From positions 1-53,498 of the forward strand of contig JAFYYG010000018.1 in assembly GCA_017557625.1 (NCBI GenBank): a stretch of DNA of 53,498 nucleotides, in the 5' to 3' direction. Source of the DNA: Muribaculaceae bacterium (lineage in GTDB: Bacteria > Bacteroidota > Bacteroidia > Bacteroidales > Muribaculaceae). Shown one piece after another: positions 1 through 53,498 of the stretch. Within the stretch, counting starts at the first letter, position 1. Each line of letters opens with the position of its first letter. Under the pieces are notes generated by a model, which was not told where the DNA came from, did no database searches, and worked only from the letters and a program-made list of their open reading frames with translations. The position numbers and the translations under genes were made by a program.

Positions 1-1494
1 GTCTTCAACAACCTTGAACTCTACATTGCCAGGAGCGAGCTCAGTCTCGGCGCTTGTCCACTCATAGAGGCCAGTCTCCTCGTTGAGAGTCATCTCGGGA
101 GCGGCAGCAGGATCCCATGCGTTCTCCATGCCATAGAGAGCAGCTGGAGTACCACAAACTGCATAAGTGTGCTCTACTGGAGTCTCAACTGGGGTGAGAG
201 CGGCATTAACTGTAACGTTCTCGGGATTTGAAGGATCGAAGGTAACAGTGAGTGTGTAAGTACCTGGAGCGGGAACCTCTATAACGTAGTTGTTCTCGGG
301 ATAGCAAACCTCCCAAGCGTGGTCTTGAACAACCTTGAACTCAATGTTGGTCTTGCCTTCACCAAGTTGTGTCTCAGCGCTTGTCCACTCATAGATGCCT
401 TCATCGTTGAGAGTCATCTCGGGAGCTGCTACTGGATCCCAGTCGTTCTCCATGCCAAACAGAGCAGCAGGTGCGCCGCATACGGCATAAGTGTGCTCTT
501 CAGCACCGCCAATTGTCAACTCATAGGTCTTGAAGTAGTTGCCAGGGAAATACTGATAGATGAGAGCTGTGTTCTCATTAATAACCTCAGCGTTAAGCCA
601 GTTGCACTGGAAGCCATTGGTAACGTAACCAGCCTGCTCGGGAACAGATACGATTGGTTCCTCAGCCCCCTTCTCGGCGATAGCCCAAGCATTGCCGTAG
701 TTAGGCATAGTGGTGTAGAGAACCAGGTCCTTGCCGCCGAATGCAAATGGGAAGCAGCCGTTGGTAGCGCCCTTGTTAGGCAGAGTGAAGTTAACGCCAA
801 TGAAGCCGTCCTCAGTGTCGTTCATTACCAGGTCAACAGGCTGAGCATTGCGGGTCCACAGCATGTAGCGTCTCTCACCATCAACAGTGTAGTAGGGGTT
901 AACCACTGTAGAGCTGGTTGGATTAAGAGCGGCGCCATCAATTGGGAACAGAGCGATGTGGTCGGCATCGATCTCACCTTCTACGAAAGGAACCTTCAGG
1001 ATACCGGTAGATTTGGCTGTTACAAGCCAAAGAATACCCTCTTCCATTACGTTACCTTCAACGAATCCAAAGAAGTCGCAACGGCCATTCTCGGCCTCGA
1101 AATCAGCGAAGATGTTGCCCTCAACATCAATGGGAGTGTTACTGCCAACTGGGAAAATCTTCATGATAACAGTGTCACCCATGAAGCTGCCGGGCCAGCT
1201 GTTGTCAACGCGGGCGATGATGTTGCCAGCCTCGTCGCGAGTTACTGCGGGCCAAGAAGCGGTGGCACCAGTTTCAAGAGTGCTTGCAACTATGCCATCC
1301 TCAGCATTGTAGAAGTTAATCTGGCCAAGAACCTTGTCCATAACGATGAACTTGCCGTTCATGCCGAAGCCCTGACGGTTGTTCGCACGGTCGGTGGGTA
1401 CATTGTTAGTGCTAACCAGCTCAGTGAGTGTGAACTCCTGAGCGCTCATCGTGAATGCAGCAAAAAAAGCTGCGAGAAGTAAGAATTTCTTCAT
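1..1494 (-). CDS. Secreted repeat protein, C-terminus cut by window edge
   Basis: The frame is open from an ATG at 1494 to the first base of the window, giving 498 residues with no stop, so the 3' end is missing. It begins with a signal peptide (MKKFLLLAAFFAAFTMSAQ). Residues about 20-330 look like an all-beta, propeller-like secreted domain that I cannot assign to a family. After this come tandem modules with a period of 324 bp (108 residues); the first starts near 498 and the second near 174, each opening with HTYAVCG and containing a Trp-Asp-Pro and a YEWTSAET motif. These modules resemble the beta-sandwich starch-binding-type modules of SusE/SusF-like proteins and the module in the dockerin protein at 18458-20515. 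A surface or secreted glycan-binding role is inference. The long plus-strand open frame across 319-1482 is a shadow of this gene. Confidence 0.8.
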   Translation of the reverse strand, partial: MKKFLLLAAFFAAFTMSAQEFTLTELVSTNNVPTDRANNRQGFGMNGKFIVMDKVLGQINFYNAEDGIVASTLETGATASWPAVTRDEAGNIIARVDNSWPGSFMGDTVIMKIFPVGSNTPIDVEGNIFADFEAENGRCDFFGFVEGNVMEEGILWLVTAKSTGILKVPFVEGEIDADHIALFPIDGAALNPTSSTVVNPYYTVDGERRYMLWTRNAQPVDLVMNDTEDGFIGVNFTLPNKGATNGCFPFAFGGKDLVLYTTMPNYGNAWAIAEKGAEEPIVSVPEQAGYVTNGFQCNWLNAEVINENTALIYQYFPGNYFKTYELTIGGAEEHTYAVCGAPAALFGMENDWDPVAAPEMTLNDEGIYEWTSAETQLGEGKTNIEFKVVQDHAWEVCYPENNYVIEVPAPGTYTLTVTFDPSNPENVTVNAALTPVETPVEHTYAVCGTPAALYGMENAWDPAAAPEMTLNEETGLYEWTSAETELAPGNVEFKVVED

Positions 1495-1520
1495 AATTCT
1501 GATGAATTTAGTTAATAATA

Positions 1521-1560
1521 AAAAGTTAATTATATCTCGAAAAAGTTAATTATATCTCGG
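1521..1560. repeat. 20-bp tandem duplication in the 5' leader
   Basis: The 20-mer AAAAGTTAATTATATCTCG(A/G) occurs twice head to tail, differing only in its last base. It lies between the start codon at 1494 and the candidate promoter at 1623-1630, so it would be in the untranslated leader of the minus-strand gene. No function is known to me. Confidence 0.85.
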
Positions 1561-1622
1561 TTAATACGTTTTGCTAATAATTGCATTTCAACTCACAAAT
1601 ATATATTATAATAATACAATAG

Positions 1623-1630
1623 CAAAATTA
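1623..1630 (-). promoter_or_regulatory. Candidate -7 box, repeat protein gene
   Basis: The minus strand reads TAATTTTG, matching the Bacteroidota TAnnTTTG element, about 130 nt upstream of the start at 1494. No convincing TTTG -33 box is visible. Confidence 0.4.
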
Positions 1631-1664
1631 TTTGAAAAAAATAACATTTTTTTAACGTTGCATC

Positions 1665-4124
1665 TTACTTAAGGAACAAATATGTTGTGACACTTTGCTT
1701 GCCCAGGTAGAATGCTTTGGCTTTTATCAGCCCACAATCGGCTGGCACTACAACCGGCATTGTCCATAGTGGAGAAGAGAGGGTTGGTTCGCTGCCGTCG
1801 AGGGTGTAGCGCACCTCGGCCATTCGGTATTGGGCATTGGCAAGTAGCATGCCGTCTTTCACGATAATGCCTGGTTGGGAGATGTGGAAGTCGTAGCCGC
1901 GCTTGTGAAGCATAGGCAGCTCCCACACGGCAATGCCCATGTTGTAGTTGGCGCGTGCCTCTGCCATTGCTTCATTGTCGCCAGCCCATTGTGGTGTGGC
2001 GTTCCATCCTCGCTCGGCAACGCCAAAAATCTTGGGGATGAGAAGGCGTTCCACTTCCTTGAAGTTGCGCAATGTTTCGCCCCAGAGCTGTGCCTGTACA
2101 CCTATTATGTTGTCGCGGCGCATAAGCGGTGTTTTGCCCTCGGCGTTGTCGCCATAGAGGTTCCAGGGTTGGGCTTTCCAAGAATCGAACTCGTTGACCG
2201 AGCCGCCCCAGTGCAGCCCCTGCTCATATTGGTGCATACTGTAGCCCATGTCCATATAAAAGCAGTCCACATTTGAGAGTATAGTGGGATAACCGGCATT
2301 TGCTATTTTGTAAGGCACCTCAATGCGGCTGCCTATGGTGCTCCATGCGTTCACGCCGGCAAATCGTGGTGCCACGCGCTTGTTGAAGTTGTCGTTGTGA
2401 TTCAATGCCACTTCCTGCCACCCCTCAATCTTGATGCCGCGCTTGATGAGCATTTCTGAGACACGGTCAATGTAGTGTTCCATCATTGCGTGGGTGTCTT
2501 TCATCTTCATCTTTGCCATGAGTGCCTTAACGGCAGGACTGTTGTCCCAGCATCCGCTTGCCACCTCGTCGCCGCCCAGGTGCACGATGTCGAGTTTCAG
2601 TCCAGCCGCACGATACATCTTCTGAAGCTCACCAACCACTTTGCCAAGAAAGCGGTAGGTGCCTTCTTGAGCTGGGTTGAGCACGTTGTTGGCGTAGGCC
2701 TGAACCGACTGGTAGCCGCCCTTGTCGTCGGGATCCCAGAGCATGAATTCCTGGGCTTTCTTGAGGTTGGTGGGAGCCAAGTTGTTATATCGGTATTTCA
2801 TCGCCATGATTGCGGCGCGAGAGTGTCCAGGGGTGTCGATTTCTGGGATGACCTTGATACCGTGGGCGTTGGCATAACGCAGAAACTCAATGAACTGTTC
2901 TCGGGTGAGGAAGCCGTTGGCACTTTGGCTTAGGTCGTTAGGGTTGCCGTTACCGTCGAATATTTGAGCTAAGAAGCCGTCTTCCAGCTCGTTAAGCGTG
3001 CAGCCGCGACGCGATGCCATCTGTGTGAGTTCTGGCAGTCCAGGAATCTCTAATCTCCACGCCTCATCGTCTGCAAAATGGAACTGGATGGTGTTGATTT
3101 TGTATAGTGCCAGCAAGTCAACAAGTTTCTTTAAGTCGTCGAGTCCGTAGAAGTTGCGGGCGATATCGGCCATAAAGCCTCGATAGGAGAAATCGGGCTC
3201 GTCAACGATTTTTCCCAACGGCAACGTATTGCGCTTGGAGTGGCTCAAAGCGGCGACAAGGGTTTTGGCACCGTTGAGAATGGCATTATCAGTGACACCA
3301 GTGATTACTATACAGGAATCTGTAACTTCCATTTCGTAATGCTCGAGGTTGGTGCTCAGTGTGTTGTCTAGACGTGCCTCGATTACAAAGGGGCAGTCGC
3401 TCATGACGTGGATGCCATAGATTTGCAGATTTTGCGAGAGGAAGTTCTTTACCTTGCCTATGTCATGTTTGCGGCTCTTGAAGAACGGTGGTGCCTTGAA
3501 TGAGACGAGGTTGGGAAGGCGAACCTCCCCGCCGTTGCCGCTGAGTGTCACTTGTTTGGGCGTGGGTAGTATGTGGTAGGGGTTATTATCAATGGTGCCG
3601 TTATTTAACTCATTGTTGATGTTATATACTCTTGGGCCATCGGGATAATCGGTGGTGGCGCTCCATTGTCCCATCTCCTTCAGCTCGCTGCGCTCAATCG
3701 TCACGGCGATGGGGTGGTGGGTGTCGCCATCAAGAACCACATGGCCTCCGTTAGGAGCGTACCACAGGTTTACAAACTTTCCCTTCATCATCATGTCGAT
3801 GACCAACGAGTCGCCGTCGGCAAGGGTGGCGTAACGCTCGTTGGGTTTCACCTGATAGTAGGTGGTTGAGATTTCCTTGATATCGACAGGGCAAGTAGGG
3901 GAGAACTCCAGCTGTCGCGAGAACTGGTTGAAAAAAAACATCCAGTTGCCCTCAAGCGGCTTGCCGCTGACGTTAGTGATGACAAAACGCGAGCTGTAGT
4001 AACCTGGCTTGGCGTCGTTCTTGCCCATGTCCCAGCGCACGCTGATGGGTGATTGGGCAAGGACTACAGATGATGTTATCACCATTGCTGCCGTAAGGAG
4101 CAGAGTTTTGATTAATGTTTTCAT
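1665..4124 (-). CDS. Beta-N-acetylhexosaminidase, GH20 family
   Basis: This 819-residue protein starts with a signal peptide (MKTLIKTLLLTAAMVITSS), so it acts in the periplasm or at the cell surface. An N-terminal carbohydrate-binding-like domain (about 24-180) precedes a GH20b-type domain (about 185-310) and the GH20 TIM barrel (about 310-730). The catalytic signature HLGGDE is intact, with the Asp-Glu pair at residues 519-520. In this family the Glu is the general acid and the Asp positions the substrate N-acetyl group. The C-terminal stretch (about 745-819) resembles the chitobiase-type C-terminal beta domain. The enzyme should release terminal N-acetylhexosamine from glycans such as mucin or host N-glycans, though the actual substrate cannot be read from sequence. 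Its start codon lies 5 nt downstream of the phosphatase stop, so the two are probably co-transcribed. Confidence 0.95.
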   Translation of the reverse strand: MKTLIKTLLLTAAMVITSSVVLAQSPISVRWDMGKNDAKPGYYSSRFVITNVSGKPLEGNWMFFFNQFSRQLEFSPTCPVDIKEISTTYYQVKPNERYATLADGDSLVIDMMMKGKFVNLWYAPNGGHVVLDGDTHHPIAVTIERSELKEMGQWSATTDYPDGPRVYNINNELNNGTIDNNPYHILPTPKQVTLSGNGGEVRLPNLVSFKAPPFFKSRKHDIGKVKNFLSQNLQIYGIHVMSDCPFVIEARLDNTLSTNLEHYEMEVTDSCIVITGVTDNAILNGAKTLVAALSHSKRNTLPLGKIVDEPDFSYRGFMADIARNFYGLDDLKKLVDLLALYKINTIQFHFADDEAWRLEIPGLPELTQMASRRGCTLNELEDGFLAQIFDGNGNPNDLSQSANGFLTREQFIEFLRYANAHGIKVIPEIDTPGHSRAAIMAMKYRYNNLAPTNLKKAQEFMLWDPDDKGGYQSVQAYANNVLNPAQEGTYRFLGKVVGELQKMYRAAGLKLDIVHLGGDEVASGCWDNSPAVKALMAKMKMKDTHAMMEHYIDRVSEMLIKRGIKIEGWQEVALNHNDNFNKRVAPRFAGVNAWSTIGSRIEVPYKIANAGYPTILSNVDCFYMDMGYSMHQYEQGLHWGGSVNEFDSWKAQPWNLYGDNAEGKTPLMRRDNIIGVQAQLWGETLRNFKEVERLLIPKIFGVAERGWNATPQWAGDNEAMAEARANYNMGIAVWELPMLHKRGYDFHISQPGIIVKDGMLLANAQYRMAEVRYTLDGSEPTLSSPLWTMPVVVPADCGLIKAKAFYLGKQSVTTYLFLK

Positions 4125-4129
4125 TGCTG

Positions 4130-4615
4130 TTATAGTTTGTTGTTGATTATGTCGTTAAGAAGATTTTCGCAGGCGTCCTCGAGAAGGTCTAGTGCCAGCT
4201 CAAAGCCCTCGGCACCCTCGTAGTAGGGGTCAGGGACATAGTCGTAGTGGGCGCGAAGCTTCACGATGTAGTTGCCAAGCATCACGATTTTTGACTGTTG
4301 CTCGGGCGAGGCGGCGAGGTACATGAGGTTGCGACGGTTGCTCTCGTCCATAGCGATGATGATGTCGAAATACTCGAAATCGTCGCTTGTGATGGGGCGG
4401 GCGCGGTGCGTGAGGTTATAGCCGCGGCGGCTGGCATGGCGGCGCATACGAGGGTCGGGCAGCTGTCCCTGGTGGCCGCTGTAGGTTCCAGCCGAGTCAA
4501 TCTCAAAGCGCGTGGCCAGCCCTCGTTCCTCCACGAGCCTCTGCATCACACCTTCCCCCGCCGGCGACCGGCAGATGTTGCCCAAGCAGACGAAAAGTAT
4601 TTTGATTTCTTTCAT
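4130..4615 (-). CDS. Low-molecular-weight protein tyrosine phosphatase
   Basis: The 161-residue product carries the P-loop signature CLGNICRS at residues 10-17 (catalytic Cys10, phosphate-binding Arg16) and a C-terminal DPYYEG loop that supplies the general-acid Asp in this family. I chose the ATG at 4615 because it places the P-loop at the usual distance from the N-terminus; the frame extends upstream to 4660, but that part runs into a palindromic repeat. It should dephosphorylate tyrosine-phosphorylated proteins or act as a small-molecule phosphatase; such proteins often serve capsule regulation, but no capsule genes are near. GH20 follows after 5 nt. The apparent promoter leaves almost no leader (see 4620-4651). 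Confidence 0.93.
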   Translation of the reverse strand: MKEIKILFVCLGNICRSPAGEGVMQRLVEERGLATRFEIDSAGTYSGHQGQLPDPRMRRHASRRGYNLTHRARPITSDDFEYFDIIIAMDESNRRNLMYLAASPEQQSKIVMLGNYIVKLRAHYDYVPDPYYEGAEGFELALDLLEDACENLLNDIINNKL

Positions 4616-4619
4616 TTTG

Positions 4620-4651
4620 CAAAAATACAATAACTTTCCCAAATTTCCAAA
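4620..4651 (-). promoter_or_regulatory. Promoter of phosphatase-GH20 operon, near-leaderless
   Basis: Read on the minus strand, TTTG (4651-4648), a 20-nt spacer and TATTTTTG (4627-4620) match the Bacteroidota consensus. Only four bases separate the -7 box from the ATG at 4615, so transcription would begin at or next to the start codon. The -33 box overlaps the edge of the palindrome at 4649-4689. Confidence 0.55.
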
Positions 4652-4689
4652 ATGAGACAAATGGGGTCTGACCCCTTTTGTCTCATTTT
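4649..4689. repeat. REP-like palindrome, GGGGTC family, copy 1
   Basis: A 20-bp left arm and a 20-bp right arm around a single T form a near-perfect hairpin with one mismatch and the core GGGGTC-T-GACCCC. The shared arm is TGAGACAAATGGGGTC. Related copies lie at 5618-5650 and 31931-31963. This copy sits between the RAYT stop codon and the phosphatase promoter. Confidence 0.92.
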
Positions 4690-4695
4690 TAGTCT

Positions 4696-5523
4696 CTATT
4701 TATATGTTTTGAGTTTTGTCCTTCTTCTGTAAATAGTTGCTCTGCTTATTCCAATATGCTGATTTACAAAGGTGTAAGAGACTCCTTTTTCAAGGGCTTT
4801 GTTGGCGAGTTCTAATCGGTCAACTTTGTTCATCTCTTTGATGGTTGAGAAATCTATACCGCTGGGCAAAAGTTTAGTTACAATGCTGATAGATTCTTCG
4901 TCAGTAAGAGTTTTTTTGATTTTGTCAATAGCAGAAACAAATTGTTCAAAATCTTCAGGATTAGAGTTGTTGCCCATAGCAATTGCTCTTACCTGGTTTT
5001 CGCTCATGCCCGAGAAGGGTATTTTATGCTCGCAAATAGCAAAATTGAGGTACTTTTCAGGATGAGCATATTCTCCCCAACTGCTCCATCGGTATTCCTC
5101 TGGTGTCTTGCAGATGCCAGCTTTCACTGGATTCATGTGAATATAATTAAGGAGTTTACAGAAATATTCAATCTCGCCAACAGGTTCACTGCGGAAACGT
5201 CCTTCAAACAATGTGCCCGAGCGCTCTCGGCGTTTGTTGAAATAGCTGACGTAGGAAATGCCTATTCTTCGGACTATTTCGCCTATATGCATGTCTTTCT
5301 CGGCAATCAGCAGATGGATATGATTGGTCATAAGACAGTAAGCATAGATATGGCAGATAGATGGCTTAGTGCCAGCTGGATTTTTGATGGGCTTTGAAAA
5401 TGTGCGAAGTATCTTTGTCATCTTCATGAAATCTATTTCATCGAGAAATAGGTCAGAGCGATTAATCCCTCGAAGCATAACATGGTATATTCCAGTTGGG
5501 CTTGGTATTCTTGGTGTGCGCAT
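4696..5523 (-). CDS. RAYT / IS200-like Y1 transposase
   Basis: The 275-residue protein belongs to the Y1 (HUH) transposase fold of REP-associated tyrosine transposases. The metal-binding HIH triad is at residues 68-70 in YCLMTNHIHLLI, and a candidate catalytic Tyr94 lies in the following helix (SYVSYFNKR). The family motifs SGTLFEGRF and HMNPVKAG also follow. The last 40 residues look like an added helix-turn-helix (VNQHIGISRATIYRRR), probably for DNA binding. The gene is intact and is bracketed by two copies of the same palindrome, 4649-4689 downstream and 5618-5650 upstream, as expected for a RAYT with its REP substrate. Such enzymes cut single-stranded DNA at REP hairpins; cutting of this palindrome is inference from position. 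Confidence 0.9.
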   Translation of the reverse strand: MRTPRIPSPTGIYHVMLRGINRSDLFLDEIDFMKMTKILRTFSKPIKNPAGTKPSICHIYAYCLMTNHIHLLIAEKDMHIGEIVRRIGISYVSYFNKRRERSGTLFEGRFRSEPVGEIEYFCKLLNYIHMNPVKAGICKTPEEYRWSSWGEYAHPEKYLNFAICEHKIPFSGMSENQVRAIAMGNNSNPEDFEQFVSAIDKIKKTLTDEESISIVTKLLPSGIDFSTIKEMNKVDRLELANKALEKGVSYTFVNQHIGISRATIYRRRTKLKTYK

Positions 5524-5617
5524 TTGAAAAAGTTTAATAATTAATGGAGTAAGTTGATTATAAAGTGTGCAAATTTAGAATTTATTTTTGAGATTTCAAA
5601 ATAAAACTGGAAAAAAA

Positions 5618-5650
5618 TGAGACAAATGGGGTCAGACCCCAATTGTCTCA
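5618..5650. repeat. REP-like palindrome, GGGGTC family, copy 2
   Basis: Arms TGAGACAAATGGGGTC and GACCCCAATTGTCTCA surround one A, with one mismatch. It lies about 95 bp upstream of the RAYT start and 70 bp upstream of the panC -7 box. Confidence 0.92.
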
Positions 5651-5719
5651 AAAATTAGTCTTAAATTTCAAAAAACAAAAAAACTAACGACTAACAACTA
5701 ATAACTAAAAACTATTTAC

Positions 5720-5727
5720 TATCTTTG
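5720..5727 (+). promoter_or_regulatory. -7 box of panC-panD
   Basis: TATCTTTG, a perfect TAnnTTTG match, lies 31 nt before the panC ATG and follows a run of ACTAA-type direct repeats (about 5680-5715). No clear -33 TTTG is present. Confidence 0.5.
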
Positions 5728-5758
5728 CACCCGATTTCGAAATCATATTGTAATTACA

Positions 5759-6616
5759 ATGAAAATAATTAGCAAAGTCGATGAGCTGAGAAAGCAGGTC
5801 GAGAAGTTTCGTGGCGCGGGCAAGACAATAGGTCTGGTGCCCACCATGGGAGCGTTGCACGAAGGCCATCAGTCGCTGGTGGAGCGTGCACGCAGTGAGA
5901 ATGACATTGTGGTGGTGAGCGTTTTTCTCAACCCCACACAATTTAACAACAAGGAGGATTTGCGCACCTATCCGCGCACTGCCGAGGCCGACGCCGCATT
6001 GCTTGAGCGCTGTGGTGTTGACATCGCCTTCATGCCCACCGTGGAGGACATCTATCCTGAGCCCGACACCCGTGTGTTCAAGCTCGGTCCCGTCGCCGAG
6101 GTGATGGAGGGGGCTATGCGTCCGGGGCACTTCAATGGCGTGTGCCAGATTGTGAGCAAGCTCTTCATGATGGTAGAGCCTACGCGCGCCTACTTTGGCG
6201 AGAAGGACTTCCAGCAGATTGCTGTTATCCGCGCGATGATCAAGCAGTTGGGCTTCAATCTGGAGATAGTTACCTGCCCTTGCATCCGTGAGGCCGACGG
6301 TCTAGCCAAAAGCAGCCGCAACGTGCGCCTCACGCCGCTGGTACGTAAAATCGCTCCAAACATCTACCGTGTGCTGTGCGACAGCCTGGCGTTTGCCGAA
6401 GACCACAGCATAGAGCAGACCCACGACTGGGTGGTTGCCACGCTCAACGCTTATCCCGAGATGGAAGTGGAGTATTTCTCGATTTGCGACGGCATCACGT
6501 TGCAGCCAGTAACTGATTGGAACGAAAGCGATTATATCGTTGGTTGCATCACCGTTTACTGCGGCGATGTGCGCGAAATCGACAATATCACCTACAAGAA
6601 ACCCGAAAATTTGTAA
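5759..6616 (+). CDS. panC: Pantothenate synthetase
   Basis: The 285-residue cytoplasmic enzyme joins pantoate and beta-alanine using ATP to make pantothenate, the precursor of coenzyme A. The HIGH-like nucleotide-binding motif appears as [10 protein letters not shown] (residues about 28-37), the pantoate-site segment as RPGHFNGV, and the KMSKS-like region follows FGEKDFQQ. Length and motif order are normal for the family. panD follows after 64 nt on the same strand, so the two steps of the pathway specific to beta-alanine use are encoded together, a common arrangement. Confidence 0.97.
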
Positions 6617-6680
6617 TGTGGCACGCTTTTTGCTAACGCAGATGTGAAACACATTATTAATTCTTAAATATTTTAGCGCT

Positions 6681-7031
6681 ATGTTCATTCAAGTTGTGAA
6701 ATCAAAGATTCATCGTGTCACCGTCACCGGTGCCAACCTCGACTACATTGGCAGCATCACCATCGACCAGGATTTGCTCGATGCAGCCGGAATCGTTGAA
6801 GGGGAGCGTGTGTTCATAGTAGATAACAACAACGGCGAGCGCCTCGATACCTATGTGATTCCTGGCGAGCGCGGCAAGGGCGAAGTGTGCCTCAATGGGG
6901 CCGCTGCCCGCAAGGTGCAGCCGGGCGATGTGGTAATAATAATGTCCTACGCCCTGATGACCCCCGAGGAGGCTAAGGGCTTCAAACCAATGGTGGTCTT
7001 CCCCGACACTGCTACAAATAAACTCATTTAA
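6681..7031 (+). CDS. panD: Aspartate 1-decarboxylase proenzyme
   Basis: This 116-residue pyruvoyl-dependent enzyme converts aspartate to beta-alanine, the substrate used by the upstream panC product. The self-cleavage site Gly24-Ser25 is visible in [10 protein letters not shown]; Ser25 becomes the pyruvoyl group. Length matches the family. No terminator is obvious after the gene; the 65-bp gap to ffh is filled with low-complexity ACTTAACACTT-type repeats, so read-through into ffh is possible. Confidence 0.97.
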
Positions 7032-7096
7032 TTCCTTAAAGTTTCACATTAAAGACTTAACACTTAAAACTTGACACTTAACACTTAATAATATAT

Positions 7097-8419
7097 ATGT
7101 TTGAAAATCTAAGCGAAAGATTAGAACGCGCGTTTAAAGTTCTGAAAGGCGAAGGCCGAATCACCGAGATCAATGTCGCTGAGACATTAAAAGAGGTGCG
7201 CCGCACCCTTATCGAGGCTGATGTCAACTACAAAGTGGCAAAGACCTTCACCGATACGGTGAAAGAGAAAGCCATAGGTCAAAATGTAATCAACTCCCTC
7301 AAACCTAAGGAGTTGATGATTAAAATAGTTCACGATGAGCTCACCGAGCTCATGGGTGGCGAGCAGGCTCCGTTTAATGTTGAGGGCAATCCCGCCATCA
7401 TCCTTATGTCGGGTCTGCAAGGTTCTGGTAAGACCACCTTCTCGGGCAAGCTTGCCAACCGTTATATCAAGCGCCATCCGTTGCTGGTGGCTTGCGACGT
7501 GTATCGTCCCGCGGCCATCGAGCAGCTCAAGGTGCTGGGAGAGCAGATTGGTGTGCCGGTATATAGCGAGCCTGAGAACCAGAACCCAGTGGAGATAGCG
7601 CAGCACGCCATTGCCGACGCCAAGCTCAAAGGCTATGGCATGGTGATTGTCGATACCGCTGGCCGTCTCGCCGTTGATGAGCAGATGATGCAGGAAATAA
7701 AGGCGATAAAAGATGCTATTGACCCCAACGAGACACTCTTCGTGGTTGACTCGATGACCGGTCAGGACGCAGTGAACACCGCCAAGGCCTTCAACGACCG
7801 CCTCGACTTCGACGGCGTGGTGCTCACCAAGCTTGACGGTGACACCCGCGGTGGTGCGGCCCTCTCTATCCGCACCGTTGTCAACAAGCCCATCAAGTGG
7901 GTGGGTACCGGCGAGAAGATGGAAGCCATCGACCCGTTCCGTCCCGCAGGTATGGCCGACCGCATCCTCAACATGGGTGATATCGTGTCGCTCGTTGACC
8001 GCATGCAGCAGCAGTATGACGAGGACCAGGCCCGCGAGTTGCAGAAGAAGATTGCCAAGAACAAGTTCGACTTCAACGACTTCCTCTCGCAGATTTCCAA
8101 AATCAAGAAGATGGGTCACCTTAAAGACCTCGCCTCGATGATTCCTGGCGTGGGCAAGGCCATCAAAGACGTGGACATCAGCGACGACGCCTTCAAGGGC
8201 ATTGAGGCCATCATCCACTCCATGACGCCCTATGAGCGCGAGCATCCTGAGGTGATTAACGGCACTCGTCGTCAGCGCATTGCGCGCGGTAGCGGCACCA
8301 GCATCCAGGAGGTGAACCGTTTGCTCACACAATTTGACCAGACCCGCAAGGCGATGCACAAGATGAGCAACATGAGTCCCAAGCAGCTCATGCGCGCCGG
8401 CAAGAAGAAGCGCCGATAA
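7097..8419 (+). CDS. ffh: Signal recognition particle protein Ffh (SRP54)
   Basis: The 440-residue GTPase binds signal sequences of nascent inner-membrane proteins together with 4.5S RNA and docks on FtsY. An N-terminal helical bundle (about 1-95) precedes the G domain, with P-loop GLQGSGKTT near residue 105, DTAGRL and TKLDGDTRGG. The methionine-rich M domain ends in MSNMSPKQLMRAGKKKRR, the expected RNA- and signal-binding tail. It stands alone after panC-panD with no functional link. Confidence 0.98.
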   Translation: MFENLSERLERAFKVLKGEGRITEINVAETLKEVRRTLIEADVNYKVAKTFTDTVKEKAIGQNVINSLKPKELMIKIVHDELTELMGGEQAPFNVEGNPAIILMSGLQGSGKTTFSGKLANRYIKRHPLLVACDVYRPAAIEQLKVLGEQIGVPVYSEPENQNPVEIAQHAIADAKLKGYGMVIVDTAGRLAVDEQMMQEIKAIKDAIDPNETLFVVDSMTGQDAVNTAKAFNDRLDFDGVVLTKLDGDTRGGAALSIRTVVNKPIKWVGTGEKMEAIDPFRPAGMADRILNMGDIVSLVDRMQQQYDEDQARELQKKIAKNKFDFNDFLSQISKIKKMGHLKDLASMIPGVGKAIKDVDISDDAFKGIEAIIHSMTPYEREHPEVINGTRRQRIARGSGTSIQEVNRLLTQFDQTRKAMHKMSNMSPKQLMRAGKKKRR

Positions 8420-8537
8420 TTTTAGTTTAGAGGTTTGAGTTTAGTGTTTAGAGGTTAGAGCACCTCAACCTTGACTGATATAATAAAACTGCTGTTTCTC
8501 ACGTTAATGAATGAAACAAACATAACGACGATACATT

Positions 8538-9008
8538 ATGAAGAAATTACTTGCAATAGCAATTGTGGCTTTGTTGGGAGTTGCCACGGCATCGGCGCAG
8601 AAAGGCGAGATGGCGGTGGGCGGAAACCTGCTCTACGGCAGCGAGATCAACTCGGTGGGCCTGGGTGCCAAGTTCCAGTATGGCATAATTGACCACCTGC
8701 GCGGCGAGGCTTCGTTCAACTACTATTTCCAGAACAAAGGCTTCAGGATGTGGGACTTGAACGCCAATGCACATTATGTGTTTGGCATCACCGAGAAGTT
8801 CAGCGCCTATCCCCTTGCTGGTCTTACCATAGTGAACAAGAGTTATGCCGACGTTGACGACTCCATCACCCGCTTTGGCTTGAACCTGGGCGGTGGCTGC
8901 GAATATGACGTGAATGAGAGATGGAGAGTCAATGCCGAGTTCAAATACTCCATTGTGAGCACCATCGACCAGGCAGTGTTCAGTGTGGGTGCTGTTTACA
9001 AGTTCTAG
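8538..9008 (+). CDS. Small outer-membrane beta-barrel protein
   Basis: The 156-residue product has a signal peptide ending in ATASAQ (about residue 21), followed by alternating amphipathic strands and a C-terminal Phe (GAVYKF), as in eight-stranded OmpX/PorT-type barrels. The mature length of about 135 residues fits a minimal barrel. Specific function is unknown. It is followed by a 165-bp gap holding a long hairpin (9061-9105), then a thioredoxin-fold protein on the same strand. Confidence 0.8.
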   Translation: MKKLLAIAIVALLGVATASAQKGEMAVGGNLLYGSEINSVGLGAKFQYGIIDHLRGEASFNYYFQNKGFRMWDLNANAHYVFGITEKFSAYPLAGLTIVNKSYADVDDSITRFGLNLGGGCEYDVNERWRVNAEFKYSIVSTIDQAVFSVGAVYKF

Positions 9009-9060
9009 ATGACGGCGGCTTGGCCCCCGTACTAGTGAACCTCCACAAATTTTGGAATGC

Positions 9061-9105
9061 CAATTTCAGTGCACCTCAATTCTTTGAGGACTGCACTTGG
9101 AATTG
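9061..9105. other. Long intergenic hairpin without T-tract
   Basis: Three stacked stems form one rod: CAATTTC with GGAATTG (one G-T pair), AGTGCA with TGCACT, and CCTCAA with TTGAGG, around a TTCT loop. Only a few bases bulge (AC and T). That is about 19 base pairs. With no following T-run it is not a standard terminator; it could be an RNA processing or stability element between the two flanking genes. Confidence 0.6.
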
Positions 9106-9174
9106 TCTCCCATATAGCAAAAGTAATTCTGTGACAGTGTTTTTGTGCTATTGGATTAAAGACAAGGTTTAGAT

Positions 9175-9657
9175 ATGAAGAAACTACTATTAATAATGGT
9201 GACTCTGGCTTTAGTGGTGTTGTTCACCTCAGCCAGCAGCAACAATGAGAAGAGTGGAATCGTTGGCACCTCTGCTGCCGATTTCACCATTGGCAACTAC
9301 GAAGGTGTTGTGTCGCTGAATCAGTTTCGTGGCAAGTATGTGCTTCTCACACTCTGGTCATCAGCCGATGTGGTCTCAAGGCTAGACAATATCAGGTATG
9401 ACCGATATGCCGCGAAGTCGGCAGATTTGGTGCAGCTGTCGGTGAATTTTGACCGCACCAAGGCACTTTTTAACGAACTCGTGACAGCAGACGGGCTCGA
9501 TGCCTCGGCACAGTACTACTGCGAGTATCAGGACCGCTCAATTTTCAATGAGAAATGGGGGGCGAGCCAGCAATACAACACTTATCTCATCAGTCCCTCG
9601 GGAACGGTCATCGCCGTCAATCCCACCAGCCAGGATATCAGTCGCCTCGTCAATTGA
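9175..9657 (+). CDS. Secreted thioredoxin-fold protein lacking the CxxC motif
   Basis: The 160-residue protein has an N-terminal signal peptide or anchor (residues about 3-20) and an AhpC/TlpA-like thioredoxin fold. Visible elements are the opening ADFTIGNYEGVVSLNQFRGKYVLLTLW, a central NFD strand, and the late YNTYLISPSGTVIA segment, which corresponds to the cis-Pro/GxI region of TlpA proteins. Where TlpA has WCxxC, this protein has W61-S-S-A-D, so it cannot do dithiol chemistry. It may be a binding or structural derivative. The stop codon lies within a terminator hairpin. Confidence 0.75.
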   Translation: MKKLLLIMVTLALVVLFTSASSNNEKSGIVGTSAADFTIGNYEGVVSLNQFRGKYVLLTLWSSADVVSRLDNIRYDRYAAKSADLVQLSVNFDRTKALFNELVTADGLDASAQYYCEYQDRSIFNEKWGASQQYNTYLISPSGTVIAVNPTSQDISRLVN

Positions 9658-9672
9658 TGAGGCGTTTTTTTT
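9643..9672 (+). terminator. Intrinsic terminator overlapping the stop codon
   Basis: CGCCTCGTCAA pairs with TTGATGAGGCG (one G-T pair), followed directly by eight T residues. The last codons and stop of the upstream gene are inside the stem. Confidence 0.85.
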
Positions 9673-9855
9673 GTAACTATTCATAGACATTGTTTTTTCT
9701 CCGCATTACCATCAAGCAAATCAACATAGAAGAACAAAAAATCTGAAATTGTTGTTTTTGTAAGGTTTTGTTGTTTTTGTTTGATAAGGGTGAAATTGCT
9801 GAATAGGTGCCATGGTAAAAATAATATAAAAATCAGTGAACCCGCCATTTTCATC

Positions 9856-9886
9856 GTTGATGCGTTGTCTCGCATCAACTTTTTTT
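9856..9886 (+). terminator. Orphan terminator-like hairpin upstream of susC-like operon
   Basis: A perfect 9-bp stem, GTTGATGCG/CGCATCAAC, with a 6-nt loop is followed by seven T residues. No annotated gene ends here, because the upstream gene already terminates at 9672. Either a small RNA is made from 9673-9886, or this is an attenuator in the leader of the downstream operon. The rest of the 490-bp gap is AT-rich with TTGTTGTTTTTG direct repeats near 9750-9780; the minus-strand frames there show no protein features. Confidence 0.65.
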
Positions 9887-9950
9887 GTGCAATCGTTTAA
9901 TTTTAACAGTAAAAAATTGGCATAATTCAAAAAAAAATTGTTTCTTTGCA

Positions 9951-9958
9951 CCTTATTA
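9951..9958 (+). promoter_or_regulatory. Possible -7 element of the susC operon
   Basis: TTTCTTTG followed by CACC resembles the -7 region of other genes here but lacks the TA. If used, it gives a leader of about 185 nt before the SusC start. Confidence 0.3.
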
Positions 9959-10148
9959 ATTTAGCATTAAAGCCCTATTGTTGGTTGAAGATGCGAAAAC
10001 ACCTTCTTTGCTCTATTGTTTTTCAGTCAATTAAAGGGTAATGGATGGTGAAAAATGTGGTCTTTACTCATGACGTTAACTTTCTAAGCGGCTTTATTAC
10101 TGCTGAACATAAAATTTTAAACTAAATAAATTATTAATCTTTTTTTCA

Positions 10149-13100
10149 ATGCTTATGAGTCTTAAAAAACTTTTATTGCTGACGGCTGCAATATTGGTGT
10201 CTCTCACCGCGAGCGCAAACTTCAAGGTGACAGGTGTCGTTATTTCGGCCGAGGACAATGAACCCGTTATTGGTGCTCATGTGAAGGAAAAGGCAAAACC
10301 AGGCAATGGTACCTCTACCGACTTCGACGGTAAGTTCACTCTCACCGTTGAATCGGCCAAGAGCCACATCATTGTTAGTTCAGTAGGTCTTGCCGATGCC
10401 GATGTACAGGTGACCTCGGGTGAGATGAGGATTGTCTTGACCACCGACGAGAAGACTACTCTTCAAGAGGTGGTTGTGACAGGTTATCAAAACGTTGACA
10501 AGCGCCTCTTTACCGGTGCTACCACAAGCATTAAGGCCGACAAGGCAAAACTTGATGGTGTGGCCGATGTGTCGCGTGCCCTCGAGGGCCGTGCTGCCGG
10601 TGTGAGTGTGCAGAACGTGTCGGGTACCTTTGGTACCGCTCCTAAGATCCGTGTGCGTGGTGCTACCTCCATCTATGGTAGCAGCAAGCCTCTGTGGGTT
10701 GTTGACGGTGTGATTCTTGAGGATAACGTTGAGCTCGATGCCGACGCGCTTTCGAGTGGTGACGCTACCACCCTTATCGCCAGCGCCATCGCTGGTATCA
10801 ACGCCGACGATATCGAGAGCTTCCAGATTCTGAAGGACGGTTCGGCAACATCAATCTATGGTGCTCGCGCCATGGCTGGTGTAATCGTCGTTACCACCAA
10901 GCAAGGACGCACAGGTGCCGCAAGCATCAACTACACCGGTGAGTTCACCTATCGCTTGAAACCCATGTACCGTGAGTTCAACATCAGTAACTCTCAGGAG
11001 CAGATGGGTATCTACAAGGAACTTGAGGCTAAGGGCTGGCTGAGCTTTGCCAGTCTTGCCAACTCGTCGAGTTCGGGTATCTATGGTACCATGTACAAGC
11101 TCATGGACCAGTATGATCCCGCCACAGGTTTCGGACTTCCTAACACCCTTGCTGCCCGAAACGCTTATCTGCGTGAGGCAGAATACCGTAACACCGACTG
11201 GTTTGACCTGTTGTTTAATAGCAACATCTCTCAGAACCACGCCATCTCTATCTCTGGCGGTACCGACCGCGCAAGGTTCTACACCTCGGCATCTATTATG
11301 TATGACCCAGGATGGACCAAGCAGAGTGAGGTAACACGTTACACTTTCAACGCCAATGCCAGCTATGACCTGTCGAAGACTTTGACAATCAAGTTGTTGA
11401 CAAGTGATAGCTATCGTAAGCAGCGCGCTCCTGGTACATTGAGCCAGGACGTTGACGTGGTGAACGGTGTTTACAGCCGTAGCTTCGATATCAACCCTTA
11501 TAGCTATGCGTTGAACACCTCTCGTACTGCCGACCCCAATGCTACTTACACTCGTAACTATACATCGTTCAATATTTTCCATGAGCTCGAACAGAACTAC
11601 ATCGACCTCGGTGTAACCGACCTCAAGTTCCAGGGCGAGATCACTTGGAAGCCAATTCGTGGCCTTGAACTCAAGGGCTTGGCATCTTACCGCTTCAACA
11701 GCAGTACTACCAACCACTATGTGAAGGACGATTCTAACCAGGCCAACGCTTACCGTGCCGGTATCGACCCAGAGAATGCATCAATTCGCGATGCTAACAC
11801 CTACCTCTATACCGACCCCGACATTATAGGTTCTCTTCCTGTTACCGTGCTTCCTAAGGGTGGTATCCTTTATCACGATGTGAACGCCATGTCGCAGTTT
11901 GACTTGCGTGGTCAGGCACAATATAACAAGAGTTTCGCCGACAAGCACCTCATCAACTTGCTCGCAGGTTTTGAGCTCAGTAAGATTGAGCGTCATGCCG
12001 AGAGCTTCGAGGGCTGGGGTATCGTTTATGAGAACGGTAACATTCCTTTCCTTGACAAGAACCTCTTCAAGCAGCAAGTTGAGGAGAACCATAACTACTA
12101 CAGCGAGGCTTGGCGTTATGGCCGCAACATGGCCTACTATGCTATGGGCAGCTACTCGTTCATGGGTAAATACATCCTCACTGGTACCTTCCGTTATGAG
12201 GGCTCTAACAAGCTCGGTAAGGCCAAGAAGAGCCGCTGGCTCCCCACTTGGAACATTTCGGGCGCTTGGAACGCAAGCGATGAGAACTTCTTCCGTGATG
12301 CAGCGTTCAACAAGAACGGCATCTGGACCTACGCTAAGCTGCGTCTGTCTTACTCTCTGACTGCCGATGCAGGTCCCGCAAGTGTGTCTAACGCACTTCC
12401 TATTTACTATCCTTCGAAGCCTTGGAGATTGAATCCTGAGGATGCTGAGATGAACCTCTACCTTGCCAACATTGCCAACGAAGAGCTCACCTATGAGAAG
12501 AAGCACGAGTTTGACGTTGGTGTTGACCTCGGTTTCTATAACAACCGCATCAACCTCGTCTTCGACTGGTACAAGCGTAACAACTACGACCTGATTGGTG
12601 GTGTTTATACCGAGGGTGTCGGTGGTGTGACACATAAGTATGCCAACGTTGCTTCAATGGAATCGCATGGTGTTGAGTTCACTCTATCTACACGCAATTT
12701 TGAAGCTATTAAGCCTGGTGACTTCGAGTGGTCAACCGACTTCACATTCTCTTACGCTAAGAATAAGATTACCGACCTCTTGTCACGCAGCCGTATCATC
12801 GACCTCGTGCCAGGTACCGGTTATGCACTTCAGGGATATCCCGTGCGTGCCATCTTCTCTATTCCATTTGCTGGCTTGAATGATGAGGGTCTTCCCACAT
12901 TCTACGACGAGAATGGCGACGTTACTGTTGCTGGCATCTACTTCCAGCAATTCGACAACCTTGACTTCCTCAAGTATGAGGGTCCAGTAGATCCTATCTA
13001 CACTGGTGGTCTGGGTAATAACTTCAGTTGGAAGGGCTTCCACCTGAACCTCTTCTTGACTTATTCGTTTGGTAACAAGCTGCGCTTGCCCGCCGACTTC

Positions 13101-13523
13101 TCTTACGCTTATGGCGATATGACCGCCAACTCTCGCGAAATGAAGAATCGTTGGGTTGTTCCTGGTGATGAGGCTTATACTGATATCCCAACTATTGTTT
13201 CTACTCGTCAGTATATGACTTGGAATAATGTTTATGGCGAAAGATTAGGCATTGCCTATAGTTCTTACAACTATAGTACTGCTCGTATAGCCAATGGTGG
13301 CTTTATCCGCTTAAAAGAGGTGTCGCTCACTTACGACATTCCTGAAAGGGTTCTCAAGGCTCTGCGCCTGAACACCGCATCGGTTAAGCTCAGCACCACT
13401 AACCTGTGCCTGCTCTATGCCGACAAGAAGCTCAACGGTCAAGACCCAGAGTTCTTCAATTCAGGTGGTGTGGCTGCACCAACTCCTAAGCAGTTCACAC
13501 TTACAGTACGTTTTGGTCTTTAA
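10149..13523 (+). CDS. SusC/RagA-family TonB-dependent outer-membrane transporter
   Basis: The 1124-residue protein has a signal peptide (residues about 1-23), then a carboxypeptidase-regulatory-like domain (about 25-105) with the family pattern EDNEPVIGAHV...GTSTDFDGKFTL. The segment LQEVVVTGYQ follows at the start of the plug, which includes RVRGATSIYGSSKPLWVVDG and SFQILKDGSATSIYGARA. The rest is a 22-stranded barrel ending in the typical FTLTVRFGL. A second ATG six bases downstream (10155) is an equally possible start. Partnered with the next gene, it imports a large ligand through a pedal-bin type complex powered by TonB. The four-gene order with a metallohydrolase lipoprotein points to peptides or a zinc-dependent substrate rather than a plain glycan, but this is inference. 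Confidence 0.95.
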   Translation: MLMSLKKLLLLTAAILVSLTASANFKVTGVVISAEDNEPVIGAHVKEKAKPGNGTSTDFDGKFTLTVESAKSHIIVSSVGLADADVQVTSGEMRIVLTTDEKTTLQEVVVTGYQNVDKRLFTGATTSIKADKAKLDGVADVSRALEGRAAGVSVQNVSGTFGTAPKIRVRGATSIYGSSKPLWVVDGVILEDNVELDADALSSGDATTLIASAIAGINADDIESFQILKDGSATSIYGARAMAGVIVVTTKQGRTGAASINYTGEFTYRLKPMYREFNISNSQEQMGIYKELEAKGWLSFASLANSSSSGIYGTMYKLMDQYDPATGFGLPNTLAARNAYLREAEYRNTDWFDLLFNSNISQNHAISISGGTDRARFYTSASIMYDPGWTKQSEVTRYTFNANASYDLSKTLTIKLLTSDSYRKQRAPGTLSQDVDVVNGVYSRSFDINPYSYALNTSRTADPNATYTRNYTSFNIFHELEQNYIDLGVTDLKFQGEITWKPIRGLELKGLASYRFNSSTTNHYVKDDSNQANAYRAGIDPENASIRDANTYLYTDPDIIGSLPVTVLPKGGILYHDVNAMSQFDLRGQAQYNKSFADKHLINLLAGFELSKIERHAESFEGWGIVYENGNIPFLDKNLFKQQVEENHNYYSEAWRYGRNMAYYAMGSYSFMGKYILTGTFRYEGSNKLGKAKKSRWLPTWNISGAWNASDENFFRDAAFNKNGIWTYAKLRLSYSLTADAGPASVSNALPIYYPSKPWRLNPEDAEMNLYLANIANEELTYEKKHEFDVGVDLGFYNNRINLVFDWYKRNNYDLIGGVYTEGVGGVTHKYANVASMESHGVEFTLSTRNFEAIKPGDFEWSTDFTFSYAKNKITDLLSRSRIIDLVPGTGYALQGYPVRAIFSIPFAGLNDEGLPTFYDENGDVTVAGIYFQQFDNLDFLKYEGPVDPIYTGGLGNNFSWKGFHLNLFLTYSFGNKLRLPADFSYAYGDMTANSREMKNRWVVPGDEAYTDIPTIVSTRQYMTWNNVYGERLGIAYSSYNYSTARIANGGFIRLKEVSLTYDIPERVLKALRLNTASVKLSTTNLCLLYADKKLNGQDPEFFNSGGVAAPTPKQFTLTVRFGL

Positions 13524-13553
13524 TTAGTATAATGTTTATAAAATTATTGAACT

Positions 13554-15326
13554 ATGAAATTAAGATATTTTATATTGGCTGGCGTGGCACTCTTGGGATT
13601 GTCGTCTTGCAGCGACTTCCTCGACAAGCCCACCGACACTCGCGTCACTCTCACCAACACTGAGCAGTTGCGCATGTTGATGACCAGTGCCTATCCAGAA
13701 TATAGCTATGTGCCATTTTGTGAGATATCGACCGATAACTTTATCGACAATAACTCGCCGGGTGTAGATGGTGTTCGTTTCAACCTGTCGTCTTACGACC
13801 GTAATGACGATGAGGCTTTTGCGTGGGAAGATATTCGCACTTCTACAGGCGAAGATACACCATCAGGGTCCTGGGAAGGCTATTACAACGCCATCGCTAC
13901 TTGTAATCAGGTGCTCGAAAAAGTTGAAGAGTTTGAGGCTAATGGAGATAATAGCGGCAAGCTGCAAGCTGTCAAGGGCGAGGCCCTGATTGACCGTGCC
14001 TACTGCCACTTTATGCTTGCCAACATCTTCTGCATGCCCTACCGTGGTCCCGAATTGAGTCAGCAGGAACCGGGCATTCCTTATATGACAAAGCCCGAGA
14101 CTACAGTGAAACCTCACTACGAGCGTGGAACTCTTGCCGAGACCTATGCTAACATTGAGAGGGACATCGAGGAAGGTTTGCCTCTGATTAACGACGCTTA
14201 CTATGAGCAGCCTAAATATCACTTCAACAAGCAGGCTGCCTACACCTTCGCATCGCGTTTCTATCTCTTTAAGCGTGACTATCCCAAAGTGCTTGAGTAC
14301 GCCAATGCCGCCTTTGGTGGTGCCGATGTTGACCCAATGCCTTACATGACTGATATTTGGGCTCACAAAGATGAGTTGGAAGACGATGGAGATTTTAACC
14401 GTTACTATGCTGACCCTGTTCACATGAGGAATTTCATGATTATCCCTACTTATTCGGCCTATCTGCGTCACCTCTATCAGGGCAACCGCTATGCTTGTAA
14501 CCGTGAGGCTATGCAGGCCACTCTGTGGGATGGCAAAGGCCCGACTTGGAGCGGCGTGCATCCATGCTATAACGGTTGTGGTATGTATATTGCTGGTTAT
14601 AATCAGGATTATGGCTTGTGGTGGGCTGGTGCAGTTGGTGAGCAGTTTGAATACACCGATAAGGTTGCCGGTATTGGCTACGCGCATCAGGTGCTTTGCG
14701 AGTTCACCGGCGAGGAGGCTCTCTTGAACCGTGCCGAGGCTAAATTGTTCCTTGGCGACATTGACGGATGTGTTGCCGACTTAGGTGTTTGGGAAGCAGC
14801 TCGCCGCAACACTACCAACAGCACTAGTAGTTTGAAAACATGGAGCAAGGAAATCGTTAAGAATTTCTATACTACGGCCGAGGAAAAATACGTGCTCAAC
14901 AGTAAGCCTGAGCGTCGTGAGCTTTTGGGAGCCAAGTATCTTGACTCGCTATACTATGGTATTGCTAAGCCTATCAACATCGACATCGTTTGTCCAACTG
15001 CCCAGTACCATAATAGTCCCGAAATCAATCCTTACCTGCAATGCATCCAGCACTTCCGCCGCATTGAATTTATTTTCCGCGGAATGCGCTGGTTCGACAT
15101 CAAGCGGTATGGCATCTCTTTCAGCCACACTATTGGCAAGGATGCTCGTGTAGTTACACTGAATCCCAACATTGCAAGTGGTCAGCTTGACCATCGTATG
15201 GCTCTTCAAATTCCTAATGAGGTCATAGCTGCAGGTATTGATCCCAATACTCGAATTGATCCGCCATTGACGACGAAGGTCTCGGGCTTTAAGAAGGCAA
15301 CGGTACGACCTAATAGTAGTGACTAA
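13554..15326 (+). CDS. SusD/RagB-family surface lipoprotein
   Basis: The 590-residue protein carries a lipobox with lipidated Cys19 (LGLSSC) and the SusD-family helical TPR-like scaffold. Typical segments are ALIDRAYCHFMLANIF, LLNRAEAKLFLGD and, near the C-terminus, RRIEFIFRGMRWFDIKRYG. It is the substrate-capturing lid of the SusCD complex on the outer-membrane surface. It starts 30 nt after the SusC gene and is followed by the metallohydrolase after 20 nt, consistent with one operon. Confidence 0.94.
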   Translation: MKLRYFILAGVALLGLSSCSDFLDKPTDTRVTLTNTEQLRMLMTSAYPEYSYVPFCEISTDNFIDNNSPGVDGVRFNLSSYDRNDDEAFAWEDIRTSTGEDTPSGSWEGYYNAIATCNQVLEKVEEFEANGDNSGKLQAVKGEALIDRAYCHFMLANIFCMPYRGPELSQQEPGIPYMTKPETTVKPHYERGTLAETYANIERDIEEGLPLINDAYYEQPKYHFNKQAAYTFASRFYLFKRDYPKVLEYANAAFGGADVDPMPYMTDIWAHKDELEDDGDFNRYYADPVHMRNFMIIPTYSAYLRHLYQGNRYACNREAMQATLWDGKGPTWSGVHPCYNGCGMYIAGYNQDYGLWWAGAVGEQFEYTDKVAGIGYAHQVLCEFTGEEALLNRAEAKLFLGDIDGCVADLGVWEAARRNTTNSTSSLKTWSKEIVKNFYTTAEEKYVLNSKPERRELLGAKYLDSLYYGIAKPINIDIVCPTAQYHNSPEINPYLQCIQHFRRIEFIFRGMRWFDIKRYGISFSHTIGKDARVVTLNPNIASGQLDHRMALQIPNEVIAAGIDPNTRIDPPLTTKVSGFKKATVRPNSSD

Positions 15327-15346
15327 TTAATAAATAAGATAAGGTT

Positions 15347-16624
15347 ATGAAAAACTATTTTAAATATCTAAGTGCATTGGCACTGGTGGCTATTGTTGCA
15401 ATGTCGTTTTCGTCGTGTGGCGAGAAGAAGCTTGGTGATACCATCTTCCCCGATGTGAGCGAAGAGCTTGACCCTAATAGCTACACCTATAACTTCGACA
15501 AGTGGCTTAAGGAGAACTACCTCGATGTCTATAACCTGGAATTCCAGTACAGGCTAAAAGACAATGAGACCAATATGAACTACAACCTTGAACCTGCTAC
15601 GCTCAAAAATTCAATCGATTTAGCTGTGCTCACTAAGTACATGTGGTTTGATGTTTATGAGGAAGTGACAGGAAGCAAGGAGTTCTTGAAAATGTATGGT
15701 CCCCGCATCCTTATGCTGGTGGGGTCTCCGGCAATCAACCCCCGGTCGAGGACCATTGAAGTAGGTCTTGCAGAGGGCGGTATCAAGGTGACGTTACTTA
15801 ATGTAAACAAACTGGGTAACTATGTGAACAATCCCCAACAGTTGATTGATGTTTTGAACGACGAGTATTTCCACACGATGCACCATGAGTTTGCTCACAT
15901 CTTGCATCAAACGAAGAGTATTCCTACTGAGTTCCGTCTTCTTTCGGCTGGTCATTATGATGGCATGAATTGGGAGAAAAAGAACGATCAAAAGGTTCGT
16001 TCTCTTGGCTTTGTCACTAATTATGCCTCAAGTTCTCTTCGTGAAGACTTTGCTGAGGTTATAGCATGCTATATCACATATTCCGATGCACAGTGGGCTG
16101 CTATCAAGGATGACGCTGCTCGTGGATGGGCTACCGACCGTGATGAGGAGTCTGATTCATGGATTCCATATTATTGCTATTATTACTATCCTAACAACAA
16201 TCCTGTTGACGATAATGGTGAGAGCACTCTCCGTTATTTGAACAAGAATCAGGTAGAGACTCTTGAGGACGGTACCCTCGTCGTTAAGAATACATACCAA
16301 AGAGGTAGGTTGAGAAACAATAAGCCCGAGCAAGGCGAAGACGGCAATTGGTATGACCTTGACGGCAACCGCACCGACGCACAAGGTTACATCCTTGACA
16401 AGAACGGCAACCGCATTCCTGTTTACGCTTATGCGGTTGAGGATGATGATAATGTGAAGGGTTTAGATATTTTGGAGACGAAAATTCAGCTGTGTAAAGA
16501 CTGGTTCCGTGAGGAATGGGGTATCGACCTCGAAGAATTGCGCAATGTCGTTCAGGCTCGCATTCAGAGTTTTGATGCAGCAAAACTTCAAGAGCTTCGT
16601 CAACAAATCATTCTTCCTGAATAA
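15347..16624 (+). CDS. Substrate-import-associated zinc metallohydrolase lipoprotein
   Basis: The 425-residue lipoprotein has lipidated Cys24 (MSFSSC) and a zinc-protease HExxH motif at residues 180-184 (HEFAH), within FHTMHHEFAHILHQTK. A downstream glutamate in REDFAEVIACYI is a good third zinc ligand. This matches a family of HExxH lipoproteins found next to SusC/SusD pairs. It probably trims or processes the imported ligand at the cell surface; peptide hydrolysis is likely from the motif but unproven. The C-terminal part contains Asp/Asn-rich stretches (EDGNWYDLDGNRTDAQG) resembling hypothetical surface-protein repeats. Confidence 0.88.
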   Translation: MKNYFKYLSALALVAIVAMSFSSCGEKKLGDTIFPDVSEELDPNSYTYNFDKWLKENYLDVYNLEFQYRLKDNETNMNYNLEPATLKNSIDLAVLTKYMWFDVYEEVTGSKEFLKMYGPRILMLVGSPAINPRSRTIEVGLAEGGIKVTLLNVNKLGNYVNNPQQLIDVLNDEYFHTMHHEFAHILHQTKSIPTEFRLLSAGHYDGMNWEKKNDQKVRSLGFVTNYASSSLREDFAEVIACYITYSDAQWAAIKDDAARGWATDRDEESDSWIPYYCYYYYPNNNPVDDNGESTLRYLNKNQVETLEDGTLVVKNTYQRGRLRNNKPEQGEDGNWYDLDGNRTDAQGYILDKNGNRIPVYAYAVEDDDNVKGLDILETKIQLCKDWFREEWGIDLEELRNVVQARIQSFDAAKLQELRQQIILPE

Positions 16625-16652
16625 TGTTTAATCTTAATATAAATTAGATATT

Positions 16653-18038
16653 ATGAAGAAAATATTTTATTTTTCGGCTTTAATCCTCACGTTGTCGCTG
16701 GCGGCTTGTGCTCCAAGTGAGGTCGATGACCTTTTTGACGAGAACCCGGCAACACGTCTTGATAATGCCATAAAAAGTTATACTGAGTTGTTCCAGGCTG
16801 ATGGCGGACGTTGGCTGATGGAATATTTCTGCAGCGCCAGCGAGCCAGGTTATAACTATATTATGACTTTCCATAAAGATGGTACTGTTGACATTGCTAC
16901 CAAGAATTCTTATGTCAACGGTGGAGCTTTCTACAGCGACAAGTCTTTATGGGAAGTGGTGAGCGACTATGGTCCTGTGCTTTCGTTCAACACCTATAAT
17001 AGCGCTTTCCATGTGTTCGCAAACCCTGAAATAGAATTAGGTACTTCTGGTACCAGTTCAAGTACCTACGGCAAGGGACACGAAGGTGACTATGAGTTTG
17101 TTATCATTAGCGCCGAACATGACAAGGTTAAGCTGCGTGGCAAGAAGACCGGCATCACTATTATGATGACGCGTCTTTCTTCAGAATTGGCACCAACTGA
17201 TGAGGACTACTTTACAAACCTCACCTCGGTGTTAAGTGCCACCTTCAGCAACCGTGTCAACAATTATGTTCTCACTACTGGAAGCGGTAAGCGTTACATT
17301 TGCAACGGTGACGGCGGCCCCATTAATTCAATGTTCTGGAGCTTCTATCCCGAAGATGGCTCTCTGCTCGATAATGGTGAGTATATGAACGCTATCTTTA
17401 CAGCTAAGGGTGTTCGCTTTATGGAGCCATTGAGCTTCCTCTCTGAGTATGATGAGAACGATGTTGCAGCTCAGAACTTTGAGATTCAGCCCGACGGTAC
17501 TCTCCTGTGTACCGAAGACGGTGTGACCACCATTAAGGGCCCCGCTCTTGCCGACCTGTTCCATCAGAAGCAAATCGGTTGGACTCTCAGCAAGAATGAG
17601 GGTGAGATAAGTGGAGATTTCCTCACACTTTTCAATCAGATTGTTGATGAGGCTAAAAATACGAAAGTAAATAATAAGCCATTGAAATATAATTTCCAGT
17701 GGTTGCAGTTAGGCTATGACACTGGCAAGGCTAAGTATCGTCTCTATTTCAGGTACAATTCTGGTAATAATTATGGCAGCATCTATCTCAACCATGAGAT
17801 AGTGGATGATCACACCATCAAGTTCTCATTTGACCCCAATGCCGAAGTAGCATGGGACACCAATGGCGGAAAATTATACGAATGGCTGCCAAGTCTGAGG
17901 GCTATGGTGCAATTGTTCTGCACAGGCGAATATGAGCTTAGCGCCACCAATTTCATGGTGTCTAACCCATTGCTTTTGAAGAGCAAGAGCAATCCTAACA
18001 ATTTCGTGTATATCAAGTTTGACACTGCAAACTTGTAA
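16653..18038 (+). CDS. DUF4302-like lipoprotein of the SusCD operon
   Basis: The 461-residue protein has lipidated Cys19 (SLAAC) and the N-terminal pattern typical of DUF4302 lipoproteins: DDLFDENPATRLDNAIKSY, then GGRWLMEYF and a YNYIMTFHKDGTV strand. This family regularly follows the zinc metallohydrolase lipoprotein in SusCD loci. Its biochemical role is not known; surface binding of the same ligand is the simplest inference. It is the last gene of the operon, and a strong terminator follows 30 nt after the stop. Confidence 0.82.
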   Translation: MKKIFYFSALILTLSLAACAPSEVDDLFDENPATRLDNAIKSYTELFQADGGRWLMEYFCSASEPGYNYIMTFHKDGTVDIATKNSYVNGGAFYSDKSLWEVVSDYGPVLSFNTYNSAFHVFANPEIELGTSGTSSSTYGKGHEGDYEFVIISAEHDKVKLRGKKTGITIMMTRLSSELAPTDEDYFTNLTSVLSATFSNRVNNYVLTTGSGKRYICNGDGGPINSMFWSFYPEDGSLLDNGEYMNAIFTAKGVRFMEPLSFLSEYDENDVAAQNFEIQPDGTLLCTEDGVTTIKGPALADLFHQKQIGWTLSKNEGEISGDFLTLFNQIVDEAKNTKVNNKPLKYNFQWLQLGYDTGKAKYRLYFRYNSGNNYGSIYLNHEIVDDHTIKFSFDPNAEVAWDTNGGKLYEWLPSLRAMVQLFCTGEYELSATNFMVSNPLLLKSKSNPNNFVYIKFDTANL

Positions 18039-18068
18039 TAATATCCTTAAAGGATAAAACCCATAATC

Positions 18069-18102
18069 AAAAGTGGCGACTCTCACAGGGTTGCCACTTT
18101 TT
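18069..18102 (+). terminator. Terminator of the SusCD operon
   Basis: AAAAGTGGC pairs with GCCACTTTT around a 15-nt loop, with a short T-run. The remaining gap to 18457 holds repeats (18160-18284) and a promoter. Confidence 0.85.
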
Positions 18103-18159
18103 GCGTGTAGTGAGGTGGGGGGCACATCAGCCGTGGGTCTCCACTCCTCCCGATTACAT

Positions 18160-18191
18160 CAGCCGGAGGCTGACCTCTGAGTAGCCGGGGG
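18160..18191 (+). repeat. Family A repeat, collapsed copy
   Basis: The small hairpin and linker CAGCCGGAGGCTGACCTCTG are identical to those of the full copy 44 bp downstream, followed by AGTAG. The large stem-loop is missing: the sequence jumps from CC directly to GGGGG, as if the hairpin between the C and G runs had been deleted. Confidence 0.75.
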
Positions 18192-18203
18192 TACCATGTC
18201 ACT

Positions 18204-18284
18204 CAGCCGGAGGCTGACCTCTGTGTGTCCCCCAGTACCGCTAGCGCAACGAGCGCCAGCGAGTGGAGATAGCGGCACTGGGGG
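18204..18284 (+). repeat. Family A structured repeat, copy 1
   Basis: Order of parts: small hairpin CAGCC-GGA-GGCTG, linker ACCTCTGTGTGT, left arm CCCCCAGT-A-CCGCTA, loop with GAGCGCCAGCGA, right arm TAGCGG-C-ACTGGGGG. The A/C mismatch in the stem recurs at the same place in copy 2. See copies at 32008-32091 and 32422-32503. Confidence 0.88.
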
Positions 18285-18360
18285 TAGTGCTTACGGCTGA
18301 GGGTTTATGTGTTTTTTCAAAAAAGGTGTGAAAAATCTTGTTTGTTTTGATATTTTTTCT

Positions 18361-18368
18361 TACTTTTG
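18361..18368 (+). promoter_or_regulatory. -7 box of the dockerin-protein gene
   Basis: TACTTTTG matches TAnnTTTG, about 90 nt upstream of the ATG at 18458. Candidate TTTG -33 boxes at 18341-18349 are closer than the usual 19-21 nt. Confidence 0.45.
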
Positions 18369-18457
18369 CACAATCTATGTAAAGATATGAACTGATACTA
18401 TTATTTTTAGAGATTATAATTCTTTTATTTATTAACTAAACAAAACTCAATTAGATT

Positions 18458-20515
18458 ATGAAGAAAATTTTGACTCTTCTTTTCGCAGTTGTGACTGTTG
18501 CTGCTTTTGCTGCACCAAAAGTACAGAAAGCTCACAAGCTCCAGCCACAAAAATCGGAGGCTAAGATTGAGATGAAAGCTCAAAAGGGTGACTTGTACAC
18601 TGGCAAGGCCAGCATGATGAGGGACTTCACTTCGGGTACCGACACCATGTACATGACTCCTGTGGGAACTTTCTTCTCAGCATTCTTCCCCTACAGTGAC
18701 AGCTTCTTCTACAGCTACAATTTTGCTCTGGTTCCTGGCAACACCGAGTTAACTTGGACCAACATCTCTACAGGTATCGCAAGCGACACCTACGACTGGG
18801 TTTATTACAATCCAGGCCTTGATGAGGAGTACCTCTCTATTGAAGAAGGCGTGAAAGACTTGGTTTGCACATTCCCCAACTATCCTGGATGGTGGATTTC
18901 ACCAATGCTTTATGCCGATGCTTATAACCAGACTGATGACGAAAATGAGAACTACTTCACTTGGGGCGGTGCCTTGATCATGGGTGGTAAGGCTGAGCAA
19001 GACGTGCTTGGCGACGGTACTACCCTGACCAACATGTATCAGTTCTCGCCACGTGCCGACTACAGCGACATCATGCGCACTCAGTTCGGTGCTGGTTATA
19101 GCGAAGACACCAACGACTTCTTCGGTGATCTGCCCGATGGCTACAAACCCGACGGTGCCGTAAATGGTAAGATTCAGAATTTCGTTCAGATCTTCAACTA
19201 TCCTGGCAAGCCCTACAACTTCTCACGCATCCAGTTGTATGCTTGGTGCAGTGCTGCTCAAAAAGATGAACTTACTGCTAAAGTTTGCCAAATTAAAGAT
19301 GGCATGATTATGATGGATGAGCCAATCGCTGAAGCTACGTATGTATTCCCTGAGGCTGTATTGGGTGAAATCACTGCAATCGACTTCTACTTTGAGAAAG
19401 AGGATCCCGAACTCGGCCTTACCGAGGAGGACTGGCTGGAGATCGATGGCGACATCGCTATTGTTATTGAGGGTGTGAATGATATTGAAGAGGTTTCTCC
19501 AATCCTGAACGCTATGAGTCGTGTAGCCGACTTGGCTCACGATGAGCTCTACTCTCAGTTCTGCAATGGCTATGCTATGTGGGACTTCTACGATGCAACT
19601 GGTGCTGTTATCGAGACCGGCTACATCCCCTGCCACATGGGTTACTACTGGGGATCTGGCGACGACAGCGGTCTTCCCGAGAACCTGCTGCTCTCTATCA
19701 ACGCTCAGTTCGCTTACATCGAGACTGTAGCTGAGAGCGCTACCGAGTACACAATCCCAACTACAGGTGGTAACTTTACTCTCGAGCTCAAGGCCAGCGA
19801 GCCTTACGATGCTTGGGCTATAGATGATATCCCCGAGTGGATTACTATCGAGGCTGAGGATGAGATGGAAGTTGACGATGAGGGCTATGAGTCTTATGCT
19901 GGCTACACCACTCTCACTATCACCGTTGAGCCTAACAACACCGGCGAGCTTGTTTACACCCTCCCAGGCACTTCGTTCACTATCAAGGTCGGCGAGGTTG
20001 TTGAAGAGCCTGTTTACTATCTCGTTGGTACCTTCAATGAGTGGAGCCAGGCAGATGGTATGTTAGAGTTCGTTGACAACGAAGGCGTTCTTGAGGCTAC
20101 TGCTGAGCTCGAGGCTGGCGCTGAGTTCAAGGTTATCACTCCTAACGGTGATGGCTGGACTTGGTATGGTGGCCAAGACGACAATGGCGTTGGCTACTTC
20201 CTCATCAACGACGGTCTGATGAATGTTCCTCTGAGTCTGGTTGACGGCGCTAACTTCCGCCTGGAGAAGGCTGGCAAGTATACCTTCCAACTCGATCCAA
20301 CCGCTATGACCCTCACTGTAGTTCCTGAGGCTGCTCCTGTAGTTCCTGGCGACGTTGACGGTGACGGTTATGTTACTGCTGCCGACGTAACCGCGCTCTA
20401 CAACTGGATGCTCTCCGGCGACGATTCAGCTCTCGTTAATCCTGATCAGGATGGCGACGGCAACATCACAGCTGGTGATGTAACTGCAGTTTATAACATC
20501 CTTCTTGGTCAATAA
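18458..20515 (+). CDS. Secreted multidomain protein with C-terminal type I dockerin
   Basis: The 685-residue protein has a signal peptide (MKKILTLLFAVVTVAAFA). Residues about 50-415 form an unassigned all-beta region. Residues about 425-515 resemble a BACON domain (TTGGNFTLELKAS...PEWITIEAED). Residues about 518-625 form a starch-binding-type beta module opening with YYLVGTFNEWSQ. Residues 629-685 are a type I dockerin with two Ca-binding loops, DVDGDGYVTAAD and DQDGDGNITAGD, each followed by a helix (ALYNWML, AVYNILL). Dockerins bind cohesins in cellulosomes, but no cohesin is visible here, and in Bacteroidales the partner is usually unknown. No catalytic domain is recognised. Confidence 0.88.
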   Translation: MKKILTLLFAVVTVAAFAAPKVQKAHKLQPQKSEAKIEMKAQKGDLYTGKASMMRDFTSGTDTMYMTPVGTFFSAFFPYSDSFFYSYNFALVPGNTELTWTNISTGIASDTYDWVYYNPGLDEEYLSIEEGVKDLVCTFPNYPGWWISPMLYADAYNQTDDENENYFTWGGALIMGGKAEQDVLGDGTTLTNMYQFSPRADYSDIMRTQFGAGYSEDTNDFFGDLPDGYKPDGAVNGKIQNFVQIFNYPGKPYNFSRIQLYAWCSAAQKDELTAKVCQIKDGMIMMDEPIAEATYVFPEAVLGEITAIDFYFEKEDPELGLTEEDWLEIDGDIAIVIEGVNDIEEVSPILNAMSRVADLAHDELYSQFCNGYAMWDFYDATGAVIETGYIPCHMGYYWGSGDDSGLPENLLLSINAQFAYIETVAESATEYTIPTTGGNFTLELKASEPYDAWAIDDIPEWITIEAEDEMEVDDEGYESYAGYTTLTITVEPNNTGELVYTLPGTSFTIKVGEVVEEPVYYLVGTFNEWSQADGMLEFVDNEGVLEATAELEAGAEFKVITPNGDGWTWYGGQDDNGVGYFLINDGLMNVPLSLVDGANFRLEKAGKYTFQLDPTAMTLTVVPEAAPVVPGDVDGDGYVTAADVTALYNWMLSGDDSALVNPDQDGDGNITAGDVTAVYNILLGQ

Positions 20516-20619
20516 TCCAAACTAACCGACATTTATTAAGAGAGACTACTCATTTTTAATTCACGTTTATTATTTATTAGTCACACACAAGAGTAGTCAA
20601 TCTCAAATAAATATCCCAA

Positions 20620-20650
20620 AAAAGGCGGACCTCATTGGCCCGCCTTTTAC
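20620..20650 (+). terminator. Terminator of the dockerin-protein gene
   Basis: AAAAGGCGG pairs perfectly with CCGCCTTTT around an 11-nt loop about 105 nt after the stop codon. Confidence 0.85.
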
Positions 20651-20683
20651 TTTTCTGTTTTTGCCATGTGCAAGCGTTTTGGG

Positions 20684-20796
20684 GCGCTTCGCTTAAAATT
20701 TTATTAAAATTAATTTTAAAATTTCATATCTGATGGTAACAGATGTTTCTCACTAATTTTTTTAAAAATTTTCATTTAATTTTATGCGCGAAGCGC
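20684..20796. repeat. AT-rich imperfect inverted repeat (MITE-like)
   Basis: GCGCTTCGC at 20684-20692 is matched by GCGAAGCGC at 20788-20796, with extended AT-rich arms that pair imperfectly. A small ATCTG/CAGAT hairpin sits near the centre (about 20730-20745). It lies in the 365-bp gap between convergent genes, which also holds the terminator at 20620 and the tandem repeat at 20825. Confidence 0.55.
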
Positions 20797-20824
20797 GACC
20801 ATTCAGTATCTAACGCCATTGTGC

Positions 20825-20883
20825 ATTGTGCATTATGAATTGTGCATTATGCATTGTGCATTATGAATTGTGCATTATGCATT
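20825..20883. repeat. 28-bp tandem repeat of GTGCATTATG units
   Basis: Two perfect copies of a 28-bp unit built from ATTGTGCATT and ATGAATTGTG run directly into the stop codon of the downstream minus-strand gene (20882-20884), with further degenerate TTGTGCA units just upstream. Confidence 0.85.
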
Positions 20884-21454
20884 AGATAACGGTGTCTTCG
20901 TCGATGAGGTTGTTGAGGAGGGCATAGACGGTGAGGCCGGCGACGCTCTTTATGCCGGTCTTGCGCACGATGTTCTTGCGGTGGGTGGTCACGGTGAACA
21001 CGCTCACGTTGAGGCGCGCGGCGATTTCTTTGTTTGAGAGACCTTTTGCCACCTCTATCAATACTGCCGTCTCGCGACGGGTGAGTTCGTGGCTGCTGAT
21101 GGCGGTGTCGCCAGTCTGCGCCTTGGCGCTTATCTCAAGCACCGTTTGCAGTATCGACTGTTGACTGTCGCGGATGTCGATTATTCCGTCGAAGCGCTTC
21201 AGCCTCGCCTGCTTCACATACTGATACACCAGTGCCACCACCGCCATGCTGCGGCCGTTGCGCAGCTCGGTCACGTTGTCGTTGAGCGTGGGGTTGATGA
21301 TGAGGATGTCGGGCTTTAGCACGTCGAGACGGTTGCCCAGGTCCTCGGCACTGTATTCAGGATTCAGAATCTTGAGCTCGGCATGGTTGAGAGTCGCCAC
21401 CAACCCCTCCACGATGACTTCCGAAGGCTCTACTATCAATACTTTCCTTTTCAT
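20882..21454 (-). CDS. LuxR-type regulator with degenerate receiver domain
   Basis: The 190-residue protein keeps the outline of a NarL/FixJ response regulator. Its receiver (about 1-115) lacks the phosphorylation chemistry: the acidic pair after strand 1 is E9-P10, and the phospho-acceptor Asp is replaced by Asn54 (ILIINPT). The LuxR helix-turn-helix (about 125-185) is intact: LTRRETAVLIEVAKGLSNKEIAARLNVS, shown here in part. Its ATG overlaps the hemerythrin stop by 4 nt (ATGA at 21451-21454), so translation is coupled. The regulator may be controlled by its partner instead of a histidine kinase. DNA target unknown. Confidence 0.9.
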   Translation of the reverse strand: MKRKVLIVEPSEVIVEGLVATLNHAELKILNPEYSAEDLGNRLDVLKPDILIINPTLNDNVTELRNGRSMAVVALVYQYVKQARLKRFDGIIDIRDSQQSILQTVLEISAKAQTGDTAISSHELTRRETAVLIEVAKGLSNKEIAARLNVSVFTVTTHRKNIVRKTGIKSVAGLTVYALLNNLIDEDTVI

Positions 21455-22221
21455 GGCTTTGCGGATTTTTCGAGTTGTTTCACGTAAGGCCCAAGAATCT
21501 TGTCCTCGATGATGGCGTGCTTTCGCAGGTCGTGCGAGAGCTGCAGGATGTCAAAAATCATGTCGATGGCATCGTCATCGCCATGTGAGGGTGAGAGTGG
21601 TAGCTCCCCCTCTAAGATAGAGGGGGATAAAGGGGGAGTATGAAAACCCTCTTTATGTGATGAACTGGGCAGATATTTGAAAATAATCTGCACTAAATCG
21701 CTAAGTTTCTCTTCGAGGTTGTCGTGGGTGTCGAGATAGGATTTTATCGTGAATTTGTCGCAGTTCTCACGGTTGAGCAGTCGCTTGATGTGAGGATACA
21801 CAATCTTCTCCTCATGAGCGAAATGCTCGCGCACTTCCTCGATATAGGCGTTGAAAAACTGCTTTATCGCCTTGCCGGCGCGTGGCGGCAGCATGTCGGC
21901 GATTTTCTCGAGGTGATGCCCTATGTGAGGCAGACGGCGGTTGAGGTAGTAGTCGTGCGAGCGCAGCAGGTAAGGCACGAGGCCCTCCATCGGCGTGGCG
22001 CGCAACTTTGCTGGCGACGGCACGTAGTTGTCGTTGCTGTAAACCTCACAGATGAGCAGGAAAAACTGTGGGTTCACGCCGTTCTCGGCACACACCTGTG
22101 CTATCGTCTTGTCGCCAAATCCCATAGGGATGCCAAAATGCGACAACGTGAGCAGCAACTGAGGCTGAGCAGTGATAAGCGCCGACAGGTTGTCGGTTTC
22201 TTTGTAAAGGTATTCGTTCAT
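21451..22221 (-). CDS. Hemerythrin (HHE)-domain protein with internal repeat insertion
   Basis: The 256-residue protein begins at the ATG at 22221 (MNEYLYKETD); the frame runs on to 22272, but that part overlaps the promoter. Residues about 1-65 resemble the ScdA/DUF542 N-terminal module (HFGIPMGFGDKTIAQVCAENG). The four-helix hemerythrin domain has diiron-type ligands in SHDYY, HIGHH, EHFAHEEKIVYPH, THDN and SHDLRKHAIIED. Such domains sense oxygen, nitric oxide or iron or store diiron centres. Between the third and fourth helices, residues about 190-212 are a Pro/Ser-rich stretch (PPLSPSILEGELPLSP) encoded by a copy of dispersed repeat family B. It is translationally coupled to the LuxR-type regulator, suggesting a sensor-regulator pair. 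Confidence 0.88.
   Translation of the reverse strand: MNEYLYKETDNLSALITAQPQLLLTLSHFGIPMGFGDKTIAQVCAENGVNPQFFLLICEVYSNDNYVPSPAKLRATPMEGLVPYLLRSHDYYLNRRLPHIGHHLEKIADMLPPRAGKAIKQFFNAYIEEVREHFAHEEKIVYPHIKRLLNRENCDKFTIKSYLDTHDNLEEKLSDLVQIIFKYLPSSSHKEGFHTPPLSPSILEGELPLSPSHGDDDAIDMIFDILQLSHDLRKHAIIEDKILGPYVKQLEKSAKP
21604..21644. repeat. Family B repeat inside the hemerythrin gene
   Basis: A 9-bp perfect stem CCCCCTCTA/TAGAGGGGG with an AGA loop is followed by ATAAAGGGGGAGTATGA. Copies at 32187-32235 and 32285-32322 share CTCTAAGATAGAG and the GGAGTATGA end. Here the element is translated in frame on the minus strand. Confidence 0.85.
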
Positions 22222-22242
22222 GATTGATGTATTTTCATGCGA

Positions 22243-22273
22243 CAAAGTTAGGGAGAATTTCGCATTATGCAAA
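22243..22273 (-). promoter_or_regulatory. Promoter of hemerythrin-LuxR operon
   Basis: On the minus strand TTTG (22273-22270), a 19-nt spacer and TAACTTTG (22250-22243) fit the Bacteroidota consensus, 21 nt before the ATG at 22221. The remainder of the gap up to 22512 is AT-rich, with a CTTGCTC...GAGCGTGAGCA palindromic stretch near 22388-22420 and no gene. Confidence 0.65.
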
Positions 22274-22512
22274 ATCCTCCCTAATCATTCTTTTTTTCCA
22301 AATTGGCCATGTGTTGCCGAACACGCAACCATCCTTTCTGCTAGATCAAACAAAAACAACAAAAATGCGATTAAGCGAGTCCAAGCTAAGCTTGCTCAAT
22401 GCATTGCGAGCGTGAGCATTTTATATAAAACCTGACAAGTATAACAAAAAATATTTGTTGCTTTTGTTTTTATTTGTTGAGTTTGTTTGATAAAATGAGT
22501 TGGAGGGGGCGC

Positions 22513-23970
22513 TTATTTCTCTGGTACTTCCTCGAGGGCCTTAACCAACAGCTTCCAGAATGGCTCGGCTGCGGGGATGTAGGCGCGCTCGATGGTAGTG
22601 TGAGGGCTCTTCAGCGTGGGACCGAAGCTCACAACATCCATGTGCGGGTACTTGCCCAGGATGATTGAGCACTCCAATCCGGCGTGGTCAACTTGCACGA
22701 TGCCTTCCTCGTTGAAGAGTTTCTTGTAGATGTCGAGCAGCATGTGGAGCGCCTCGCTGTCGGGGTTTGGATCCCAGCCTATGTAGTCGCCGCCAGTCTC
22801 CACCTTGAAGTCGGCGAGGTGGAAGCATGTCATGAGCATCTTCACGATGTAGTCCTTCATGTCCTCACGAGCCGAACGGGCGAGAATCTTCACTGCCGCC
22901 TTGCCGTCCTCGATGTCTATGATGGCGAGGTTGCTCGAGGTCTCCACCACGTTGGGATAAGCAGGAATGAAGCGTACCACGCCGTCGTGGCAAGCGTAGA
23001 GCGCACGCAGGATAGTGGTCTGGTCGTCGAGTGCCATCTTCATCTTGGGACGGTCAATCTTCTTGAGGGTGAGGTCAACATTGTCCTCGATGAGCTTGAA
23101 CTGGCTCTCCCACTCGGTCTTCAAGTTCTTGATGAGCTTCTTCATGCCCTTGAGGTTGTCCTCGGGAATGGTCAGCACTGTCTCGGCCTTGAATGGGATG
23201 GCGTTGCGCATGTTGCCTCCGTGCCAGCTCACCAGACGGGCCTTGTGGTCAACTATGGCGAGTTGCACGAGGCGGGCCATCAGCTTGTTGGCGTTGGCGC
23301 GGCCCTCGTGAATCTCGAGTCCGCTATGTCCGCCCTTGAGGCCCTTGAGGGTAACGCGCACGGCAATTTCACCCGAGGTGGTCTTCACCTCGTTGTATTT
23401 ACGGGTAGCGGTAACGTCGATGCCACCGGCGCTGCCAATCACGAACTTGCCCCAAGTCTCACTGTCGAGGTTGAAGAGGATGTCGCCCTTCATCTGGCCC
23501 TTAGGCAGGTCGTTGGCGCCATACATGCCAGTCTCCTCGTCTTTAGTGATAAGACCTTCGATGGGACCGTGCTTGAGGGTGTTGTCCTCCATCACAGCCA
23601 TGATGGCTGCGATGCCCAGACCGTCGTCGGCACCCAGAGTTGTGCCTTTTGCCTTGATCCAGTCGCCGTCGATATATGGCTCAATGGGGTCGGTCTCGAA
23701 GTTGTGCTTGCTCTCAGGTGTCTTTTGAGGTACCATGTCCATGTGTGCCTGCATAGTGATGCACTTGCGGTTCTCCATGCCTGGAGTTGCGGGCTTACGC
23801 ATCACGATGTTGCCGGCAGGGTCTTGGAAAGCCTCCACGCCCACCTTCTTGGCGAAGTCGAGCAGGTATTTCTGGATTTTCTCTACATGTCCCGAAGGAC
23901 GGGGAACTTGTGTCAGCGCATAGAAATTGCGCCAGATGCACGTCGGTTGAAGTTTTTCAATCTCGTTCAT
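22513..23970 (-). CDS. pepD: Cytosol non-specific dipeptidase (aminoacyl-histidine dipeptidase, M20C)
   Basis: The 485-residue enzyme begins at the ATG at 23970 (MNEIEKLQPTCIWRNFYAL), which is the usual PepD N-terminus; the frame extends to 24024 but would overlap the promoter. Metal-binding motifs of the M20 family are intact: QAHMDMVP, the GADDGLGIA segment with the bridging Asp, and DEETGMYGA with the catalytic Glu. It hydrolyses dipeptides in the cytoplasm and would complete breakdown of imported peptides. It stands alone with its own promoter. Confidence 0.95.
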   Translation of the reverse strand: MNEIEKLQPTCIWRNFYALTQVPRPSGHVEKIQKYLLDFAKKVGVEAFQDPAGNIVMRKPATPGMENRKCITMQAHMDMVPQKTPESKHNFETDPIEPYIDGDWIKAKGTTLGADDGLGIAAIMAVMEDNTLKHGPIEGLITKDEETGMYGANDLPKGQMKGDILFNLDSETWGKFVIGSAGGIDVTATRKYNEVKTTSGEIAVRVTLKGLKGGHSGLEIHEGRANANKLMARLVQLAIVDHKARLVSWHGGNMRNAIPFKAETVLTIPEDNLKGMKKLIKNLKTEWESQFKLIEDNVDLTLKKIDRPKMKMALDDQTTILRALYACHDGVVRFIPAYPNVVETSSNLAIIDIEDGKAAVKILARSAREDMKDYIVKMLMTCFHLADFKVETGGDYIGWDPNPDSEALHMLLDIYKKLFNEEGIVQVDHAGLECSIILGKYPHMDVVSFGPTLKSPHTTIERAYIPAAEPFWKLLVKALEEVPEK

Positions 23971-24023
23971 TGCTGTTTTTGTTAATGTGTAAATTAAGTT
24001 TGCTGTTTTTCTTTTCAATGCCA

Positions 24024-24056
24024 CAAAGATAACGATTTTATATCACATCACCCAAA
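24024..24056 (-). promoter_or_regulatory. Promoter of pepD
   Basis: On the minus strand TTTG (24056-24053), 21 nt and TATCTTTG (24031-24024) match the consensus well, about 54 nt before the start at 23970. Confidence 0.65.
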
Positions 24057-24074
24057 TAAAACCGAGAAAAAAGA

Positions 24075-24156
24075 AAAATCGGCAAAAGAGAACCGACCCC
24101 TTTTGCCGAAAAAGCGAAAAAACGGCAAAAGAGAACCGACCCCTTTTGCCGATTTT
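24075..24156. repeat. Tandem pair of CGGCAAAA/TTTTGCCG palindromes
   Basis: Two units, 24080-24108 and 24123-24151, are identical (CGGCAAAAGAGAACCGACCC, then CTTTTGCCG) and repeat with a 43-bp period. The pair is also enclosed by AAAATCGGCAAAA and its reverse complement. Each unit shares the core GACCCCTTTTG with the GGGGTC palindrome at 4649-4689, so this looks like a diverged, asymmetric relative. It lies between the AAA+ gene stop and the pepD promoter. Confidence 0.85.
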
Positions 24157-24160
24157 GGTG

Positions 24161-25861
24161 TTAGTTGAAGCCGATTCTTGGGAGTTGCTTCGGCTCAAGT
24201 TTCTCGTTCTTGCAATACTCGGCGAGGGTATCCACCAGTTTTTTCGTGCGTCCGAAGAGGATGTTGTTGATGGTGTGCTTGCGGGCGACGTTCTCGATTT
24301 GTCCGCCGCTCATGTCGAATTGCTCGGCGAGGGAGAGAGCGTCGTTCTTGCGCAGGCCCTTAATCATCGATTGCCAAATCTTGGCGCGGATTTCGGCATC
24401 AGGACGCTCAAAACGCAGTTTGTAGAGGAAACGTCTCTCAAATGCGCTGTCGAGGTTGCACTCGAGGTTGGTGGTGGCAATGAGGATGCCCTGCAGCTGC
24501 TCCATCTCCTGGAGGATGATGTTCTGTATGGTGTTTTCCATCTTGTCAACAGCATTCTCGGCTCCGTTCTTGCGCACCCCAAAGATAGCGTCGGCCTCGT
24601 TGAAGAGCAGGATAGGAGCTTGCTTGCAGCGCTTCACAGCCTCGCGATAGCGGTCAAAGACAGCTTTGATGTTCTTCTCGCTGTCGCCCACCCACTTGCT
24701 CTTGATTTGCGGCACATCCACCATCATGATGTCGCGGCCGGTGTGGCGTGCGAGCTGATAGACCGTCTCGGTCTTGCCAGTTCCTGCCGCTCCGTAGAAT
24801 AGGCACGCGAAGCCCTGACGGAATCCGCTCTTCTTCATGCGCTCCACAATCTCGCTGTATTTCTTGGGCGAGAGCAACGCCTCTATCTCGGCCACATTGT
24901 CCTGCATGTTGTCGTTGTAGAACAGTTTCTTCTCCTGCAAGTCGGCGTGTTTGAGCAGATTGCTCACATTCTCCTCACGGTTGGCGATTTTGAACTCGCT
25001 GAGCAGTGTCTGCTTGGCATGGTCGGTAAGTCCTATGCGCGAGGTGTTGGCAAGGCCGTCCTCGGTCTTGTGCTCAATGAGGTTGGCCTTCATGAGCACG
25101 TGTTCGCCCGAGCGCAATTCGGCACGCGCTTTCTGGTAGTCGCTGCTATACTCGTAGATGTCTTCAAACTCCCCGAATCTGAAATCGTTGTCATCATGGT
25201 TGATTAATCGGTTTGTCATCCACAGCAGCAGTAGCCAATTGTCTCGTCTGCTGATGTTTTGCGCTTCAAACTGCTTAACGAAGTCGATGTCGCTGTTGTC
25301 TTTCATCAGTTGCTTAATGTCGAGGAACAAATCTGAGGGGCTTACAGAGTCGTTTTCAAGGTCGTTAATCATCTCGTCGAGGGCTTCGAAGAACTGGAAA
25401 CTGTTGAGGCCAGTACGTTTTGGCAACTCGTAGGCCTCGTTGCGCTTGAGGCACTTTATTACCGCTTGCGGAACGTCGAAAGTGTCTTTCTCCTTCGCGT
25501 CACGGAAGCGCAGAAGGCGGCGGCGCACCAGCTCATCGATGTCTTGCGCAAAACTCAAGACGCAGATGTTGCTCACGTCGAGATGGCGCGCAAAATCGTT
25601 GAAATCGATGCGATAAGGGCCACATAGCAGGCAGATGCAGAACAGCGCCGCCTGACGTTCGGTGATGTGATAGGCATCGGTCAGCAGACCCAGTTCGGGC
25701 GCTACACTCAAGAAGAATTCATCGCTGAATTTCGAGTCGCGGGCCTCTTCAGCCACTTTGTCGATGGCCTGGATGAGGGTGGGCATCTTCACAATGTTGT
25801 TGGCCTTTGTTGTTTTGGCCTTTTTTTCATCTTTCTTCTTAGTTGTTGCTTTCTTGCTCAT
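24161..25861 (-). CDS. AAA+ ATPase
   Basis: The 566-residue cytoplasmic protein has a Lys-rich N-terminus, a helical N-terminal region of unknown fold (about 25-330) and one AAA+ domain. Walker A is GAAGTGKT (near residue 355) and the sensor/arginine-finger region is NLDSAFERRFLYKLRF. Walker B reads ILLFNEADAIF, with Asn where most AAA+ proteins have Asp, while the catalytic Glu is kept. The remodelling substrate is unknown, and neighbours give no clear pathway. It resembles single-AAA proteins widespread in Bacteroidota that carry a variable N-terminal recognition region. Confidence 0.9.
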   Translation of the reverse strand: MSKKATTKKKDEKKAKTTKANNIVKMPTLIQAIDKVAEEARDSKFSDEFFLSVAPELGLLTDAYHITERQAALFCICLLCGPYRIDFNDFARHLDVSNICVLSFAQDIDELVRRRLLRFRDAKEKDTFDVPQAVIKCLKRNEAYELPKRTGLNSFQFFEALDEMINDLENDSVSPSDLFLDIKQLMKDNSDIDFVKQFEAQNISRRDNWLLLLWMTNRLINHDDNDFRFGEFEDIYEYSSDYQKARAELRSGEHVLMKANLIEHKTEDGLANTSRIGLTDHAKQTLLSEFKIANREENVSNLLKHADLQEKKLFYNDNMQDNVAEIEALLSPKKYSEIVERMKKSGFRQGFACLFYGAAGTGKTETVYQLARHTGRDIMMVDVPQIKSKWVGDSEKNIKAVFDRYREAVKRCKQAPILLFNEADAIFGVRKNGAENAVDKMENTIQNIILQEMEQLQGILIATTNLECNLDSAFERRFLYKLRFERPDAEIRAKIWQSMIKGLRKNDALSLAEQFDMSGGQIENVARKHTINNILFGRTKKLVDTLAEYCKNEKLEPKQLPRIGFN

Positions 25862-25911
25862 AGTGCTGTGATATAAATGTTAATAATTCTCTTTCCTTGT
25901 AGTTGCGGCTG

Positions 25912-25919
25912 CAAAGGTA
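25912..25919 (-). promoter_or_regulatory. -7 box of the AAA+ gene
   Basis: TACCTTTG on the minus strand, about 50 nt upstream of the start at 25861; no clear -33 box. Confidence 0.45.
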
Positions 25920-26126
25920 GGGGAGTGCTACGCAGCCTTTTTTCGTTTTTTCTTTTTTTGAATATAAATAGAAACGAAGTGAGAAAAATTTAATGAAATC
26001 CCATCGTTTTAACATTTTTTATAGAATTATCTCTTCATTATTTCTTGTATTGCAAAGATAGACGGCTGTTGTGCCAAAACACGGCACAGGTATCATAAAA
26101 GATGACAATTGTGAACTGTTGCCGAA

Positions 26127-26151
26127 TTTTGCGAGGCTTACGCTCGCAAAA
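26127..26151. other. Intergenic hairpin between divergent genes
   Basis: TTTTGCGAG pairs perfectly with CTCGCAAAA around a 7-nt loop in the 411-bp gap between the AAA+ gene and the Nudix gene. Apart from the two promoters, the rest of this gap is AT-rich with no reading frame I would defend. Confidence 0.5.
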
Positions 26152-26216
26152 CTACAACACCAACTGCCTGGAAAACTGTGCTGGAAAACATTTTTTGAAA
26201 AAAAATGAGAAAAAAA

Positions 26217-26248
26217 TTTGCACAGAAGAAAAAAAGGCATTATTTTTG
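26217..26248 (+). promoter_or_regulatory. Promoter of the Nudix-sirtuin pair
   Basis: TTTG (26217-26220), a 20-nt spacer and TATTTTTG (26241-26248) fit the consensus, 24 nt before the ATG. Confidence 0.65.
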
Positions 26249-26272
26249 CGTAAATAATACACGTTAAAAATT

Positions 26273-26962
26273 ATGGAAGAAGAAAAGAATTATTCTTACA
26301 AATATCCGCATCCTGCAGTGACTACCGACTGCGTGATATTTGGCTTTGACGGCACTAAACTCAAAGTGCTGCTTATTGAGCGCGGCATCGACCCTTACAA
26401 AGGCAAGTGGGCGCTGCCCGGCGGTTTCTTGCGAATGGATGAGGATGCCGAGAAAGGCGCGTTGCGTGAATTGAAGGAGGAGACGGGTCTCGAAGCTGCC
26501 TACATCAAGCAGTTTCACACCTTTACTGCCCCGAACCGTGACCCCCGCGAGCGGGTGATAACTGTTGCCTACTATGCGTTGGTGCGCTTGCAGGAAGTGA
26601 AAGGTGGCGATGATGCCGCTCGTGCCGAGTGGTTCGCGCTCGACAATGTGCCAGCTCTGGCTTTTGACCACGACCAGATTCTGCGCATTGCCACCCGTGA
26701 GCTCCGCCGCCAGATTCATTTCGAGCCAGTAGGCTTTGAATTGTTGCCCAAGCAGTTTACCATCAAAGAGTTGCAGGCTTTATACGAAGCCATCCTTGAC
26801 GTGAAGTTCGACCGCCGCAATTTCTACAAGAAAATGCAGCATCTAGAACTCCTCACACAAGTAAATGACACAAGCACCACAAGAAAACAGCCCTTCCTCT
26901 TTGAGTTTAATGGTGAGAAATATAAAGAGTTAAAACACAGAGGTTTCAGGCTGGAATTCTAG
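26273..26962 (+). CDS. NrtR/AraR-like Nudix-fold transcriptional regulator
   Basis: The 229-residue protein joins an N-terminal Nudix domain (about 10-145) to a C-terminal winged-helix region (about 150-229), the architecture of NrtR-family regulators. The Nudix box is complete: GFLRMDE, seven residues, then RELKEETGL, so hydrolase activity cannot be excluded. The wing region contains FTIKELQALYEAIL and RRNFYKKMQHL, as in this family. Family members sense ADP-ribose, NAD intermediates or sugars. The following gene encodes an NAD-consuming sirtuin, which supports an NAD-linked role; sugar control as in Bacteroides AraR is the alternative. Confidence 0.85.
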   Translation: MEEEKNYSYKYPHPAVTTDCVIFGFDGTKLKVLLIERGIDPYKGKWALPGGFLRMDEDAEKGALRELKEETGLEAAYIKQFHTFTAPNRDPRERVITVAYYALVRLQEVKGGDDAARAEWFALDNVPALAFDHDQILRIATRELRRQIHFEPVGFELLPKQFTIKELQALYEAILDVKFDRRNFYKKMQHLELLTQVNDTSTTRKQPFLFEFNGEKYKELKHRGFRLEF

Positions 26963-27002
26963 ATTAAGTGTAAAAGAGTAAAGAGTTAAGTGTCAAGTAA
27001 GT

Positions 27003-27046
27003 GACTAGATGTTCTAGAAATTCTAGATTTTCTAGAATGTCTAGAA
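27003..27046. repeat. Cluster of CTAGA palindromes
   Basis: Five CTAGA sites at about 8-11 bp spacing, four of them within TCTAGA-type palindromes such as TTCTAGAA, lie between the Nudix gene and the sirtuin gene; a sixth (TTCTAGA) overlaps the Nudix stop codon. It could be a multi-site operator or a folding element. Confidence 0.6.
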
Positions 27047-27087
27047 AAACAAAAAACTTAGAACTAAAAACTAATAACTAACCAATT

Positions 27088-27786
27088 ATGAGAAATTTAG
27101 TAGTATCTTCAGGTGCCGGCATGAGTGCCGAGAGTGGCATCAAGACTTTCCGCGATGCCGATGGATTGTGGGAGAACTATCCCGTTATGGACGTGGCGAG
27201 CCACGACGGATTCCTGCGCGATCCAGCGCTCATCCATAGGTTTTACAACATGCTTAGGGGTAAACTGGTTGATGCCCAGCCCAATGCGGCTCACTATGGA
27301 CTTGTTGAGCTTGAGAAGTATTTTAACGTGAACGTCATCACCCAGAATGTTGACGACCTGCATGAGCGCGCTGGCTCAAAGAATGTGCTGCACCTGCATG
27401 GCGAACTCATGAAGGTGCGCTCGCTGAGGCATGAGGAGCGTGTCTATGAGCTGCCGTGCGACCAACTCACCGACAAAGGGCTTGAAACCAGCGTAGACAC
27501 CCGCGACCCCTATGGCGACCCAGTGCGCCCGCACATCGTCTTCTTCCAGGAGGCTGTACCCAACATGGACCAGGCGTGCATGTTGGCGCAAGATGCCGAC
27601 GTGTTTGTGGTAATCGGCACTTCGCTGGTGGTCTATCCCGCTGCATCGCTGTTGCATTACGCTCCCCGTAATGCCGAGGTTTATTATATCGATCCCCGCC
27701 CCAGCGCCGTGCCAAGTTATGTGCATGTCATTGATAAGCCAGCTACAGAGGGCGTGAAAGAGCTTATTGAGATTCTTACAAAATAA
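27088..27786 (+). CDS. cobB: SIR2-family NAD-dependent protein deacylase
   Basis: The 232-residue sirtuin has the NAD-binding motif GAGMSAESGIKTFRD, the TQNVDDLHERAG motif and the catalytic His in HLHGEL. It removes acyl groups from lysines, consuming NAD. Zinc-ligand Cys pairs are absent, as I recall for many Bacteroidota sirtuins. Tyr53 is kept, but the position three residues later, Arg in CobB/SIRT5-type desuccinylases, is Leu56 (FYNMLR). Substrate preference may therefore differ. The upstream neighbour is an NrtR-like regulator, 125 bp away. Confidence 0.93.
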   Translation: MRNLVVSSGAGMSAESGIKTFRDADGLWENYPVMDVASHDGFLRDPALIHRFYNMLRGKLVDAQPNAAHYGLVELEKYFNVNVITQNVDDLHERAGSKNVLHLHGELMKVRSLRHEERVYELPCDQLTDKGLETSVDTRDPYGDPVRPHIVFFQEAVPNMDQACMLAQDADVFVVIGTSLVVYPAASLLHYAPRNAEVYYIDPRPSAVPSYVHVIDKPATEGVKELIEILTK

Positions 27787-27825
27787 TTATTATTGGATAA
27801 TACGTGATAATAGCGCAAAATTCCT

Positions 27826-27833
27826 TATCTTTG
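27826..27833 (+). promoter_or_regulatory. -7 box of the OPT transporter gene
   Basis: TATCTTTG lies 35 nt before the ATG at 27869. No -33 box at standard spacing. Confidence 0.5.
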
Positions 27834-27868
27834 TAGCTTTGAAATATCCAATAACTAATAAAAACTAT

Positions 27869-29923
27869 ATGCAAGACGAAAAAGATTTACAGCAACCTCA
27901 GGATGCCGTTGAGATTCCCGAGAGCGTCGTGCAGAAAACGGTGCAAGCCGAGCTTCCCGATGGCGTAATCGACGAAAATCAAGTGGAACTCCCTGAGAAT
28001 GCCTTCCGACCTCTGAAAGAAGGTGAGAAGTATGTCCCCATTCTACGTCCCGAGAAGAACTATCCCGAAGTGACACCCTATTCGGTGTCATTAGGATTGA
28101 TTATGGCGGTGATTTTCAGTGCCGCCGCGGCTTATCTGGGACTGAAGGTGGGACAAGTGTTTGAAGCAGCGATTCCTATTGCCATTATCGCGGCAGGTAT
28201 CGCCGGTGTCACCAAGCGTAAGAACTCGCTTGGCGAGAATGTGATAATCCAATCTATTGGTGCTGCCAGTGGCATTGTGGTGGCAGGTGCCATCTTCACC
28301 CTGCCAGCCCTTTACATCCTGCAGGACAAGTACCCCGATATGACCGTCAACTTCCTTGAGGTGTTCCTCAGTTCGATGCTTGGCGGCTTACTGGGAATAT
28401 TGTTCTTTATCCCCTTCCGCAAATACTTTGTGAAGGAGAAGCACGGCGACTTCCCGTTCCCCGAGGCTACAGCAACCACTCAGGTGCTGGTGCAGGGCCA
28501 GAAGGGTGGCGAACAGGCCAAGCCATTGCTCATCGCAGGATTGGTTGGTGGTATATACGACTTCCTGATGAGCTCATTCGGATGGTGGAAAGAGGTGCTC
28601 TCAACCTCTGTGATTCCGTCAATGCAAAACTTTATTCATGAGACTAAATTGCTCTTCAAGGTGAATATCAGTGCCGCGACTTTAGGTCTCGGCTACATCA
28701 TTGGCTTGAAATATAGTTTCATTATTTTTGCTGGTAGCGCATTGATGTGGTGGGTTGTAGTACCCCTATTTGCCGAGGTTAGCCCAACATTGGCGGCTCT
28801 CGATCCCGACACGATATTCACTCAGTTCGCTCGTCCTATAGGCATTGGCGGTATTGCCATGAGTGGTATCATTGGCATCATCAAGTCGTGGGGGGTAATC
28901 AAGAATGCCGTGGGACTTGCCGGCAAGTCTTTTAAGCAAGGTGCTAATGTGGAGAAGCCAGAGCGCACTCAGCGCGACATCTCGATGAAGGCATTAGTGT
29001 TTGCTCTGGGCGCGGCGCTCCTCGTGACTTTCGTGTTCTTCTGGATAGGTGTGATAGGCAATCTGCTTCAGGCCATCGTGGCATTTATCGTTGTCGTGGT
29101 CATCGCTTTCTTGTTCACTACTGTGGCAGCCAACGCTATCGCAATTGTGGGTAGTAATCCTGTGAGCGGTATGACACTGATGACTCTTATTATCGCTTCG
29201 GGTATCTTCGTGGCAGTGGGCCTTAGTGGATGGCAAGGCATCGTGGCATCGATGATTATTGGTGGTGTGGTATGTACCGCGCTGTCGATGGCTGGCGGCA
29301 TGGTGACCGATATGAAGGTTGGCTACTGGATTGGCACTACTCCCGCAAAGCAGCAGACTTGGAAGATGCTCGGTACTGTGCTTTCGGCTGCTACAGTGGG
29401 CGGTGTGATGATTATCCTGAACAAGACCTACGGATTCTATGCTGGCGCTGTGCCAGGCGAAGATCCTCTTGTCGCTCCTCAAGCCAATGCCATGGCTGCA
29501 GTTATCGACCCCTTGATGACTGGAGGTCAGACGCCGTGGATGTTCTATATCTGTGGAGCTATATTGGCATGCCTGCTCAACTGGCTAAAGGTTCCAGCTT
29601 TGCCTTTCTCGCTGGGTATGTTCATCCCCTTCCAGCTCAACACCCCGCTGCTCATTGGTGGTATCATCAGCTGGTTCGTCAGCACTCGCAGTAAAGACGA
29701 GAGGATCAATAAGGCCCGCATGGACAAAGGCACTCTCATCGCCAGCGGTTTCATTGCCGGTGGTGCACTGATGGGCGTGGTGAGCGCCGCGATGAAGTTT
29801 GCAGGATTTAAGTACGAGAGTCCGCTCAGCGACAGCTTGTCGAGCGTAATCGGACTTGTAGTCTATATCGCTCTGATTATATTCTTTGCGGTTTCTTGTC
29901 TCCGTGCCAAGAAAACAGAGTAA
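27869..29923 (+). CDS. OPT-family oligopeptide transporter
   Basis: The 684-residue inner-membrane protein starts at the ATG at 27869 (MQDEKDLQQPQDAVEIPES); the longer frame from 27767 would include the sirtuin 3' end and the promoter. A soluble N-terminus of about 70 residues precedes roughly 14-16 hydrophobic segments. Family landmarks include YSVSLGLIMAVIFSAAAAYLGLKVG, FPFPEATAT and NPVSGMTLMTLII. OPT proteins import oligopeptides or metal chelates driven by protons. Together with PepD and the metallohydrolase operon it fits peptide use, though the three are not one operon. Confidence 0.92.
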   Translation: MQDEKDLQQPQDAVEIPESVVQKTVQAELPDGVIDENQVELPENAFRPLKEGEKYVPILRPEKNYPEVTPYSVSLGLIMAVIFSAAAAYLGLKVGQVFEAAIPIAIIAAGIAGVTKRKNSLGENVIIQSIGAASGIVVAGAIFTLPALYILQDKYPDMTVNFLEVFLSSMLGGLLGILFFIPFRKYFVKEKHGDFPFPEATATTQVLVQGQKGGEQAKPLLIAGLVGGIYDFLMSSFGWWKEVLSTSVIPSMQNFIHETKLLFKVNISAATLGLGYIIGLKYSFIIFAGSALMWWVVVPLFAEVSPTLAALDPDTIFTQFARPIGIGGIAMSGIIGIIKSWGVIKNAVGLAGKSFKQGANVEKPERTQRDISMKALVFALGAALLVTFVFFWIGVIGNLLQAIVAFIVVVVIAFLFTTVAANAIAIVGSNPVSGMTLMTLIIASGIFVAVGLSGWQGIVASMIIGGVVCTALSMAGGMVTDMKVGYWIGTTPAKQQTWKMLGTVLSAATVGGVMIILNKTYGFYAGAVPGEDPLVAPQANAMAAVIDPLMTGGQTPWMFYICGAILACLLNWLKVPALPFSLGMFIPFQLNTPLLIGGIISWFVSTRSKDERINKARMDKGTLIASGFIAGGALMGVVSAAMKFAGFKYESPLSDSLSSVIGLVVYIALIIFFAVSCLRAKKTE

Positions 29924-29948
29924 TTTCTCATAATAAATAACAGTTTTT

Positions 29949-29991
29949 ATTGCTGGCGAGTGCCTTTTGGTCCTTGCCAGCAATGTTTTTT
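29949..29991 (+). terminator. Terminator of the OPT gene
   Basis: ATTGCTGGC pairs with GCCAGCAAT, extended by GAG/CTT, followed by G and six T residues, about 25 nt after the stop. Confidence 0.88.
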
Positions 29992-30036
29992 GCTCCTATT
30001 AATCAATAGGATTGTGATAATACGGCAAATTTTGCC

Positions 30037-30044
30037 TACCTTTG
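30037..30044 (+). promoter_or_regulatory. -7 box of the DEAD-box helicase gene
   Basis: TACCTTTG lies 17 nt before the ATG at 30062. A TTG at 30012-30014 is 22 nt upstream and could be the -33 element. Confidence 0.55.
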
Positions 30045-30061
30045 CACTCAAAATAGATAAT

Positions 30062-31927
30062 ATGGCAACATTCAAAGAACTTGGCGTGCGCGACGACCTG
30101 CTGCGCGCTATCGAGATGATGGGCTACGAGAAACCCATGCCCATTCAGGAAATGGTGATTCCGCATCTGCTCAACGAGGAAACCGACGTGGTGGGACTGG
30201 CGCAGACTGGCACCGGCAAGACCGCAGCCTTCGGCCTGCCTATGCTGCAGCGCATCGACACCACTTCACAAGAGACTCAGGCACTGATTCTTGACCCCAC
30301 GCGTGAGCTGTGCCTTCAGACCAAGACCGACCTTGAGGACTATTCCCGCTATGTTGATGGACTGAGAATTGTGGCAGTGTATGGCGGGGCAAGTATTGAG
30401 TCGCAGATTAAGGCTGTGAAACGCGGAGTGCAGGTGATTGTGGCAACGCCCGGTCGCTTGCAGGACCTCATCAGGCGTGGGGTGGTGAAGCTCGATGCTG
30501 TGCGCACCGTCATCCTCGATGAGGCCGACGAGATGCTCAATATGGGCTTCATTGATGACATTAACAACATCTTGATTAACGTCCCCGATGAGCGCAAGAT
30601 GCTGATGTTCAGTGCCACTATGCCTCGTGAGATTGCCAATATCGCCAAGGACTTCATGCACAACCCAGTGGAGTTTGTCGCTGGCACCCGCAATGAGGGT
30701 TCGGCAAATGTGCGACACATATATTATATGGTGAAGGCGAGCGACAAGTACCTCGCCCTAAAGCGCATCGTCGATTATCTGCCGCGCATTTACGGTATCG
30801 TCTTCTGTCGCACCCGTGCCAGCGCGCAGGAGGTGGCGTCGCAGCTCATTCAGGATGGTTATGATGCCGACGCTCTGCATGGCGACCTCTCGCAGGCGCA
30901 GCGCGATGCCGTGATGAAGAAGTTCCGTGAGCGCAACCTGCAGCTGCTTGTTGCCACCGACGTGGCGGCGCGAGGCCTCGACGTTAACGACCTCACCCAC
31001 ATCATCAGCTACAGTCTGCCCGACGACAACGACATCTACAACCACCGCAGCGGGCGCACAGGACGTGCCGGAAAGACAGGCATCTCCATCGCCATCATCC
31101 ACAGCCGTGAGCGCAACAAGCTCAAGCAAATCGAGAAACAGATAGGCAAGGAGTTTGAACGGCGAGAAGTGCCGAAAGCCGAGCAAATCATCGAGAAGCA
31201 GCTCTTCAACCTTGCCGACCGCCTCGAGAACGTGGAGGTGCGTGAAGAGGAGATAGCTCCCTATCTCCCCAATGTGCTTAAGAAGCTGTCGTGGCTCAGC
31301 GGTGAGGACGTGGTGAAGCGATTGCTGTCGCTGGAGTTCAACCGTATGCTCGACTACTACAAGAAGGCACCTGTGCTCGACATCGTGCCCGAGAAGAAGG
31401 AACGTAAGCGTGGCGAGAAGAAAGAACGCAAGCCAAACGGCGAGAAAGACCGCCGCACGGGTGAGGATGGCTACGAGCGGGTGTTCATCAATGTGGGCAA
31501 GAGCCACGGCTTCTATGCCCCTGACCTAATCCGCTTGATTAACGCCACCGAAGGCGGCAAGAATGTGGGAATCGGGCGTATTGACCTGTTGACCAACTAT
31601 TCGCTCTTCGACGTGCGGCATGGTGAGGCTCACAAAGTCATCAATGCCCTGCGTAACAGTGAGTTTTATGGCAAACGCCTATATCTCGAGATTGCTGATG
31701 CCAACAAAGACTATGCCTCAATCACCTACGAGGGCGAGGTGAAGAAGAATCGCGCCGAGCGACGGAGGGAGAAGTTCAAAGCAATGGAGCGCGAACGTGA
31801 GCGCCGTCGCAGCGACCGCCGCACCCGCCGCGATGCCGAGCGAGGCTTCAAAAAACGTGGCAGGAACAACGACGCCCCCGCCGGCAACTACGACAAATTC
31901 ATGAAAAAAGGCCGTCGCAAGAAGTGA
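30062..31927 (+). CDS. DEAD-box RNA helicase, DeaD/CsdA type
   Basis: The 621-residue helicase starts at the ATG at 30062 (MATFKELGVRDDLL); the longer frame begins inside the upstream terminator. Q motif, Walker A AQTGTGKT (near residue 47), PTREL, TPGRL, DEAD (ILDEADEML), SAT, and the second RecA domain with HRSGRTGRAGKTG are all present. A DbpA-type RNA-binding domain follows (about 475-550, VFINVGKSHGFYAPDLIRLI). The tail is rich in Lys and Arg (RRERRRSDRRTRRDAERG) and probably disordered. It likely unwinds structured RNA in ribosome assembly and cold adaptation. A perfect GGGGTC palindrome starts 4 nt after the stop. Confidence 0.96.
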   Translation: MATFKELGVRDDLLRAIEMMGYEKPMPIQEMVIPHLLNEETDVVGLAQTGTGKTAAFGLPMLQRIDTTSQETQALILDPTRELCLQTKTDLEDYSRYVDGLRIVAVYGGASIESQIKAVKRGVQVIVATPGRLQDLIRRGVVKLDAVRTVILDEADEMLNMGFIDDINNILINVPDERKMLMFSATMPREIANIAKDFMHNPVEFVAGTRNEGSANVRHIYYMVKASDKYLALKRIVDYLPRIYGIVFCRTRASAQEVASQLIQDGYDADALHGDLSQAQRDAVMKKFRERNLQLLVATDVAARGLDVNDLTHIISYSLPDDNDIYNHRSGRTGRAGKTGISIAIIHSRERNKLKQIEKQIGKEFERREVPKAEQIIEKQLFNLADRLENVEVREEEIAPYLPNVLKKLSWLSGEDVVKRLLSLEFNRMLDYYKKAPVLDIVPEKKERKRGEKKERKPNGEKDRRTGEDGYERVFINVGKSHGFYAPDLIRLINATEGGKNVGIGRIDLLTNYSLFDVRHGEAHKVINALRNSEFYGKRLYLEIADANKDYASITYEGEVKKNRAERRREKFKAMERERERRRSDRRTRRDAERGFKKRGRNNDAPAGNYDKFMKKGRRKK

Positions 31928-31930
31928 TTT

Positions 31931-31963
31931 TGAGACAAATGGGGTCTGACCCCATTTGTCTCA
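31931..31963. repeat. REP-like palindrome, GGGGTC family, copy 3
   Basis: Perfect 16-bp arms TGAGACAAATGGGGTC/GACCCCATTTGTCTCA around one T. It may double as a transcript end for the helicase gene. It is 26 kb from the RAYT gene, showing the repeat is dispersed. Confidence 0.95.
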
Positions 31964-32007
31964 TTTATTTCAGTCGCAGAAAGGCGGGGGAGACAAACCA
32001 TGCGTCT

Positions 32008-32091
32008 CAGCCGTTAGGCTGACCTCTGTGTAACCCCCAATACCGATTGCCGAAGTGAGCGCAGCGAACTGTAGGTAATCGGCATTGGGGG
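32008..32091 (+). repeat. Family A structured repeat, copy 2
   Basis: Small hairpin CAGCC-GTTA-GGCTG, linker ACCTCTGTGTAA, left arm CCCCCAAT-A-CCGATT, loop with GTGAGCGCAGCGAACTG, right arm AATCGG-C-ATTGGGGG. Compared with copy 1, the stem bases that changed did so on both arms, so pairing is kept. Confidence 0.9.
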
Positions 32092-32111
32092 TATAACTAC
32101 ATCCAGGAAAT

Positions 32112-32151
32112 AGTCGCTGAAGGCGACTCCCATGGACTGCGCTATAAACAA
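32112..32151 (+). repeat. GTCGC hairpin plus CCCATGGACTGCG repeat, copy 1
   Basis: AGTCGC-TGAAG-GCGACT hairpin followed by CCCATGGACTGCG, C, TATAAACAA. The second part recurs at 32361-32383 with one base changed. Confidence 0.8.
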
Positions 32152-32186
32152 TGTGAGGGTGTTGAAAGACTCTGAATTAAACGCAA

Positions 32187-32235
32187 CTCCTCCTCTAAGA
32201 TAGAGGAGGTGCCCCAATGGGGCGGAGGAGTATGA
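32187..32235 (+). repeat. Family B repeat, copy 2
   Basis: Stem CCTCCTCTA/TAGAGGAGG with AGA loop, then a GCCCC-AAT-GGGGC hairpin, then GGAGGAGTATGA. The stem differs from the copy at 21604 by a compensated C-G to T-A pair. It faces copy 3 in inverted orientation 50 bp away. Confidence 0.85.
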
Positions 32236-32284
32236 AAATGCCGAATGTGCTGACAATCAACAATATTTCAAATTCTTGTGCCTG

Positions 32285-32322
32285 TCATACTCCCCCCGCC
32301 CCCCTCTATCTTAGAGGGGGAG
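32285..32322 (-). repeat. Family B repeat, copy 3 (inverted)
   Basis: Reverse complement of the family: TCATACTCC, a C-rich spacer, CCCCTCTATCTTAGAGGGG. With copy 2 it forms an inverted pair around a 50-bp AT-rich spacer. Confidence 0.85.
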
Positions 32323-32360
32323 CTAAAAAAGCTTCGCATTTTTAGTTTGCAACAGCCTCC

Positions 32361-32401
32361 CCCATGGACTGCGTTATAAACAAGGGGTCGCCGCTGGCGA
32401 C
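32361..32401 (+). repeat. CCCATGGACTGCG repeat, copy 2, with GTCGCC hairpin
   Basis: CCCATGGACTGCG, T, TATAAACAA, then GGG and hairpin GTCGCC-GCT-GGCGAC. Compared with copy 1 the hairpin lies on the other side of the conserved block. Confidence 0.8.
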
Positions 32402-32421
32402 GAGGAGGTGGTGGTGGTCAT

Positions 32422-32503
32422 CCCCCCCTTGACGTTTATTCCGCTCGCTGTCGCTCGCTTCACAAGCGTCAAAGGGGGTTACTCAAAGGTCAGCCTTCGG
32501 CTG
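32422..32503 (-). repeat. Family A structured repeat, copy 3 (inverted)
   Basis: On the minus strand: small hairpin CAGCC-GAA-GGCTG, linker ACCTTTGAGTAA, left arm CCCCC(T)TTGACG, loop with GAAGCGAGCGACAGCGAG, right arm CGTCAAGGGGG. The stem sequence is unrelated to copies 1 and 2, while hairpin, linker, loop core and C5/G5 clamp are conserved. The rest of the 31928-32765 gap is AT-rich leader sequence with a promoter at 32709. Confidence 0.85.
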
Positions 32504-32708
32504 AATCGTGCATTCTGCTTTGTGTCTTCGATTTGTCTTCCCTACACCTTCCTGCGGCTCCCTCTCCACCCTCCACTCTCCACTCTCACCTTTTTGCAGC
32601 TGGGGTGTTAGTTTCTATATTATACATAAATCTTTTATTTATTGAATTATTTTTACATATTTACGACGAAAAGTTTCAAAAACATTAGTTTTATTGGTTT
32701 TTTTTAAA

Positions 32709-32716
32709 TATCTTTG
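32709..32716 (+). promoter_or_regulatory. -7 box of the BspA-type gene
   Basis: TATCTTTG lies 49 nt upstream of the ATG at 32766; no clear -33 TTTG at standard spacing. Confidence 0.5.
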
Positions 32717-32765
32717 TAGCCGAAACTGTGAAGATTATAAAAATCATAACCAAAAACCATATAGT

Positions 32766-35700
32766 ATGAAAAAAATTCTATTACTTCTAATCACGCTTGT
32801 CGCGGGGCTTGTGGCGCATGCCACGCTCCAGACCGGCATCATTTTGCAAGGCGTGACGCGAACCGTTAACAACGTCACCATGTGCAGCTTTGCCATCCAG
32901 TCGAACTGGGGCGGTGACCAAATCCCCAGTCAGACTGGTTCAAGCTACACCTTCAGTAACGCTACAATGATTCACGGAACTGCCAACGTCACCCTCAACG
33001 GCACGCTCAACTTCCAGACGGGGACCTCGTTCGCCGACGTTATCACCAGCGGCACGTTCACGGTGACCATCGAGTCCAGCTCGCTGTGGTTCTATGGCGC
33101 CACGGTCCAGACCAGGAGCGGCACCGACGTCTCGGGCTGCTCCGCTTCGGTGAGCAGCAACAATCACACGCTCACCGTCACCATCCCGTCGGGCAAGACC
33201 TTCGGCTCTATCATTGTCGATTATGTGTCTAATCCGCCTATTTCTAGCAGCAACACCGTCATCAGCGGTTTGGAAAATTCTTATCTCTACTTAGGCGACC
33301 CCATCGAGCCGGAGCCTGTCGTCACCTACAATGGCGCCGTGCTCACCAAGGACACCGACTACACGCTCTCTTACTGGGGCAGCAACCGCGTGGGCACTGC
33401 TCAACTGACAGTGACTGGCACGGGCGAGTACGCCGGCGATATGCGTAAGAGCTACACCATCCGCAAGGTCGCCTTGACCGACTTCAACAGCTTAGGCAAC
33501 AACACCTACGAGATTGCCACGACCACCGACCTCAATTACCTCGCCCTCTATATCAGTGGCAACGACTACGGCTCGGGCATCACCTTCAAGCAGACCGCCG
33601 ACATCGCCTACAGCTACACCTCGGCATGGAACGCTGGTAACAACCATGAGAACAACTTCACCGCCATCGGCCGCTGGGGTCATTCTTTCCGGGGTACCTA
33701 CGACGGCCAGAACCACACAATCAGCGGAATACGCATCTACAAGAATGACACCACCGACTACGACACGAGCCAGGGACTCTTTGGCTACATCTCGAGCGGA
33801 GCTATCGTTAAGAACGTCATTCTCGCCGATGCCCGTATTACCGGTTACAACAATACCGGCGGCATCGTGGGCTACAACAGTGGAGCCATCGAGGACTGCC
33901 GGGTGGAGAGCAACGTATGGGTAAGAACCGCTAAAAAATGTAGCGCCGTTGGCGGCATTGCTGGCATCAGCAACGGCGCCAACACTACTGGCGTCGCCAT
34001 CCGCCGATGCACCTTCAAAGGCACCGTTTCTCACGGCGTAACCAATTCCACCAACATCGGCGGCATTGTAGGTACACTCACCAACAGCCCCGTCAGCAAC
34101 TGTCTTGCACTCGGTGCCTATGTCAGAGGCTATGACTACTCCGGTGCCATCGCAGGTATCAAAACCGGTACCAGCACCCTCACCGCCAACTACTATCACG
34201 ATTGTACAGTGAATAACAATGTAAACAGTGGAGCCTCTGTCAATGTCGGCGTGGGAATAGGCAGCGGCAGTGAAGACCAGGATGGCGCGCGCAGCGTCCA
34301 TGCCCTCACCCTTCCCGACGGTGTCACCGCCACGGGCGAGAGCGTTGATATCGACGGCGTGACCCACTATGCGGCAGGCACCACCGTCACACTCGCTTGC
34401 AGCAATGTGCCCGAGGGATATATGGTGAAATATTCGTTGGACGGCAACGCCATCACGGGCGATACCTTCACGATGCCAGCAGCCGATGCCACCGTCACAG
34501 TGCAAATTATTGCCATCGACTACTCCATCACCCTGCCGTCAGACCTTGAACACGCCACCGTGACCAGCGACAAGGCCACGGCGCACATTGGCGACACTGT
34601 CACGCTCACCTTCACACCCGAAGACGAGAGCTACATCGTCTCTTCGCTCACCGTGATGAATGGCAACAGCGAGGTGGAAGTAACCGCTGGCGAGAACAAC
34701 ACCTACACCTTCGTGATGCCTGCGGCAAACGTCACCGTGAATGTGGAGATACAGCGGCTGCGCTACGTCTTCAACAGCGAGACTGGGGTTTTGAAGCTTA
34801 TCTACGGCGCGTTCAACAAGGACAACAAGTGGGGCAGCGACGTACGCAAAGCCGAGGTCACAAGCGTCACCGCCACCAATGAGGTGAGATTTACCGGCGA
34901 CTGCTCAGATCTGTTTAACGGTTTCACCAATTGCACGAGCATGGATTTGAGCAATGTCAATACCGACAGCGTTACCAACATGAACTGTATGTTCATAATC
35001 TGCTCGGCGTTGACCTCGCTTGATCTATCTAGCTGGAACACCGCAGCAGTCACCGACATGGGCTATATGTTCCAACTATGCTCAAGCCTCGAGTCGCTCG
35101 ACCTCACTGGCTGGAATACTGCCAATGTTACCAACATGAACAGCATGTTCGAGTCCTGCATTAGCCTCACCACTCTCGAGGGCATCTCAAACTGGAACAC
35201 GGCGGCGGTCACCGAAATGAACAATATGTTCAACAGCTGCAAGGCGTTGACCTCTCTTGATCTATCAAGCTGGAACACCGCAGCAGTCACCGAAATGGGC
35301 CGCATGTTCTACAACTGCTTGGCGTTGACCACACTCGACCTCTCGGGATGGAACACGGCGGCAGTCACTTTCATGGAAGGCATGTTCAGTTTGTGCTCGA
35401 ACTTGACCACGATTGAGGGCATTTCAAACTGGAACACTGCTGAGGTTACTAACATGAGTGTCATGTTCCACAAATGCTCGAGCCTGACTTCTCTCGACCT
35501 GTCGGGTTGGGATACAGACAAGGTCGAAACTATTAATGACGGGACTAATGGCATGTTCTCATACTGCTCGAACCTCACCTCGCTTAACCTCACGGGCTGG
35601 AATATGGGCAATATCACTGACATGAGATACATGTTCTTCAAATGCTCGAGCTTGACCACGCTCGAAGGCATATCGGGGTGGGATGTGAGCAATGTCACCG

Positions 35701-38700
35701 ATATGCACAGCATGTTCTACAGCTGCTCGAGCCTCGGCTCGCTCGACCTTTCTGGTTGGAATACCTCGGAGGTCACCAGAATGAATGCCATGTTCTATGG
35801 CTGCTCTAACCTAGCCACCATCTACGCTGGCAAGGAATGGAACACCGAGAACGTCACCAGTTCGGGTGGAATGTTCGAGAACTGCACCTCGCTGGTGGGA
35901 GGCATGAGTACGACCTACGACGCTGACCATGTTGATGGCGAATACGCCCGCTACGACCAAGGCGATGACGAGCCGGGCTACCTCACTGGAGTGTTCACGC
36001 TCCTCCTGCCCGAGGATGTGACCACCACCGCTGTTGCCACGCTCACCCACAATGGAGTGAACTATTACAAGGGCGGCAGCGACATCACCCTTGCCTATAA
36101 CGGCACGCCACCCGACGGCACGCGCTTCTACCACTTCACCGTGGGCGGCGAGCCCATCGATGGCGACACCTTCGCGATGCCTTTCGCCGATGCCGAGATT
36201 GGTGTCGAGTACCAGGCACGCTACACCTACGACAGCACAACCGGCGTGCTCGCGCTCAACTACGGTGAGTTCAACAATGACAACAAGTGGGGCAGCGATG
36301 TGAACCCAGATAATGTCACGAGCGTCACCGCCACCAGCGACGTGAGCTTCACTGGCGATTGCTCACAGTTGTTCTATAACTTCACCAATTGCACGAGCAT
36401 AGACCTGAACAATGTTAACACCAGCGAGATGACATCTAGTTACAATATGTTCAACGGCTGCTCGAGCCTGACCTCGCTCGACCTCTCGGGCTGGAACACT
36501 GCGAGTGTTACCGACATGAGTAGAATGTTCTTCGACTGTGCGGACCTCACTACGCTCGACCTCTCGGGCTGGAACACAGGCAATGTCACCGACATGAGCT
36601 TTATGTTCTCCTACAACCCGAGTTTGGACTCGCTCGACCTCTCGGGCTGGAATACCGGCAATGTCATCTTAATGGATGACATGTTCCTAAAGTGCACGGG
36701 CTTGACTACGCTCAATGTCTCGGGCTGGAACACTGGCAACGTCACCAACATGATTTCTATGTTCTCTTATTGCTCTAAACTCGAGATGCTCGACCTCTCG
36801 GGCTGGAACACTGCCAATGTCACCGACATAAACTCCATGTTCGACGGCTGCTCGAGTCTTACCTCGCTCAACCTCTCGGGCTGGAACACTGGCAAAGTCA
36901 CCAAAATGAATGGTATGTTCTACGGTTGCTCGAGTCTGACATCGCTCGACCTCTCGGGCTGGAACACCGCGAGTGTCACCGAAATAAGCGCCATGTTCAT
37001 GGGCTGCTCAAGTCTTGACTCGCTCAACCTGTCGGGCTGGAACAATACAAATGTCACATATATGGATAAGTTGTTCTCTGGCTGCTCGAGCCTTACCTCG
37101 CTCGACCTTACGAACTTTGAAACCACTAGAGTCAATGAAATGAGCAATATGTTTGAAGGTTGCTCGAGCCTAACCTCGCTTGACCTCTCGGGCTGGAACA
37201 CTGGCAACGTATGCAGATTGAATGCTATGTTCAGCGGCTGCTCGAGCCTTACCTCGCTCAACCTCTCGGGTTGGAATGTGAGCAATGTCACCGACATGAG
37301 CGTCATGTTCAACGGGTGCTCGAGCCTGACTGCGCTCGATGTCTCGGGCTGGAACACCAGCAATGTTGAGTACATGAATAATATGTTCTCTGGCTGCACG
37401 GGTCTTACCACGCTCGACCTTACTGGCTGGAACACCAGCAATGTCGAGAACATGAATAATATGTTCTACGGTTGCACGGGTCTCACTACCATCTACGCTG
37501 GTAATGGATGGAGTGCCGAGGATGTCTATTTGGGCACAAATCAAATGTTCGAGAACTGCACCTCACTGGTGGGCGGCATGGGCACCACATTCGACCCTAA
37601 CCACACCGATGGCGAGTACGCCCGCTACGACCACGGCGATGATGAGCCGGGCTACCTCACTGGTGTGTTCGCGCTTACTCTGCCCGAGTATGTGATCACC
37701 ACTGCGGTTGCCACGCTCACACACAATGGGGTGAACCTCTATGCCGCTGGCGACACCATCACGCTGAGTTACAGCGGTGAGGTGCCCGAGGGCTATGCCC
37801 CCGTTTATTCGGTGAACGGCATCGCCATCAGCGGCAACACGTTCACGATGCCGTTTGAGGATGCCACCGTAACCGTCGAGGTGCAGCGACTGCGCTACAT
37901 CTACGATAGCGAGACCCACGAGCTGGCTCTCATCTTTGGTCCCTTCAACAAGGACAACAAGTGGGGCGACGACGTGCCCATCGGCGATGTGACGAGCGTG
38001 ACCGCCACCGAAGAGGTGAGCTTCACCGACGACTGCTCATACCTGTTCGCCAACTTCGATAATTGCGAGAGCATGGATTTGAGCAAAGTAAATACCGACA
38101 ACGTTACTAACATGTACGGGATGTTCTCTATTTGCTCGAGCCTCGGCTCGCTCGACCTCTCGAGTTGGAACATCGCCAATGTCACCAACATGACCGCCAT
38201 GTTCTACGGTTGCAAGAGCCTCGAGACGTTTAACCTCTCGACATGGGATGTAAGCAATGTCACTGACATGGGCTCCATGTTCGGCAACTGCACGGGCCTG
38301 ACGACACTCGACCTCAAAGGTTGGGATGTGAGCAATGTCACCAACACAGCTACCATGTTCACTACCTGCTCGAGCCTGACTGCGCTCGATGTCTCGGACT
38401 GGATCATCGGCTCTGCCAACTTGACCAGCATGTTCCTGGGCTGCACGGGCCTGACGACACTCGACCTCTCGACATGGGACACCAGCAATGTCACCGACAT
38501 GAATGGTATGTTCATCAACTGCTCGAGCCTGACCACCATCTATGCGGGTGAGGGCTGGAGCACCGAGAATGTCACCAACTCAAATAGCATGTTTGTGGGT
38601 TGCACCAACTTGGTGGGCGGCATGGGCACGACATATGATGAGAACCATATCGATGGCGAGTACGCCTGCATGGACCGCGGCGGTGACGAGCCGGGCTATC

Positions 38701-41700
38701 TCACGGGTGTGTTCGCGCTCACCCTTCCCGAGGATGTGACCGCCTCACCAGCTGCCACGCTCACCCACGGCGACGAGAACCTCTATGCCGCTGGCAGCGA
38801 GGTCACGCTGAGTTACAGCGGTGAGGTGCCCGAGGGCTATGCCCCAGTTTATTCCGTGAACGGCAATGCCATCCAGGGCGACACATTCGATATGCCGTTT
38901 GAAGATGCCACCGTCACCGTCGAGGTGCAGCGACTGCGCTACATCTACGATAGCGAGACCCACGAGCTGGCGCTCCTCTTTGGTCCCTTCAACAAAAATG
39001 ACAAGTGGGGCGACGACGTTCCCATCGATTCCGTGACAAGCGTGACCGCCACCGACCAGGTGAGCTTCACCGGCGATTGCGGACAACTGTTCACCAATTT
39101 CACTAATTGCATTAGCATGGATTTGAGCCTGGTCAATACCGACAGCGTCACCGTTACAGCCTTTATGTTCGGCTCCTGCTCGAGCCTCGAGACGCTCAAC
39201 CTCAGTGGCTGGAACACGGGCAACGTCACCAACATGGCCTACATGTTCGCCACCTGCCATAGTCTGACCACCATCGAGGGGCTGTCGGACTTCGACACGG
39301 GCAATCTCACTATTATGACGAACATGTTCTTCAATTGCAGGAGCCTCGAGACACTCGACCTCAGTAGTTGGAACACCGGCAATGTCACCAATATGAGTAA
39401 CATGTTCGGTGGATGCACGAGTCTCCAATCGCTTAACCTCAGTGGCTGGGATGTGAGCGAGGCCCCCAACATGAAGTTAATGTTCAACGGCTGCTCGAGC
39501 CTGACCACGCTTGATGTGTCGGACTGGACCATCGGCAGTGCCAACTTTATCAATCTGTTCCTGGGCTGCACGGGTATCAGGACGCTCGACCTCTCGACAT
39601 GGAATACTTCGGGGGTCATCGCCATGCATACCATGTTCCAGGACTGCTCGAACCTGACGACCATCTACGTGGGTGAGGGTTGGAGCACCGAGAGCGTCAC
39701 AAATACAGGTTCATTATTCGGTGGCTGCACTTCACTGGTTGGCGGCATGGGCACCACCTTCGACCCTGACCACATCGGTCTCGACTACGCCCACATCGAC
39801 GGCGGCCCCGATAACCCAGGCTACCTCACCGAAAAGTTGCCACGCTACACCTACAACCCCGAGACTGGCGAGCTTGCGCTTATATGGGGCGAGTTCAACA
39901 AGGACGACAAGTGGGGCGATGACGTGCCCATCGATTCCGTGACAAGCGTGACCGCCACCGACGAGGTGAGCTTCACCGGCGACTGCTCACAGTTGTTCCG
40001 TGGTTTCCGTAACTGCACGAGCATGGACTTGAGCAAAGTAAATACCGACAGTGTCACCAGCATGGGCGTCATGTTCGCTGGCTGCTCGAGCCTAAATTCT
40101 CTCGACATCTCAAGTTGGAACACTGCCAATGTCACTAACATGGCCGTCATGTTCCAGGTCTGCCAGAGCCTCGAGACACTCGACATTTCGAGTTGGGACG
40201 TGAGCAATGTCACTGACATGGGCGTCATGTTCTATGGCTGCACGAGCCTCGAAACACTCAACCTCAAGAGCTGGGACGTGAGCAATGTAACCAGCATGGG
40301 CAACATGTTCAACGGGTGCTCGAGCCTGACTGCGCTCGATGTCTCGAACTGGAACATCGGCAGTGCCTCATTACAAATGATGTTCTTGAATTGCACGGGA
40401 TTGACGACTCTCGACCTCTCTACTTGGGACACCAGCAATGTCACTAACATGGGCAATATGTTCACCCAATGTTCGAGCCTGACCACGCTTGACCTCTCAA
40501 GCTGGGACACCGGCAATGTCACCAACATGGGCTCCATGTTTGCTGGCAGCGCTAATCTCACCACCATCTACGTTGGTGAAGGCTGGACTACTGAGAACGT
40601 CACCAGTTCGGGTGGAATGTTCGGTGGCTGCACCTCGCTGGTTGGCGGCATGGGCACAACCTACGACGCTGACCATACCGATGCCGAGTATGCCCACATC
40701 GATGGCGGCCCCGAGAACCCAGGCTACTTCACCGAGTGGAGGCCTCGCTACACCTTCAACCCAGAGACTGGCGTGCTCGCGCTCAACTGGGGCGAGTTCA
40801 ACAAGGATGACAAGTGGGGCGATGACGTGCCCGCTGAGGCAGTCACGAGCGTGACCGCCACCAGCGACGTGAGCTTCACTGGCGACTGTTCGGAACTGTT
40901 CTACAATTTCAAGAATTGCACGAGCATGGACTTGAACAATGTGAATACCGACAGCGTCACCAGCATGAGCGGCATGTTCAGCCACTGCAATAGTTTGACC
41001 TCGCTCGACCTCTCGGGGTGGAATACCAACAGCGTCACCGACATGAGCTATATGTTCTATATCTGCGAGAACCTCGAGACGCTCGATGTCTCGGGCTTCG
41101 ACACTGGCAATGTCACCAACATGAGCAGTATGTTCAACTATTGTAAGAGCCTCGAATCGCTCGATGTCTCGGGCTTCGACACTGGCAATGTCACCGACAT
41201 GAGCGACATGTTCCGTGAGTGCCAGAGCCTCGAAGTGCTTGATGTCTCGGGCTTCGACACTGGCAATGTCACCGACATGAACGCCATGTTCTGTGGCTGC
41301 ATTGCCCTCGAGACGCTCGATGTCACGGGCTTCGACACGGGCAATGTCACCGACATGAGTGCCATGTTCATCGCCTGCAAAGCCTTCGAGACACTCGATG
41401 TTACGGGCTTCAACACGAGCAATGTCACCGACATGAACAACATGTTCGCCTACTGCGAGAACCTCTGCTCAATCGACCTCTCGAACTTTGACACCAGCAA
41501 CGTCACCAACATGTTCTTCCTGTTCTGCGGCGACACGAACCTGACGACCATCTACGTAGGTGAAGGCTGGACTACCGAGAACGTCACTGAATCGTTTTTG
41601 ATGTTCAACGAGTGCACCTCGCTGGTGGGCGGCATGGGCACCACTTACGACGCTAACCATATCGATGCCGAGTACGCTCACATCGACGGCGGCACGGAGA

Positions 41701-42485
41701 ACCCAGGCTACTTCACCGCAGCCATGACCTCCATCACGCTCGCCGAGATGCTTGAAAACGGTGTTGATGGTGAGAATTACATCATCAGCGATGACCTTGC
41801 AGTGGTTGACAGAAATGAGGCAACTGGTCAGTACTTCGTGAGCGACGGCAACGGCAACTGGATTGCCATCAATGCCGGCGACTTCTATAACAACGAATTG
41901 GCAAGCCTCAAGGGCGGCTTCGTGAAAGGCACATTAGGCGGCATGGACCTGAACCCATACTTCACCCTCTCAGCAGCTCCAGTAGAGGGCGAGGATGTGG
42001 AGCCTGTTGAGCCTACAGAGTACAGCCTTGCCAACGAGTTTGCGCCGAAGGTTAACGAGGTGATCATTGTCAAGAAGGCTTACTACAAGGCTAGCGAGAA
42101 TGCTTTGCGAGCCTACGCTCCAGGCAACGGCGTTCAGGGCCAGAGCCTCACCGTTGACACCAGCTTCGGCGACTTCGACTTCGTTGACGGCCAGGCTTAC
42201 GATGTGCAGGGTGTCATCAACATCAAGGAGCCGTGGAGTGCTAAGGCTGGCCTGATGGATTATGACTTCCCATTCCAGAACTACATGATAAAGGCCACCG
42301 GTGTTGAGGAGATTGATCCTGTAACAGATATCAATGGTCCGTGTGTAGATTACGGCAGCGACATCGTCAATGTTTATAACGCTAAAGGACAGTTGATAAA
42401 GAGCAACGTCAAAGCCTCAGAAGCAACCCAAGGCTTACCACGCGGCGTTTACATCATTGGCAACAAGAAAGTCTATGTGGAATAA
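32766..42485 (+). CDS. Giant BspA-type leucine-rich-repeat surface protein
   Basis: The 3239-residue protein starts at the ATG at 32766 (MKKILLLLITLVAGLVAHA, signal peptide); the frame opens upstream at 32694, before the promoter. Residues about 160-235 form an Ig-like domain, and about 236-500 contain GLUG-like motifs (GGIVGYNSGAIEDC). Residues about 515-665 are two bacterial-repeat beta modules. Six BspA/DUF285 repeat blocks then start near residues 666, 1152, 1710, 2058, 2360 and 2660. Each opens with a conserved cap (KWG-D-V...VTSVTATxxVSFTGDC) followed by 23-25-residue repeats of the form MFxxCSSLTSLDLSGWNTxNVTDM. A domain of about 200 residues follows from 2988. The last 38 residues (VNVYNAKGQLIKS...GLPRGVYIIGNKKVYV) resemble a T9SS C-terminal signal. 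Likely secreted or surface-attached adhesin; BspA relatives bind host matrix or other bacteria. Confidence 0.93.
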   Translation: MKKILLLLITLVAGLVAHATLQTGIILQGVTRTVNNVTMCSFAIQSNWGGDQIPSQTGSSYTFSNATMIHGTANVTLNGTLNFQTGTSFADVITSGTFTVTIESSSLWFYGATVQTRSGTDVSGCSASVSSNNHTLTVTIPSGKTFGSIIVDYVSNPPISSSNTVISGLENSYLYLGDPIEPEPVVTYNGAVLTKDTDYTLSYWGSNRVGTAQLTVTGTGEYAGDMRKSYTIRKVALTDFNSLGNNTYEIATTTDLNYLALYISGNDYGSGITFKQTADIAYSYTSAWNAGNNHENNFTAIGRWGHSFRGTYDGQNHTISGIRIYKNDTTDYDTSQGLFGYISSGAIVKNVILADARITGYNNTGGIVGYNSGAIEDCRVESNVWVRTAKKCSAVGGIAGISNGANTTGVAIRRCTFKGTVSHGVTNSTNIGGIVGTLTNSPVSNCLALGAYVRGYDYSGAIAGIKTGTSTLTANYYHDCTVNNNVNSGASVNVGVGIGSGSEDQDGARSVHALTLPDGVTATGESVDIDGVTHYAAGTTVTLACSNVPEGYMVKYSLDGNAITGDTFTMPAADATVTVQIIAIDYSITLPSDLEHATVTSDKATAHIGDTVTLTFTPEDESYIVSSLTVMNGNSEVEVTAGENNTYTFVMPAANVTVNVEIQRLRYVFNSETGVLKLIYGAFNKDNKWGSDVRKAEVTSVTATNEVRFTGDCSDLFNGFTNCTSMDLSNVNTDSVTNMNCMFIICSALTSLDLSSWNTAAVTDMGYMFQLCSSLESLDLTGWNTANVTNMNSMFESCISLTTLEGISNWNTAAVTEMNNMFNSCKALTSLDLSSWNTAAVTEMGRMFYNCLALTTLDLSGWNTAAVTFMEGMFSLCSNLTTIEGISNWNTAEVTNMSVMFHKCSSLTSLDLSGWDTDKVETINDGTNGMFSYCSNLTSLNLTGWNMGNITDMRYMFFKCSSLTTLEGISGWDVSNVTDMHSMFYSCSSLGSLDLSGWNTSEVTRMNAMFYGCSNLATIYAGKEWNTENVTSSGGMFENCTSLVGGMSTTYDADHVDGEYARYDQGDDEPGYLTGVFTLLLPEDVTTTAVATLTHNGVNYYKGGSDITLAYNGTPPDGTRFYHFTVGGEPIDGDTFAMPFADAEIGVEYQARYTYDSTTGVLALNYGEFNNDNKWGSDVNPDNVTSVTATSDVSFTGDCSQLFYNFTNCTSIDLNNVNTSEMTSSYNMFNGCSSLTSLDLSGWNTASVTDMSRMFFDCADLTTLDLSGWNTGNVTDMSFMFSYNPSLDSLDLSGWNTGNVILMDDMFLKCTGLTTLNVSGWNTGNVTNMISMFSYCSKLEMLDLSGWNTANVTDINSMFDGCSSLTSLNLSGWNTGKVTKMNGMFYGCSSLTSLDLSGWNTASVTEISAMFMGCSSLDSLNLSGWNNTNVTYMDKLFSGCSSLTSLDLTNFETTRVNEMSNMFEGCSSLTSLDLSGWNTGNVCRLNAMFSGCSSLTSLNLSGWNVSNVTDMSVMFNGCSSLTALDVSGWNTSNVEYMNNMFSGCTGLTTLDLTGWNTSNVENMNNMFYGCTGLTTIYAGNGWSAEDVYLGTNQMFENCTSLVGGMGTTFDPNHTDGEYARYDHGDDEPGYLTGVFALTLPEYVITTAVATLTHNGVNLYAAGDTITLSYSGEVPEGYAPVYSVNGIAISGNTFTMPFEDATVTVEVQRLRYIYDSETHELALIFGPFNKDNKWGDDVPIGDVTSVTATEEVSFTDDCSYLFANFDNCESMDLSKVNTDNVTNMYGMFSICSSLGSLDLSSWNIANVTNMTAMFYGCKSLETFNLSTWDVSNVTDMGSMFGNCTGLTTLDLKGWDVSNVTNTATMFTTCSSLTALDVSDWIIGSANLTSMFLGCTGLTTLDLSTWDTSNVTDMNGMFINCSSLTTIYAGEGWSTENVTNSNSMFVGCTNLVGGMGTTYDENHIDGEYACMDRGGDEPGYLTGVFALTLPEDVTASPAATLTHGDENLYAAGSEVTLSYSGEVPEGYAPVYSVNGNAIQGDTFDMPFEDATVTVEVQRLRYIYDSETHELALLFGPFNKNDKWGDDVPIDSVTSVTATDQVSFTGDCGQLFTNFTNCISMDLSLVNTDSVTVTAFMFGSCSSLETLNLSGWNTGNVTNMAYMFATCHSLTTIEGLSDFDTGNLTIMTNMFFNCRSLETLDLSSWNTGNVTNMSNMFGGCTSLQSLNLSGWDVSEAPNMKLMFNGCSSLTTLDVSDWTIGSANFINLFLGCTGIRTLDLSTWNTSGVIAMHTMFQDCSNLTTIYVGEGWSTESVTNTGSLFGGCTSLVGGMGTTFDPDHIGLDYAHIDGGPDNPGYLTEKLPRYTYNPETGELALIWGEFNKDDKWGDDVPIDSVTSVTATDEVSFTGDCSQLFRGFRNCTSMDLSKVNTDSVTSMGVMFAGCSSLNSLDISSWNTANVTNMAVMFQVCQSLETLDISSWDVSNVTDMGVMFYGCTSLETLNLKSWDVSNVTSMGNMFNGCSSLTALDVSNWNIGSASLQMMFLNCTGLTTLDLSTWDTSNVTNMGNMFTQCSSLTTLDLSSWDTGNVTNMGSMFAGSANLTTIYVGEGWTTENVTSSGGMFGGCTSLVGGMGTTYDADHTDAEYAHIDGGPENPGYFTEWRPRYTFNPETGVLALNWGEFNKDDKWGDDVPAEAVTSVTATSDVSFTGDCSELFYNFKNCTSMDLNNVNTDSVTSMSGMFSHCNSLTSLDLSGWNTNSVTDMSYMFYICENLETLDVSGFDTGNVTNMSSMFNYCKSLESLDVSGFDTGNVTDMSDMFRECQSLEVLDVSGFDTGNVTDMNAMFCGCIALETLDVTGFDTGNVTDMSAMFIACKAFETLDVTGFNTSNVTDMNNMFAYCENLCSIDLSNFDTSNVTNMFFLFCGDTNLTTIYVGEGWTTENVTESFLMFNECTSLVGGMGTTYDANHIDAEYAHIDGGTENPGYFTAAMTSITLAEMLENGVDGENYIISDDLAVVDRNEATGQYFVSDGNGNWIAINAGDFYNNELASLKGGFVKGTLGGMDLNPYFTLSAAPVEGEDVEPVEPTEYSLANEFAPKVNEVIIVKKAYYKASENALRAYAPGNGVQGQSLTVDTSFGDFDFVDGQAYDVQGVINIKEPWSAKAGLMDYDFPFQNYMIKATGVEEIDPVTDINGPCVDYGSDIVNVYNAKGQLIKSNVKASEATQGLPRGVYIIGNKKVYVE

Positions 42486-42492
42486 GGTAACT

Positions 42493-42520
42493 CAAGCCTC
42501 TAAAGATCTTTAGAGGCTTG
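42493..42520 (+). terminator. Perfect 28-bp palindrome after the BspA-type gene
   Basis: CAAGCCTCTAAAGA is followed directly by its exact reverse complement, 8 nt after the stop. Only a short T-run follows, so it may be a weak terminator or RNA-end stabiliser. Confidence 0.6.
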
Positions 42521-42618
42521 AAGTTTAGAGGTTAGTGTTTAGAGAAGATTATTTTCAAAATTTTCAACATTTCACACTGATTATCACCTAACCACTAAGA
42601 TTATCCTGAATCATTCAG

Positions 42619-42651
42619 AAAAGCCCACCGATGCGCTCGGTGGGCTTTTTT
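42619..42651. terminator. Strong, probably bidirectional terminator
   Basis: AAAAGCCCACCGA pairs perfectly with TCGGTGGGCTTTT around a 5-nt loop, followed by two more T residues on the plus strand. It separates the convergent BspA-type and valS genes. Confidence 0.9.
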
Positions 42652-42663
42652 GACGGCTGGCAG

Positions 42664-42682
42664 ACCACGGCGGAGCCGTGGT
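42664..42682. other. Hairpin ACCACGGC-GGA-GCCGTGGT
   Basis: A perfect 8-bp stem with a GGA loop, about 35 bp beyond the valS stop codon. It resembles the small hairpins of the dispersed repeats but lacks the family A linker. Confidence 0.55.
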
Positions 42683-42716
42683 ACAGGGGACCTCTCGATT
42701 TGTATCTCGCTCTTGA

Positions 42717-45488
42717 TTATCCTTTGAGTGCTGCCAGTGTCTCTTGGAGGGTGGCGATTTTGCTTTGAGCGTCGGCTTGCTTCTTGCGCTCGGCGGCTAC
42801 TACTGCCTCGGGTGCGTTGGCTACGAAGCGCTCGTTGCTGAGCTTCTTCTCCACGCTGGCGAGGAAGCCTTGTGTGTATTGCAGCTCCTTCTCGAGCTTC
42901 TCAATCTCCTCGGCGACGTTGATATTGTCGTGCAGAGGCACAGCAAACTCGGTGGTGCCCACCATAAACGAGGCGGCAGTGGGGTCTTTGCTCTCCACCT
43001 TCTCGATGGTGTCGAGGCCAGCGAGTTTGACGATGATGGGCTGGTAAGCGTTGTTCCACTCGGCGTTTGCCACTTGCAGCTGGAGCATCGTCCTTTGGGC
43101 GATGTTCTTGCTGGCACGCACGTTGCGCACTGCGGTGATAATCTCACGAGCCTCTGCCATCGCCTTGATAATGTTCTCGTCAACGGGCTTTGGCTCAGGA
43201 ACGATTGCATACATAATGCTCTCGCCCTCGGCGCGCTCGCTGATGTGCTGCCACAACTCCTCGCTGATAAACGGCATGAAGGGGTGGATGAGGCGCAGAA
43301 GCACGTCAAAGTAGTTGAGAGTGGCATCAAGTGTGGCGCGGTCGATAGGCTGCTGGTAGGCGGGCTTCACAATCTCGAGGTAGAGTGCCGAGAAGTCCTC
43401 CCAGAACAGGCGGTAGATAGCCATCAACGCGTCGCTGATGCGGAACTTAGTGTAGAGGTCTTTCATCTCGGCGATGGTGCTGTTGAGCTGTGCCTCGAAC
43501 CACTCGATGGCGAGACGGCTGTGCTCGGGCTGCTCGATGTCGGCAACCTCCCATCCTTTAACTAGACGGAACGCGTTCCAAATCTTGTTGTTGAAGTTGC
43601 GGCCTTGTTCGCACAGTGCCTCATCAAAGAGGATGTCGTTGCCCGCAGGAGCGCTGAGCATCATGCCCATGCGCACGCCGTCGGCTCCAAACTTGTCCAT
43701 CAGCTCGATTGGGTCGGGGCTGTTGCCAAGCGACTTCGACATCTTGCGACCCAACTTATCGCGCACGATACCAGTGAAATACACGTTGCGGAATGGCATG
43801 TCCTCAACATACTCATATCCTGCCATAATCATGCGAGTCACCCAGAAGAAGATGATGTCGGGGGCGGTCACAAGGTCGGTGGTGGGGTAGTAGTACTTGA
43901 TTTCCTCGTTGCCAGGGTTGCGGATGCCGTCGAAGAGCGAGATTGGCCACAGCCAAGAGCTGAACCAGGTGTCGAGGGCGTCCTCGTCTTGACGCAGGTC
44001 ATCGAGAGTTATATTCTCGTAGCCGGGCATCTGGTGAGCTTTTTCCAGTGCCTCCTCTTTTGTCAGAGCAACTACAAACTTCTCCTCCTCTTCGTTAGTT
44101 GGCAGGAAGTAGGCCGGAATGCGGTGTCCCCACCACAACTGGCGGCTGATGCACCAGTCCTGGATGTTCTCGAGCCAACTGCGATAAGTGGCTTTGTATT
44201 TTGGTGGGAAGAACTTGATGTCGTCGTTCATCACTGGAGGCAGAGCAAGGTCGGCAAAGTGCTGCATCTTGATGAACCACTGCATGCATAGGCGAGGCTC
44301 AACGGCGGTGTCGCTGTTGCGCTCGCTGTAGCCCACCTTGTTGACGTAATCTTCCACTTTTTCCATAAGGCCGGCGTTCTGCAGATCAACAACGATGACT
44401 TTGCGCACCTCTTCACGAGTCATGCCCACATAGAGCGGCGATTGCTCGCTGATGGTGGCGTCGGCGTTGAAGATGTCGATAGTCTCGAGGTTATGGGTCT
44501 TGCCGAGCATATAGTCGTTAACATCGTGTGCGGGAGTCACCTTAAGGCAACCGGTACCAAACTCAATGTCAACATAACGGTCCTCGATAACGGGGATGAC
44601 ACGGTTCACGAGAGGCACAATCACCTTTTTGCCCCTGAGCCACTGGTTCTTGGGGTCTTTGGGGTTGATGCACATCGCCGTGTCGCCCATGATTGTCTCG
44701 GGACGGGTGGTGGCAACCACTGCATAGCGGCGGCCCTCAGCGTCGCGGTGCACGATTTCGCTTACGCTTTCTTCCTCCTTGCAAGGCATAGTGCAAGCAA
44801 GCTTGCTCTCTGCTCTTGCTTCGTTCGTCAGTTCGCCCTCGGCGCCTGTCTCTCCAGTCATGTCGTCGTCGGCAACATAATATTTCAGGTAGTAGAGTTT
44901 GCTGTTCTCCTCGCGGTAGATTACCTCCTCGTTGCTGAGTGCTGTCTGGGCTTTAGGGTCCCAGTTCACCATTCGCAGACCGCGGTATATGAGCCCTTTG
45001 TTGTAGAGGTCAACGAAAACTCTCAGCACGCTCTCGCTGCGTATCTCGTCCATCGTGAAGGCGGTGCGGCTCCAGTCGCACGATGCGCCGAGTTTGCGCA
45101 GCTGCTGCAAGATGATGCCGCCGTGCTCGTGGGTCCAGTCCCAAGCGTGCTTGAGGAACTCGTCGCGGGTGAGGTCAGTCTTTTTGATGCCCTGCTCGGC
45201 GAGGCGTTTTACCACTTTGGCCTCAGTAGCGATGCTGGCGTGGTCGGTGCCGGGCACCCACAACGCATTCTTACCCTCCTGACGGGCGCGGCGCATAAGG
45301 ATGTCCTGAATAGTGTTGTTGAGCATGTGGCCCATGTGAAGCACACCGGTGACGTTGGGTGGCGGAATCACGATAGTGTAGGGTTCGCGCTCATCGGGCA
45401 CCGACTTAAACAAGTCGTTGTCAATCCAGTACTTATACCATTTGTCCTCGACCGCTTTAGGGTCGTACTTAGTAGCCAAAGTGTTCAT
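42717..45488 (-). CDS. valS: Valyl-tRNA synthetase
   Basis: The 923-residue class I synthetase starts at the ATG at 45488 ([18 protein letters not shown]); the frame extends to 45521 across the promoter. HIGH-type motif [20 protein letters not shown] motif [10 protein letters not shown] and the editing-domain segment [12 protein letters not shown] are intact, and a C-terminal coiled coil (about 860-923) is present as usual in ValRS. Just before the editing domain, the stretch [18 protein letters not shown] and the residues after it (about 205-240) look like an insertion of low-complexity DNA with an AGCAAGCTTGCT palindrome; I do not recall it in other ValRS. The gene charges tRNA-Val and is essential. 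Confidence 0.96.
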
Positions 45489-45525
45489 ATTACTTATTGA
45501 ATGTAGATTAAAAAATTTCAAGCTG

Positions 45526-45533
45526 CAAAGGTA
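45526..45533 (-). promoter_or_regulatory. -7 box of valS
   Basis: TACCTTTG on the minus strand, 38 nt before the ATG at 45488. Upstream are CAGTTGTCAGTTATCAGT direct repeats (about 45546-45570). Confidence 0.5.
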
Positions 45534-45633
45534 CGAAAAAGTTTTCAGTTGTCAGTTATCAGTTGTCAGTTTTTTTCTTTTTATCATTTTTGTTCACCTT
45601 GAATTTAGAGTTTGCCTGTGCGGATAAAATACA

Positions 45634-46848
45634 TTATTTAAGCACTCCTTCCTCTCTCAAAATCCTTTCTATCTCGAGTTGCAGGGTCCAGCGGTCGACG
45701 GTGCTCTGGTTCTCGAGCATGATGACGTTGACGCGGCTGCGCTCGTATTTTGCGGCGTAGGCCTGGAAACCGCCGTTGTCGCCGGTGTGGTAGATTTTCA
45801 CCTCGCGGCCAGGTGTTTTGTCGATGAACCAGCCGTAGCCATACCAGGTGTTCTCACGGTTCTGGTAGCCGCTCCACTTGCTGCCGCTCACCTTGGTGTG
45901 AGGGGTGTAGGCTTTCTGCTTTGACGACTTCTTCACAAGGATGTTGCGTCGCAAGGCGTTCTCCCACTTGAGGAAGTCGTGGGTGGTTGTGTAGATGCCG
46001 CCGTCGGCTTTGGTGGCGAAGAATGTCTCCTCTCCGTAGTCGCACTCCGCCCAGTGAGTGCCCTTGCCGTCAATGTAGTCGTTCTCCACCTTCTCGCGCT
46101 TCTTGGAATAGTCGCTGTCGCTACCACTCACCTCGGCATCCTCGTTCACGATGTAGCCGTGGGCCATGTGCGCAATCTTCGCCTCGGGGGTGAAATACTG
46201 CACATTCTGCATGCCAGCGCGGTCAAAGAGATATTTCTTCTGGAAATCCACGAATTTCATCCCCGTCTTCATCTCCACGAGGAAATAGAACAGGTCGAAG
46301 GTGGGGTTGATATACTCGTACTCAGTGCCTGGCTCGAAGTGCAGCTCGGTGAGGTCTTTCATGTACTGCACGCTCTGCTCGTCGGTGGCGGTGAGCATGA
46401 AGTTGCGGTCGCCGCGAGGACGTGCGTCAGGGACACCCGAACTGTGGCTGAGCAGGTGGCGCAGTTTCACTTTATTCCAGATGTCGCCTTGCAACTCAGG
46501 GAAATAGCTGGCTACGCTGTTGTTGAGGTCAATCAGTCCCATCTCCTGCATCTTCAATGCTCCAATGGCGGTGAACTGCTTGCTTATGCTGGCGATGTTG
46601 AACGCCGTGTTGCCGTCAATCTTCTCGCCCGTGGCCATGTCGGCGATGCCTATGCCCCTGTCATAGATGGCTTTACCATTCTTGGCTATGAGCAGCGCGG
46701 CGCCAGGCGACTGCGGGTCGTAGTGTGACTCCAATACCGAGTCAAGTCGTGCCTCCAGGCGTTTCAGGTTCACACTCTTGGCGCCAACTGCACCCACACA
46801 GCATACTGCTACAGCTATCATCATCGCTTTCTTTATCATTGTATTCAT
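45634..46848 (-). CDS. Serine hydrolase of the class C beta-lactamase/PBP fold
   Basis: The 404-residue exported protein starts at 46848 (MNTMIKKAMMIAVAVCCVG, signal peptide); an ATG at 46899 is further upstream but precedes the -7 box. The nucleophile motif S-x-x-K is S87-I-S-K90, the Y-x-N motif appears as YEYINP, and HTGDNGG near the C-terminus fits the third (KTG-like) motif. Such proteins are D-amino-acid esterases or peptidases, and only some are true beta-lactamases. No substrate can be assigned. It is divergent from porX. Confidence 0.9.
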   Translation of the reverse strand: MNTMIKKAMMIAVAVCCVGAVGAKSVNLKRLEARLDSVLESHYDPQSPGAALLIAKNGKAIYDRGIGIADMATGEKIDGNTAFNIASISKQFTAIGALKMQEMGLIDLNNSVASYFPELQGDIWNKVKLRHLLSHSSGVPDARPRGDRNFMLTATDEQSVQYMKDLTELHFEPGTEYEYINPTFDLFYFLVEMKTGMKFVDFQKKYLFDRAGMQNVQYFTPEAKIAHMAHGYIVNEDAEVSGSDSDYSKKREKVENDYIDGKGTHWAECDYGEETFFATKADGGIYTTTHDFLKWENALRRNILVKKSSKQKAYTPHTKVSGSKWSGYQNRENTWYGYGWFIDKTPGREVKIYHTGDNGGFQAYAAKYERSRVNVIMLENQSTVDRWTLQLEIERILREEGVLK

Positions 46849-46870
46849 TATTAATTGGTATTTTGACGTG

Positions 46871-46878
46871 CAAATATA
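46871..46878 (-). promoter_or_regulatory. -7 box of the serine hydrolase gene
   Basis: TATATTTG on the minus strand, 23 nt before the ATG at 46848; no -33 box at standard spacing. Confidence 0.4.
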
Positions 46879-46932
46879 CTTAAATTTTTTGATGTTCACG
46901 CTTTATCGCTTTTTTAGTTCGCAAGAATGTTG

Positions 46933-46940
46933 TATCTTTG
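46933..46940 (+). promoter_or_regulatory. -7 box of porX
   Basis: TATCTTTG lies 22 nt before the ATG at 46963; no clear -33 TTTG. Confidence 0.5.
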
Positions 46941-46962
46941 TGACAAAATAAAATATCGAATT

Positions 46963-48507
46963 ATGAGCAAAGAACTGATTTTATGGGCCGACGATGAGAT
47001 TGATCTCCTCAAGCCACACATACTTTTCCTGAAAAATAAAGGTTACGAGGTAGAGACCGTGACCAACGGACGCGACGCGCTCGACGCTATAGCCTCGCAG
47101 AACTATAACCTCATCATCCTCGATGAGAACATGCCGGGCATCAGCGGGCTTGAGGCATTGCAGCAGATTAAAATCTCGCAGCCAAACGTCCCTGTCATCA
47201 TGATCACCAAGAGTGAGGAGGAGAATATCATGAACCAGGCCATCGGCAGCCAAATCGCCGACTACCTCATCAAACCCGTCAACCCCATGCAGATTCTGCT
47301 TTCCATCAAGAAGAACCTGCACAGCGACGCCCTTGTTGCGCAAAAGGCTACGAGCGACTACCAGCAGGAGTTCATGAAAATCAGTCAGATGATTGCAAAC
47401 GCCCACACTATTGAAGACTGGTATGAACTATATGCCACGCTTGTCAGGTGGGAGCTCACTCTCACCTCCGCCGATACAGGTATGGGCGAGATGCTCAAGA
47501 TGCAGAAGACCGAAGCCAACGGCATGTTCGCAAAGTTCGTCAAGCGCAACTATGAGGACTGGTTCGCCAGCGACAGCCACCCTCTGCGCAGCAACGAGAT
47601 TTTCAAGACGCGCATCTTCCCGCTGCTCGACAAGGGCGAGAAAGTGTATTTCATCGTTATCGACAATTTCAGGCTCGACCAGTGGAAGACCATCAGTCCG
47701 CTGCTCAGCGACTATTTCAATATTGATGACGACGGCCTATACACCTCGATTTTGCCAACCGCCACCCAGTATGCGCGCAATGCCATCTTCTCGGGACTGC
47801 TGCCTATGGATATCGAAAAGATGTTCCCCGACCTGTGGGTAGATGAGGACGAGGAGGAGGGAAAGAACGTCAACGAGGAGCCTCTCGTGAGAACGATTCT
47901 CGAAAGATACCGCAAGCCCTATAAGTTCTCCTACAACAAGCTCAACGACTCCACCGCCGGCGAACGCCTGCTACAGAATTTCGCCGCGCTCGACAAGAAC
48001 GACCTCAATGTCATGGTATTCAACTTTGTGGACATGATGTCGCATCAGCGCACCGAGTCGAAGATGATTCGTGAGCTTGCAAACACCGATGAGGCTTACC
48101 GCTCGCTCACCGTGTCATGGTTCAAGAATTCCTACGCCTTCGAGATTTTCAAGCAGATAGCGCATCGTGGCGCCAAAGTCGTCATCACCACCGACCACGG
48201 CACTATCAAGGTGGATAACGCCGTGAAAGTAATCGGCGACCGAAACACCAACACCAACCTCCGCTACAAGGTGAGCAAAAACCTCAGCTACAACCCCAAG
48301 CAGGTGTTTGAAATAAAACAGCCCAAAAAGGTGGGACTGCCAAGTCCGAATGTGGCATCGACCTATATCTTCGCCACCAACCGTGACTTCTTCGCCTATC
48401 CCAACAACTACAACTACTATGTGCAATACTTCCGCGACACCTTCCAGCACGGAGGCATCTCAATGGAAGAAATGCTAATCCCCATCGTGACGCTTTCAAG
48501 CAAGTAG
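46963..48507 (+). CDS. porX: PorX-type response regulator with PglZ phosphatase-like domain
   Basis: The 514-residue protein starts at the ATG at 46963 (MSKELILWADDEIDLLK). The receiver (about 1-120) is complete: D10-D11, phospho-acceptor D54 (IILDENMPG), T82 and K104. A helical linker joins it to a PglZ/alkaline-phosphatase-superfamily domain (about 210-510) with VIDNFRLDQW, NFVDMMSHQR and ITTDHGTI, which carry the metal-binding residues. PorX works with the kinase PorY and an ECF sigma factor to control the type IX secretion system in Porphyromonas. Here it supports a functional T9SS, the presumed exporter of the BspA-type protein in this window. No porY gene is present here. Confidence 0.93.
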   Translation: MSKELILWADDEIDLLKPHILFLKNKGYEVETVTNGRDALDAIASQNYNLIILDENMPGISGLEALQQIKISQPNVPVIMITKSEEENIMNQAIGSQIADYLIKPVNPMQILLSIKKNLHSDALVAQKATSDYQQEFMKISQMIANAHTIEDWYELYATLVRWELTLTSADTGMGEMLKMQKTEANGMFAKFVKRNYEDWFASDSHPLRSNEIFKTRIFPLLDKGEKVYFIVIDNFRLDQWKTISPLLSDYFNIDDDGLYTSILPTATQYARNAIFSGLLPMDIEKMFPDLWVDEDEEEGKNVNEEPLVRTILERYRKPYKFSYNKLNDSTAGERLLQNFAALDKNDLNVMVFNFVDMMSHQRTESKMIRELANTDEAYRSLTVSWFKNSYAFEIFKQIAHRGAKVVITTDHGTIKVDNAVKVIGDRNTNTNLRYKVSKNLSYNPKQVFEIKQPKKVGLPSPNVASTYIFATNRDFFAYPNNYNYYVQYFRDTFQHGGISMEEMLIPIVTLSSK

Positions 48508-48540
48508 ATAGAGTCGGATTTGGGTTTTCTATAGAACAAG

Positions 48541-49845
48541 CTACTTGGTTCTCATCACCATTCGCAGGTGTAGCGAGCTAGTGTCAAACCCTTCAAGTTC
48601 GGCAAAATCTTTCATGTCCATGATGATTCGTCCGCCATTATCGTTAATGTCAAGCGAAACCACAGTAATAACCAAAGGAAATGAAGTTGCTGATGAATAG
48701 GGAGACTCTTCATGGGTTATAATTATCTGTTTTCCCGAAACAGCAACATCACGAATTCTGGAAGACGATGGAAACATAGAACTTTCAACAGTCCTGTTAG
48801 TGTGGAATAATAGAATAAACCCATTATTCGATTTATTTGAAGCTATGGTGTTATTGTCATAGTAAAAACTGTAATCCGTCTCCCATTCGTGATTATTCAA
48901 TGCCTGCTGCAGTTGCGACTGGGTGAAATTCAAATTGGCGTCAACAAGAACTCCACCTTCCAAAAAGGCTTTGCCGTTGCCGTCCATGGCGCGAGTTGCC
49001 ATGCGCTCAAGGCTTTGCGAGATTATTAAAGTGGCGCGGGAAATATCTTCGGCAGTTATCGTCAGAGGACCATTATTTCCCATGGCGTTGATGAAGCCTT
49101 TCAGCTTATTCACCTCATCGTCGCTGAGTACCGAATCATAATGATAAGCTATGAAAGCCCCAAGCAGATAGGGGAAACGAAGTTTTTCGCTAAAAATGTG
49201 ATTGTCCCCATCAGTTGCAACGATGTTGTCTATTTTATTGAAGACCTCGGTTGAGAGCCGTGACAGTTGCTCATGATTCAAAGCATTATAGTCAACAGCC
49301 GTCATCAGGAACAAGGTGAGCGCATTAAGTGCAAAATCACTGCTGTTCGCTGTGTATTCAAGTTCGCAATAAAGGTTGAGCAGTTCCGCTGCTCCCGTTT
49401 TCCGCTGCATCAGCTCCCTGTAACAGTTAGCGCGGGTCATAAAAAAGAAACCATGATAAATCACATTTTGTGCGGTATAAACAAATGCGTAAGGATGCCT
49501 GTAGCAGGTGCGAGCGAGATTAGGTGTGGACATGGCTTGTAACTTGTCTTTAGGGATGTCGCACATCGCCATCAGTTCTTCGGTTGTTTGAGCTTCATTT
49601 TTATGCTCTTGCCAGTAAGAATAATCCCCGGCTTCTTCAGTCAGGCCGCTGTCATCAATAACTCTTGACGGCCACATCGTGAGTCCATCGTATTGCTGTG
49701 CATAATTTGCAAGAAGTGGAGTTGCACGGACAGGATTCTCATAGTCAATCTCAATCCATTCGCGATTCACAGGCTCATCATTACTGCACGAGCACAATTG
49801 CAGTGAGAGCAATAAAGAAAGTAGAAATATAAGTTTTCTTTTCAT
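48541..49845 (-). CDS. Lipoprotein of unknown function
   Basis: The 434-residue protein has a lipobox with lipidated Cys20 (QLCSC). Residues about 90-300 are largely helical (ELLNLYCELEYTANSSDFALNALTLFLMTAVDYNALN), while the C-terminal 130 residues are beta-rich. I do not recognise a family. It is the second gene after the lipoprotein at 49883-50569 (37-nt gap), in an operon divergent from the sigma-factor operon, and its 3' end faces that of porX. A role in the envelope, perhaps under control of the nearby sigma factor, is conjecture. Confidence 0.8.
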   Translation of the reverse strand: MKRKLIFLLSLLLSLQLCSCSNDEPVNREWIEIDYENPVRATPLLANYAQQYDGLTMWPSRVIDDSGLTEEAGDYSYWQEHKNEAQTTEELMAMCDIPKDKLQAMSTPNLARTCYRHPYAFVYTAQNVIYHGFFFMTRANCYRELMQRKTGAAELLNLYCELEYTANSSDFALNALTLFLMTAVDYNALNHEQLSRLSTEVFNKIDNIVATDGDNHIFSEKLRFPYLLGAFIAYHYDSVLSDDEVNKLKGFINAMGNNGPLTITAEDISRATLIISQSLERMATRAMDGNGKAFLEGGVLVDANLNFTQSQLQQALNNHEWETDYSFYYDNNTIASNKSNNGFILLFHTNRTVESSMFPSSSRIRDVAVSGKQIIITHEESPYSSATSFPLVITVVSLDINDNGGRIIMDMKDFAELEGFDTSSLHLRMVMRTK

Positions 49846-49882
49846 CTTTAGTTTTGTTTAGAGTGGGATTTAACTTTTAATC

Positions 49883-50569
49883 TTAATCGCATAAGTGAAA
49901 GGGAATTATCATGTCTGGCTCTGCAAATTTCACATCATCGCGCATGTAGATTTCGTTGCTGATGTCGAGCACTTGCGCCGAGGTATGTACTTTACAGTCA
50001 AAAATAATTTCAAAAAAGCTTGACTGTCCCCATTGTTCTATCCTGACTGTGTCCTTTTTTATCTTTTTGCCGTATTTCTTTATTAGTTTTTCTTTCAAAA
50101 CTTCAGGATTGGCACCATCAGCAACCATAACAAATATTGTGGGAAGAATAATAGTATAATCAATGGTGATTTCGCCACCGAAATCACGATGATAGTTGTC
50201 AAAGTACCGGTCGCTCACATAGTCACTTGATGTGATGAAAGAGCGGTCGGCATTAACTAAATAACCCTCGCTGCCATAACGGTGAATGAGTTCGTTGTTT
50301 TCCTCCACCATTCCTGCGAGTTCCTTATCACGTTCCTCGGTCATGGGAATGATGAAATAAGATGACGCATCGCGCATGGTGTAGGTTATCTTTTGTATAC
50401 CATGGTCACTGGCACCACCACAATAACGCCACACTGGCGTGGCCAGAATCTCGAGACGTGGGTCATCTGGGTTTATCACGGCTGCTATGTTGTCTACTGG
50501 TTCATCCTTGTTGCAAGCCGTCATCATGGCAAGTGCTGCCAGCATTATTGTGTAAAGATTTCGTGTCAT
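49883..50569 (-). CDS. Lipoprotein with propeptide-like C-terminus
   Basis: The 228-residue protein has lipidated Cys19 (MMTAC). The centre (about 60-150) is unassigned. The end, AQVLDISNEIYMRDDVKFAE followed by PDMI, resembles the propeptide that precedes subtilisin-like (S8) proteases in Bacteroidota, where a strand ends in FAEPD. No protease domain follows, so it may be a free-standing inhibitor- or chaperone-like lipoprotein; this rests on one short motif. It is the first gene of the divergent lipoprotein operon. Confidence 0.78.
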   Translation of the reverse strand: MTRNLYTIMLAALAMMTACNKDEPVDNIAAVINPDDPRLEILATPVWRYCGGASDHGIQKITYTMRDASSYFIIPMTEERDKELAGMVEENNELIHRYGSEGYLVNADRSFITSSDYVSDRYFDNYHRDFGGEITIDYTIILPTIFVMVADGANPEVLKEKLIKKYGKKIKKDTVRIEQWGQSSFFEIIFDCKVHTSAQVLDISNEIYMRDDVKFAEPDMIIPFHLCD

Positions 50570-50597
50570 AATTTATCTTTTCTATCTATAGAATGCA

Positions 50598-50629
50598 CAA
50601 ATATAGAAATCTTGCACTAATTTTGCAAA
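50598..50629 (-). promoter_or_regulatory. Promoter of the two-lipoprotein operon
   Basis: On the minus strand TTTG (50629-50626), 20 nt and TATATTTG (50605-50598) fit the consensus, 28 nt before the start at 50569. It overlaps a plus-strand -7-like box at 50618-50625. Confidence 0.6.
50618..50625 (+). promoter_or_regulatory. Possible -7 box of the sigma-factor operon
   Basis: TAATTTTG on the plus strand, 63 nt before the ATG at 50689. It lacks a -33 TTTG and overlaps the divergent promoter, so the two could exclude each other. Confidence 0.4.
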
Positions 50630-50688
50630 AAAATAGGATACTTGATGCAAAGTTTTGCAGTCTCTCTCATTTAAATAGTGAAAAACAA

Positions 50689-51153
50689 ATGAAACGGACT
50701 ATGAGAAAATCGACACAAAAATTATTACAAATGCTGTTAATGCTTGCTATTGCAGGCATTACGCTGAACTCGTGTGAGAAACAAAGGTTGGATGGCGACT
50801 GGGACCCTATGGAATGGAATGACGAGAGCGGCCTTGCAAGGGTTGACAATGTGTATCAAGTGCCGGCAAGCGGCGGCAGCTATAAGTTTCATTGCAAGAA
50901 TTACAACGGTTTTTGGATCTCCTCTATTGAAGAAGACGGCCAGTCTTTTATGCCCAACTTCGGAAATGTTGATTGGAAAGATCTCTCTGGGCAATGGAGC
51001 CGTGTTCAGTGTTTGCCCGATGGCGACCTCGTAGTTACTTTCGAACCATTATCATTTTACAGCTCTGCTTCTCAACGCACGATGAATTTGTGTGTCACAG
51101 CCGGTGACATTTTCGATTATTTCAGATTTGTGCAAAAAAATAACACAAATTGA
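50689..51153 (+). CDS. BACON-like lipoprotein preceding the sigma factor
   Basis: The 154-residue protein starts at the ATG at 50689 (MKRTMRKSTQKLLQML), with lipidated Cys29 (TLNSC); the longer frame from 50593 begins at the promoter. The segment VYQVPASGGSYKFHCKNYN then WISS matches the start of a BACON beta-sandwich domain, and the whole mature part could be one such domain. The sigma-factor gene follows after 35 nt, so it is likely the first gene of that operon and may be the surface or periplasmic input, or a product, of the signalling unit. Function unproven. Confidence 0.82.
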   Translation: MKRTMRKSTQKLLQMLLMLAIAGITLNSCEKQRLDGDWDPMEWNDESGLARVDNVYQVPASGGSYKFHCKNYNGFWISSIEEDGQSFMPNFGNVDWKDLSGQWSRVQCLPDGDLVVTFEPLSFYSSASQRTMNLCVTAGDIFDYFRFVQKNNTN

Positions 51154-51188
51154 TGCAAGATTTCTAAATTCGCTCATTATTATAGAAT

Positions 51189-51770
51189 ATGAGCAATATT
51201 GAGGGAGCAGACGAAAAACGACTCGTACGTGACATCATTAAGGGCAATCGTGGTGCTATGCAAGAGCTGTATAGCCTTACGGTGCGTAACATGACTGCCG
51301 TATGCTCCCGCTATGTCGTTGACCAAAATGATGTTAAAGATGTTCTCCAAGAAAGCTATCTGAAAGCATTTTCAAGTATGGGCACATTTACGTCTCATGG
51401 CGAAGGGTCGCTGCATGCATGGCTCAGGCGAATAGTGGTGAATGAGTCGTTGCTGTTGCTGCGACGCAAGAAAATGCTAAACATGTTAGTCAACATCGAC
51501 AATGTGGAGGATGAACTGGAAGATGCTGCTGACGATGTCAAACTCAAAGATTACGCTTCAACTATCGACATCCAAGACTTAATGACACTGGTGCAACAGC
51601 TGCCTGCTGGATACCGCACTATTTTTAACCTATTTGCAATAGAGAAACTGCCCCACAGCAAAATCGCATCAATGCTGGGAATAAGCGAGGGGACTTCGGC
51701 CTCGCAATACCATCGTGCACGCAAATTGCTGGCTAAACGAATAATCGACCATCAAAAAAAGAAGCTATGA
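51189..51770 (+). CDS. ECF RNA polymerase sigma factor (Das-like)
   Basis: The 193-residue protein has region 2 (about 10-85, with DVKDVLQESYLKAFSSM and WLRRIVVNESL) and region 4 (about 130-185, LPAGYRTIFNLFAIEKLPHS, IASMLGISEGTS, QYHRARKLL), with no region 3, as in ECF sigma factors. The next gene overlaps by 4 nt (ATGA at 51767-51770) and starts like an anti-sigma factor. From memory, such pairs are the Das/Dma systems of Bacteroides thetaiotaomicron that affect outer-membrane vesicle formation. Confidence 0.93.
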   Translation: MSNIEGADEKRLVRDIIKGNRGAMQELYSLTVRNMTAVCSRYVVDQNDVKDVLQESYLKAFSSMGTFTSHGEGSLHAWLRRIVVNESLLLLRRKKMLNMLVNIDNVEDELEDAADDVKLKDYASTIDIQDLMTLVQQLPAGYRTIFNLFAIEKLPHSKIASMLGISEGTSASQYHRARKLLAKRIIDHQKKKL

Positions 51771-53128
51771 AACATGACTTTATCGACATAATGCATGACC
51801 GCTTGTCGCAACATGAGATGATAGAGCCATCGGGACTGTGGCAAGATATAAACACGTCTCTGGATAGCCGTGTCAAGAAGAGAGACCGCATGGTGAATCG
51901 AAGAGCCTTCTATAAAGTGGCGGCAAGCGTGGCTGCTGCCGCACTTGTTGCGGCGGTGATGTGGACAACACTTCGAGATGAGAACGGTAATGATTCTCCT
52001 CCAAAGGATATCACTGTCAATAATAACGCTCCCTCGACAGTGACGGAACCTGCCATGTCAATAAATGGTGAGGAGAATGCGGTTCACATGTTCCATGAGA
52101 ACCCTGATGATAGTAACACTCAACTGGCGGGCTCACATTCTTCCGCTCAGGCGAAGGAGGAACTGGCAACCGCAAACCAGTTGAAAGAACAGATACGGAA
52201 GAGTGCGAAATCGTCTGCTCAAGATCAGATGACAAGTGCCGATGTTGTGGATTCCGTTCTTCACAAAAAAGAGGTCAATAAGCCTCAGGCTACAGAAAAG
52301 GATGATTTAGCAGTTGATAATAATATAACCGAGTGGATTGACACTACAAAAATGCAGGTTGACACTCCATCATCTATTCCAAATGGTCACATGCAACAGA
52401 TTCCGCAATTATGGGTTGCAACCGAGAAGCAAAGAGGTGATCAGCGAAAATTGGAGTTCTCATTGTCTTATAATGTTTTTTTGGCATCGTCGGGCTCATC
52501 TGGTTCTGTTGATCTATTAGTCGGTGCTATGGAAGAATATCCTTGGAATCTACAAAACAATTTTCCAAATAACGAAGGACAACCAATTCAAGATACAGAG
52601 CTTGTCAACATTGACGAGAAAGAACAAACATTGCCTATGAGGATAGGGCTTGAGGTTTGGTACCCCATTAATGAGAAATGGCGGGTGGGGAGCGGCTTAT
52701 TCTATACTCATCTGACACATAAAACCACAACAACTTATACAGGAAACAATAAATCGACATGGATGCGAAAAACCAAGACTGCCAGCTATCTGGGTGTTCC
52801 TCTTGAAATATCTCGCGTCTTGTGGAACAGGAGACGTTGGTCAATATATGCAAGTGCCGGTGGTATGATTGAATTCAACCTGAAAAGCAAGTTGCGCGAA
52901 GAAACCAATATTGAATTATATGACAAGAAAGAGTTTAGAGACAAGCGCCCGCAATTCTCGGCTATCGCCAAGTTGGGCTTGCAATATGATGTTGTAGATA
53001 AAGTAGGAGTCTTTTTTGAGCCTGGTGCCTCCTATTATTTCAACAATGGGGCAGACGACAACATTTACATGTCTCATCCTTTCCGTTTCGATATAAATCT
53101 CGGCATCAAGGTAAATATTGGGAAATGA
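51767..53128 (+). CDS. Dual-membrane anti-sigma/outer-membrane barrel protein (Dma-like)
   Basis: The 453-residue protein appears to cross both membranes. Residues 1-50 are a cytoplasmic, charged anti-sigma-like segment (MIEPSGLWQDINTSL). Residues about 51-69 are one transmembrane helix (VAASVAAAALVAAVMWTTL). Residues 70 to about 220 are a polar, low-complexity periplasmic linker. Residues about 222-453 have the alternating strands of a PorT/OmpX-like outer-membrane barrel (LEFSLSYNVFL, MRIGLEVWYPI, FDINLGIKVNIG). It overlaps the sigma gene by 4 nt. By analogy with Dma proteins it would hold the sigma factor inactive until the envelope is disturbed. Strand count and topology are inferred, not measured. 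Confidence 0.87.
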   Translation: MKHDFIDIMHDRLSQHEMIEPSGLWQDINTSLDSRVKKRDRMVNRRAFYKVAASVAAAALVAAVMWTTLRDENGNDSPPKDITVNNNAPSTVTEPAMSINGEENAVHMFHENPDDSNTQLAGSHSSAQAKEELATANQLKEQIRKSAKSSAQDQMTSADVVDSVLHKKEVNKPQATEKDDLAVDNNITEWIDTTKMQVDTPSSIPNGHMQQIPQLWVATEKQRGDQRKLEFSLSYNVFLASSGSSGSVDLLVGAMEEYPWNLQNNFPNNEGQPIQDTELVNIDEKEQTLPMRIGLEVWYPINEKWRVGSGLFYTHLTHKTTTTYTGNNKSTWMRKTKTASYLGVPLEISRVLWNRRRWSIYASAGGMIEFNLKSKLREETNIELYDKKEFRDKRPQFSAIAKLGLQYDVVDKVGVFFEPGASYYFNNGADDNIYMSHPFRFDINLGIKVNIGK

Positions 53129-53340
53129 CAAACAAAGCACTCCATTTTTTCCCTATGTAATATATATATTTAAGGTGTAACTTAACTGGTGCCGCTGGTG
53201 CCAGTGCATCGCAAGCGTCGGTCTTGCAAAAAACTTGGGAAGGGAAGTGCGAAAAACGGCCTCAATCCGCCCCTTAATGGATGTTTTGCGGTTAAGAAAC
53301 GTTAAAATCGCGATTTTTCCGCATTTTTTCGTGAAAACAT
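53129..53340. other. Gene-free stretch after the sigma-factor operon
   Basis: No credible gene or RNA is seen. It contains AT-rich sequence followed by GC-richer sequence with GGTGCCGCTGGTGCCAG direct repeats near 53189. The minus-strand frames over 53153-53483 lack protein character and cross the promoter at 53341. Confidence 0.5.
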
Positions 53341-53371
53341 TTTGCCATATCGGAAAGTGGTTGTAATTTTG
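53341..53371 (+). promoter_or_regulatory. Consensus Bacteroidota promoter with unidentified transcript
   Basis: TTTG (53341-53344), exactly 19 nt, then TAATTTTG (53364-53371) is a textbook match. The following 127 bp contain no open frame with a recognisable product; GAGCGGTTTTTTTGACGCC and GAGATCATTGACATG occur. Bacteroidales rRNA operon leaders often carry a TCTTTGACAT-like sequence, so this may lead into an rRNA operon or another stable RNA just beyond the window. Confidence 0.6.
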
Positions 53372-53498
53372 CATCGCTTTTCGGCTCACGAGGACCTGGT
53401 TCCGAGTTGAGCGGTTTTTTTGACGCCTTGCCAAAAAGGCGCGCCGCTGATGGCCGGGGAGCATTATGAGAGATCATTGACATGTTTGCGATGAGGAA

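What the first reader, a model, noticed from the sequence alone, without database searches (positions are those of the whole stretch)
18160..32503. Dispersed two-hairpin repeat (family A) whose large stem changes but stays paired
Copies at 18204-18284 and 32008-32091 (plus) and 32422-32503 (minus) are 81-84 bp long. They share a small hairpin (CAGCC, 3-4 nt, GGCTG), the linker ACCTYTGNGT, a C5/G5 clamp and a loop core GAGCG-CAGCGA. The stem inside the clamp differs: CCCCCAGT-A-CCGCTA, CCCCCAAT-A-CCGATT, and CCCCC-TTGACG, each matched by changes on the opposite arm. Copies 1 and 2 even share the same A/C mismatch. Conserved loop, conserved clamp and covarying stem mean that structure, not stem sequence, is maintained, as expected for a folded RNA, a hairpin recognised as single-stranded DNA, or a non-autonomous mobile element. 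I do not recognise the family.
Basis: partly seen in the sequence, partly recalled or inferred. Interest (0 to 1): 0.78.

Follow-up and report, generated by a model that had tools for sequence, protein, structure and literature searches.

The report
Three-hairpin repeat beside orphan transposase genes
The repeat belongs to a family of three-hairpin DNA elements scattered between genes in gut Bacteroidales; in related genomes copies sit against a single-strand DNA transposase gene of a type reported to have no such partner, so they are probably small mobile elements that this enzyme moves.

Summary
The three copies are real and are parts of a larger unit: small hairpin h1, a linker usually ending GTAA/GTAG, long hairpin h2 with a compensating stem, about 20 nt, small hairpin h3, then CCC. 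In 26 copies 15 of 25 pairs show two-sided changes; 96.9% of cells pair (shuffled 79.5%). Copies 2 and 3 are the halves of one inverted pair; three similar pairs lie at other sites.

Six of nine unit-bearing genomes carry one type of Y1 transposase gene; in all six it lies within 1.2 kb of units. Its motifs match TnpA-Y1 subclass 1.2, listed without REPs in a 2018 survey. In the window's family 55 of 62 such genes tested have flanking inverted repeats at E <= 1e-6, against 1 of 103 non-Y1 genes; phylum-wide only 4 of 27. In another genus a differently spelled unit has the same plan and its own covariation. A sister species has the transposase gene and eight units in the gap that holds copy 1.

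Best reading: REP-like, non-autonomous ssDNA elements of an orphan transposase subclass. Movement is inferred, not shown. The window's genome (88% complete) lacks the gene.

The parts
18160..18203 (+). collapsed unit: h1 and linker (18160-18182) followed by AGCCGGGGGTA, i.e. the body of h2 is missing
   Evidence: model match 18160-18188 with E 0.0013
18204..18284 (+). unit copy 1: h1 18204-18216, linker 18217-18228 (ends GTGT), h2 18229-18284; no convincing h3
   Evidence: same intergenic gap holds the transposase gene and eight units in RUG378
32007..32131 (+). left unit of the inverted pair: h1 32008-32021, linker 32022-32033 (ends GTAA), h2 32034-32091, h3 32113-32127, C-rich tail
32144..32377 (.). 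extra DNA in the centre of the inverted pair relative to its relative on contig C11; holds another dispersed repeat (CTCCTCCTCTAAGATAGAGGAGG / CCCCCTCTATCTTAGAGGGGGAG)
32383..32504 (-). right unit of the inverted pair, reading leftwards: h1 32491-32503, linker 32479-32490 (ends GTAA), h2 about 32423-32478, h3 32387-32401, C-rich tail
   Evidence: h3 also

Best explanation
The repeats are REP-like, non-autonomous single-strand DNA elements served by a Y1 (HUH) transposase of TnpA-Y1 subclass 1.2. Proposed working: when the top strand becomes single-stranded the unit folds into h1-h2-h3; the transposase recognises h2 together with the TAR trinucleotide (here GTAA/GTAG) directly 5' of its foot, as IS200/IS605 and REP enzymes read a hairpin plus a 5' guide; it cuts near the outer bases of the small hairpins and rejoins, so that single units, tandem arrays and tail-to-tail pairs spread to intergenic sites while the transposase gene stays flanked by units. 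Shown here: structure and covariation, sharp ends, dispersal, extragenic location, close linkage to subclass-1.2-type genes across a family, and differences between species at one orthologous site. Inferred: that the enzyme binds and cuts the unit, the guide role of TAR, the cut sites, and that copies move at all today.
For: Covariation in the window's family and separately in a second genus. In 6 of 6 genomes with the main-type gene it lies within 1.2 kb of units, 19 of the 64 strong units of those genomes. Flanking inverted repeats at E <= 1e-6 in 28 of 30 inspected and 27 of 32 held-out subclass-1.2 loci of the family, against 1 of 103 non-Y1 control genes, that one inside the RUG378 unit array. 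Rule h1 - 9-15 nt ending TAA/TAG - h2 met on the expected strand in 20 of 30 and 22 of 32 loci, against about 1% of shuffles. Sharp ends and h3 in 62 of 69 copies against 3.6 in shuffles. Units overlap long ORFs in 3 of 52 cases, random pieces in 736 of 1040. G.T outnumbers A.C 53 to 11 outside the conserved mismatch, pointing to the + strand as the folded one. The inverted pair recurs at four sites. At the gap of copy 1, three species have units and three have none.
Against: The window's own genome, UBA4259 and RGIG8108 have units (10, 16 and 7 matches at E <= 0.01, some weak) and no main-type gene; the window's genome is 88% complete, the completeness of the other two was not told. No cleavage, binding or movement was measured and no exact empty site was read. 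The species differences at the gap of copy 1 could be losses. The structural rule also rings on the wrong strand in 5 of 30 and 10 of 32 loci. Phylum-wide the inverted repeats are uncommon: 4 of 27 at 1e-6, 11 of 27 at 1e-4. The W motif of the protein is WG, not the WQ listed for subclass 1.2.
Confidence: 0.7

Rival explanations
1. Structured RNA: the units act mainly as transcribed hairpins (mRNA 3'-end protection, attenuation or a small RNA), and structure is kept for that reason.
For: Covariation with G.U-type pairs on one strand fits RNA as well as ssDNA; units lie between genes; h3 of the right unit rings as terminator-like.
Against: No Rfam family in the window; no terminator-like site at 17900-18500; an RNA role alone does not predict inverted units round one gene family, with different letters in each lineage. 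RNA use could exist in addition.
Confidence: 0.12
2. Transposase gene and flanking units form one ordinary IS200-like element that moves as a whole, and solo units are its decayed ends.
For: The gene is flanked by an upstream (+) and a downstream (-) unit within about 0.2 kb in RUG378, RUG13764, RGIG10066 and RUG228; the repeat often ends 1-20 nt after the stop codon in the family.
Against: One main-type gene per genome against 4 to 32 unit matches; 58 matches to the unit of one G084 gene; units also occur in tandem and as inverted pairs without a gene.
Confidence: 0.1
3. The units are moved by another enzyme, for example the other Y1 transposases of the window's genome, and subclass-1.2 genes merely land next to units.
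For: The window's genome has units but only other Y1 genes: window 4696-5523, one on C38 and a weaker match on C35.
Against: The window's Y1 gene is flanked by its own, different repeat (TGAGACAAATGGGGTC). Lineages of subclass 1.2 have differently spelled repeats beside the gene, which suggests pairing rather than chance landing.
Confidence: 0.06

Closest known systems
REP sequences, REPtrons and REPINs/BIMEs of class-2 TnpAREP (RAYT)
   Same: Dispersed extragenic hairpins with a GTAR-like tag at the hairpin foot, clustered round one Y1 gene, also as inverted pairs.
   Different: Three hairpins and about 130 nt instead of one hairpin of 21-65 nt (size from PMC6006769); GTAA more often than GTAG; transposase has the class-1 type Y motif (Y...Q) instead of the class-2 ..NP motif.
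IS200/IS605 elements and their non-autonomous derivatives
   Same: Y1 HUH transposase nearest in the PDB search to ISHp608 and related transposases; hairpin with a 5' tag.
   Different: The gene is flanked by inverted copies of one three-hairpin unit; one main-type gene and many solo units per genome. A tnpB neighbour was not searched for.
TIRtrons / TIRYT (Di Nocera et al. 2013, PMC3733652)
   Same: Y1 gene flanked by long, sometimes self-complementary inverted repeats that are also dispersed in the genome.
   Different: That paper describes them for RAYT-like (TIRYT) genes; here the protein has the subclass-1.2 motif and the repeat has a fixed three-hairpin plan that covaries.
TnpA-Y1 subclass 1.2 (Quentin et al. 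2018, PMC6006769)
   Same: Y motif Y...Q..HH, DHIH, 149 aa against a median of 148, Bacteroidetes.
   Different: Reported with REP 'no' and generally without typical IS200 terminal structures; here flanked by structured inverted repeats in most loci tested within one family.

Membership tests
REP sequence (class-2 TnpAREP partner) | repeated and extragenic | tested here: met
   4-32 matches per genome in nine genomes; 3 of 52 overlap long ORFs against 736 of 1040 random pieces
REP sequence (class-2 TnpAREP partner) | GT[AG]G tetranucleotide at the foot of the hairpin | tested here: not met
   of 69 copies GTAA 24, GTAG 8, NGTA 21 (foot called one base earlier), rest other; related tag, not the strict one
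REP sequence (class-2 TnpAREP partner) | single hairpin of 21-65 nt | tested here: not met
   h1, h2 and h3 in 62 of 69 copies by rule
REP sequence (class-2 TnpAREP partner) | cognate transposase of class 2 (Y motif ..NP) | tested here: not met
   adjacent protein has YIMNQKEHH; NCBIfam REP transposase model 22-24 bits against a cut-off of 80
REPtron | Y1 gene flanked by copies of the repeat | tested here: met
   6 of 6 main-type genes within 1.2 kb of units; 55 of 62 family loci with flanking inverted repeats at 1e-6
REPIN / BIME | two repeats in inverted orientation forming one unit | tested here: met
   window pair and relatives at three other sites; tail-to-tail 9 of 20 neighbour pairs
REPIN / BIME | mobilised by the cognate transposase | not testable with these tools
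   needs a biochemical or population test
TnpA-Y1 subclass 1.2 | HuH DH[IV]H and Y motif Y...Q..HH, about 148 aa | tested here: met
   DHIH/DHVH, YIMNQKEHH/YIMNQKDHH/YIINQKEHH, 149 aa
TnpA-Y1 subclass 1.2 | W motif WQ | tested here: not met
   main type reads GWGEGY or GWGSGY
TnpA-Y1 subclass 1.2 | groups with published subclass-1.2 members in a tree | not tested
   no published members were fetched
IS200/IS605 subclass 1.1 | many near-identical copies of the gene in a genome | tested here: not met
   one main-type gene in each of six genomes (the table lists the matches of PF01797)
IS200/IS605 subclass 1.1 | HUH Y1 transposase of the IS200 kind | tested here: met
   NF033573 66 bits against a cut-off of 55; PDB matches incl. 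ISHp608 at 6e-8
TIRtron | RAYT/TIRYT-type protein flanked by long terminal inverted repeats | tested here: inconclusive
   inverted repeats met; TIRYT protein groups and the GGGGWSAS motif not compared
Rfam RNA families | gathering score reached | tested here: not met
   0 matches in the window

The most novel reading that the evidence does not exclude
Subclass-1.2 Y1 transposases, so far orphans, are the engines of a separate REP-like world in Bacteroidales: a three-hairpin, about 130-nt ssDNA element (h1 - linker ending TAR - h2 - h3) whose plan is kept across genera while its sequence is rewritten by compensatory change, each lineage pairing its own unit with its own enzyme, and inverted pairs dispersing as units.
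Probability: 0.55. Interest if true: 0.75.

Novelty: new variant of a known kind. Interest (0 to 1): 0.62.

Why it matters
A survey of the Y1 transposases left subclass 1.2 with no DNA partner and without IS properties. If these units are its substrates, the orphan gets a function that can be tested at once: enzyme, substrate, strand and putative guide are all named. It would also show that REP-like systems arose on the IS200 side of the superfamily and not only in class 2, and give a case where substrate and enzyme diverge together while a three-part fold is kept.

Tried and rejected
Tandem G.A apex as a general signature: 19 of 26 copies of the window's family and 13 of 30 inspected loci, but 3 of 32 held-out loci (1.1 expected from shuffles, 4 on the wrong strand), so dropped as general; it is visible in the G084 family.

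Viral carriage: the exact pattern gave 0 stretches in viral contigs. CGTC-tagged REPs (PMC3733652): h3 often begins GTCGC, but that paper finds no transposase next to CGTC repeats; not pursued. An integron attC reading was not tested.

Exact empty sites: at the first site G411, G412 and G429 lack a unit, but the gap is too diverged to place an insertion point. At the second site (after the gene ending at 31927) none of 19 same-genus orthologs has a unit within the fetched flank of up to 1.5 kb (50 of 101 genomes matched, 20 loci were fetched, one of them the window's own), but no match to the downstream gene was seen, so no junction can be read. One search used a wrong offset (21 units) and was replaced.

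Rows dropped: one search left out 8 of 40 held-out loci (6 without the full motif, 2 with a short flank) and 3 of 30 phylum loci; two further family matches at contig ends were not fetched. Many held-out loci come from genomes that also gave inspected loci, so they are other genes, not all independent species. The structural rule was written after looking at the 30 inspected loci and, at part of the phylum set. One search used stricter filters and scored 31 of about 1000 candidates per genome, so weak copies may be missed; 10 of 79 full-length copies had no h2 by my rule; 3 of its 62 small hairpins are of neither usual type, and that of window copy 1 is an A/T hairpin that I do not count as h3. 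A2 leaves out the collapsed copy 18160, L030:5563, L031 (inverted apex), L035 and the chimeric L038:4080. A4 holds the 39 distinct copies in 20 fetched G084 stretches whose match began by query position 60 and reached 145. One search used 84 of the 111 rows.

Control at a looser cut-off: at E <= 1e-4, 7 of 107 control genes ring, i.e. 3 of 103 without the four Y1 genes.
Full report
The observation. The three copies are at the stated coordinates. Aligned, they share the small hairpin, the linker and the clamp, and each folds better than its shuffles as RNA and as DNA. The 'loop core' is largely paired. A pattern search with a variable loop found five places in the window's genome, four in the window and one on contig C11. 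A DNA search added an inverted partner on C11 and a left-truncated copy on C37.

The family. One exact-pattern scan of one genome per species gave 21 stretches: 20 come from records titled as Bacteroidales (Prevotellaceae, Muribaculaceae, Porphyromonadaceae and plain Bacteroidales MAGs; two titles name the rumen), and one, from a cyanobacterium (L032), looks like chance. Twenty-six copies were aligned. RNAalifold and the pair counts agree: 25 pairs, 96.9% of cells paired against 79.5% in shuffles, 15 pairs with changes on both sides (10.4 in shuffles), covariation score 0.479 against 0.154, slid controls at most 0.098. The copies are related, so the shuffles overstate significance; the slid controls keep relatedness.

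Anatomy. Of 110 distinct profile hits in the loci fetched by then, 79 were full-length over h1+h2 and 69 had h2 by my rule. A perfect small hairpin begins 17-30 nt after h2 in 62 of 69, against 3.6 expected from shuffled regions: 50 of the GTCGC type, 9 of the CAGCC type of h1, 3 other. Beyond T at -1 (87%) and three C after h3 (92%, 95%, 97%) there is little conservation, so the ends are sharp. Directly 5' of the h2 foot stand GTAA (24), GTAG (8) or NGTA (21) in 53 of 69 copies. An A.C mismatch next to a T-A pair recurs in 46 of 69; elsewhere in the stem G.T outnumbers A.C 53 to 11, which suggests that the + strand is the one that folds, though shared descent inflates such counts.

The inverted pair. 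Copies 2 and 3 are the halves of one element, about 32007-32504, whose centre holds a different repeat. Relatives on C11 and on two contigs of RGIG8108 match the two halves at about 86-89%. Against C11 and C178 the match ends within a few bases of the two outer h1 hairpins; the C88 pair is cut by the contig end on one side and its match runs about 20 nt past h1 on the other. Among 84 strong units, neighbours that start within 700 nt are tail-to-tail 9 times, same strand 7 times and head-to-head 4 times.

The transposase. Next to units in L029, L033, L038 and L039 lies a Y1 protein of 149 aa (L033 is read from a longer open frame). The two that were scanned match Pfam Y1_Tnp at about 1e-24, pass the cut-off of NCBIfam's IS200 model and stay far below that of its REP-transposase model. 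A profile search of the PDB gives seven transposase sequences at 1e-8 to 7e-6, ISHp608 among them, and nothing else at 1e-3 (that 2xm3 is the ISDra2 enzyme is recalled). The Y motif YIMNQKEHH matches subclass 1.2 of Quentin et al. 2018 (PMC6006769; read: abstract, sections 17 and 18, and passages), which lists REP 'no' for that subclass and calls it generally without typical IS200 terminal structures. The W motif differs (WG against WQ).

Linkage. Nine genomes were searched with the model and with PF01797. Six have the main-type gene, and in all six it lies within 1.2 kb of strong units: 8 of 28, 4 of 5, 1 of 9, 3 of 4, 1 of 14 and 2 of 4 of the strong units of those genomes; in two of the six the gene is near a contig end. 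The other three, the window's own among them, have units (10, 16 and 7 matches at E <= 0.01, some weak) and no main-type gene.

Beyond the genus. Of 149 genomes of the window's family 48 have a related protein at E <= 1e-30, but only 4, all of the window's genus, have this sequence of unit at E <= 1e-6 (strict filters). I therefore asked whether other lineages have other units. In 28 of 30 best loci the 700 nt on either side of the gene hold an inverted repeat at E <= 1e-6. In 32 further loci, tested with the rule unchanged, 27 do at 1e-6 and 29 at 1e-4. Of 107 control genes 5 do at 1e-6: three are subclass-1.2 genes, one is the window's other Y1 gene and one lies inside the RUG378 array, so 1 of 103 non-Y1 genes (3 of 103 at 1e-4). 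By eye and then by a fixed rule the common plan is h1, 9-15 nt ending TAA or TAG, h2: 20 of 30 inspected and 22 of 32 held-out loci, against about 1% of shuffles, though 5 of 30 and 10 of 32 also ring on the opposite strand. Phylum-wide, 82 of 247 genomes have a match at E <= 1e-20, but only 4 of 27 loci tested have the inverted repeats at 1e-6 (11 at 1e-4), so the generalisation is for the family.

A second lineage. The unit beside a subclass-1.2 gene of G084 (another genus) has 58 matches in that genome. Thirty-nine copies align into three hairpins in different letters, most with TAR before h2 and a C-rich tail after h3. RNAalifold predicts the three hairpins, and pair counts give 97.2% of cells paired against 90.6% and covariation 0.191 against 0.074, 0 of 500 shuffles as high, slid controls at most 0.051.

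A site compared between species. Window 15845-21872 is syntenic with RUG378. In the gap that holds copy 1 (18039-18457) RUG378 has the transposase gene and eight model matches; RGIG8108 has truncated units; G411, G412 and G429 have none. G412, whose sequence there prints the same as L029 (RUG13764), has units and the gene in the next stretch, about 2 kb on. So copy 1 sits where a sister species keeps the source locus: a remnant of it or an earlier state.

Prior reports. Six searches of the held open-access library (REP-associated tyrosine transposase + Bacteroidetes; REPIN + RAYT; REPtron; RAYT + Bacteroid + REP sequences; repetitive extragenic palindrom + Bacteroides + intergenic + hairpin + transposase; TnpAY1) listed nothing about a DNA partner of subclass 1.2 (listings only, apart from three papers). 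Most subscription papers and preprints are not held. PMC3733652 was read in section 16 and passages, PMC8266576 in abstract and outline only.

Verdict. The thing is a REP-like element family of an unusual three-hairpin form, tied to an orphan transposase subclass. The tie is strong; movement is inferred.

Noticed in passing
window 4653-5653: A second kind of Y1 transposase gene (ORF 4696-5523, -) lies between inverted copies of TGAGACAAATGGGGTCTGACCCC.TTTGTCTCA; a further copy is at 31931-31966 and related ones at 24067-24156. It resembles the TIRtrons of PMC3733652.
   Followed up: partly
window 21601-21626, 32187-32209, 32300-32325: Another dispersed inverted repeat, CTCCCCCTCTAAGATAGAGGGGGAG, sits in the centre of the inverted pair; it or a close relative is also in the copy-1 gap of G429 (L286) and after the second-site gene of G048 (L304).
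   Followed up: partly
L021:7576-7656 (-) and L031:2989-3070 (-): Two RUG378 units whose h2 differ by an inversion of the apical part of the hairpin; origin unexplained.
   Followed up: no
window 18160-18203: The collapsed unit keeps h1, linker and GGGGGTA but has lost the body of h2, as if the hairpin had been deleted between its arms.
   Followed up: no
G000 contig C55:10431-10506 (L019): A diverged hairpin with GACTGACCTATG before CCCCCAGTACCG, weakly matched by the model (E 0.0013): perhaps a distant relative of the unit.
   Followed up: no
L210, L222, L231, L237, L239 (other Bacteroidota): Subclass-1.2-type genes outside the family carry shorter flanking hairpins, some followed by GAATAG-CCCC or ATCGGTAGA; possibly simpler forms of the same unit.
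   Followed up: partly
window 32694-42485: A 3263-aa ORF with many 78-nt (26-residue) repeats next to the inverted pair.
   Followed up: no
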